From contig NZ_MASU01000004.1 in assembly GCF_003202235.1 (NCBI RefSeq), positions 1 through 38,734 of the forward strand: a stretch of DNA of 38,734 nucleotides. Reading direction: 5' to 3'. The first letter of the stretch is position 1, and every line of letters begins with the position of its first letter. Source of the stretch: Prauserella flavalba. Its GTDB lineage: Bacteria; Actinomycetota; Actinomycetes; Mycobacteriales; Pseudonocardiaceae. Below are positions 1 to 38,734 of the stretch, piece after piece. The notes below the pieces were generated by a model. The model had not been told where the DNA came from and did no database searches. It saw only the letters and a program-made list of their open reading frames with translations. Made by a program: the position numbers and the translations under genes.

Positions 1-83
1 CACACTGTTGGGTCCTGAGGCAGCACGGTGGTGTTGTTTCGGTGTGGTGTTTGAGAATTGTAGAGTGAGTGCGAGCATCTTTG
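1..83 (+). other. 3' part of the 16S-23S internal transcribed spacer
   Basis: This is the end of the spacer before 23S. It has no tRNA and ends in the upstream arm of the long stem that brackets 23S. The 16S gene itself lies outside the window. Confidence 0.8.

Positions 84-86
<3 letters not shown>
42..86 (+). other. Upstream arm of the pre-23S processing stem
   Basis: Bases 42-86 pair almost perfectly with 3204-3250. For example GTGTGGTGTTT pairs with AAACACCACAC, and TAGAGTGAGTGCG with CGCACTCACTCTA. The two arms form a stem of about 45 bp enclosing 23S, the usual RNase III cleavage substrate in rRNA maturation. A few mismatches and one small bulge are visible. Confidence 0.85.
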
Positions 87-3203
<3,117 letters not shown>

Positions 3204-3208
<5 letters not shown>

Positions 3209-3250
3209 AAAGGTGCTACGCACTCACTCTACGATTCTGAAACACCACAC
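3204..3250 (+). other. Downstream arm of the pre-23S processing stem
   Basis: Complement of 42-86; it contains GCACTCACTCTACGATTCT and AAACACCACAC. It lies between the mature 23S end and 5S. RNase III-type cleavage here is inferred from the pairing. Confidence 0.85.
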
Positions 3251-3286
3251 GCATGTGATATGTGGATAGTGATGGTTTCACCAGTG

Positions 3287-3405
3287 TTTCGGTGGTTATA
3301 GCGGTGGGGTCACGCCCGGTCCCATTCCGAACCCGGAAGCTAAGCCCACCAGCGCCGATGGTACTGCACCCGTGGGGGTGTGGGAGAGTAGGACACCGCC
3401 GAACT
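3287..3405 (+). rRNA. 5S ribosomal RNA
   Basis: About 118 bases, beginning TTTCGGTGGTTATAGCGGTG and ending GGACACCGCCGAAC. The two ends pair. The central CCCATTCCGAACCCGGAAG block is the conserved loop B/C region of bacterial 5S. It follows 23S by about 80 bp in the same orientation, as expected for the last gene of an rrn operon. Confidence 0.96.
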
Positions 3406-3418
3406 TAACGTGATAAAA

Positions 3419-3478
3419 GAAGCCCCAGAGGCAGGTTGGTCGAGGATTTCCTCCCACCTCCTCTGGGGTTTCTATATT
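3419..3478 (+). terminator. rrn operon terminator
   Basis: GC-rich hairpin just after 5S: AGCCCCAGAGG pairs with CCTCTGGGGTT, with a further pairing of GCAGG-like and CCACC-like segments inside. TTTCTATATTT follows. The position and the T-rich tail fit an intrinsic terminator for the rRNA operon. Confidence 0.8.
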
Positions 3479-3517
3479 TGATGGACTTCTGGTGAAGCAC
3501 GCTGACAAGGTGATCGG

Positions 3518-4378
3518 GTGGATGTCACCGTGCACACCGAAACCCAGGCATTCGCCGAGCTGGTCAGACCCTTCTACGCCGCTGATCCGGTACGACACAC
3601 GGCCGCGCTCACCGCTCTGCGCAGCGTAGAAGCGGGCGGCAAGGCCGGCGTCCTGGCCTCGATCACGGCCGACGCCCGAGTTGTCGGTGCGCTCGTCTGG
3701 GATCCGCCCTTTCCGGCCACGGTCAGTGGAGTTCCGGCGACCGCCGCCCGGCAGACCGCGGAAGCAGTCGCGGCAGTCGGCGCCACGTTCGGCAGCATTC
3801 GTGGTCCACGCCCTGAAGCCGAAGCATTCGCGCAAGCGTGGTCTGCAGCCACCGGCATGATCGCCGAGGAGTCGTCGAGCCAGTGGCTTTACGAGTTGGG
3901 GGACGTCCTCACGTCGCCGCAGGGAGTCGATGGTCGGTTCAGGCCTGCGACGGTCGGCGATGCCGAACGGATCGCCGAGTGGCGTCAAGCCTTCGCACAC
4001 GAGGCGGGAATGCGACTTCGGCGATCTGAGACCTCAGCTGCCGTCGCCGAGCTCATTGTCGACAGAACGACGTGCGGGCTGTGGTGTGTGGCGGATGAAC
4101 CCGTGGCCATGGCGACCGCCCGGGCTCCAGAATGCGGCATGTCGCGGATCAGCTACGTCTACACCCCGCCGGAGCTTCGAGGACGTGGCTACGCGTCCGC
4201 GGTGACCGCTGCCGTCTCGCAACTGGTACGTGCTGCCGGAGTCCGCCACATCGTGCTTTTCGCGGACCGCGCGAACCCGATCTCGAACCGGATCTATCAA
4301 CGGATGGGCTTCGAGAAGCAGGCGGAGCACCCGGAATACGTCTTCGCCGCGCCCGGCGCCCGTAGGCTGGAATCGTGA
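3518..4378 (+). CDS. GNAT family N-acetyltransferase
   Basis: A 286-residue protein of the Gcn5-related acetyltransferase superfamily, which transfers an acetyl group from acetyl-CoA to an amine. The acetyl-CoA binding motif A is visible as RGRGYA (221-226) after the strand ISYVYTPPEL. It is followed by the usual motif B region, NPISNRIYQRMGF. The first 140 residues are less conserved and may be a degenerate second GNAT lobe or a substrate-selecting extension. The start is GTG; an upstream ATG at 3481 reads directly into a stop. The stop overlaps the GTG of the next gene (GTGA), so the two are probably translationally coupled. The substrate is unknown. Confidence 0.85.
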   Translation: MDVTVHTETQAFAELVRPFYAADPVRHTAALTALRSVEAGGKAGVLASITADARVVGALVWDPPFPATVSGVPATAARQTAEAVAAVGATFGSIRGPRPEAEAFAQAWSAATGMIAEESSSQWLYELGDVLTSPQGVDGRFRPATVGDAERIAEWRQAFAHEAGMRLRRSETSAAVAELIVDRTTCGLWCVADEPVAMATARAPECGMSRISYVYTPPELRGRGYASAVTAAVSQLVRAAGVRHIVLFADRANPISNRIYQRMGFEKQAEHPEYVFAAPGARRLES

Positions 4379-5130
4379 GCACACCACGACTGCTGGTCAT
4401 TCAGCCCGACGTCACGGATCCGGCAGGCCCGCTCGGGGAGTGGCTGACCGAAGCCGGAGCAGAGCTGGACGTGCGACTCCAGCCGGAGGACTCGCTGCCA
4501 ACGAGCCTTGACGGTTATGACGGCCTGGTGTGTCTCGGTGGCGGGATGAACGCCGAGGAGGACGCGGAGTACCCCTGGCTGGCAGAGGTTCGTGGCCTTC
4601 TCGGCAAGGCAGCGGGCACCGGTGTTCCCACTCTGGCGGTGTGCCTGGGTGCGCAGCTCCTGGCGGTTGCGACGGGCGGCAAGGTGATCAGGGCCGCTGA
4701 CGGCCCGGAGGTCGGTCCGGCGCTGGTGGCGAAGAAGGACGCGGCATGGGTGGATCCGTTGTTCGCGGACCTGCCGCTGATGCAGGACGTGTGGCAGTTC
4801 CACACCGACATCATCGAGCGGCTACCGCCGGGTGCGGAGCTGCTGGCCTCAGCGCCGCGTTATCCCCACCAGGCGTACCGGCTGAACAGCTGTGCGTACG
4901 GTGTGCAGTTCCACATCGAGACGACGCCGGCCGTCGTCCGCCAGTGGGCGGCCGACGCTCCGGACGTAGCCGCAACCGCACGTGAGGGAACCTTCGACGA
5001 CGAGGCGCTGACCGAGGCTCACGCCGAAATCGCGGAGACGTGGCGCCCCTTCGCACACCGGTTCGTCCGCCTGGCCGCAGGCGATCTCCAACCAGTCGCC
5101 GACAAGCGTCGCACTCTCCCCCTCGCCTGA
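4375..5130 (+). CDS. Class I glutamine amidotransferase domain protein (GMP synthase-like)
   Basis: A 251-residue stand-alone class I GATase. The nucleophile elbow is LAVCLGAQLL with Cys90. The partner residues sit in GVQFHIE, giving His180 and Glu182, so the Cys-His-Glu triad is intact. The oxyanion-type glycine motif LGGGM is at about 54-58. There is no synthase domain, so the ammonia acceptor or gamma-glutamyl substrate is unknown; some relatives are gamma-glutamyl hydrolases. The GTG start overlaps the preceding acetyltransferase stop by four bases. It lies directly upstream of glnE, which gives a glutamine-related setting, although a functional link is only inferred. Confidence 0.88.
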   Translation: MSTPRLLVIQPDVTDPAGPLGEWLTEAGAELDVRLQPEDSLPTSLDGYDGLVCLGGGMNAEEDAEYPWLAEVRGLLGKAAGTGVPTLAVCLGAQLLAVATGGKVIRAADGPEVGPALVAKKDAAWVDPLFADLPLMQDVWQFHTDIIERLPPGAELLASAPRYPHQAYRLNSCAYGVQFHIETTPAVVRQWAADAPDVAATAREGTFDDEALTEAHAEIAETWRPFAHRFVRLAAGDLQPVADKRRTLPLA

Positions 5131-5141
5131 CCCGCCACAAG

Positions 5142-5192
5142 GGAGCAAGGGAGCTTTGCTCCCGCCAAACGAGAGCAAAGCTCCCTTGCTCC
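5142..5192. repeat. Hairpin repeat, copy 1 (before glnE)
   Basis: A perfect 20-bp inverted repeat: arm 5142-5161 reads GGAGCAAGGGAGCTTTGCTC, arm 5173-5192 is its exact complement, with an 11-base loop. It lies 12 bp after the amidotransferase stop and has no T-run. A related copy lies just after glnE. It could be a bidirectional terminator or a dispersed palindromic repeat. Confidence 0.85.
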
Positions 5193-5247
5193 TGCTTGGT
5201 GGCTGTCGCGAGGTGTCCGTTCGCGGATACGGCTACGGTGAGGACCG

Positions 5248-8220
5248 ATGGTAGAGAGCGTTCGGCCGCGCGCGTCCGCGGCGAGGTTCGGCTTCACCGA
5301 CGACCGCGCCGAAGAGCACCTTCGCGCCGCAGGCTGGTGGAACGACACGGGACCTGCCGAGGCAGTGCAGCACGTCCTCGCGGCGTTCTCCCGCGCCCCT
5401 GATCCCGATCTTGCGCTACGTGCGGTCGACCGGCTTCGCGAAGCCGCTCAGGAAGGCTGGCCCGAGCTCGCCGACGCCATCCGCGACGACGCGACGCTGC
5501 GCGGGCGCCTCCTGGCCGTGCTGGGTACGTCGACGGCCGTCGCTGACTTCCTCGTGGGCGCGCCCGGCGAGTGGCGCCGCCTCACCGCCACGGCCCGCAC
5601 CCCGGTCGCCGACTACAGCAACGTACTCCTCGCGGCAGTCCAATCCGGCGACCAGGTGCTCACCGGCCGGGACGCGGAGCAGGCCCTGCGCAAGGCCTAC
5701 CGCGGCCTGCTCATGGAGATCGCTGCCGTTGACGTCGGTCATCTCGTCGAACCCGGAATCGACCGGCCCTCGTTCGCCGAGATCACCAGCGCACTCACCG
5801 AACTCGCCGACGCGTCCCTGCGCGCGGGCCTCGTCGTCGCAGGCCAGGAGGTCGCGTCCTCGGCCGACGCGGTCCTTGCCGTCATCGCGATGGGCAAATG
5901 CGGCGGTCGGGAACTCAACTACGTCAGCGACGTCGACGTCGTGTTCGTCGGCGAGGGCGACCTGCAGGTCGCGACTCGCCTGGCCACCACGATGATGCGC
6001 GTCGTCGGCCATGCCTGCTTCGAGGTCGACGCCGCCCTACGTCCCGAGGGCAAGGCCGGCGCCCTCGTCCGAACCCTCGAGGGACACGAGGCTTACTACA
6101 AGAAGTGGGCACGCACCTGGGAGTTCCAGGCCCTGCTCAAGGCACGTCCCGCCGCCGGTGACGCCGAGCTGGGCCGTCGCTATGCCGAGCTGGTCGCGCC
6201 GATGGTGTGGTCGGCGGCGGAACGGGAAAACTTCGTCACGGACGTCCAGCAGATGCGCCGCCGTGTCGAGCGGCATGTTCCCTCCGAGATCGTCGATCGC
6301 GAGCTGAAGCTCGGCATCGGCGGACTGCGCGACGTCGAGTTCGCCGTCCAGCTGCTGCAACTGGTGCATGGCCGCGCGGACGCGGAACTGCGGTCGGCCT
6401 CCACGATGGAGGCGCTGGAAGCGCTCGGCGCCGGAGGCTACGTCGGCCGCGCCGACGCGGCCGAGATGCGAGCCTCCTACGAGTTCCTGCGCACAATGGA
6501 GCACCGGCTGCAGCTGCGGGCCCTCCGCCGCACGCACCTCTTCCCCGAGTACGAGGACACCGCGCAGCTGCGCTGGCTGGCGCGGGCGAGCGGTGTCGCG
6601 CCGAGGCGGGACAGGTCGGAGAGCGACATCCTCGTCGCCGAGTTCCGCAGGCACGCACAGCGCATCCGCCGACTGCACGAGAAGCTGTTCTACCGGCCGC
6701 TGCTGGACGCCGTCGCTCGCGTCCCCACCGCGGCGCTCCGGCTGACGACCTCGCAAGCCGAGAGCCGCCTCGCCGCGCTCGGCTACGCGGCACCGGACGG
6801 CGCATTGCGGCACATCCAGGCGTTGACGTCGGGCGTCTCGCGGCGTGCCGCGATCCAACAGACCCTGCTGCCGGTGCTGCTCGACCTGCTCGCCGACACC
6901 ACAGACCCCGACGGGGGCCTCCTCGCCTACCGCCGTGTCTCGGAGGCGCTCGCGGACACCCCGTGGTACCTCCGCGTGCTGCGGGACGAGGCCGCGGTGG
7001 TCGAGCACCTGGCGTTTCTGCTGGGAACATCCCGGCTCGTGCCGGACCTGCTCGTGCGCGCGCCCGAGGTCCTGCAGTTGCTGGGGGAGCCCGAACGGTT
7101 GGCCGGCCGCTCACCGCTGGAGGTGGCGGGTTCGTTGCGCGCCGCGGCACGCAGGCAGCCCGGGCTCAAGGCCGCCGTCGCCGCTGCCCGATCGCTGCGC
7201 AGGCACGAACTGTTGCGGATCGCGTGTGCCGACCTGCTCGGCCTGCTCGACGTGCCCGCCGTCTGCGCGGCGCTGTCCTCGGTGTGGGGAGCGGTGCTGC
7301 AGAGTGCACTGGCCGCGGCGATTCGTCAGCGAGCCGCCGAGGTCGGTGGTGAGCCCGCGAAGATCGCCGTGATCGGGATGGGGCGGCTTGGCGGGCAGGA
7401 ACTCGGGTACGGATCCGACGCCGACGTGCTGTTCGTCTGCGACACGAACAACGGGGCGAGCGATGCCGACGCACTGAAGTTCGCGACGTCCGTGGCCGAG
7501 ACGGTCCGCCAGGTGCTCGGTGCGCCAACCCAGGACCCGGCGCTGGAGGTGGATGCCAACCTTCGCCCGGAGGGCCGCAGCGGCCCGCTTGTGCGGACGC
7601 TCGACTCGTATCGCGCCTACTACGCGAGGTGGGGCGAGGTCTGGGAGGCGCAGGCCCTGCTGCGGGCTCGCTTTGTCGCGGGCGACGAGGGCCTCGGAGA
7701 GCAGTTCATCGCAGACATCGACCCGGTGCGTTATCCGAAAGGCGGGCTGGACGCCACGAAGGTGCGCGAGGTGCGCAGGATCAAGGCGAGAGTGGACACG
7801 GAACGGATGCCGAGGGGCGCCGACCCGACCACGCACGCCAAGCTCGGCCGAGGTGGGCTGGCGGACGTCGAGTGGACGGTGCAGCTGATGCAGCTGCGGC
7901 ACGCTCACGAAGTGGACGCCCTGCGCACGCCGTCGACGCCCGCCGCGTTGCAGGCGATGGCCGACGCCGGGCTGGCCGATGCCGAGGACATCGGCTCGCT
8001 GCTCGACTCGTGGCTGCTGGCGACGCGGGCCCGCAACGTCGCGATGCTGGTCCGGGGCAAAGCCGTCGACCAGCTGCCGACATCGGGCCGGGAACTCGCG
8101 GCCGTGGCGAGGGTCTTCGGCTACGCCGCCGACGACGACCCCGGTGAGTTCCTCGACGCGTACCGGCGGACGACCCGCCGCGCCCACGCCGTCGTCGAGC
8201 GCCTCTTCTACGAGAGCTGA
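5248..8220 (+). CDS. glnE: Bifunctional glutamine synthetase adenylyltransferase / adenylyl-removing enzyme
   Basis: A 990-residue GlnE, close to the usual length. It adds and removes AMP on a tyrosine of glutamine synthetase, controlling nitrogen assimilation in the cytoplasm. Two nucleotidyltransferase domains are visible. The N-terminal one (about 212-240) has GKCGGRELNYVSDVDVVF, and the C-terminal one (about 708-735) has GRLGGQELGYGSDADVLF. Both keep the G-G-x-E-L-x-Y-x-S-D-x-D signature with the catalytic aspartates. Each is followed by a GlnD-type regulatory helical segment (LGIGGLRDVEF, LGRGGLADVEW). In the family the N-terminal half deadenylylates and the C-terminal half adenylylates. 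The start is ATG. Hairpin repeats occupy the gaps on both sides, so it is probably its own transcription unit. Confidence 0.97.
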   Translation: MVESVRPRASAARFGFTDDRAEEHLRAAGWWNDTGPAEAVQHVLAAFSRAPDPDLALRAVDRLREAAQEGWPELADAIRDDATLRGRLLAVLGTSTAVADFLVGAPGEWRRLTATARTPVADYSNVLLAAVQSGDQVLTGRDAEQALRKAYRGLLMEIAAVDVGHLVEPGIDRPSFAEITSALTELADASLRAGLVVAGQEVASSADAVLAVIAMGKCGGRELNYVSDVDVVFVGEGDLQVATRLATTMMRVVGHACFEVDAALRPEGKAGALVRTLEGHEAYYKKWARTWEFQALLKARPAAGDAELGRRYAELVAPMVWSAAERENFVTDVQQMRRRVERHVPSEIVDRELKLGIGGLRDVEFAVQLLQLVHGRADAELRSASTMEALEALGAGGYVGRADAAEMRASYEFLRTMEHRLQLRALRRTHLFPEYEDTAQLRWLARASGVAPRRDRSESDILVAEFRRHAQRIRRLHEKLFYRPLLDAVARVPTAALRLTTSQAESRLAALGYAAPDGALRHIQALTSGVSRRAAIQQTLLPVLLDLLADTTDPDGGLLAYRRVSEALADTPWYLRVLRDEAAVVEHLAFLLGTSRLVPDLLVRAPEVLQLLGEPERLAGRSPLEVAGSLRAAARRQPGLKAAVAAARSLRRHELLRIACADLLGLLDVPAVCAALSSVWGAVLQSALAAAIRQRAAEVGGEPAKIAVIGMGRLGGQELGYGSDADVLFVCDTNNGASDADALKFATSVAETVRQVLGAPTQDPALEVDANLRPEGRSGPLVRTLDSYRAYYARWGEVWEAQALLRARFVAGDEGLGEQFIADIDPVRYPKGGLDATKVREVRRIKARVDTERMPRGADPTTHAKLGRGGLADVEWTVQLMQLRHAHEVDALRTPSTPAALQAMADAGLADAEDIGSLLDSWLLATRARNVAMLVRGKAVDQLPTSGRELAAVARVFGYAADDDPGEFLDAYRRTTRRAHAVVERLFYES

Positions 8221-8264
8221 CCCCTCGCCACGCGAACGGAGCCCTCCCCGCCTCGCCCAGCAGG

Positions 8265-8313
8265 GAGCAAGGGAGCTTTGCTCCCGCCAGGCGAGAGCAA
8301 AAGTCCCTTGCTC
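8265..8313. repeat. Hairpin repeat, copy 2 (after glnE)
   Basis: Arm 8265-8283, GAGCAAGGGAGCTTTGCTC, pairs with 8295-8313 with two central mismatches. Its arms and its loop (CCGCCAGGCGA versus CCGCCAAACGA) closely match the hairpin at 5142-5192. It lies 44 bp after the glnE stop. A terminator role is possible. Confidence 0.85.
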
Positions 8314-8356
8314 ACCTTGGCGGGACGTCGCGGGCCGGGAAATCTAGGGTGAGGCT

Positions 8357-8785
8357 GTGACTGAGCGCGAACCCTTCCGGGTCCAGATCAAGGTGAGGCA
8401 GTACGAGCTCGACAGTTTGGGCCACGTCAACCACGCCGTCTACCACCAGTACGCCGAAGTCGCCCGGACCTCGCTCGCCGAGGCCGCCGGAGCGACCAAG
8501 GGCGGACTGGAGGAGGCACGGCTAGCCACCGTCATGCTGGAGTCCCACATCAGTTTCCGTCGCGAACTTCGCTACGGCGAGGTCGTCGACGTTACCTGCG
8601 AGACCAAGTTCGGCGAAGGCAAGACGTTCCGGATGGACTCCAACATCTACAAGGCCGACGGCACGTTGTCCGCCGAGCTCACCTGCACGCTCGGCCTCAT
8701 GGACCTCGACCGACGCAAGCTCGTCGCCGAACCACGTAAGCGCTTCGAAGAGGCCGGCGTCGACCTGAGCATCTTCGGCGGCTGA
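8357..8785 (+). CDS. Acyl-CoA thioesterase, hotdog fold (4HBT/YbgC-like)
   Basis: A 142-residue single hotdog-domain protein that probably hydrolyses acyl-CoA thioesters in the cytosol. The N-terminal signature RQYELDSLGHVNHAVYHQY contains the catalytic-type Asp19 and the GHVN helix cap (22-25) of the 4-hydroxybenzoyl-CoA thioesterase family. The length is normal for the family. The GTG start is the only sensible one after the hairpin repeat. A strong hairpin follows the stop, so this is probably the last gene of the core segment before the restriction-modification island. The acyl substrate cannot be read from the sequence. Confidence 0.88.
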   Translation: MTEREPFRVQIKVRQYELDSLGHVNHAVYHQYAEVARTSLAEAAGATKGGLEEARLATVMLESHISFRRELRYGEVVDVTCETKFGEGKTFRMDSNIYKADGTLSAELTCTLGLMDLDRRKLVAEPRKRFEEAGVDLSIFGG

Positions 8786-8791
8786 ACCGCG

Positions 8792-8850
8792 CACAAAGAA
8801 ACGCCGACGGCGAGGGTGTTTTCCACTCCCCGCCGCCGGCGTGGCTTTGT
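8792..8850 (+). terminator. Probable intrinsic terminator after the thioesterase gene
   Basis: A long hairpin. ACAAAG pairs with CTTTGT at the base, and ACGCCGACGGCGAGGG pairs with the CCCCGCCGCCGGCGT segment. The loop is TGTTTTCCACT. It is only 7 bp after the stop codon. Confidence 0.75.
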
Positions 8851-9263
8851 ACCGCTACCGCAAGATCACACGTCGTAGTTGTGTGCAGCCGCCGCGCTGA
8901 CCTGTGCCTTTGCGATTGCACCCCGTTTGACCTGGTGGTTTGTGGTTGTTGCCGGTCGTTGTCGGTGGTCATTCTTCGACGTATGACGGCCTGTAGACGG
9001 CCTGGGGTTGCAGGGTGCGCCGGATACCCAGTGTGACACTGGCACGGATCCGACTGGGCACCACCGCTGGCGCTCGTCCCGGCTGAAGCGCGTCGCGATC
9101 GAGCTTACGCATCTTCTGCTCGCCACCAGCCGCGTCGACCGGTTCCATCGCACCCAGGGAACCACCGTACCGCCCGCGATCACGTCACGCGCCAAACCGC
9201 CGCCAGTACGACCCGAAGCGGTCTGGATCGCGTTCATGCGCCGGTTGACCCTGCTGGCCAGCA
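8851..9263. other. Ambiguous segment between the core terminator and hsdM
   Basis: No tRNA, repeat or recognised gene is visible. The segment holds the 59-codon frame described separately and a 132-codon minus frame (9264-8866). The latter starts within the hsdM stop (TGATG) and is Arg/Ser/Trp-rich. Its last 25 residues (ending AAAAHNYDV) look more natural than the rest and could be the tail of a gene truncated when the island inserted. Confidence 0.4.
8969..9148 (-). CDS. Possible 59-residue protein downstream of hsdM
   Basis: A short frame just under 60 codons. It starts MEPVDAAGGEQKMRKL and ends QAVYRPSYVEE. The composition is soluble and charged, and it looks more protein-like than the competing frames. 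The start is ATG at 9148 with only a weak upstream GG-rich segment. A different, longer frame (9264-8866) is joined to the hsdM stop by TGATG. Only one of the two, if either, is likely to be real. No family is recognised. It would be the fourth gene of the hsd operon. Confidence 0.3.
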   Translation of the reverse strand: MEPVDAAGGEQKMRKLDRDALQPGRAPAVVPSRIRASVTLGIRRTLQPQAVYRPSYVEE

Positions 9264-10751
9264 TCAGTCCTGCATCGCGCCAGACGACGGCTCGAGGGCT
9301 ACCGCGACGGCCTCCAGTTCGACGAGCGCAGCAGTAAGGTCCTCGATGATCTCGCGGGCGATGAGATGAGGTGCTGGGAGGTTATCCGTGTCTTCGAGCG
9401 ACTCGTCGCGGAGCCACGTGATGTCCAGGTTGACCTTGTCCCGCGCGATGAGTTCGTCGTAGGTGAATGACTTGAACCGTTCGGATTCGACCCTCTCTGA
9501 ACGTGGCCGTCCGGGGCCATAGCACTCGACGAAGTCGTCCAGGTGCTGGCGACGAAGTGGGTTCTGTTTGAGGGTGAAGTGTTGGTTGGTGCGCAGGTCG
9601 TAGACCCAGAGCCTGTCGGTCCAGGGGTGCTCGGCTGCGGGCTTCTTGTCGAAGAACAGCACGTTAGCCTTCACCCCCTGCGCGTAGAAGATGCCAGTAG
9701 GCAGACGCAGCATGGTGTGCAGGTCGAAGTCACCGAGCAGCTTGCGCCGCAGAATCTCGCCGGCGCCGCCCTCAAAGAGAACGTTGTCAGGGAGTACGAC
9801 GGCTGCCCGGCCGTTGATGTCCAGGATCGTGGCGATGTGCTGGAGGAAGTTGAGCTGCTTGTTCGACGTGGTGACGACGAAGTCCTGGCGCTCGATCTCG
9901 CGGTCCTCGCGCACTTCGGTCCCATCGGCTCCGATCATCATCAAGGATGATTTCCGGCCGAAGGGTGGGTTGGACAGGACGACCGACCATCGCTGGCCGG
10001 GATCGGCGATCAGCGCGTCACGTACCTCGATCAACGAGTCGCCGGCCGGGTTGCCGATCCCGTGGAGGATCAGGTTCATTGCGGCGAGTCGGGCTGTGCC
10101 ATCGACCAGCTCGTAGCCGTAGGCGAAGTCGTGCTGCAGGTGGTTCTTCTCGGTACGTGTCATCGACTCCGAACCGCGGGAGGCGTACTCGTGTGCGGCG
10201 AGTAGAAAGCCGCCCGTTCCTGCAGCGGGGTCGACCACAGTGTCCTTTACCGTCGGCTGGACACAGTCGACCATCGCCTGGATGACGGCGCGCGGCGTGA
10301 AGTACTGGCCTGCGCCGGACTTGATGTCCTCGGCGCCCTTGGACAGGAGCGCCTCGTAGGCGTCGCCCTTGATGTCGGTGCCTGTGGCCGACCAGTTTTC
10401 TTTGTCGATGAGGTCGACGATGAGCCGCTTCAGCTTCGCAGGGTCCTGGATCCGGTTCTGCGCCTTGCGGAAGATGGTGCCGAGTACACCCGGTCGTTTC
10501 CCGAGTTCTTCGAGGATGTGCCGGTACTGCGTCTCCAGTGCGTCGCCCTTGGCGTCCAGTAGTGTCTGCCAGGAGTACTCCGGCGGGACGATCTGCTGCG
10601 GGTTGAGCTTCCGGGTGGCGCGCTCGTGCGCCATCTTGAGGAACAGCAGATAGGTGAGCTGCTCGGTGTACTCGATCGTGCCAACACCGTCGTCGCGCAG
10701 CACGTTGCAATACGACCACAGTTTGTCGACCAAGCGACGCGCGTCAGACAC
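9264..10751 (-). CDS. hsdM: Type I restriction-modification system DNA methyltransferase (N6-adenine), HsdM
   Basis: The modification subunit, which methylates adenine using SAM in complex with HsdS. From the chosen start, the N-terminal HsdM helical domain (about 1-130) is followed by the methylase core. SAM motif I is DPAAGTGG (174-181) and catalytic motif IV is NPPF (261-264). I chose the GTG at 10751. It overlaps the hsdS stop by 8 bp and is preceded at 7 bases by GAGGAG. An in-frame ATG at 10769 would add six residues (ending just before SDARRLVDKLW) but would place that ribosome site inside the coding region. It is the last clearly supported gene of the hsdR-hsdS-hsdM operon. Confidence 0.94.
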   Translation of the reverse strand: MSDARRLVDKLWSYCNVLRDDGVGTIEYTEQLTYLLFLKMAHERATRKLNPQQIVPPEYSWQTLLDAKGDALETQYRHILEELGKRPGVLGTIFRKAQNRIQDPAKLKRLIVDLIDKENWSATGTDIKGDAYEALLSKGAEDIKSGAGQYFTPRAVIQAMVDCVQPTVKDTVVDPAAGTGGFLLAAHEYASRGSESMTRTEKNHLQHDFAYGYELVDGTARLAAMNLILHGIGNPAGDSLIEVRDALIADPGQRWSVVLSNPPFGRKSSLMMIGADGTEVREDREIERQDFVVTTSNKQLNFLQHIATILDINGRAAVVLPDNVLFEGGAGEILRRKLLGDFDLHTMLRLPTGIFYAQGVKANVLFFDKKPAAEHPWTDRLWVYDLRTNQHFTLKQNPLRRQHLDDFVECYGPGRPRSERVESERFKSFTYDELIARDKVNLDITWLRDESLEDTDNLPAPHLIAREIIEDLTAALVELEAVAVALEPSSGAMQD

Positions 10752-12012
10752 CAGTAGACTCCTCGACATCGTTGTTCAACGCACCCGAGTATGCGGCAGT
10801 CAACACCGCGCGCCGGAGTACTGCAACGCGCAGGCGTCCACCCGTTGCGGCTTGTTCGATTCGCTTGATCTCCGAGTCCCGTTCGGCGTACTCCTTCGCG
10901 AGCCAGCGCTGGAGGTCTGGATCGACTTTTGGCAACCGGATACTCATCAGTGATTTTTGAGAGATGTTACGCATGGAGTCTTTAGTGCCGGTTGCTGCCG
11001 CCGAAATTTGATGTCTAGCGCTTGGTGCCTGGAGCGCCCTCCACAGCCACTCAGGGTGCACGTCATTCGTCGGCAGGAGTCGGAGGCTCTTGTCGCTCAG
11101 AAGGAGCCTTCGGCGTACCTCGCCAACAAGGACCGGCGCGCCCACATACTCACTCGTGTTGGCGCGACTGACCAGGAGGTCGCCTGGCATGATCTCGAAA
11201 TCCGGGTTCGCCAGCGGTTCAGGGATCGCCTTGTTCTCCTGCGGGCGGAACTCGCCCCAGGTCATTGCGCTGACCTTGACGATTCCCCACTCGTTGTCCT
11301 TGGCGGGTGGTGCGGAACCTCCGAGGGACCGTCCCGCTTGGATTCCTACGAGAAGGTCACCGAGCGCGACTGAATCCCCTCCGTTCAGACCGAACTTTGC
11401 GTTGAGCTCAGCCTGTCGCATCCTTGTTAGCCGTTGAGCTGTAACCGCGCATGTGCCCAGTACCGAATCGAGGCGGGACAGGTGATCTTCGAGCAGGTCC
11501 AGCAGTCGATTCTGCTCGGCTGCTGGTGGTATTGGAACCGGAAGCTGCTTGATCATCGAAAGGCTTATGGACGCCAAGTTTGTTGTCTGCTTGCCGTACT
11601 TCTCAAACCAGCCTTTGGCGCACTCATTGGCGAACCATGCAAGCAGTTTCGGGTGCAATACGTTGTTGCGGATCCGTGCCCGAAACACGTGGTTTTGATG
11701 GATGCAGTTGGGGACCTGGCCCTCCCACACCCATCCTCGGCCCAGCTTGTCGCGGTCGCCGCCCTCGTTCAGCAGTACATCGCCGGGTTGAAGCTGAAGC
11801 CGCCTGACGGTGGACTCTGGCACGCGAATTTCAGCCACCGAACTAACGTCGATGTGACCGCGCTGGACATTGGCGACACGCAAATACGGCACAAGAGGCA
11901 GGCGCGGATCTGATTGCTTCTTCGCATCCTTCGTGACTCCGCCAACAACGTCAGCGATTTCGCCAAGAGGCGCCCAGGTCCAACCGTGTGGGACCGGGAG
12001 GATCGGCATCAT
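10744..12012 (-). CDS. hsdS: Type I restriction-modification system specificity subunit, HsdS
   Basis: A 422-residue specificity subunit that reads a bipartite DNA site and docks HsdM and HsdR. There are two target recognition domains. TRD1 starts at LPHGWTWAPLGEIADVVGG-like sequence. The first conserved spacer helix (about 170-205) holds AAEQNRLLDLLEDHLSRLD. TRD2 starts near GDSVALGDLLVGIQAG. The second conserved helix (about 370-410) has WLAKEYAERDSEIKRIEQA. The half-repeat layout is the family norm. The ATG overlaps the hsdR stop (ATGA). The recognised DNA site cannot be predicted from this sequence. Confidence 0.93.
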   Translation of the reverse strand: MMPILPVPHGWTWAPLGEIADVVGGVTKDAKKQSDPRLPLVPYLRVANVQRGHIDVSSVAEIRVPESTVRRLQLQPGDVLLNEGGDRDKLGRGWVWEGQVPNCIHQNHVFRARIRNNVLHPKLLAWFANECAKGWFEKYGKQTTNLASISLSMIKQLPVPIPPAAEQNRLLDLLEDHLSRLDSVLGTCAVTAQRLTRMRQAELNAKFGLNGGDSVALGDLLVGIQAGRSLGGSAPPAKDNEWGIVKVSAMTWGEFRPQENKAIPEPLANPDFEIMPGDLLVSRANTSEYVGAPVLVGEVRRRLLLSDKSLRLLPTNDVHPEWLWRALQAPSARHQISAAATGTKDSMRNISQKSLMSIRLPKVDPDLQRWLAKEYAERDSEIKRIEQAATGGRLRVAVLRRAVLTAAYSGALNNDVEESTGV

Positions 12013-14798
12013 GCGGGGAGTTCCTTATTCAGTTCGTCCAGCAGCTCGGCCACGCGCACGTCGCCGAGGTCACGCAGGGCACCGTCAGCGCCGCCTCGCT
12101 CGCTGAAGGGAGCTTGGTCAAGATCTCCAGGGGTGATGCCCGCTGACGATGCGATTACCTCGACCATGCGATCGAGCCACCACCTCTCGGTCTCGCCGAA
12201 CCGGACTCCGGCCTGTTCTTGCTGGGTAAGCCACGCAGCGTAGCGCTCGCGGACTCGCTCGGCGTACGGGACCAGCTCGTCGTCCTCGCCGATGGTGAAG
12301 CGCATGAGCGACACCAGGTCGGTCAGGGTGTGCCGGGTGCTGCGCCGGACGCGGCCCGTTTCGATGGCCTCGTAGGCGGCCCAGATCACATCGGGTGTCC
12401 AGTTGTAGGGCGGCCGGCTGATTCGCTCGGCGAGTTCCTGGATGTCGTCGAAGGAGACGCGCCGTTCGCGGGCCTCGGTCATCAGCTGGATGGCGGTGAT
12501 CTCGTCACGGTGGTCGGCGAGGTACTGCGCCCACGACTCGACGATGGACTGGGCGCGACCGGTGTCGACCACGCCATGTGCGTCCAGGAGCACGTCCACG
12601 CTGACCTCGTCGATGACCTGGTCGTGGGCGCGCCGGAGTTCGAGGATGCGGTTGCGCAGCTCGGGGTTGGCGGCCAGCGGCCGGACCGCCCGGTCGAGCA
12701 GGTGCTGGATTGCGGCGGCCGGATCGGCGGCCCCCTGAATGGCCTGGGCCTGCTTGTCCGGGTCCACCGCCTCCACAAGGTCGCGAACGATCGACCGGAC
12801 CGAGGTCCCGGCGACCTGGTCCAGTTCGGCCCGCTCGGCGGGCGTGAGCTGCAACTCGAGAGCAGTCAGGCGGGAGGCGAGGGTGGCCGTCTCGCTCTCG
12901 GTGAGGGTGAGGGTGGCGGCCTTGTCGAGCAGCTTCTTCAGGCTGATGCCCTTTTCTCGGTTCAGGGGCGGGTCGACGAAGTCGTGCTCGGTGACCCCAA
13001 CAGCGTCGACGATCACGAAGCGGGTCTTCTCCGTGGCGTCCGGGGTGACCGCGCGGAAGTCGGCCGAGGGGATCGTGCGCGCGCCGCGGCCCTTCATCTG
13101 CTCGAAGTACTGCGCGGAGCGGACGTCGCGCATGAAGAACACGCACTCCAGCGGCTTGACGTCGGTCCCGGTGGCGATCATGTCCACGGTGACCGCGATC
13201 CGCAGCACCGCCGAGGTGCGGAACGCCTGGAGCTGGCCCTTGGGATCCTTCGCGTTGTAGGTGATCTTGGTGGCGAAGTCGTTGCCCTTGCCGAACACCT
13301 CCCGGACGGTGGTGACGACCTCTTCGGCGTGGTTGTCGTCCTTGCAGAAAATCAAGGTCTTGGGGACGGTCCCACGGCCGGGGAAGATCTCGGGCAGCTT
13401 GTCGCGGAAGGTCTCCAGGACCAGGCGGATCTGGCTGGTCGAGGTCACCGCCCGGTCCAGTTGCCGGCTGGTGTAGACGAGGTCCTCGTCGAGCGCCTCC
13501 AGCCGTTGGACGCGGGTGCGGCGATCGACCATCGGCACGACGGTGCCAGCCTCGATCGAGGAACCGTCGGCGGTGATCTGGGTCTTGATCCGGTACAGGT
13601 CGAAGTCGACGTTGACCAGGTCTGCTACCGACTCGGGGTAGGTGTACTCGGACACGAGGTTCTGGCGGAAGAACCCGAAGGTCTGCTTCCCCGGCGTGGC
13701 GGTCAGGCCGACGATGTGGGCGTCGAAGTACTCCAGCACCCCGCGCCACACGCCGTAGATGGAGCGGTGTGCCTCGTCCACGATGACCAGGTCGAACGTC
13801 TCCGGCGGCATCAGCGGGTTGTACGCGACCCTCACCGGTGCCGCAGGGATGTAGCCGTCCAACCCAGGGTCGTCGCCCTCGGTCACGTCCTCGTTCTGCA
13901 GCGCCTTGAACACCCGCTGGATCGTGGAGATCACCACGTGGCTGGAGCCGAGCATCCCCGCGCCGGTGAGCTTGTCGACGTTGTAGATCTCGGTGAACCG
14001 GCGCCCATCGTCAGGTGTGCGGTAGCCCTGGAACTCCGCGAACGTCTGGTCGCCCAGGTTGTTGCGGTCGACCAGGAACAGCACCCGGTTGAACCCGCCG
14101 AACTTCAGCAGTCGGTAGGACTCGGCGACCGCCGTGTAGGTCTTGCCCGCCCCGGTGGCCATCTGCACCAGCGAGCGGTCGAACCGCTGCTCGGCGAGCG
14201 ACTTCTCGATCCCGCGGATCGCCGCGACCTGGGCCTTGCGCATCGGCCGCTCGTCCAGCGCCGGCAGTGCCCGCACCTTCGCCCGCCACGTCGGCCGGGC
14301 CGGGTCACGCTCGGCGTCCCGCAGGATTCGCGCCAAGGTCTCCGGCTTCGGGACGTTGAACAGCCGTCGAGCCCGCGGCTGGGGGTCGTAACCGTTCGTG
14401 AAGTGGGTCTCCGAGCCGCTGGCCTCGAACACGAACGGCAGCCGGCCGTCGACCGCCAACGCCTTCAGCCGAACCTCGGGCGGCAACCCATCGGCGTACA
14501 TGGCCGACTGCCACTCCACCCCGGACAGCGTCGTGCCGACCGGCTTCGCCTCGATGACCCCGACGACCCGCTGGTCCACGTAGAGCAGGTAGTCCACCCG
14601 GCCGTGCCCTCTGGCCATGATCATCTCGCGGACCGCGACGCCCTGGCCAGCGAACAAGTTGATGTCTTTACGGTCCTGAACCAACCACCCGGCGTTGGTC
14701 AACTGCTGGTCGATCAGCACCCGCGCCCGTTGTTCGGCTGCCAGCCGAGGGTCGTCCGTCACCTCGCCGTCTCCCCCTCCACCGTTGTTGACCACCAA
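12009..14798 (-). CDS. hsdR: Type I restriction endonuclease subunit, HsdR (EcoEI-like)
   Basis: A 929-residue motor and nuclease subunit. The PD-(D/E)xK nuclease residues lie in GRVDYLLYVDQ and VIEAK, giving Asp69, Glu83 and Lys85. The SF2 translocase has Walker A ATGAGKT (214-220), DEAH (341-344) and TATP (366-369), and a C-terminal helicase lobe with VTVDMIATGTDV. The last 200 residues resemble the EcoEI-type HsdR C-terminal domain. The start is TTG at 14798 or GTG at 14795; GGAAG lies 8-11 bases upstream. It is the first gene of the operon. The order R-S-M is less common than R-M-S or M-S-R. Confidence 0.93.
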   Translation of the reverse strand: MVVNNGGGGDGEVTDDPRLAAEQRARVLIDQQLTNAGWLVQDRKDINLFAGQGVAVREMIMARGHGRVDYLLYVDQRVVGVIEAKPVGTTLSGVEWQSAMYADGLPPEVRLKALAVDGRLPFVFEASGSETHFTNGYDPQPRARRLFNVPKPETLARILRDAERDPARPTWRAKVRALPALDERPMRKAQVAAIRGIEKSLAEQRFDRSLVQMATGAGKTYTAVAESYRLLKFGGFNRVLFLVDRNNLGDQTFAEFQGYRTPDDGRRFTEIYNVDKLTGAGMLGSSHVVISTIQRVFKALQNEDVTEGDDPGLDGYIPAAPVRVAYNPLMPPETFDLVIVDEAHRSIYGVWRGVLEYFDAHIVGLTATPGKQTFGFFRQNLVSEYTYPESVADLVNVDFDLYRIKTQITADGSSIEAGTVVPMVDRRTRVQRLEALDEDLVYTSRQLDRAVTSTSQIRLVLETFRDKLPEIFPGRGTVPKTLIFCKDDNHAEEVVTTVREVFGKGNDFATKITYNAKDPKGQLQAFRTSAVLRIAVTVDMIATGTDVKPLECVFFMRDVRSAQYFEQMKGRGARTIPSADFRAVTPDATEKTRFVIVDAVGVTEHDFVDPPLNREKGISLKKLLDKAATLTLTESETATLASRLTALELQLTPAERAELDQVAGTSVRSIVRDLVEAVDPDKQAQAIQGAADPAAAIQHLLDRAVRPLAANPELRNRILELRRAHDQVIDEVSVDVLLDAHGVVDTGRAQSIVESWAQYLADHRDEITAIQLMTEARERRVSFDDIQELAERISRPPYNWTPDVIWAAYEAIETGRVRRSTRHTLTDLVSLMRFTIGEDDELVPYAERVRERYAAWLTQQEQAGVRFGETERWWLDRMVEVIASSAGITPGDLDQAPFSERGGADGALRDLGDVRVAELLDELNKELPA

Positions 14799-15101
14799 AA
14801 GTCATCTTCCATCATGGGTACGACAGCACCAAGTAGCCCAGTGGCCGAGTCGAAAAGACTGCCTCGGCCGACATTGAGGAAGATCGCCAGTCATCGACTG
14901 TGAGTTACTCGACCTGCGCGCCGACTCGCCGTGCGACCTGTCGGAGCGTGAGAGAACGACGGCGTCGCGGCAGTCGCCGGGCGGGCGGTAACGGCTCTGC
15001 TGGCCGATCAAGGTGACCGCGCAGACTGGGCGGATCGTTCAGGAGACCGCTGAAGCGAGGTCGACGACCGTGTGCCTTGTCTATGCCACCCGCACGAGGC
15101 G
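14799..15101. other. Intergenic region upstream of hsdR
   Basis: About 300 bp between hsdR and the next minus-strand gene. No protein-like frame is visible; the open frames have shadow-like composition. The hsdR promoter should lie here, but no convincing -35/-10 pair stands out. Confidence 0.5.
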
Positions 15102-15419
15102 TCAGTAGCCCCCAGTCAGGGTGGGACTTGTTGCCTGCTGAACTGGTCGATAGGGCGTGTCGTCCAGTTCGGCGATGTTGGCCAGAGGGCCTGAGCTGCG
15201 GAAGGTCCAACTGTGGCCGGCGTCGCCTGCTGTCGCACAGCCGTCGCACCTAACGCGAAGTACTCCGTCGGCCTCCGTAACCCGGTAGCCGACCATTGCG
15301 AGACGGTGAAGACCCCGGCGACATGTTGCTGGCACCACCACCGCTCTCGTGCCGGCGCTATCGACCCGGTAGCGTGCATCTCCGTCGCGCGGGGCGAGCT
15401 CGGGGTCTTGCAGTGCCAT
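15102..15419 (-). CDS. Small protein of unknown function with a possible zinc site
   Basis: I read a 105-residue protein from ATG 15419. The open frame continues upstream to 15602, but that part is Arg/Ser-rich and shadow-like. AAGGTG lies about 7 bases before the ATG. The protein opens MALQDPELAPRDGDARYRVD and has candidate metal ligands: Cys33 and His38 in ATCRRGLH, and Cys58, Cys61 and His69 in RCDGCATAGDAGHSW. Similar small proteins occur in actinomycete accessory regions as far as I recall, without an assigned function. It is divergent from the nuclease gene at 15572, across a perfect palindrome. Confidence 0.6.
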   Translation of the reverse strand: MALQDPELAPRDGDARYRVDSAGTRAVVVPATCRRGLHRLAMVGYRVTEADGVLRVRCDGCATAGDAGHSWTFRSSGPLANIAELDDTPYRPVQQATSPTLTGGY

Positions 15420-15524
15420 GACCAGCACCTTACCACCAATCCGAACACGTGTTCGATTCCCCTGGTGGCCGGAGTGGTCTTCCGAAGCCCGACTCCAGTG
15501 CCGTGCAGCGCTCCTCGCGCTGCG

Positions 15525-15551
15525 GTTGGCCGGTCCGGCGGACCGGCCAAC
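15525..15551. promoter_or_regulatory. Perfect palindrome between divergent genes
   Basis: A 12-bp inverted repeat with a 3-base centre: GTTGGCCGGTCC, GGC, GGACCGGCCAAC. It lies 20 bp before the nuclease GTG and 106 bp from the start of the divergent small gene. That position suits an operator, but it could also form a hairpin in the nuclease mRNA leader. Confidence 0.5.
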
Positions 15552-15571
15552 ATGAACGCTTGTGACAATGA

Positions 15572-16288
15572 GTGAGCGGTCGGCCGATCCCCGGCAAGTC
15601 ACGACTCACCCGGTCGGCTCTAGCCGCCCTGGGTGGCCACCTCGAAGATCGTCGAGTGCCTTCCAAAACCAAGAGTGGGCTGCTGTTGCCTGTCATCCTC
15701 GTCGCCGCGGTTGTTGCGGCGGCAATTCCCGAGGTGAGGAACGACGTCCTGGGATTGTTCAACAGCTTCACTGGCGGCACAGAGTTGGTCGGTGACGGCG
15801 AGACCCAATTTATGGTTGCCGCGTCCGCTGCGTCCGACGTGCGCAAGTGCGCGCCGCAACAGGAATTAGCTGATGAGCAGTGTGATGACCTGAAATTTGT
15901 GATCATCGACGCTGCACGGATGCCGTTTATCGCGCGCAACATTTCCACTGCCTGGGCGGCGGGCAAGCCGGGCGTGTTGACGAAGGACAGGGCGGCGGAG
16001 GCCGTCAACCGACGGAAGGTCTGCCTATCGAGCTTTCCTCGGCCACACGGCGGCCAGTGTGACGAGTTTCCGTTCGCAAGCACCCGGCAGGGCGGTGAAG
16101 GAGCCCAGGAGCAAGAGGTCCCGGCACGGGAGAACCAATGCCAGGGCGGAACCCTCTCCAGGCGGTATGTTGCGGCCGGCATCGGGGACGGGGACGATTT
16201 CCTGGTGGTCATCACCCACCCGAGCAAGATCGCGCAAGGCCCCTACCAGGGGGTCGACATCGCGGCGGACCAGAGTTGGTGCGCATGA
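15572..16288 (+). CDS. NucA/NucB-type deoxyribonuclease domain protein, membrane-anchored or secreted
   Basis: Up to 238 residues. A hydrophobic segment (SGLLLPVILVAAVVAAAIP, about 35-53) is a signal anchor or signal peptide. The C-terminal domain has the NucA/NucB DNase signature CDEFPFAST (163-171) and then ENQCQGGTLS (188-197) and GDGDDFLVVI (205-214), as in Bacillus NucA and secreted NucB. The acidic pair Asp164-Glu165 is expected to be catalytic. Several cysteines suit an extracytoplasmic enzyme. The start may be GTG 15572 or GTG 15656, the latter putting the hydrophobic segment at the very N terminus. The stop overlaps the next start (ATGA). It is likely an exported DNase or toxin paired with the next protein. 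Confidence 0.8.
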   Translation: MSGRPIPGKSRLTRSALAALGGHLEDRRVPSKTKSGLLLPVILVAAVVAAAIPEVRNDVLGLFNSFTGGTELVGDGETQFMVAASAASDVRKCAPQQELADEQCDDLKFVIIDAARMPFIARNISTAWAAGKPGVLTKDRAAEAVNRRKVCLSSFPRPHGGQCDEFPFASTRQGGEGAQEQEVPARENQCQGGTLSRRYVAAGIGDGDDFLVVITHPSKIAQGPYQGVDIAADQSWCA

Positions 16289-16806
16289 TGAGCGACGCGA
16301 CGGTCACGTTCGACCTAGAGGTCGAGATCGACTACGGCCAGCTCTACATCTATTCGGTGGCCCCGTGGGCAGACGACTCCGACAACGACGCGATGCTGCG
16401 CGCTCTGGATGACGCGCGCGGATCAGGCCGCTGGGTCGGTGTCGCCGATGGTGTGATCGACCTTGTTGTTCCCTTCCGGAAGAGCTTCGACGCTCCGATG
16501 CGGGTCGAGGTGTGGCCTGCGGAGCCGCCGTCGGACGACGACAACTGGGACCACGTGGTCGACGTTGACTTCGACGTGCGCAACGGCCAACTCGTGTTCG
16601 AGCCGTCCGGAGGTTTTACGCCGATCCGATGCAGTGAGCCCGTGCCGTCAGGTCGCTACCGTGCTCGCGTCTCCGGGCGCGGTTACGCCGAGATGGCGAA
16701 GGGAGCGGAGGGCCTGGACTCCTATCGGATTCGCCTCTGGCCGCGTGATGGTGAGAACGCTGCGGAGCTTCGCAAGAGCTGGCCAGGATGGGAACACGTC
16801 AAATGA
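16285..16806 (+). CDS. Probable cognate inhibitor or partner of the upstream DNase (ComJ/Nin-like)
   Basis: 173 acidic residues with no signal peptide, so it is probably cytosolic. It begins with beta-rich sequence TFDLEVEIDYGQLYIYS and continues with GVADGVIDLVVPF and MRVEVWP. This all-beta, acidic character and the opening hydrophobic strand plus YGQ pattern recall ComJ/Nin, the inhibitor encoded beside NucA in Bacillus subtilis. I cannot confirm homology by eye. The ATG (16285 or 16288) overlaps the nuclease stop, a strict coupling typical of toxin-immunity pairs. Confidence 0.55.
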   Translation: MMSDATVTFDLEVEIDYGQLYIYSVAPWADDSDNDAMLRALDDARGSGRWVGVADGVIDLVVPFRKSFDAPMRVEVWPAEPPSDDDNWDHVVDVDFDVRNGQLVFEPSGGFTPIRCSEPVPSGRYRARVSGRGYAEMAKGAEGLDSYRIRLWPRDGENAAELRKSWPGWEHVK

Positions 16807-16974
16807 CTTCGTCATGGGGCTTCAGTGACCACGCGCGTGCTCGGTCGGCGTTCACCCGTTGTGGTGAAAGGGGATTTGTCGGCGCCCCTGTCATCCACAT
16901 CCGAGATCGGACCGATGGTCACGCGAGGGGCGGCCCGGCGTACGGTCGGCGCAGGACGACCGCCGAGGAGTTCG

Positions 16975-17937
16975 ATGTCAGGCGCTGACACGTTGTATCT
17001 GGCCTTCGCGCCGCAGCACGCGCCAGACGGCCACCAAGTGCTGGCGATCATCAGCCGTGGTGACGGCCCCGAAGTTGAACCCTTGGTCAGCCTGCCGGAT
17101 GCCCCGTCGGTCACCATGCTGGCTTCCGCGCTGAACGGCGTACTGGTTCAGCAGGTGATCGCCGATCAACGCCTTTCTGCTGTGCTTGACCGTGCGCCGG
17201 AGCATGTGACGAAGACGATCTCCGCGCTGTTGCGCAGCCTGGCTTCGACCGGCGAAGATCAGCCGGCGTCATGCCTGGCTCGGCAACTCCTCATAGACGG
17301 CGACGACGGGTCCTTGCTGTTCCCGACCACCAATTGCCCCGGTCAGTGCGAGTTCTGCGGAACTTGCCGTAACGACTGCGTGGACTGCCCCGAGTGCGCA
17401 GACGGTGGGTGCGAGATCTGCCTCCCAGTCACCTTGACCCCGCGTACGGCGGCAGTGCTCGGGCAAGCGCTCGCCGTCCTCGCCGACGAGGCATACGACC
17501 TCGCCTACCGAACCGGCATGGGCCGAGATGGCGTGCTCGGCCCGTTGGGGGCTGTCCCGGCGTGCGTGGCTGGTCAGGATGAGTGGTTCCTGCGGCGCTA
17601 TGCCCGCGCATTCGACGACCTGAGTTCCGACCTCGAAGTGGGTCGGCATCCGACGCCGACATGCACGGCTGAGGAGATCGCCCTCGACCTGGCCATCCAA
17701 GACGCTGAGCGGATCTACCACGACGAGGACGAACTTGTCGCTGGCTTGGAGGCCGAGCTGCCGGCCTCGCGGTCCGACTACAACTGGGACACGTTGCAGG
17801 ACGTCTTGTTCCAGGACAAGGACTACGAAGGCTTGCTCACCTACCGCGGTCCGCTTGACCAGCAGGAGGTCGAGCGGTGGTTTGAAGAGTTCGGCAACGT
17901 TCCGCCCCGTGACCAGCGTCGCGGCTTCCGCCGCTAG
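16975..17937 (+). CDS. Unknown protein with a nine-cysteine cluster
   Basis: 320 residues from ATG 16975, preceded at four bases by GAGGAG. A longer frame from GTG 16825 adds a low-complexity stretch and looks unlikely. The centre holds nine cysteines in 29 residues (121, 125, 128, 131, 135, 138, 141, 146, 149), starting CPGQCEFCGTC. The spacing is mostly C-x2-C or C-x3-C, which suggests two zinc sites or an iron-sulfur cluster. The C-terminal half is acidic and helical (about 160-320). No family is recognised. It follows the nuclease and inhibitor genes by 168 bp on the same strand and may share their transcript. Confidence 0.7.
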   Translation: MSGADTLYLAFAPQHAPDGHQVLAIISRGDGPEVEPLVSLPDAPSVTMLASALNGVLVQQVIADQRLSAVLDRAPEHVTKTISALLRSLASTGEDQPASCLARQLLIDGDDGSLLFPTTNCPGQCEFCGTCRNDCVDCPECADGGCEICLPVTLTPRTAAVLGQALAVLADEAYDLAYRTGMGRDGVLGPLGAVPACVAGQDEWFLRRYARAFDDLSSDLEVGRHPTPTCTAEEIALDLAIQDAERIYHDEDELVAGLEAELPASRSDYNWDTLQDVLFQDKDYEGLLTYRGPLDQQEVERWFEEFGNVPPRDQRRGFRR

Positions 17938-18005
17938 CGCACCCGGCTGCCCGTGTACGGCCTGCGAGTCACCGACATCCCAGCGGTCGGTCGGTTCGGT
18001 GCCTG

Positions 18006-18779
18006 TCATCGCGCGGACTCGGTGCGGCTGTCCAAGCCACGGAATCTCGCCACCAGGCAGCCGACGGCCCCCAGGGTGGAGCCGGCCTGCTCGGGCGGGT
18101 CAAGATCCACGTCGAGCACGTCCCAACCGGCCAGACGCGCGCGGAGTTCGAGTTCGGGGGCGGGTAGGACGCGACGGTGCAGGATGTCGATCTCGGTGGT
18201 GCCGTCGTCGTGTTGCCAAGTCCTGCGGGTGGTGAGCAGATGGGTCAGCGGGCACCATTCGTCGTGGTCGGTGTAGGTGGCACGCAGGCTTCCGACCTCG
18301 ACGCGCTGTGAAACCGCCGGGTCGCGGTCGGCGATGGGAGCCAGCAGCGTGTGCAGGATCAGCACGCTGTCGTGCCTCGCGTGCGCGGAGAACGTGGCGA
18401 ACGCCGCGTCGAGAGCCGGCGCGTCGTGAACGTAGGACAGGCTGTTGCCCACGCACAGCACGACATCGAATGCGCGGTCAAGCCGGACGGTCGTGAAGTC
18501 ACCGACGTGGAAGTCCACCCCAGGCCGGTGCTGGCGGGCGTAGTCGATCAGGTGGGGCTGGATGTCTACGCCGGTGACCGTGTATCGGCGGCTCAGGTAC
18601 TCGGCGTCGATTCCGATCCAACAGCCCAGGTCCAGCACCGTGCCGGCGGTGGGGTGGTGTTGGTCGATCAGGTCGATCCAGCGTTGCGCACGTTCCTCAG
18701 CGGTCGGGCGGCGAAGGCGCTCGGCGAGGTCGGGACGCCGGTAGATGAAATTCGTCTGTTCAAGCTGAACACCGCGCAT
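18006..18779 (-). CDS. Class I SAM-dependent methyltransferase
   Basis: 257 residues with a Rossmann-fold methyltransferase core. Motif I is VLDLGCWIG (48-56), unusual in having Trp-Ile where most have a small residue and glycine. The acidic end of strand 2 is VTGVDIQ, and motif IV is FDVVLCVGNSLSY. The second half (SLRATYTDHDEW to EIDILHRR) resembles small-molecule methyltransferases with a beta-sheet insert. The start is ATG 18779. It is probably the second gene of a unit that begins at 19238 under promoter element A. It is convergent with the cysteine-rich gene. The substrate is unknown; a tailoring step for the locus product is an inference. Confidence 0.85.
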   Translation of the reverse strand: MRGVQLEQTNFIYRRPDLAERLRRPTAEERAQRWIDLIDQHHPTAGTVLDLGCWIGIDAEYLSRRYTVTGVDIQPHLIDYARQHRPGVDFHVGDFTTVRLDRAFDVVLCVGNSLSYVHDAPALDAAFATFSAHARHDSVLILHTLLAPIADRDPAVSQRVEVGSLRATYTDHDEWCPLTHLLTTRRTWQHDDGTTEIDILHRRVLPAPELELRARLAGWDVLDVDLDPPEQAGSTLGAVGCLVARFRGLDSRTESAR

Positions 18780-18872
18780 GTGTTCCTCGTGGGAGTGGGC
18801 AGGCTATGGGGGATCGGTCCGGCAGCCAGTCACCGGATCGCCAGGGGGATGCGTCTTGGCCGTTGGGCGGAC

Positions 18873-19238
18873 TCACAACCGCCGCAAGCCGTCCAGGACC
18901 TGCTGGAGCATCGCGAGGTCGGGTCGTGCACGCTGTTGAATCGCCCGAGTCGCCGCGGCTTGTTCGTTCGCGAGGTCGTCGGTGGTCTGGTCTGTTGGCT
19001 CGTGGTCGAGCTGGCCGACGCGTGGTAGGTATGCCGTGACCGCGTTGGATAGGTCGTCCTTTGTGGACGATAAGTCCTGTGGCATGGTCGGGGTGTCATC
19101 GCCTGGAATGAGCCGGTGCAGCCCGACGTACCCAGTCGGAGGCCGACGGACAATCGGTTCGCCTCTGACATCACGCTGAACACGCGCTCGGTTTGAGGCG
19201 TTGGCGGCCACGAAATCATCGCCGATTCCCCACGCCAC
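18873..19238 (-). CDS. Hypothetical protein
   Basis: 121 residues from GTG 19238, with an alternative ATG at 19085 giving 70 residues. The C-terminal part is a plausible amphipathic helix (about 62-121: DDLSNAVTAYLPRVGQ, then DLAMLQQVLDGLRRL). The N-terminal half has a less regular composition. No family is recognised. It is the first frame downstream of promoter element A, about 110 bp away, and is followed 93 bp later by the methyltransferase gene. Confidence 0.5.
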   Translation of the reverse strand: MAWGIGDDFVAANASNRARVQRDVRGEPIVRRPPTGYVGLHRLIPGDDTPTMPQDLSSTKDDLSNAVTAYLPRVGQLDHEPTDQTTDDLANEQAAATRAIQQRARPDLAMLQQVLDGLRRL

Positions 19239-19349
19239 TCAGCGGGGAGAAATTGGCCTCGTCGTGGAGAAGAATCATGTTCGCCGTAACGCCTTCCGAG
19301 TGCCGACGCCGTCCTCGTCTGCGCGTCGTGTCAGATCAACTGGTCAAAG

Positions 19350-19436
19350 CAGTGAAACCCTCATGCAGCGGGTTTCTCCAGGGCGCCGACGGGGCGAACA
19401 TGAGGCGTTGAAGTGGCGACGAGGGTGTTGACCTGC
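19350..19436 (-). promoter_or_regulatory. Composite regulatory element, copy A
   Basis: Read on the minus strand, it has GCAGGTCAAC, then three 11-bp-spaced repeats. The central repeat is CGCCTCATG; the two flanking ones are degenerate. Next come CGCCCTGG (19385-19378) and TTCACTG (19356-19350). All blocks match copies B and C at the same spacing, except for one extra base before TTCACTG. It lies 112 bp upstream of the 19238 start. Confidence 0.7.
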
Positions 19437-19440
19437 AAGT

Positions 19441-19776
19441 TCACATCGTGAACGGGGGATCGTTGTCCCCGTGATAATCGTCGGGGCGGGTCGCCGGATG
19501 GAAGAGCCAAGGCGTGTCACGTGCCTGCAACGCTCGCCAGTCCACTGGCCTGATGTAGTTCGGGTCGCCGACGGGGATGATCAACGTTGCTTCAGGGTCG
19601 TCGCCGAGCCGCTTGTCGTTCGCCCACCTAACTTGTGCAGGCGACAGCTCAGGTGGTCGCGTGTAGACCTGCCGGTCGGCTCTCCAGACCCGCACCTGTG
19701 CGACGGCCAAGAATGCCAGCAGCGCGACCAAGAAAACACCGAGAACGCTGCCAATCACAATCCATACGGCTGCCAT
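19441..19776 (-). CDS. Small single-pass membrane protein
   Basis: 111 residues from ATG 19776. The open frame extends to 20049 but upstream sequence is Arg-rich shadow. The first 27 residues (AVWIVIGSVLGVFLVALLAF) form one transmembrane helix, followed by VWRADRQVYT, which suggests a cytoplasmic tail. The rest is soluble and ends DDYHGDNDPPFTM. No family is recognised. It lies 107 bp after the PadR gene, at the end of the deazaguanine operon. Confidence 0.65.
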   Translation of the reverse strand: MAAVWIVIGSVLGVFLVALLAFLAVAQVRVWRADRQVYTRPPELSPAQVRWANDKRLGDDPEATLIIPVGDPNYIRPVDWRALQARDTPWLFHPATRPDDYHGDNDPPFTM

Positions 19777-19883
19777 CCCGCGTTCAGTTCTCGGCAGGGC
19801 GCGGTCTGTGGACGGAGCCTGTGTCTTGCTGGCGGACCAGCGATCTGGCCAGCCGCCATTCTGGACGGTCGGTGCGCATCGCC

Positions 19884-20231
19884 CTACTTCGTGACTGCCT
19901 CTGTTACGGCGGAACGGAAGATGGGCCGAAGCGCCCAGCCGAGCCACCTGCACGCGAACCCCAGCACGTCGCCGCTTCCGGCCGCCGACCTTCGGGCTGC
20001 GCCGATGCCCCGGTCGGTGATCCGGTAGTAGCGGCGTCGCGGCTGCCACGGGTGGGTGGGATCGCGGTCAGCCCAAGAGGAGCAGACCCACCCGGCGTTC
20101 TCCGAGCGAAGCAGAATCGGGTACGTGGTTCCGGGGAGCAGGCCCGTGCGCTCGTAGATTTCCAAGCCATGCAACGCCTTGTCAGGCTCGGCCGACAACG
20201 CCGTCAGCACGGCCAGCGTGTTCTTCCGCAT
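19884..20231 (-). CDS. PadR family transcriptional regulator
   Basis: 115 residues from ATG 20231, with AGGAGA 7 bases upstream. The longer open frame to 20579 is spurious. The winged-helix PadR core is visible: TLAVLTALSAEPDKALHGLE, then LLPGTTYPILLRSENAGWV (recognition helix and wing), then RRRYYRITDRG (86-ish), the usual PadR wing end. It lacks the long C-terminal dimer helices and so belongs to the short PadR subfamily. It follows the APH gene by 19 bp in the same operon and may control it. Confidence 0.85.
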   Translation of the reverse strand: MRKNTLAVLTALSAEPDKALHGLEIYERTGLLPGTTYPILLRSENAGWVCSSWADRDPTHPWQPRRRYYRITDRGIGAARRSAAGSGDVLGFACRWLGWALRPIFRSAVTEAVTK

Positions 20232-20250
20232 ACGTGCATCTCCTGTTCGA

Positions 20251-21240
20251 TCATCCGCCGTTCGCGAGCAGGGTGCGGGTGCGGCGCCACTGGTGCTCGA
20301 AGGCGGACACCTGGTCGTGGCTGCGTTTCCAGCGCACGGCCAGCCAGCGCAGGGCCACGGTGCGGCGAGCGGCGGCGAACCGGCGGCGGCTCTGATCGTC
20401 GTCGACACCGAGTTCGGGCAGCAGAGCGAGCCACCGGTCGTCGTCGATCGTGCGGGCGCTGGGATGCTCGATGAGTTCGGCTGCATCGTAGGCAGCGTCG
20501 GAGTGACCGGCGAATTCCCAGTCCAGAACGTAGATCGCGCTGATGAAATCGTGCCAGAGCCAGTTGTCGAGGTTGCCATCGCCGTGGGAAAACACCAGCG
20601 GGGCCGGCTCGGCGAGGACGGCCGCGTCGCCGCGGTCGTGCCATGCGGTGAGCAACGCGGTCATGTCGCGGGTGAGGGCCTCGTCGGGGTACTGGCGCAA
20701 TTGCTCAGTCCAGGTCCCGGTGATGCGGCGGACGAAGTCGCTCGCGGCGTCCAGACGGCCCAAGGTGGCGAATGGCCCGAGTGGGACCTGACGGATCTGC
20801 CGGAGGACGGTGACCAGCGCCGGCAGTGCCTTGCTGGGCCTGTCCAGCTTGGTGATCGGCAGTCCTGGCACGAACCGCAAGCCCACGGCGGGCAGCTCAG
20901 GATGTGGATCGTGCCAGAACGCCGCTCCGGCGGCGGTGACGCCGTGCTCGCCGAGGTGTCGCAGCGCGTTCCATTCGCATCGGGCGCGGTCGCGTTTGTC
21001 GGTGCGGTAGAGCTTGAGGCAGGACAAGCCCCGCGAGCTGCTCCAGCGGTAGACACGGTTGTTCCGGCCACCGGTGAGCCGGGTCAGCCCCAGCTCTGGC
21101 AGGTCGGCGTCCAGAGCCTCCGGCCGCGCGCGGTGTAGGGCGCGCAACTCGGCCAGCAGGTCGTTCGGGATGGTGTCGCGGTCCAACGTCGCGTGCTCCG
21201 GGTCGGTGTGGTCGGGCAGCACGGCCCGCCAGGCGGTCAC
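20251..21240 (-). CDS. APH-family phosphotransferase (small-molecule kinase)
   Basis: 329 residues with the aminoglycoside phosphotransferase/choline kinase fold. The N-lobe has LTGGRNNRVYRW and LKLYR (probable ATP-binding lysine at about 77). The catalytic loop is HGDGNLDN (219-226) with Asp221 and Asn226, and the metal-binding motif is LDWEF with Asp240. All key residues are present. The GTG overlaps the stop of the preceding phosphatase gene (GTGA). It could phosphorylate a pathway intermediate or provide self-resistance by modifying the final product; sequence alone does not decide. Confidence 0.88.
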   Translation of the reverse strand: MTAWRAVLPDHTDPEHATLDRDTIPNDLLAELRALHRARPEALDADLPELGLTRLTGGRNNRVYRWSSSRGLSCLKLYRTDKRDRARCEWNALRHLGEHGVTAAGAAFWHDPHPELPAVGLRFVPGLPITKLDRPSKALPALVTVLRQIRQVPLGPFATLGRLDAASDFVRRITGTWTEQLRQYPDEALTRDMTALLTAWHDRGDAAVLAEPAPLVFSHGDGNLDNWLWHDFISAIYVLDWEFAGHSDAAYDAAELIEHPSARTIDDDRWLALLPELGVDDDQSRRRFAAARRTVALRWLAVRWKRSHDQVSAFEHQWRRTRTLLANGG

Positions 21241-22112
21241 GGCGTGCCCGCCGGTCGTGGCCAGTACGGCGTATCGCGGGCGATGTCCATCATCGGCAGC
21301 AGTGTGTCCGCGAGGGCGGGGGTTGTGGCCACGGTGCAGCGGGCGCGGGTGGAGTGCGGGCTGCCGTCAGCGTCGAGGACCAGCGCGCCGGCTTCGCGGG
21401 CGATGATCGCCCCGGAGGCGGTGTCCCAGGTCCGGTTGCCGAACAGGATGCTGGCGTCCAGGGTGCCGTCGGCGACCCACACCAGTTCGAGCGCGGTGGT
21501 GCCAAGGCGACGGACACCTTGTGCCTGAGCGGTCAGGCGCAGGTCCACGGTGACACACAACTGATCGCGAACGGTGGCGTCGGGACCGCTGCCGTAGTCA
21601 CACAGAGCGATCAACGCCTGGTCGAGGCGAGCGGTCGTCGAGACGCTGATCGGGTCTCCGTCGCGGAAGGCGCCGCCGCCGGTGACGGCCCAGTACCGGC
21701 GCCCCAGGAACGGCAGGGCCGTGATGCCGAGGACGGGCTGGTGGTCGTGGACCAGGGCGAGTGCGATCGCGCACAGCGAGCCACCGTGGCTGAAGTTGAT
21801 CGTGCCGTCGATCGGGTCGAGTACCCAGTAGGTGTTCTTGTCGCCGGAGGCACCGAGTTCCTCGCCGATGAAGCCGACGGCGGGATCCCAGCGGCTCAGT
21901 CGGTCTCGGATGAGGCGTTCGACGGCAAGGTCGATGTTGGTGACGACATCGCGGTCGCCTTTGATGTGGATCTGGGTCGGTTGGTGGCTCAGGGTGTGCT
22001 GGACGGCGAGGTCGATGGCGCGTTGCGCCGCGGTGAGGGCGTGATCGAGATCCGGGATCGACATCGAGGAGGTTTCCTTGGAACCGTGAGGAATGTGGTC
22101 GGGCTCGCTCAT
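21237..22112 (-). CDS. Inositol monophosphatase family phosphatase
   Basis: 291 residues, or 275 from the alternative ATG at 22064. It has all metal-binding motifs of the IMPase superfamily: GEE (83-85), DPIDGT (99-104) and WDTASG (229-234). It should remove phosphate from a small phosphorylated metabolite, such as inositol phosphate, histidinol phosphate, PAP or a sugar phosphate. Its stop overlaps the kinase start and its own start is 6 bp from the previous stop, so it is tightly fixed in the operon. An adjacent kinase and phosphatase suggest a protect-and-release scheme, which is inference. Confidence 0.9.
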   Translation of the reverse strand: MSEPDHIPHGSKETSSMSIPDLDHALTAAQRAIDLAVQHTLSHQPTQIHIKGDRDVVTNIDLAVERLIRDRLSRWDPAVGFIGEELGASGDKNTYWVLDPIDGTINFSHGGSLCAIALALVHDHQPVLGITALPFLGRRYWAVTGGGAFRDGDPISVSTTARLDQALIALCDYGSGPDATVRDQLCVTVDLRLTAQAQGVRRLGTTALELVWVADGTLDASILFGNRTWDTASGAIIAREAGALVLDADGSPHSTRARCTVATTPALADTLLPMMDIARDTPYWPRPAGTP

Positions 22113-22118
22113 GGCGAC

Positions 22119-22484
22119 CTATAAGGTCATCAGCGTCGAGACCGATGTCGCGATGCGGTGCCATTCGGCCGCACGTGCCCTCGCCAGTTCGGTTCCGATC
22201 GGGTCCTCTCCGTCGTCAGCGGTGAATGCCCATCGCCGGGCGCGGAAATCGGCGATGATCTCCAATGCGGCTGGCCCCATTGCGGCCACGATTTCGGCTG
22301 CCTGTTCCCGCACCAGCAAGCGGATTCGCTGCGGTTCTTGATATGGCCGCGTGCAGCGCGCGGTAGTTCGGGTGATGGGCAGGGGTTGTGGCACGAGAAA
22401 CCCGGCCAGTTCGGTCGACGGTCGCGCGCCGTCAAGGAGGTGGTCGTGGCCAACGCGCGAGCTGTGGCTGTCGAGGATGGTCAT
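22119..22484 (-). CDS. Hypothetical protein
   Basis: 121 residues from ATG 22484, overlapping the stop of the Nudix-fold gene (ATGA). The C-terminal half (about 50-120) is helical with RIRLLVREQAAEIVAAMGP and TELARARAAEWHRIA. No family is recognised. The upstream extension of the frame to 22589 is shadow of the previous gene. Four-base coupling on one side and a 6-bp gap on the other support it as a real operon member. Confidence 0.7.
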   Translation of the reverse strand: MTILDSHSSRVGHDHLLDGARPSTELAGFLVPQPLPITRTTARCTRPYQEPQRIRLLVREQAAEIVAAMGPAALEIIADFRARRWAFTADDGEDPIGTELARARAAEWHRIATSVSTLMTL

Positions 22485-22918
22485 GGTGTCCACGCCTGCC
22501 ACGGGTTCTCGGCCCACAGAGTGCCGGCGATCAGCGCGTCGCGGACTGCTGTGGGTTCGAGGGTGGACAGTTCGCGTTCCCCAGCCCATCGGTGCGGACG
22601 GGGCGCCGACTCGTCGAGGCGGTCGCGCTCGGTGAGCGTGACGTCGAACAGGAAGACCAGCTCCGAGGTGGCCGGGTGTCCTGGCTGGGTGGTGTCGCGT
22701 TCGACGACGGCGCAGAAGTCCACTGCGGCGGCGGTCGCGCGGAGCTGGTCGCGCAATGCTCGGCGGAGTGCCTGTTCGACAGGTTCTCCCGTGCGGACCG
22801 GGCCGCCGGGCAGGGTGGTGTGGTCCGGGTGCTCGACCAGCAGAAGGCGTTCATCCCGTCCAATCAGGGCGTAGACGACGACGTGGGGTGTCGCGATGGG
22901 ACTGCCGGGTTCGCTCAT
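22481..22918 (-). CDS. Nudix-fold protein with a degenerate Nudix box
   Basis: 145 residues. The fold is clear: PHVVVYALIGRDERLLLVEH, then TTLPGGPVRTGEP, then a C-terminal FLFDVTL. The canonical box G-x5-E-x7-R-E-U-x-E-E is changed to RALRDQ at 53-58. The first catalytic Glu is Ala54, and the metal-binding pair is Asp57-Gln58. Ordinary pyrophosphohydrolase activity is therefore doubtful. It may bind a nucleotide as a sensor or act by altered chemistry. It opens a tight block of four overlapping or nearly touching genes. The start is ATG 22918, 102 bp after the QueE stop. Confidence 0.8.
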   Translation of the reverse strand: MSEPGSPIATPHVVVYALIGRDERLLLVEHPDHTTLPGGPVRTGEPVEQALRRALRDQLRATAAAVDFCAVVERDTTQPGHPATSELVFLFDVTLTERDRLDESAPRPHRWAGERELSTLEPTAVRDALIAGTLWAENPWQAWTP

Positions 22919-23020
22919 CGTGGGCCGCCTGTCGGTTGGAGCTGGGAGGGGAAGTCGATGGCCTCGCTCGACGACGAGCGCGGCGTGGGAACCCGGCCGG
23001 CGAACCTGCGGGCGATGGTG

Positions 23021-23743
23021 TCAGCGGCCACGGTCGTTCTCCCACAACAAGGTGTGCAACCGGGTCGACAGGTTCCATCCGTGCGCCAGCACCGGGTCGG
23101 CCAGGACTCGCATCCTGGCCAGGACGGTGGTGCTGTCCGTGCCTTCGGGCATCACCCACACCGGGTGAAGGTCGTAGGTGCTGACCAGTTCCTGGATCTC
23201 GTCGAGGTCATCGACGTCTTGAGCGACGAACTTCCAGCTCGCTTTCCCGCTGGCCGTCAGGTCCTTCAAGACGGTGGGCCGGATGCGTTGATGGCGTCGC
23301 AGCCGCGAGTGCGCGAGCTTCGGTGAGACGTTGAACCGAGTGACCGCCGAGGCGATCAAGGCTGTGGGCGCGATGGTGCCGGACGTCTCGATCTCGATGT
23401 CGGTGGCGAGTTGGCGCTCGCGGATCGCGTTCACCAGTCGCTCGACGACGCGCGGCTGCAGCAGTGGTTCACCGCCGGTTATCACGACCAGCCCGGCCGG
23501 GCCGCCGGACAGCCACGACAGGACGTCCTCGATCGAGACGATTCGCTGTTCGGCGGCGAGGTCGTAGCGACGCTGATCATGGGTTTGGGCGCTATCGCAC
23601 CACACGCAGGAGATGTGGCAGCCGAACAGCCGGATGAAGCGCGCGTACCGGCCGGTGCTCGGCCCCTCGCCCTGAAAGGTCGGGCCGAACATCTCGTTGA
23701 TCACGAGATCCCGTTCCGCGTCGGGCACCACCGGTAGCTTCAT
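23021..23743 (-). CDS. queE: 7-carboxy-7-deazaguanine synthase (radical SAM)
   Basis: 240 residues from ATG 23743, which overlaps the QueD stop (ATGA). QueE converts 6-carboxy-tetrahydropterin to 7-carboxy-7-deazaguanine using a [4Fe-4S] cluster and SAM. The substrate segment MFGPTFQGEGPSTGR (18-32) is typical of QueE. The radical SAM cluster motif C-x3-C-x2-C is Cys42, Cys46 and Cys49 (GCHISCVWC). The SAM motif is VVITGGEPLLQ. The length is right for the family. The partner QueD is adjacent. No QueC, QueF or FolE is seen in this window. Confidence 0.93.
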   Translation of the reverse strand: MKLPVVPDAERDLVINEMFGPTFQGEGPSTGRYARFIRLFGCHISCVWCDSAQTHDQRRYDLAAEQRIVSIEDVLSWLSGGPAGLVVITGGEPLLQPRVVERLVNAIRERQLATDIEIETSGTIAPTALIASAVTRFNVSPKLAHSRLRRHQRIRPTVLKDLTASGKASWKFVAQDVDDLDEIQELVSTYDLHPVWVMPEGTDSTTVLARMRVLADPVLAHGWNLSTRLHTLLWENDRGR

Positions 23744-24303
23744 GACCCGTCCAGCGGCCCGGTGGTCGCGCTGTTGAGGTCGGTCTCCCGCACGAACACC
23801 CGGCCCACGCGGGCACCGGCAGCGCACGGCAACCCGGCGAGCACGACCTGGCTCATGCGCCGCACCAGCACGGCCACGGCCTCAACGGTCGGCCACATCA
23901 GGTCGGCTGCCAGCGCCTCCGCCTCTCCAGCGAGGCAAGCATGGCCGGTTCCGAAGCGGAACACCTTGCATTCCGCTGCCGCGAGAGGCTCCACGAGGGC
24001 GTCTTGGACGCCGAGCATGGTCCCGTGATCGAGGTGGGTGTCGATCCAGTGCCGGATACCGGCTTTCAAGGCACTGAACTCCACAACCGTGGCCTCGTCG
24101 CTCAGTCTCGGGGCGATCACGGAGACGGCTACCCGCCAGGAATGTCCGTGCAGGCTGGTGCACTTGCCACCCAGGTGCGGCAGGCGGTGCGCGGTTTCGA
24201 AGGAGTGCTCGACCGTGATCTGGTGGGCTGTCGGAACGCGGTCGTCCATCACGAGGTCTGCGGGGTTGGTGGTGGCGTGACCGGTCGTCGCCGTGCCGAG
24301 CAT
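23740..24303 (-). CDS. queD: 6-carboxy-5,6,7,8-tetrahydropterin synthase
   Basis: QueD converts dihydroneopterin triphosphate to 6-carboxy-tetrahydropterin, the step before QueE. From ATG 24249, the zinc ligands are His21, His34 and His36 and the catalytic cysteine is Cys30, in HRLPHLGGKCTSLHGHSW. The Asp-His pair is at 74-75 in LDHGTM. I gave ATG 24303 as the start because GAGAGGAA lies 11 bases upstream; starting at 24249 removes 18 poorly conserved residues and is equally possible. Sequence after about residue 140 is longer than in minimal QueD. It is the first gene under element B. Confidence 0.92.
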   Translation of the reverse strand: MLGTATTGHATTNPADLVMDDRVPTAHQITVEHSFETAHRLPHLGGKCTSLHGHSWRVAVSVIAPRLSDEATVVEFSALKAGIRHWIDTHLDHGTMLGVQDALVEPLAAAECKVFRFGTGHACLAGEAEALAADLMWPTVEAVAVLVRRMSQVVLAGLPCAAGARVGRVFVRETDLNSATTGPLDGS

Positions 24304-24379
24304 CGTGAACGCGGTTCCTCTCCACCGGGCGCTGCCGCAGCGCGGACTGTCGGTGCCATCGAGTAAGCCTTGGGGTGAG

Positions 24380-24427
24380 CTGCGGCGGAAGGCGTCGGGG
24401 GGAAGGGGAGTGCACCTTCCGCCGCAG
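24380..24427 (-). promoter_or_regulatory. Inverted repeat in the queD upstream region
   Basis: A perfect 13-bp inverted repeat: CTGCGGCGGAAGG (24380-24392) and its complement (24415-24427), with a 22-base loop. It begins 8 bases after the conserved TTGACT of element B. Element C has an inverted repeat at the same 8-base distance. It could be a repressor site or a leader hairpin. Confidence 0.6.
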
Positions 24428-24434
24428 TCGGGTC

Positions 24435-24520
24435 CAGTCAACGGCCGGTAATCACGGTGATCCAGAGCGTGGGTGCGGCGTCGATGAGGCGCGAATGAGG
24501 CGTTGTTTTGGTTGACCTGC
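24435..24520 (-). promoter_or_regulatory. Composite regulatory element, copy B (queD operon)
   Basis: Minus-strand order: GCAGGTCAAC, two 11-bp-spaced repeats CGCCTCATT and CGCCTCATC, CGCTCTGG, 20 bases, TTGACTG. It aligns without gaps to copy C, with about 56 of 86 bases identical by hand count. It ends 132 bp before ATG 24303. No clear -10 box is seen, so an activator-dependent promoter is inferred. Confidence 0.75.
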
Positions 24521-24559
24521 GGAAACGGCGGCACCCGAGAGGGGAACACGGCCCGACGT

Positions 24560-24970
24560 TCACCCAGCGGGGTGACTGTAACGGTACGAGTAAGCCCTGC
24601 CGCCGATGACCACGCAACCTGGTCGCGCTCCGCCAAGCCGGCGGATGGCCATCAGCGTGTCGGCGAGAAGAGCCTCCAGTTCAGCCTCGCTCCGCCGCTC
24701 GTACAGCAGCACCAAGGGCGTCCGCGCGGGCTTGCCCTTCGCGGCGGCCGGTGTGTTCTCGGTTGCGTCGATCCGTCGGCTGCCCTCGACGCCGTGCTGT
24801 CGGCAAATCCAGCTCGCGGGTACCTCGGCGTCGGCCGCGAACTGCACGGTGAACCCGTGTCCCCGCGCGCAGGCGAACCGGGCGGTGACTCGGGCGGCGA
24901 GATCGGTGTCGCGCTCCACCTCCGCTGTGACGTGCCCCCGGCGATATCCGCGCAGTGCCCCTTTTCCCAT
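24560..24970 (-). CDS. RbpA paralogue (RNA polymerase-binding protein)
   Basis: 136 residues. RbpA binds the sigma-A/RNA polymerase holoenzyme in actinobacteria, aids open complex formation and affects rifampicin tolerance. This protein matches its layout: LRGYRRGHVTAEVERDTDLA core, Zn-ribbon-like Cys34/His38 and Cys56/His59 in FACARGHGF and SWICRQHG, then the C-terminal sigma-interaction helices ERRSEAELEALLADTLMAIR (91-110). A 25-residue extension follows (GARPGCVVIGG...), absent from housekeeping RbpA as I know it. The fourth zinc ligand is His instead of the usual Cys. It is the last gene of the lanthipeptide operon, 31 bp after the STAND gene. Confidence 0.85.
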   Translation of the reverse strand: MGKGALRGYRRGHVTAEVERDTDLAARVTARFACARGHGFTVQFAADAEVPASWICRQHGVEGSRRIDATENTPAAAKGKPARTPLVLLYERRSEAELEALLADTLMAIRRLGGARPGCVVIGGRAYSYRYSHPAG

Positions 24971-25001
24971 CCGCCCCAGCTCCCGCTATTCCGACTGATC
25001 T

Positions 25002-27935
25002 CTATTCCGACGGTCTTTCCGTGTTCGCGGTGTCCCAGCCACCGGTCGCGTCAGCCAACTCCCGGCGGAGCTTGAGGACCGTCTCGCGGTCGCCCGTCGC
25101 CCCCGGTCCGGCGTCGGTGAACAAGTCCAGTGCGGTGCCGTAGCAGCGGTCGGCGTCCGCGATGTTGTCGAGCTGGGCGTGTGCCTGGCCCATGACCGTG
25201 TAGGCGTGCCCCCGGTAGCGGGGCGACCCACAGGACGCCAGGACGTTCTCGATGCGACGCAGGGCGAACAGCGCGGCGTCCGGTTGTCGGGCGTTGACGT
25301 GGACTTCAGCGAGGTAGGTGATCACCCGTGCGTGAGCCGCCTCGTCGCCGAGCGCTTCCATCCGCTCGGCTGCCTCACGGAGATGCCAGACAGCCTGCGG
25401 GAAGTCGGCGATCTCCGGGTGGGCGTACGCCTGGCCGATCCTGCGATGGCGCAGCGCGATGCTGCGCCGGTCGCCACGCTGTTCGTCGAGCAACAGTGCG
25501 CTGCCGAGATCTTCCAGAGCAGCGCGGGGTTTCCCGGCGGCGGTGAAGGCTCGAGCGCGGGTGGACAACGCCGCTGCCTGCACCCAGCTGTCGCCGAATG
25601 TGATTGCCCGCTCGATCGCGGCCGCGCAGGTCGTGATCGCCGCGTCGTGGTGGGCGCGGTTGGTCTCGCCAAAACCAAGGCGGGTGAGGAAAACCGCTTC
25701 CAGAACGTGCTGGCAACGCTGCGCGGCGAGGATACCGAGTTCCTGTGTGTTGACGAGATCATCGGCGAAGTAACTGGGCCGCAACGGGTTCCAGACAACT
25801 TCGGCGAGCTGGAACACCAGGCCGTCCCAGCCTTCCTGGTCAGCAAGGTACTGAGAGGCAAGGACATTCGCCCGCTCGATGCCGAACCAGCTCAGGGCGT
25901 GTTCGGCATCGGCGAAGGGCTCGGTGTCCAGATGTTCATACACCGGGCTGAACCGCCGCGAACGCGGGTTGATCGCGATGTCGGCGGCGGCCGTGCGTCG
26001 CAGGTACCACTCGATCATGCGGCGTAGCGCGGCCCGGCGTGCGCTCGCTCCGTCATGCCGGTGGGCCAGTGACTGGGCGTGCTCGCGCGGCAGGTCATGC
26101 TGGCGGTACCGGGCGGGGGCTATGGGGGTGACCAGATGGGCGTCGACCAACCTGGCCAGCCCTCGCTCGACGTCGGTGACAGGCAGGTCGAGAGCCGCCG
26201 CCAACGGATCGGCGGTGAACTCGGCACCGGGGTGCACGGCCAGCAGCCGGTACAGCCGTGCGGTATCGGCATCGAGGTCGTCATAGCTCATGTCGAAGAT
26301 TCCTCCCACGGATGCCTCGTCCACGTGCAAGGCCAGGGTGGCGCCGTGGTCGGTGTTGAGGTGGGTGATCAGATCGGTCGGGCAGCGATGTGGGTTTGCG
26401 GCCAGGTACGCACCGGCGATTGCCACAGCGAGGGGGTGTCCGTGGCAGCGCGTGGCCAACGCGCGTAAGGCGCTCGTCTCGGCGTCCGACGGCCGACCGA
26501 GCAGGGACGCCAGCAGGGCGGCACCGGCATCCGGTGTGAGGTAGTCCAGGTCCACCGGATGAAATCCAGCGAGAAGCAGCCCACGTGCCTGGCGGCGGCT
26601 GGTCACGAGGATCGTGCTGTCCGGCGAAGCTGGAATCAGCGGGCGAACCTGCTCCACCGAAATGGCATTGTCGACCAGGACCAGGAGTGCCTTCTCGGCG
26701 GTGATGCTGCGGTAGAGCGCAGTCAGCTCGAGAGGATCAGTCGGGAGCGTGTCGGGCGCGACTCCGAGGGCACGAAGCCAACCGGCGAGCACATGGTGTG
26801 GCCGGCCTGGCGGCTGATCTCGCAAGGTGCTCAGATCCGTGTACAGCTCGCCGTCCGGGTGCCGTTCCCGCTGGCTGGCCAGCCAGCGGACCGCCAGTTC
26901 AGTCTTCCCAATGCCGCCCATCCCGGTCAGCAACGCCCTGGTCGGCGCGGTCCGGGCGGCGAGTTCATCAAGGAGCACCAGCTCACGACTGCGGTTTGTC
27001 CAGATCGGATGCGGTGGCGGGAATTGGCGCGGCGTCGGCCCAACCCGAGGCCGGGCTGATTGCCCCATGATGATCGTGCGTGCGGTCACGGTGTGGGCTT
27101 GCAGGACGGATCCGTTCACCGCGCCGTCGACGTCGTTGCGGTGTCCTGGCTCGATCACTGGCAGGCTCCGAATCCGAAGGCTGCCGAGCACACCAGGGCC
27201 TGTGGGGCCGGGCCGAAGCCAAGGCGCGAGCTGAAGTTCCCACGGATGCTGCGGTGTGCTGTCGGCTAGCGCCGCCTGAGCCGCAGGCAGGTCTCCGTTT
27301 ACGCAGTGGGCCACGATCGTGGCTTGTCGGCCCTCCATGAGGTGCAGGCCAATCCCGCGGTGGGCGTGGGCGTGGGCGACCGCGTCGTCCCACCGGCCGG
27401 CAAGTGCCAAGGCTCGGATGCCGTCGCCGATCAGGTGCAGCCACACCCATTCGTGCAGCTTGTAGTGTTCGTCACGGCTACCGGCGACATCGGCCAGGGG
27501 CAAGGTGTGTCCGTCAACGACGAGGTCGGTGTTGGACCTGACGGCCTGGAACATCGCGGTGAGCAGTCGGAGCGCCTGGTCGCCGTCGTGGGCGCGGAAC
27601 TGGAGCCGGGCGAGGTTGAGGACGGGTTCGAGCATGTGGCGGGCGTGCAGCACGGTGAGCGGCCGGTCGGCGGCGCGGTAGAGGTCGATGTGCTGCCAGC
27701 ACAGGTCGCGGGCCAGGTCCGGCAGGCCACAGTCGCTGGCGATCAACGCCGCCTTGTTCAGGGCGTGGGTGCCTTCGGCCAACCGGTCGGCGCCGTCCTG
27801 GCCGGCGGCGTGGACGATGTCGGCGATCTCCTGGACTCGCTCGGGCAAGGACGGGCAGGCGGGCCGGGGACGACCCAGCAGCGGGAAGCGGCGGATCACA
27901 GCGGCCAGCGTTGGCGAGTTCGGAGTGGAGTTCAT
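25002..27935 (-). CDS. STAND NTPase (NB-ARC type) with TPR-like repeats
   Basis: 977 residues from ATG 27935, preceded at 6 bases by GGAG and 2 bases after the upstream stop; a TTG at 27941 would add two residues. It has three parts. The N-terminal helical region (about 30-245) has repeated L/A-rich helices. A short beta segment with NGSVLQAHTVTARTIIMG lies near 275-290. The NB-ARC ATPase has Walker A GMGGIGKT (338-345) and Walker B LLVLVDNA. The C-terminal third (about 700-960) is TPR-like. Such proteins are signal-responsive switches, either SARP/AfsR-like regulators or effectors. There is no DNA-binding domain, so the partner is unknown. Confidence 0.85.
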   Translation of the reverse strand: MNSTPNSPTLAAVIRRFPLLGRPRPACPSLPERVQEIADIVHAAGQDGADRLAEGTHALNKAALIASDCGLPDLARDLCWQHIDLYRAADRPLTVLHARHMLEPVLNLARLQFRAHDGDQALRLLTAMFQAVRSNTDLVVDGHTLPLADVAGSRDEHYKLHEWVWLHLIGDGIRALALAGRWDDAVAHAHAHRGIGLHLMEGRQATIVAHCVNGDLPAAQAALADSTPQHPWELQLAPWLRPGPTGPGVLGSLRIRSLPVIEPGHRNDVDGAVNGSVLQAHTVTARTIIMGQSARPRVGPTPRQFPPPHPIWTNRSRELVLLDELAARTAPTRALLTGMGGIGKTELAVRWLASQRERHPDGELYTDLSTLRDQPPGRPHHVLAGWLRALGVAPDTLPTDPLELTALYRSITAEKALLVLVDNAISVEQVRPLIPASPDSTILVTSRRQARGLLLAGFHPVDLDYLTPDAGAALLASLLGRPSDAETSALRALATRCHGHPLAVAIAGAYLAANPHRCPTDLITHLNTDHGATLALHVDEASVGGIFDMSYDDLDADTARLYRLLAVHPGAEFTADPLAAALDLPVTDVERGLARLVDAHLVTPIAPARYRQHDLPREHAQSLAHRHDGASARRAALRRMIEWYLRRTAAADIAINPRSRRFSPVYEHLDTEPFADAEHALSWFGIERANVLASQYLADQEGWDGLVFQLAEVVWNPLRPSYFADDLVNTQELGILAAQRCQHVLEAVFLTRLGFGETNRAHHDAAITTCAAAIERAITFGDSWVQAAALSTRARAFTAAGKPRAALEDLGSALLLDEQRGDRRSIALRHRRIGQAYAHPEIADFPQAVWHLREAAERMEALGDEAAHARVITYLAEVHVNARQPDAALFALRRIENVLASCGSPRYRGHAYTVMGQAHAQLDNIADADRCYGTALDLFTDAGPGATGDRETVLKLRRELADATGGWDTANTERPSE

Positions 27936-27937
27936 GG

Positions 27938-28918
27938 TCAACTCCGAGGCAGCAGAGCGGTAGCCGCCGCGCGGGCAAGGACGCCCTGGCTGGTGGCCGA
28001 GAGACCGAAACGGTTCCAGTGGAAGATCACTACGTGGGTGAGGATTGCCCGCAGACCCCGGTCCAGGCGCCCGCCCCCGGCGTCGTGACCGAGCCGTTCA
28101 CCTGCTGCGCACAACCCGGCGAGCCACGGCGCGGCGTGCGCGACCGGCCCACCGGGCGTGAACAGCTCGCTGTCGGCCAGGTCGGTGATCGACAGGAGCC
28201 GGCGCACCTTGCCGAGCAACTTGCCGATCCGGGCTGTCTCGGCGTCGGTGGGTGCGGGGCGCAGCCGGGTGACCCGGTCGAACACGTCGCCGCACTCGAA
28301 CGTGTCAAGTCCAGCGGCGCCCATGAGCCCGCTCAGCAAGAGGACGGACAGCACCTGACGGCCGAGGCCGGGAACGTCGTGACGCAGGTAGTCGAGCACG
28401 CCCGCGCTGTCGGCGCAGAACAGGTCATGGACGGTGGCCATGCCGGCCGGGCCGCCGAAGGCCGCGGTCTCCGGCTCGTACACCGTCGGCCACCAGCGTT
28501 CGATGACTCCAGCGCCGGCCAGTTCGTCGAGCACCTGGTCGACGGCCGCAGTTTCCGCGTGCAGCAGCCGCAGCCGCCAGCAGGGGTGTTTGCGCAGGAA
28601 CCACCATCCGGCCACCACCTGATCGGCGTGGAGCCGGTCCAGGGCCGGTCCCAGCGTCGTGGCGCCGACAGCCTCGGCGTGCGCCCAATCGGCGAACTGG
28701 ACACGCACCTCGTACCAGATGCCTTCGGTCCGTCGTTCCAGCGCCGTGAGTCCAGCGGCCTGGTAAGCGTGCACAGCGTCATCGAGGTCTGCCGGGTCCA
28801 GGGTGTGGTGGGCTGCGACGGCACTGGGCTCGCGGCCGGCGAGAACCGCCAGCACGGCGGTGGCGATGTCGGCGGAGGCGCTGGTCCGGGGCGTGGTGGT
28901 CAGGTGATCAGCAGACAT
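27938..28918 (-). CDS. Thiopeptide-type bacteriocin biosynthesis protein (SpaB_C domain, stand-alone)
   Basis: 326 residues. It has the small LanB-like domain: WYEVRVQFADWAHAEAVGA (68-86), then VAGWWFLRKHPCWRLRLL, the opening of the glutamate-elimination domain of class I dehydratases. In full dehydratases this domain removes glutamate to make dehydroalanine and dehydrobutyrine. Here it is separate although the LanB gene in the same operon also appears to have its own copy. It starts inside the lanC end (19-bp overlap) and its stop abuts the STAND gene. A second elimination or a different conversion is possible. Confidence 0.88.
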   Translation of the reverse strand: MSADHLTTTPRTSASADIATAVLAVLAGREPSAVAAHHTLDPADLDDAVHAYQAAGLTALERRTEGIWYEVRVQFADWAHAEAVGATTLGPALDRLHADQVVAGWWFLRKHPCWRLRLLHAETAAVDQVLDELAGAGVIERWWPTVYEPETAAFGGPAGMATVHDLFCADSAGVLDYLRHDVPGLGRQVLSVLLLSGLMGAAGLDTFECGDVFDRVTRLRPAPTDAETARIGKLLGKVRRLLSITDLADSELFTPGGPVAHAAPWLAGLCAAGERLGHDAGGGRLDRGLRAILTHVVIFHWNRFGLSATSQGVLARAAATALLPRS

Positions 28919-30111
28919 TCATCCCATCCCGTGTGAGGCGGCGTGCTGTGCCGCGCGGTCTCGAGCGCCAGGTCCACTCCGATGCGTCCGGTAAGCAGCC
29001 CGGTCGCGGCAGGCGGATGCCCGTCCTCGTCGCCTCGTGATTGCGCGTGCTGGGCGAGCCGATCGGCCAGTACCGGAACGCGGTGGGCGAGGGCGGGGCC
29101 AAGGGCGTCGCGGGACGCGCGGTAAGCGGTTTGGAACACCCCGGCGATGCCGTGGCACAGGCCCGGTTCGGTGATCCGGTCGAGTTGGGTGTCGGCCAGG
29201 CTCGCGGCCAGGGCGTCCTCGGCAGCGTGGCGGCGTCGCGGTTCGTGGGTGGCCAGGGCGGCGAGTTGCTGGGCGCGGGCGATGCCGACCGTCCCGTAGC
29301 ACCAGGAGGCTCGGCCGGGACGAGCGTGGGCGGGGCGGCCTGTGCGTAGCTCCTCGCGGGTGATCCATTGCGGCCACCACGGTCCGTCCGGTCCGTCCTG
29401 CCGCCACCGGTCGAACCACTCCGTGAGCACGGCGATCGCCTCGGGCTGGCCGTCGACCACGCGCCCGCGCAGGGTGGCCAGGGCGAGGAAGGACAGCAGC
29501 CCGGCCGCGCCGTGGGCCATGCCGAAGTTCGCGTGCCCGCCGGGGGTCGGCAGGATCTGGTCCGGGTCGTGCGCCACCCACCAACCCGGCAGGTCGGTGC
29601 CGTCCTCGTGGCGCGGCCGGGTGGCCAGGGTGACCACGTATCGCAGAATCCCGGCCAGCTCGTCGCTGTCGGGGTTGTGGTGCAGCAGCAGCGCGCCGAT
29701 GCCGGTGAGCCCGTAGAACAGGTCGTACTCGGCGAAGGTGGCGGGCTGGCCGCGGTCGACTCGGGTGCCGACGGCATCCAAACGCTTGCGGGTCAGGCGC
29801 AGCACGTGCTCGTCCATCGTCTGGCTGGCCGCGCGGTAGCGGGGGTGGCGGTCGGCGGCGGCGTGCAACAGGAACGCCACGGCGGGCGCCCCGTAGTACA
29901 GGCCGGCGTGGTCGGCTGCGTCGACCGGCCCGGCCACCACCCGGCGGATGTGGGTTTGCGCGGTGTCCCACCTGCCGGAGCCGGTCCATGCGCGTTCGAC
30001 GTGCAGCAGCGCGGCCCCGACCGCGCCTCGGGCTAGGGACTGGCTGGCCACCTCGTCGAGGGTCAAGGTCACTGTGCCGGTGTCCGGGCTCGGGTCTGCG
30101 CCGGTGGTCAT
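28900..30111 (-). CDS. lanC: Lanthionine synthetase C-like cyclase
   Basis: 403 residues from ATG 30111; the longer open frame to 30435 is shadow. LanC catalyses addition of cysteine thiols to dehydrated Ser/Thr, forming lanthionine rings. The zinc site is Cys271 (WCYGTVG), Cys319 and His320 (LCHGIAG). The catalytic-type His200 is in MAHGAAG. The alpha-toroid pattern of G-x-x-G repeats is visible: YYGAPAVAF, FYGLTGIGALLL, GLLTGRIGV. The ATG overlaps the LanB stop (ATGA), so the two were translationally coupled before LanB was interrupted. Confidence 0.94.
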   Translation of the reverse strand: MTTGADPSPDTGTVTLTLDEVASQSLARGAVGAALLHVERAWTGSGRWDTAQTHIRRVVAGPVDAADHAGLYYGAPAVAFLLHAAADRHPRYRAASQTMDEHVLRLTRKRLDAVGTRVDRGQPATFAEYDLFYGLTGIGALLLHHNPDSDELAGILRYVVTLATRPRHEDGTDLPGWWVAHDPDQILPTPGGHANFGMAHGAAGLLSFLALATLRGRVVDGQPEAIAVLTEWFDRWRQDGPDGPWWPQWITREELRTGRPAHARPGRASWCYGTVGIARAQQLAALATHEPRRRHAAEDALAASLADTQLDRITEPGLCHGIAGVFQTAYRASRDALGPALAHRVPVLADRLAQHAQSRGDEDGHPPAATGLLTGRIGVDLALETARHSTPPHTGWDECLLIT

Positions 30112-31874
30112 CGGGCACCGGCCGGGGCGAGGCAGCGCAGCGCGACGGCGCGGGCGAGTCGTCCGGTTTCCTTCTCGAACGTCGGATCGATGCCGACGGC
30201 GCGGATGTGGTGCTCGTGCAGCAGCGTGCGCAGCACCGCGCCGGGCTCTCGCCCCTGTTGGACAAGGGCATCGTGGTAGGCGCGCAGCGCGGTGTCGCGG
30301 GCACTCCAAGCGGCGGCAACCGCCTCGCCACCCGGAAGTGCATGGACCGCGCGGTACTGCTGGGCGGGGTCGGCCACAGCGAGTGCGTGGTCGCGCAGCG
30401 CCCGGTCCAGCGGACCGTGCTCTTGGCGCAGGCATCCCAGCAACGCCCGGTACCCGGCCGGCGGATCGGGAGCGAAGGAGGCGGCCAGGTGCGCCATCGA
30501 CGCGGCGGCCAGGGCCTGCGCGGGAACCTCGGACGCCTGTGCCGCCGCGAGCTGCGCGACGGCGGCCGTGGTGTCCGTGGCGAACACCTGCTCGGCAGCC
30601 GTGAGCGCGGGGCCGTCGCCGTAGCGAGCGGGATGCTGCGGCGTTGGGGCCAGGGTGAGCTGGCCAGGAAGCCCACGAGAGTCCAGGTCAGCCGCGAATG
30701 TGGCCAGGCGGGCGGCAACGGCTCCGTAATGCTGCGGGCTGGCCAGCCGCAGGAACACGGCAAGGTGTTGATCGGCCTCGGGCAGGATCATGTCGCGGTG
30801 CCGCCGCACCCACCACGACTGGACCGGGGCATCCGGGTCACGCGGGTCGTGGAGTTCGGCGACGAACCGAGGCAGGTGCGCGGTGAGGATCTCGTCGAAC
30901 CGGGCGGGGTTGCCCACCACTTGCGCGTGGACCACGGCGGAGCCGCCAGGCTGGAGGGCGGCACCGGGTGCGGCGGTGGCGGGCAGCGGCCGTGCGGGCG
31001 GGGTGATCGCGGTCATCGGGATCAGCAGCTCCGCTGGTCGCCCAATCCAGCCCTGCCTGTCTGGCGGGCCGTCCTCGTGTAGTTCCACTCGGCCGGCTCG
31101 CTCCAGACGAGCATGGAGCAGGGCGCGGTCGAGTTCGTGGTCGAGATCCGACGGCAGGCGCAGCTCCCCGTGAACGAGCACAACTCGTGCCGGCACCTGC
31201 CACCGCTGCCGCCATGACCGCAACGGCTCCTGCCCGTCGTGGGTCTCCGGCCGGTCCTCGACGTCGGTGCCGGAGAGAATCCAGCGGGCGGCAGACAGCA
31301 CCGTGCGGCGGTAGCGGATGCGCGGCACGTAGGGCAGGACGCGGGCGGCGCCGAGATCGAAGCCGCGGAACACCGCGCTGCGGGCGTCGGCGACCTCGGC
31401 GAGGAATCGGGCCAGCGGCGGGCTCTGCACGGCGGTGTCCAGGGCGTGCGGAATCCGCGGGATCACCCGTCGACCGGTGGAGAGCTGCACCAGGTACATC
31501 TGCTCGGCGTCGGCCGTGACCGCCAGGTCGTCCACCCCGATGACGGCGAGGTCCGGGTGCGCGGGATCGGGATGTTCCGACAGCGGTAGGACGTCTCCGA
31601 GCAGTGGCGGCACCCGCACCACGTTCTCGTTGTGGGGCCGGCGCGGCGGAAAGGACAACTGGACCGCCACCGTGCCCGGCGCGGCCTGGTCTGTCGGAGG
31701 CTGTGCTGGTCCTGCGGCGTAGGTCGCGGCCAGTCGAGCACGGTCGGCTCGGTCAAGCAGGTAGGCGAATCGTCCGGCCATGCTGGTCTGCGCGTGCGGC
31801 GCGGCGGTGACCCGCAGGGCGAACTCGCCGCGGTCGATCGCTGCGGTCGACGCGGCGTACACCTCGACGCCTAG
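30108..31874 (-). pseudogene. lanB: Lantibiotic dehydratase LanB, C-terminal fragment (IS-interrupted)
   Basis: 588 codons downstream of the IS insertion. In the intact gene they followed residue 458 directly (ELGVEVYAAS across the junction). The first part completes the glutamylation domain. The last 270 residues form the SpaB_C elimination domain: ARFDEILTAHLPRFV, then WWVRRHRD, then PARYGDGPALTAAEQVF, the usual Y-x-P-x-x-x-RYGG/AE-x-x-F-like signature. Reading frame enters from IS sequence without a good start, so translation may begin at an internal GTG or ATG or not at all. LanC is coupled to its stop. Confidence 0.85.
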
Positions 31875-32850
31875 ACGAGTAATGCGTATCTCGGTTAGTG
31901 GTCGTAGGCGGTCAGTGATCGGGTGATGGGTTGGCCGGTGGCGCGGTTGTGCCAGATGGCGGCGGTGAGGGCCAGGAGGCGTTGGGCGACGCGGGTTCCG
32001 ACGCCTTCGATGGTGCGTCCGCCGTGCTGTTCGAGGTCGAGTTGGCCTTTGAGGGTGTCGTTGACTGACTCGATGAGCTGGCGGATGGACTTGAGCAGCG
32101 GCTCGCCGGGATGGGGCCGGCGGTTGCGGTAGGACGGTCGGATCAGCCGGACCCCGCGCTCGGTGAGGTAGTGGTCGAGTTCGCGGGAGACGTAGCCCTT
32201 GTCGGCGATGATCAGCAGGCCGGGGCGGTCGGTGAGCAGGTGGGGTTCGTGGTCGCAGATCGCCATGAGTACCTGCCGCTCGTCGATCTTCGGGTCCGCC
32301 AGCGCCCAGGCCACCGGGAGTCCGGCAGGGGTGCAGACCAGATGCAGCCGCAGTCCCCAGAACCAGCGGGAGTGTGAGCGGCAGAAGCCGTACTTGGCCC
32401 AGCCGGCCAGCTCTGAGCGCTTGACCGTCGGTCGGGACCGGCCGCACTCCACCGGGGTGGAGTCGACGATCCAGGTGGTGTCGGTCCACAGGTCGGTATC
32501 GGCCGCCAGCCAGCGCATCACGTGCTTGATCAGTGGCAGCGCAGCGCGCAGGCGACGGTTGTAGCCGGACTGGCCGGGCAGGTAGCGGAACGCGCCGGGC
32601 ATCCGGGCGGGCAGGAACCGCAGCCAGCGGGCCTCGGAGGTGAACCCCAGCAACGCCTGGGCGACGGCCAGCGTGACCAGCTCAGCGTCGGTCAGCTTCG
32701 GCGGTCTGCCCATCCGCCGCCTGCCCGCGAGATGGTCGTCGATCTTGACGTAGAGTGCGGTGAGAAGGGTGTTCAGGTCGGTCGTCACAAACTGATCTTG
32801 GACACCCTTCACCTCACTCCGGGCATCACCCCGACTTACGCATTACTCGT
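31875..32850 (-). mobile_element. IS982-family-like insertion sequence within lanB
   Basis: 976 bp. The ends are inverted repeats of about 20 bp: ACGAGTAATGCGTA is identical at both ends, then 2 mismatches and TCGG. It is flanked by the 4-bp direct repeat CTAG (31871-31874 and 32851-32854). The transposase lies in the same orientation as the host operon. Deletion of the element with one CTAG restores an open lanB frame. Confidence 0.92.
31895..32788 (-). CDS. IS982 family transposase
   Basis: 297 residues from GTG 32788; another GTG at 32812 adds eight. The N-terminal helical region has TDLNTLLTALYVKIDDHL and the long motif KLTDAELVTLAVAQALLGF. The DDE catalytic domain has DSTPVECGRS (first Asp), IIADKGYVSREL (second Asp) and LIESVNDTLKGQLDLE (Glu). 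It ends RSLTAYDH. The length and ends fit a complete, probably active, element. Confidence 0.92.
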   Translation of the reverse strand: MTTDLNTLLTALYVKIDDHLAGRRRMGRPPKLTDAELVTLAVAQALLGFTSEARWLRFLPARMPGAFRYLPGQSGYNRRLRAALPLIKHVMRWLAADTDLWTDTTWIVDSTPVECGRSRPTVKRSELAGWAKYGFCRSHSRWFWGLRLHLVCTPAGLPVAWALADPKIDERQVLMAICDHEPHLLTDRPGLLIIADKGYVSRELDHYLTERGVRLIRPSYRNRRPHPGEPLLKSIRQLIESVNDTLKGQLDLEQHGGRTIEGVGTRVAQRLLALTAAIWHNRATGQPITRSLTAYDH

Positions 32851-34228
32851 CTAGTTCGATCCGCTGGGGCGCGACGGCGTCGGCGTGCTCCCCGACGGTC
32901 AGGGCCTCCACGTCAGCGTCGGTCAGCTCGATCTCCCGCGACCCCGTCAGGGTGGCCTGCTGAATCAACGCCAAGAGGGCGGCGTCGCGGTCGGTCAGCA
33001 CCCGCCAGGCGGGCCGGGCGCGTGGTGCACCAAGGTATCCAGTGGGGTATCCGAGGCCAGAGTCGGCGAGCAGGTCCCGCACCGGCACCAGCGCGCCGGG
33101 ACCGTAGCGGGCGAGGAACCGGGCGTGGTAGTCAAGCCACGCGGCCGACCCGAAGGGTTGCGTCGTGGTCGCCAGCAGCACGGTGGCGGCACGCGCGGCC
33201 TCGTCGAGCACCCGCTCGGGGAGGGCGATCGTCGCGTCGACGCGCACGTCGGCGGCCAGCGCAGGGCCGACTCCGGGAACCAGGGCGCTCATCCGGGTGG
33301 CGACCGCCGCCCGGATGTCCCTCGCCTGGTCAGGGTCGATCGTGTGGTTGTGCCGGGCCAGATCGGCGCTGATCGCGTCGAGGTCATGCAGGGCGGCGGC
33401 GATGTCGTCGAGACTGTCCGCGCCGGCCGCACGCAAGGCATCGATCAGGTGGGTCAACGCGTCGACGTTGGTCATCGGAGGCCGCAGGTTCGTGATCAGC
33501 ACACCAGCGTCGACCAGACCGTGCAGCAGTTCGTGGATCTTGTCGGGGGACGCGGAGGGAAACTCGGCGGCCATCCGGTCGGCCAGCGCGTCGAAACGGA
33601 TCGGCGAATCGGCTGCGTTCAACACGAACTGCACAGGACGGGACAGCCGCACCGAAGACTCCCGCAGTGGCCCTGGAGTGGAGGCGCCGACCTCGGCCCG
33701 TGTGTGCACGATGACGCGCCCATCGCGCACGATCCGCGCGTCGTCCACCGACACCATCAGGCGTGGCCGCAGGTCGAGACGCCGTTCGAGCCGGTCGATC
33801 AGCGTGGTGAGCCATTCGCCGTCCACCCGCGCCACGACCCGGTGACCGCTGCGCACGTCGGCCATCGCGCGTCCCACACCGACGGCACCGACGCCAGCGA
33901 ACAGGCCGAACGGCGTGGCTCGCCGTTGCCAGCGCAGCATGTAGGAGGCCACAGAGAGGACGGCCCGGCGTAACTCCTTCGCCGTAGGCCCGGTGGTGCC
34001 GTTGCTCTGGATCTGGTCGAGGCGTGCGCCGAGGACAGGGCTGGCGAGGGCCACTGCGTCCCGTACCTCCGGGCGTGCCCACACTTTCGCCAGCCACGCG
34101 CGGCCTTCCTGCTCGACCGCGGCCGGATCGGCAGGATTCAGGTACGGCGGCGGGTCGAGATCGCCGGGATCGGTGGTGACGCGGGCCAGGACGAGGCCGG
34201 CGTGCTGGTAGCGCGGGGACACGGTCAT
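32843..34228 (-). pseudogene. lanB: Lantibiotic dehydratase LanB, N-terminal fragment (IS-interrupted)
   Basis: LanB uses glutamyl-tRNA to glutamylate and then dehydrate Ser/Thr of the precursor. This fragment keeps 458 native residues before the insertion and then adds three residues from IS sequence (LDE) and a stop. It starts MTVSPRYQHAG, with GAGGAGA 10 bases before the ATG. The dehydratase hallmark RRATPFGLFAGV is at about 100-115. It lacks half of the glutamylation domain and the entire elimination domain. The reconstructed gene would be 1046 residues, a normal LanB length. The cluster is therefore disrupted in this strain unless the element excises. Confidence 0.92.
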
Positions 34229-34272
34229 GGCGATTCGCTCTCCTCACCGGTCACGGTCAGTAGCAGCCGACT

Positions 34273-34310
34273 GCCGTCGGCGCCCCAGGCAACGCTCGGG
34301 CGCCGACGGC
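34273..34310 (-). terminator. Attenuator-like hairpin between precursor and lanB
   Basis: A perfect 12-bp GC stem, GCCGTCGGCGCC with GGCGCCGACGGC, and a 14-base loop, 10 bases after the precursor stop. It has no T-run. In lanthipeptide operons such hairpins protect precursor mRNA and reduce readthrough into the enzyme genes. That role here is inferred from position. Confidence 0.65.
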
Positions 34311-34320
34311 GTGGGGTGGA

Positions 34321-34512
34321 TCAGAACGGGTTGTTCGAGCCTGTGCTGCACGCGCTGGTGCTACAGGTGCTGCCGCACCCGTCGCTCGTGTCGCACGACA
34401 TGGTCACGAGCCTCGTGGTGGACTCCACCACGCGCATATCCAGCTCGAACTCCGCGTCCTCGACTGCGCCTTCCGGGGACTCCGTGCGCGGCGTGGCCAG
34501 TGCTGCCGTCAT
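34321..34512 (-). CDS. lanA: FxLD family lanthipeptide precursor
   Basis: 63 residues, with AGGAG 8-9 bases before ATG 34512. The leader (about 1-30) has the FxLD motif FELD (22-25) followed by MRVVES. The core runs from about 31 and has four Cys (40, 46, 50, 55) and many Ser/Thr: TMSCDTSDGCGS, TCSTSAC, STGSNNPF. It can form up to four (methyl)lanthionine rings. Asp41 and Asp44 are candidate isoaspartate sites; Asp44 is followed by Gly, the most succinimide-prone context. The C terminus is Phe, not Cys, so an AviCys end is not expected. It lies between the methyltransferase and lanB genes. Confidence 0.92.
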   Translation of the reverse strand: MTAALATPRTESPEGAVEDAEFELDMRVVESTTRLVTMSCDTSDGCGSTCSTSACSTGSNNPF

Positions 34513-34524
34513 TCGGTTCGCTCC

Positions 34525-35802
34525 TCACCTCTCGGGGTTGTGCAGGGCACCCTGGTCATCGGCGGCGTCGGCCGTCGGTGACCAGGAGATCGTGGCCAGG
34601 CCGTGCGTCTTGACCAGCACGGCCGTGCTGTTGCCGAACTCGGGACGACGGGAGCCTTCGGGCCAATAGGCGAAGACGGGCTCCCGGTCACGACCCTGGC
34701 GGTCCCATGCCTGGATCTGCTCGACCATTGCGGCGGCGGCGTCTTCGCCATGCACGCCGTAGGCACGCGCGCCGAACTCGACTCCGCCGCCTTCGGGAAC
34801 GGGACGGACGGCCAGGTAGGCGAACGAGCCGCCGCGCACGACTCCGAAGGGGAACCAGCCCTTGCGTTCGGCGGCCATGTCGGTGCCCTCGTCCACGGCC
34901 AGCTTGCAGAAGCCGGGCAGGAACGCGGCGAACCACAGGTGTAGGTCGGCGAAGGACACGCCGTGCTTGATCGTGACGCCGGACCAGACCTCGGTGCGTT
35001 CGGTCGCCAGCACCCCGTCCAGCAGGCTCATGTCCTGCGGCACCTCACCCTCGAAGCGAAGCTTGACGTGGTGACCGTTGCGGTCGGGTAGGAGGAAGAC
35101 GCGCTCGTCATAGGCGCCGGCGCCTTGCATCGGGACGAACCCGGCGACCTCGGCCGAGGTGCTCACCAGGTGGTCGCCCTGGCGACGGAAGGCGATTGCG
35201 CGGGTAATCCCGTTCATCCGCAACGGAACGACGATCCTGCCGTTCGCGGACAGGTGCTCCAGCCAGGCCGGTGCGAGGTCCCAGGCTCCGACCGTCACCA
35301 GGATCGCGTCGAACGGCTCGTCCAGCCCCGGCAACGGGTTTTCCGCGTCGGCCTGCACCACGGTGACCCGGTTGCCGTATCCGGTTGCGTCCAGCAGCTC
35401 GCGGGCGCGGTCGGTCACCTCTGGGTCGATGTCGACGCTGACCACCCGCCCCTCCGGACCGACGACCTCGGCCAGCAGGGCTGCGTTGTACCCACCCGAC
35501 CCGATCTCCAGCACGCTCATGCCCTCGGCGAGCTCGGCCTGCTCAATCATCCGGGCCTGGATGTACGCCGCACTGGTGGACGAAATGATCACGCCGTCCG
35601 GCCCGCGCTTGATCGCCACCGAGTTGTCGACGCTGTACGTGACGTCCAGCGGTGTGCCCTCGGCGACGAACAGATGCCGTGGCACAGTGCGGAAGGCTCG
35701 CTCCACCAACGGCGAGGTGATCATTTTCTTCTCGAGAAGCGTCTCCACCAGGCCATCGCGGAACTCTGCGGCGTTGGCATCGTCATGTCGGAGTGTGTTC
35801 AC
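34525..35802 (-). CDS. Methyltransferase of the FxLD system (PCMT-like, lanthipeptide O-methyltransferase)
   Basis: 425 residues. It resembles protein L-isoaspartate O-methyltransferase: VERAFRTVPRHLFV (33-46), then SSTSAAYIQARMIE, the SAM motif VLEIGSGG (97-104) and VVSVDID. Relatives in class I lanthipeptide clusters methylate an Asp of the modified core, which then forms succinimide and isoaspartate. The C-terminal 190 residues are the accessory domain of these enzymes (LLDGVLATERTEVW to FAYWPEGSR). GTG 35802 has a purine-rich GAAAGAGA upstream. The gene lies immediately before the precursor. Confidence 0.9.
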   Translation of the reverse strand: MNTLRHDDANAAEFRDGLVETLLEKKMITSPLVERAFRTVPRHLFVAEGTPLDVTYSVDNSVAIKRGPDGVIISSTSAAYIQARMIEQAELAEGMSVLEIGSGGYNAALLAEVVGPEGRVVSVDIDPEVTDRARELLDATGYGNRVTVVQADAENPLPGLDEPFDAILVTVGAWDLAPAWLEHLSANGRIVVPLRMNGITRAIAFRRQGDHLVSTSAEVAGFVPMQGAGAYDERVFLLPDRNGHHVKLRFEGEVPQDMSLLDGVLATERTEVWSGVTIKHGVSFADLHLWFAAFLPGFCKLAVDEGTDMAAERKGWFPFGVVRGGSFAYLAVRPVPEGGGVEFGARAYGVHGEDAAAAMVEQIQAWDRQGRDREPVFAYWPEGSRRPEFGNSTAVLVKTHGLATISWSPTADAADDQGALHNPER

Positions 35803-35826
35803 CAGTTCTCTTTCAGATGGATTGAT

Positions 35827-36082
35827 TCAAATTGCGTGCCCAAGCAGGCCCTTTTCGGAAATCATGATGCGGACACGCTGCTCGTCGATCATCCAGCCGT
35901 TGGGCAGGAACGAGTCCACGGTCTGCTTCGGACAGACCTTGATGCGCGCGCCAACGCCGCCACGGCACAAGCGGTGCCACCCGCGCACCTGCTCGGCCGT
36001 CGTCTCCGCGAGCGACGACAGGCTCCTCCGTGAGCCGAGTACGCAGCTCGTCGACGACAGAGCGCGCGACCACATCAGTCAC
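35827..36082 (-). pseudogene. Small first gene of the lanthipeptide operon, apparent frameshift
   Basis: GTG 36082 has a strong ribosome site, AGAAGGAA, 8 bases upstream, and opens with protein-like MTDVVARSVVDELRTRLTEE. After about 26 codons this frame turns low-quality. The next frame instead reads AEQVRGWHRLC, then KQTVDSFLPNGWMIDEQRVR, to a stop at 35827, with normal high-GC third positions. A +1 shift near 36000-36010 would join them into about 84 residues. Alternatively an 82-residue protein starts at ATG 36075 in the second frame, with a 15-base spacing to the ribosome site. No family recognised. Confidence 0.4.
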
Positions 36083-36180
36083 AAGAGACGTTCCTTCTAG
36101 CAGCGGTTTCAGCCTTAGCGGTCCCGGAGCGTACTCACGCAGTTACTCGATGCCACGCAGCGACAACCAGGCGAGCAGCG

Positions 36181-36216
36181 CTGTGCCGAGAAGGCGAGGG
36201 GCGCTCCTCGGCACAG
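36181..36216 (-). promoter_or_regulatory. Inverted repeat in the lanthipeptide operon upstream region
   Basis: A perfect 10-bp inverted repeat CTGTGCCGAG / CTCGGCACAG with a 16-base loop. It starts 8 bases after TTGACT of element C, the same distance as the inverted repeat after element B. Confidence 0.6.
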
Positions 36217-36223
36217 GCTTCAT

Positions 36224-36309
36224 CAGTCAACTGGGGGTGGACGTCGGCGTCCAGCGCGCCCACGGGGCGGCGATGAGGCGTGCATGAGGCGTCGATGGTC
36301 CTGGCCTGC
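36224..36309 (-). promoter_or_regulatory. Composite regulatory element, copy C (lanthipeptide operon)
   Basis: Minus-strand order: GCAGGCCAGG, repeats CGCCTCATG and CGCCTCATC at 11-bp spacing (36283-36291 and 36272-36280), CGCGCTGG (36258-36251), 20 bases, TTGACTG (36230-36224). It ends 141 bp before GTG 36082 and lies within the gap shared with the divergent XRE regulator. A further half-site-like TTGAGGCG is at 36325. Confidence 0.75.
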
Positions 36310-36466
36310 ACCAATGCACGGGTGTTGAGGCGCGAGTTCCCCCATTGGGGCTACACGGGTTCTGTTGCGAGCGTTCGCTGGTTGGTCATCGCAGTGATGG
36401 CCCGCTGATCAGGCCAGTTGGGTGCTCGGTAGCGTTGGATGGGCCGGCGATTCTGGGAGCGTGGTC

Positions 36467-37711
36467 ATGGCGATACGGCGGGACGCCCTCGCGGCGCGTC
36501 GCGAGGTCCTCGGTTTCACCCAGGAGACACTCGCCCACCAGCTCGGAGTCGAACTCTCAACCATCGGCCGGTGGGAACGCGGAACGCTGACACCGCAGCC
36601 GTGGCGTCGCCCCGATCTTGCGAAAGTGCTCAAGCTGTCCCTCGAGGAACTCGATGGGCTGCTGTCTGCGCCGCGGACCGTGGCCAGCAGCTCGCTCGTG
36701 ACGCGACGAGAGGTCATGGTAGACGCCGCCCTTCTCACCAGTGCGGTCATGGCCGATCAGGTGACGGGTACCAGCAGTGACCATTCCCCGCAGGACGTTC
36801 GCCAGAAGCTGCCGGGCAGCCGGGTCACCGTCACGAGCGCATCGGCGCTGGTGACCGACCTTCATCAGGCGTACCAGGCCGCTCGATATGGCGACGTTGC
36901 GAGGCGATTGCCAGCGGTGACCACGGCGGTCGACGCGCTGATCGCCGAGGGATTCGCGAGCGAGCGTCGGAAGGCACTCGGCCTGCAGTGCAGCGCGGCC
37001 GTCGCGGCAGCCAAGCTCGCGACCAAGGCTGGCGACGCCGAGGCAGGCTGGCAGGCGGCCGAGCAGGCACGGGTCGCGGCCGAAGCGGCTGAAGACATCG
37101 CCGGCCGAGCCGCGGCGGCGTATCAGCGGGCCTGTGCTCTCTTGCGCGCGGGCCGGGGCGAGGACGCCGAGCAGGTGGCGGTCTCCGCGGCCATGTCCAT
37201 GCGAGGTAGCGACCCGCAGAGCCTGACCTGGCGGGGCGCGCTGACCCTGATCAGCGCGATCATCGCCGCCCGTCGCAACGACGCGGCCGAGGCGGGTGAC
37301 CGGCTCGATCATGCAGAGGGCCTGGCGCGGTTGCTCGGCACGGACGGCAACATCGGGTGGACCGCGTTCGGCCCGACGAACGTGCTGATCCATCGCGTGT
37401 CGGTGGCGGTCGCCCTGAACGACCCCAACAGCGCACTGGCGACCGCGGAGCGACTCGATGTCACCGCATTGCCGGTTGGCCTGAACGGTCGCCAGGCCCA
37501 GTTCCACCTCGATAGCGCCTGGGCGCACGCCCAGCTCGGCGAGGACCCGCAGGCGGTGATTCACCTGCTGGACACCGAACGGGTCGCGCCGGAACTGGTG
37601 CGGGCCAACCCCAACGCCCGTGCGCTCATCCAGGACCTGCTGGCCCGTGAGCGGCGGCGGGCGGTGCCGGGTTTGCGTGGCCTGGCGGTACGCGTGGGGG
37701 TCGCGGCGTGA
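36467..37711 (+). CDS. XRE family transcriptional regulator with TPR-like domain
   Basis: 414 residues from ATG 36467, with GGGAGC 6 bases upstream; the frame is open to 36422. The helix-turn-helix is at about 7-60 (REVLGFTQETLAHQLGVELS, then IGRWERG). A variable linker follows, then a large helical domain (about 130-405) with ALGLQCSAAVAAAKLATKAGD and AAYQRACALLRAGRGEDAEQ, typical of TPR-containing XRE regulators that sense a ligand or peptide. It is divergent from the lanthipeptide operon and adjacent to element C, so it is the leading candidate to bind the CGCCTCAT repeats. Its stop overlaps the flavoprotein start (GTGA). Confidence 0.9.
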   Translation: MAIRRDALAARREVLGFTQETLAHQLGVELSTIGRWERGTLTPQPWRRPDLAKVLKLSLEELDGLLSAPRTVASSSLVTRREVMVDAALLTSAVMADQVTGTSSDHSPQDVRQKLPGSRVTVTSASALVTDLHQAYQAARYGDVARRLPAVTTAVDALIAEGFASERRKALGLQCSAAVAAAKLATKAGDAEAGWQAAEQARVAAEAAEDIAGRAAAAYQRACALLRAGRGEDAEQVAVSAAMSMRGSDPQSLTWRGALTLISAIIAARRNDAAEAGDRLDHAEGLARLLGTDGNIGWTAFGPTNVLIHRVSVAVALNDPNSALATAERLDVTALPVGLNGRQAQFHLDSAWAHAQLGEDPQAVIHLLDTERVAPELVRANPNARALIQDLLARERRRAVPGLRGLAVRVGVAA

Positions 37712-38271
37712 GTCATGGGCGACGGTGGCTGTATCTGGTGGCCTCGGCCGCTCCACCGGTGCTGCGGATCGAGGAGTTCATCACCGCGCTGCAGGCCGAG
37801 GGCTGGGCTACCTGCCTGATCGCGACACCGACAGCGGCATCGTGGATCGATCTCGATGCCGTGTCTGGTCAGACCGGATGCTTGACGCGGGTTCACTCAC
37901 GGCCACCGCAGCAGCAGGAGTCTCTCCCCCGAGCGGAAGCTGTTGTGGCTGCCCCGGTGACATTCAACTCCCTCAACAAGTGGGCGGCGGGCTTCAGCGA
38001 CACGCTCGCGCTCGGCGTGCTCAATGAAATGCTCGGTACGGGAGTGCCGATCGTCGCGGCTCCGTGCGTCAAGTCGGTGCTGCGCCAGCATCCGGCCTAC
38101 GAGCCCAGCCTCCTGCGCCTCCGGAGTGCGGGAGTCAACGTACTCGATCCAGACGCAATTACCATCCGTGCGGCGGACGGCTTGGCGGACTTCAAGTGGG
38201 AGCAGATCGCCGCTGCTCTCCGCGACGCAACAGGCTCCAATGTGGACAATCCCTGGTCTGCGAATGCGTAG
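37708..38271 (+). CDS. Flavoprotein (HFCD / phosphopantothenoylcysteine decarboxylase-like fold)
   Basis: 187 residues with the flavodoxin-like fold of cysteine decarboxylases. The N-terminal strand is WLYLVASAAPPV, and the flavin/substrate segment is APVTFNSLNKWAAGFSDT (82-99), a variant of the PASANT-type motif. VPIVAAPCV follows at about 113. It is related to LanD, which makes AviCys, but the precursor here ends in Phe. Similar flavoproteins often pair with XRE-TPR regulators in actinomycetes, so a redox- or ligand-sensing regulatory role fits better. The GTG overlaps the regulator stop by four bases. Confidence 0.82.
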   Translation: MSHGRRWLYLVASAAPPVLRIEEFITALQAEGWATCLIATPTAASWIDLDAVSGQTGCLTRVHSRPPQQQESLPRAEAVVAAPVTFNSLNKWAAGFSDTLALGVLNEMLGTGVPIVAAPCVKSVLRQHPAYEPSLLRLRSAGVNVLDPDAITIRAADGLADFKWEQIAAALRDATGSNVDNPWSANA

Positions 38272-38277
38272 CCAGGC

Positions 38278-38706
38278 TCAACCGCGCAGCAGTAGTTCTC
38301 GATCGCGCCAGGCCAGGTGGAGAAGGGTCAACGCGCTGGCCGAAAGCCGTGGATCGAGACGGTCGATCGCCTCGTCAGTGAACGGCATGTCGGTCCGACC
38401 ACCCCGGCCGATCACCCGGCCCTCGTCGTTGGTCTCCACCAGAGTGGCGAACAGCCGGTCGAACACCTCGTCGTCGATCACGGCCACGGTCAACTGGATG
38501 GCGCCGAGTTCCAAGGGTTCCATCACGAGGCCGTAATGCCAAAGCCGAAGCCCGCCCTCGGCCCGCGCCTGCTCGAACGACCGGAACGGCTCGTCCTGGG
38601 CATAGTTGATGGGTCGGGAGGCAGAGCCGTCATGTTCGGGGTTTCCGAGAAACTCCTCGGAGAACTCACGCATGATGTTGCGCCACAAGGAGAAGTCGTT
38701 GCGCAC
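38278..38706 (-). CDS. Hypothetical protein
   Basis: 142 residues from GTG 38706; an in-frame stop at 38731-38733 limits upstream extension, so the gene appears complete in the window. The sequence is soluble and mixed alpha/beta (LGAIQLTVAVIDDEVFDRLFA, then LHLAWRDRELLLRG). No family is recognised. It is convergent with the flavoprotein gene, with only 6 bp between the stops and no separate terminator visible. It may be outside the biosynthetic locus. Confidence 0.6.
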   Translation of the reverse strand: MRNDFSLWRNIMREFSEEFLGNPEHDGSASRPINYAQDEPFRSFEQARAEGGLRLWHYGLVMEPLELGAIQLTVAVIDDEVFDRLFATLVETNDEGRVIGRGGRTDMPFTDEAIDRLDPRLSASALTLLHLAWRDRELLLRG

Positions 38707-38734
38707 GTCTGCCAGATCGACTGAAGAAGGCTAG

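Follow-up and report, generated by a model that had tools for sequence, protein, structure and literature searches.

An 11-bp direct-repeat element before three operons of Prauserella flavalba travels with one subfamily of XRE-TPR regulators, pointing to a shared control circuit

Three operons in the 38,734-nt stretch of Prauserella flavalba DNA analysed here (the window) are each preceded by a copy of the same 86–87-bp element, always on the minus strand, and across the family Pseudonocardiaceae this element travels with one subfamily of XRE-TPR regulators. Judged from sequence comparison, this combination points to a shared control circuit, and the element itself is likely a double-stranded DNA site, either a composite operator or an upstream activating site, for that subfamily. 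The first-pass annotation had placed the three units (Table 1) in one regulon; the element does join them and recurs before the same modules elsewhere, although it is not confined to the locus.

Table 1. Element copies and associated features in the window
Feature	Position	Strand	Remarks
XRE-TPR regulator, candidate element binder	36422-37711	+	HTH_3/HTH_31 at N terminus
Element copy	36224-36309	-	68.1 bits; before FxLD lanthipeptide operon, adjoins divergent XRE-TPR gene
Inverted repeat, possible 5' leader hairpin	36181-36216	-	13-bp stem, 7 nt after element, z -2.6
FxLD-system methyltransferase	34525-35802	-	TIGR04364, 494 bits, cut-off 320
Likely lanthipeptide precursor	34321-34500	-	FELD (FxLD) motif, core rich in Cys/Ser/Thr (both judged by eye); start codon tentative
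LanB dehydratase, two pieces	30108-34228	-	32843-34228 and ~30108-31880, flanking an IS982-type transposase gene
LanC-like cyclase	28900-30435	-	PF05147
NB-ARC/TPR protein	25002-27941	-	
Element copy	24434-24520	-	69.0 bits; before QueD/QueE operon, no XRE gene alongside
Inverted repeat, possible 5' leader hairpin	24380-24427	-	15-bp stem, 6 nt after element, z -6.7
QueD-like (PTPS) protein	23740-24303	-	187 aa; first gene after copy 24435
QueE-like radical SAM protein	23021-23827	-	
NUDIX gene of QueD unit	22481-22918	-	
Inositol-monophosphatase-like gene of QueD unit	21237-22112	-	
APH-like kinase gene of QueD unit	20251-21240	-	
Element copy	19349-19436	-	64.0 bits; before third unit, a 121-aa ORF plus a methyltransferase; no XRE gene alongside
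Third unit, first gene	18873-19238	-	121-aa ORF, no Pfam match
Third unit, class I methyltransferase	18006-18779	-	

Re-location of the element in the window bore out the coordinates and minus-strand orientation first given for all three copies, designated below 36224, 24435 and 19350. Since the XRE-TPR gene adjoins copy 36224, this must be the "copy C" of the first-pass annotation, and its ungapped comparison with copy 24435 gives exactly the 56 of 86 identical positions that had been estimated by hand; the corresponding values are 51/86 for 36224 vs 19350 and 47/86 for 24435 vs 19350. Chance identity is much lower, as had been supposed, with random window positions averaging 22.7–25.0 of 86 (sd 4.2–4.4), and the best unrelated place in the window matches the element at 43/86. 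The core pattern CGCCTCATNNNCGCCN7CGCNCTGGA has three exact matches in the window, and four when up to three mismatches are allowed (mean of 0.03 in 100 shuffles), one of these four being a shifted register that overlaps a true copy.

Read 5' to 3' towards the operon, the element begins with GC(A/T)GGTCA, followed after about 10 bp by the unit CGCC(T/C)C(A/G)T, present three times with starts 11 bp apart and matching less closely the third time, then by a fourth unit CGC(T/N)CTGG and, about 19 bp further on, by a last box reading GTTGACTG, GTTTAG(C/T)TG or GTTTCACTG. The unit cores in the window copies are CGCCTCAT, CGCCTCAT, CGCC-N4 and CGCNCTGG, with CGCCACTT instead as the first unit of copy 19350. 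All three have four units, at offsets 18, 29, 40 and 51, and the extra 11-bp unit previously ascribed to one of them is absent; it is copy L163, from another genome, that carries exactly one additional unit. The second CGCCTCAT and CGCNCTGG lie 14 bases apart rather than 13, whereas the claimed 20–21 bases from CTGG to TT(G/C)ACTG are correct, with 19 to the preceding GTT. Start codons, proposed to follow at 110–140 bp, were found at about 142, 131 and 111 bp from copies 36224, 24435 and 19350, the first being slightly above that range, when GTG 36082, ATG 24303 and GTG 19238 are taken as the likely first starts, a choice of our own. Across 50 non-redundant copies (L171 was dropped from this count for want of an anchor), the CGC of each unit is 97–99 percent conserved in the 11-bp register, and this conservation, together with the exact extra unit of L163, is as expected of a protein-binding array.

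The P. flavalba genome contains seven strong copies (59–69 bits; next-best match, 29 bits), so that, contrary to what had been proposed, the element also occurs outside this locus: four of the seven lie elsewhere, each 83–179 bp from its own divergent XRE-TPR paralogue. At least 54 of 297 sampled Pseudonocardiaceae genomes carry the element, P. flavalba included, and at least 2 of 394 in a class-wide sample, namely P. flavalba and one member of its family. These counts are lower bounds because a limited number of first-look candidates was scored per genome (element, 14 in the family and 11 in the class; XRE, 5; FxLD methyltransferase, 6). Because the seven own-genome copies supplied the element model, and the five XRE proteins beside them the XRE profile, the own-genome part is circular; the relatives are independent. 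Genes in relatives were called with a simple GC-based ORF picker, not taken from annotation, and the two weakest element rows (28.1 bits, G002 and G059) were left out of later copy analysis.

Presence upstream of orthologous operons, on which the single-regulon proposal depended, was confirmed, all three window sites being conserved in other genera, where the corresponding copies precede QueD/QueE, FxLD-methyltransferase and 115-aa genes. Mean identity at these sites is 0.79/0.77/0.70 within the element vs 0.60/0.49/0.40 upstream and 0.65/0.70/0.45 downstream, for four relatives chosen per site (at the QueD site, four of the six QueD-type genomes; for the third unit, three relatives in which the copy precedes the 115-aa gene plus L174, which has the same neighbours with other genes following). 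Altogether, 91 of 112 copies precede a QueC, FxLD-lanthipeptide, QueD/QueE, NUDIX/IMPase or 115-aa gene, and in L150 the 115-aa gene and QueD/QueE stand in one same-strand gene run behind the element.

The link to the regulator recurs as well. Across the 297 family genomes, 46 of the 57 XRE matches of at least 380 bits are preceded within 600 bp by an element (E up to 1e-5), and all 46 pairs are divergent. Every genome with such an XRE (33/33) also has an element scoring 35 bits or more; at these thresholds the element alone is present in 15 genomes and both are missing from 249 (Fisher p 1.5e-32). Among weaker XRE relatives (200–250 bits), the element stands alongside in 1 of 29. The association has exceptions: 11 of the 57 strong XRE matches have no element within 600 bp, a divergent XRE ORF is missing within 1.5 kb of 38 of 112 element copies, and of the nine closest fetched relatives of the window XRE two (L203, L206) have the element nearby. 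XRE matches with an internal stop were kept in these counts, and for two matches lying in two pieces the 358-bit score was replaced by 508, the second piece being seen for P. flavalba and assumed for a near-identical relative in G177. An XRE-TPR protein is the best candidate regulator, as the first-pass annotation had it for the divergent gene, but with four paralogues beside their own copies any of these XRE may act at 24435 and 19350. Element divergence correlates with divergence of the HTH (r 0.57; 23 pairs) and of the TPR part (0.55–0.59), with partial correlations of 0.21 (HTH) and 0.13 (TPR) for the whole element and 0.14 (HTH) and 0.21 (TPR) for the repeats. Coevolution specific to the HTH did not emerge, the TPR part correlating equally well, and the partial values indicate that co-inheritance explains the correlation.

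Most known operators of XRE proteins are palindromic, which makes direct repeats unusual for them, and direct repeats with an 11-bp period are typical of the winged-helix SARP regulators. TPR peptide sensors, some with an HTH, make up the RRNPP group (PlcR, NprR, AimR, Rap). Like these, the window XRE has an HTH_3 domain followed by a TPR-like superhelix in its predicted model, where the C terminus forms helical repeats (pLDDT 77) with no TPR Pfam match over cut-off; a Foldseek search with this model returned PlcR, NprR, AimR and Rap among its weak matches (query TM-scores 0.31–0.46, E 3e-3 to 1e-2), below other TPR proteins. Unlike RRNPP sites, the element has direct repeats instead of a palindrome. 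In this it resembles the operator of the SARP PimR, described in passages of a published account as 7-mers with 4-nt spacers, hence 11 bp, with monomers proposed to bind along one face and two or three such units forming a SARP box in the promoter region of a biosynthetic cluster (PMC5930380). The element differs from SARP boxes in its unit sequence, its four units, its distinct flanking boxes at near-fixed distance and its link to XRE-TPR genes. By analogy, the best reading is that it would work like a SARP box, but for XRE-TPR regulators.

Being spaced one helical turn apart, the four units would lie on the same DNA face and seat HTH subunits side by side, oligomerisation and ligand sensing being the presumed tasks of the TPR half. 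Once bound, the protein would bring RNA polymerase to the promoter of the operon, the transcript start probably falling a few nucleotides past the last box, at a point where a hairpin is present in many copies; a sigma-70 type promoter scan around copy 36224 found none. In divergent pairs the bound protein would also control the XRE gene itself, and copies without a neighbouring XRE, such as 24435 and 19350, would be served in trans. Activation seems slightly more probable than repression. No regulon of this element was found in the literature searched, which comprised titles, beginnings of abstracts and some passages. The analysis delimits a candidate operator, names the regulator subfamily that goes with it and lists the operons that would make up the regulon and be expected to respond to a single circuit. 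It also suggests that direct repeats of the SARP kind can be read by XRE-TPR proteins.

The shared periodicity raises an alternative that we consider unlikely, namely that an unlinked SARP-type activator uses the element as its box, the XRE-TPR proteins being its downstream targets or co-regulators. Near one of the own-genome copies there is an 819-aa NB-ARC protein that does match AfsR, though only after AfsR residue 265 and not at the DNA-binding start; however, no SARP DNA-binding domain (BTAD/Trans_reg_C) was detected in the scanned window proteins or in 20 cluster representatives, the PimR heptamer CGGCAAG in the published passages (PMC5930380) is unlike CGCCTCAT, and the regulator co-inherited with the element is an XRE. 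There is similarly little probability that the XRE-TPR protein binds another intergenic site, such as a CACCCGNTCGG-like motif, with the 87-bp element bound by another conserved factor or serving as an alternative sigma promoter. With one mismatch allowed, a search of the 70 nt preceding the element finds this motif in 21 of 30 non-redundant XRE-adjacent copies vs 2.2 expected from mononucleotide shuffles, and in 9 of 20 copies without a close XRE vs 1.0 expected, the distance to the element being 36–38 nt in 18/30 and 5/20, respectively. Yet those 20 copies all have the element (by construction) and only 9 of them the motif, which is also missing at window copies 36224 and 19350.

A leader RNA element of the riboswitch type, rather than a DNA site, is highly improbable. 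The 65 nt that follow the element do fold with z < -2 in 19 of 50 copies vs 4 of 50 control stretches, leaving 31 of 50 copies, 19350 among them, without such a hairpin, but the conserved core itself folds less than its shuffles (mean z +0.6; 1/50 below -2) and Rfam gave no family at gathering score over the element, so that a structured RNA or riboswitch was rejected. As for remnants of a mobile element, an iteron origin or a recombination site that chances to lie upstream of genes, the patchy, clustered distribution and a group II intron-related gene among those that follow would fit such an origin, which is nevertheless extremely improbable given the recurrent divergent partner gene, the recurrent downstream genes and a scan of the 20 cluster representatives that found no transposase, recombinase or Rep family. 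A DNA site for the XRE-TPR subfamily remains our preferred reading.

The operons behind the element suggest what such a circuit might control. The first resembles FxLD class I lanthipeptide loci (TIGR04363/TIGR04364) in having a methyltransferase over the TIGR04364 cut-off, an interrupted LanB, a LanC and a likely FELD precursor, the latter recognised by eye rather than by a TIGR04363 match and taken as the 63-aa ORF grouped with one of 66 aa from L172. Of the 48 genomes in which a copy reaches 35 bits, 17 have an FxLD gene within 4.3 kb behind the element; the element as a general mark of FxLD operons was rejected, since many FxLD genomes lack it (methyltransferase in at least 138 of 297 family genomes vs any element in at least 54). 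In the QueD unit, the NUDIX/inositol-monophosphatase-like/APH-like part spans 20251-22918. The genome had no match to tRNA-guanine transglycosylase (PF01702), found in 14 of 14 control genomes, and its Que genes thus probably do not serve tRNA. QueC-type genes are used outside tRNA modification in type IV CBASS (Cap9) and qatABCD, according to a published account (PMC11996544). The QueC-type genes here are probably also outside tRNA modification, as in these QueC-family conjugation systems, and, unlike those of CBASS and Qat in a comparison consisting of a PADLOC scan of eight proteins, share their element with lanthipeptide genes.

FxLD and QueD modules occur together in 6 of the 48 element genomes, five of which also have QueC (G000, G018, G024, G062, G140; G310 lacks it). 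This co-occurrence, the shared element and the missing transglycosylase gave rise to a further reading, rather doubtful in our estimation, of one multi-operon programme in which lanthipeptide and QueC/QueD/QueE 7-deazaguanine-type pathways would yield a lanthipeptide carrying a nucleobase or nucleoside modification (a deazaguanylated peptide, for example), the programme being turned on by a family of XRE-TPR sensors that read the 11-bp direct-repeat array. The element may offer a handle for switching on both types of pathway together.

The QueC operons also hold an FGE-sulfatase-like gene and a reverse-transcriptase-like gene, the latter related to group II intron proteins. Because of this pair a diversity-generating retroelement was considered and rejected: in 12 loci scanned, repeats over threshold occurred in L129, L163 and L189, none of them A-biased, and blastn of six FGE gene 3' ends gave short, weak matches only. 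In five relatives (G018, G062, G129, G140, G310), a homologue of the NB-ARC/TPR gene is preceded by an XRE with its own element.

Read on the minus strand, all three copies of the promoter-region element in the window open with GCAGG(T/C)CA and close with GTTGACTG or GTTTCACTG, and their 11-bp units start at offsets 18, 29, 40, and 51 in each, so that the additional unit assigned to one copy by the first-pass annotation was a miscount. Ungapped pairwise identities are 56/86 (exactly the value that annotation had counted by hand), 51/86, and 47/86, the highest-scoring unrelated site in the window reaching 43/86. A composite pattern with 20 defined positions matched all three copies with 0 mismatches and, when ≤3 were allowed, gave a mean of 0.03 matches per shuffled window. 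Across the 8.09-Mb genome, the element pattern with ≤3 mismatches returned 15 matches versus 8 for a backwards control, hence most loose matches are due to chance, and full copies were selected by reading their flanks. Seven were retained: the three at the annotated locus were recovered, but four others sit outside the window. A sequence-only profile built from these seven scored them at 59-69 bits, with the next genomic site at 29 bits.

Within the family sample, which we assigned to Pseudonocardiaceae from the genera of the named relatives of the window XRE protein (Crossiella, Saccharomonospora, Sciscionella, Actinoalloteichus, Saccharothrix, Actinokineospora, and Amycolatopsis, all of which we take to belong there), at least 54 of 297 genomes, own genome counted, and at least 22 of 46 genera carry one or more copies (E 1e-5). 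A class-wide sample gave matches at 1e-6 in at least 2 of 394 genomes, namely this one and another of its family. In total, 131 copies were located on 95 fetched stretches, and the own genome contributed 8 of these copies. Corresponding elements from other genera (four per site) aligned at all three window sites, with mean identities of 0.79, 0.77, and 0.70 within the element, 0.60, 0.49, and 0.40 upstream, and 0.65, 0.70, and 0.45 downstream. The nine loci with the closest relatives of the window XRE (51-78 percent identity) were mixed, the element being close by in two (L203, L206). We regard the element as almost certainly a genuine, selected DNA site.

Coordinates of element copies and associated features (C, contig of the own genome; L, fetched locus)
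Feature	Location	Position	Remark
Element, FxLD operon	Window	36224-36309 (−)	Inverted repeat begins 7 nt past element
Element, QueD/QueE operon	Window	24435-24520 (−; start also 24434)	Inverted repeat begins 6 nt past element
Element, third unit	Window	19350-19436 (−; start also 19349)	
Elements outside window	Own genome	C12:122926, C12:164455, C12:179150, C31:4544	
Second XRE-TPR gene, same direction, after element-linked one	L017	11439-12755	
Same	L019	7188-8381	
Same	L198	10001-11236	
Shortened element	L016	3224-3281	All four shortened elements: model columns 6-63, 29-30 bits
Shortened element	L128, L155, L197	4501-4558 (each)	
Reverse-transcriptase-like protein, QueC operon	L018	3850-4824	
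Same	L141	6911-7885	
Same	L119	9817-10806	
DUF6884 protein, QueC operon	L018	2829-3446	Weak match to DpdC (PADLOC, E 2e-4)
CRISPR-like repeat (by eye)	L189	~6563-7250	~30-bp direct repeat with spacers, beside element-linked QueC-RT-FGE operon
IS982-family transposase gene	Window	31895-32812	Splits FxLD LanB dehydratase (~31881-32842)
Complete 23S and 5S rRNA genes	Window	85-3404	At window edge

In a consensus set of 50 copies less than 85 percent alike, drawn from 95 anchorable copies of ≥40 bits, the CGC of every unit is 97-99 percent conserved, the 11-bp register is kept, and the two outer boxes stand at a near-fixed distance from the units; one relative (L163) has five units and is exactly 11 bp longer. 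The core folds more weakly than shuffled sequence (mean z +0.6), and a strong hairpin lies within 65 nt after it in 19/50 copies vs 4/50 control stretches. No inverted repeat of note was found in the window sequence after copy 19349. On the side opposite the hairpin, a 70-nt search for the motif CACCCGNTCGG (1 mismatch allowed) matched 21/30 XRE-adjacent copies (2.2 expected) and 9/20 others (1.0 expected), most commonly 36-38 nt from the element. The shortened elements, with units and without the outer boxes, lie ~650 bp before a gene of ~620-820 aa, which groups with the NB-ARC protein cluster in L016, L128, and L155.

The four copies outside the window are each separated by 83-179 bp from a divergently oriented gene whose product bears an XRE HTH at its N terminus and shares 26-33 percent identity with the XRE-TPR protein of the window. 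A divergent XRE ORF occurs within 1.5 kb of 74/112 copies (≥35 bits) and a co-directional one near 2/112. An XRE profile was run on the same 297 genomes, and among the best five candidates per genome the element lies ≤600 bp upstream of 46/57 matches of ≥380 bits, divergent in 46/46. All 33 genomes with such a match also carry an element of ≥35 bits; at these thresholds, 15/297 have the element alone and 249/297 neither (Fisher p 1.5e-32). Adjacency then falls with XRE score (8/15 at 320-380 bits, 4/15 at 290-320, 3/13 at 250-290, and 1/29 at 200-250), a gradient that links the element with a single subfamily of XRE proteins. The window order of flavoprotein-type gene, XRE, element, and FxLD methyltransferase recurs in another genome (G284, L170), and in Crossiella (L198) the window-XRE relative is a second XRE, behind the one divergent to the FxLD element. 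AlphaFold2 modelled the window XRE protein (pLDDT 77, 14 sequences) as an HTH followed by helical repeats, and Foldseek returned many TPR proteins at weak scores, Rap, PlcR, NprR, and AimR among them; by predicted fold, the protein resembles the HTH-TPR sensors found among RRNPP regulators.

On the simplest account, the element would be the operator for XRE-TPR regulators, frequently encoded divergently to the operon served, with some operons served in trans. We consider it likely that these putative regulators act at the element, and stop at likely because about one third of copies (n = 112) have no XRE within 1.5 kb, 11/57 strong XRE matches (≥380 bits, best five candidates per genome) have no element within 600 bp, element divergence tracks the TPR part about as closely as it does the HTH, and a scan around copy 36224 identified no recognisable promoter. 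Activation would be preferred over repression, since the array, its units in helical register, precedes the probable start, and since the hairpin of many copies suits a start just past the last box. SARP boxes (PMC5930380) share the 11-bp period, and SARP monomers are thought to bind one helix face there; by analogy, the element may work like a SARP box. No SARP protein was found among the proteins scanned.

Downstream, 91/112 copies have a same-strand gene from five recurrent groups within 4.3 kb (21/112 have none). These groups are QueC, seen after 25 copies, the FxLD lanthipeptide genes, seen after 18, QueD/QueE, NUDIX or inositol-monophosphatase-like genes, and the 115-aa gene known from the window's third unit. 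Element-led operons share a single orientation within ~40-70 kb in G018, G062, and G140, and these genomes and three more (G129, G220, G310) carry a QueD-type copy without a close XRE. FxLD loci extend far more widely than the element, the methyltransferase being present in at least 138/297 genomes. A tRNA-guanine transglycosylase search gave no match in the own genome (14/14 control genomes were positive), and the Que enzymes here therefore probably make some other product. No template or variable repeats were found at element-linked QueC operons. The reverse-transcriptase-like protein of these operons has, by eye, FADN in place of the expected YADD and adjoins an FGE-sulfatase/EgtB-like protein; DpdC is a component of a 7-deazaguanine DNA modification system. 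In the window, the LanB pieces flanking the IS982 transposase gene correspond to Lant_dehydr_N 1-403 and 401-649, and the lanthipeptide pathway is thus probably broken in this Prauserella flavalba strain.
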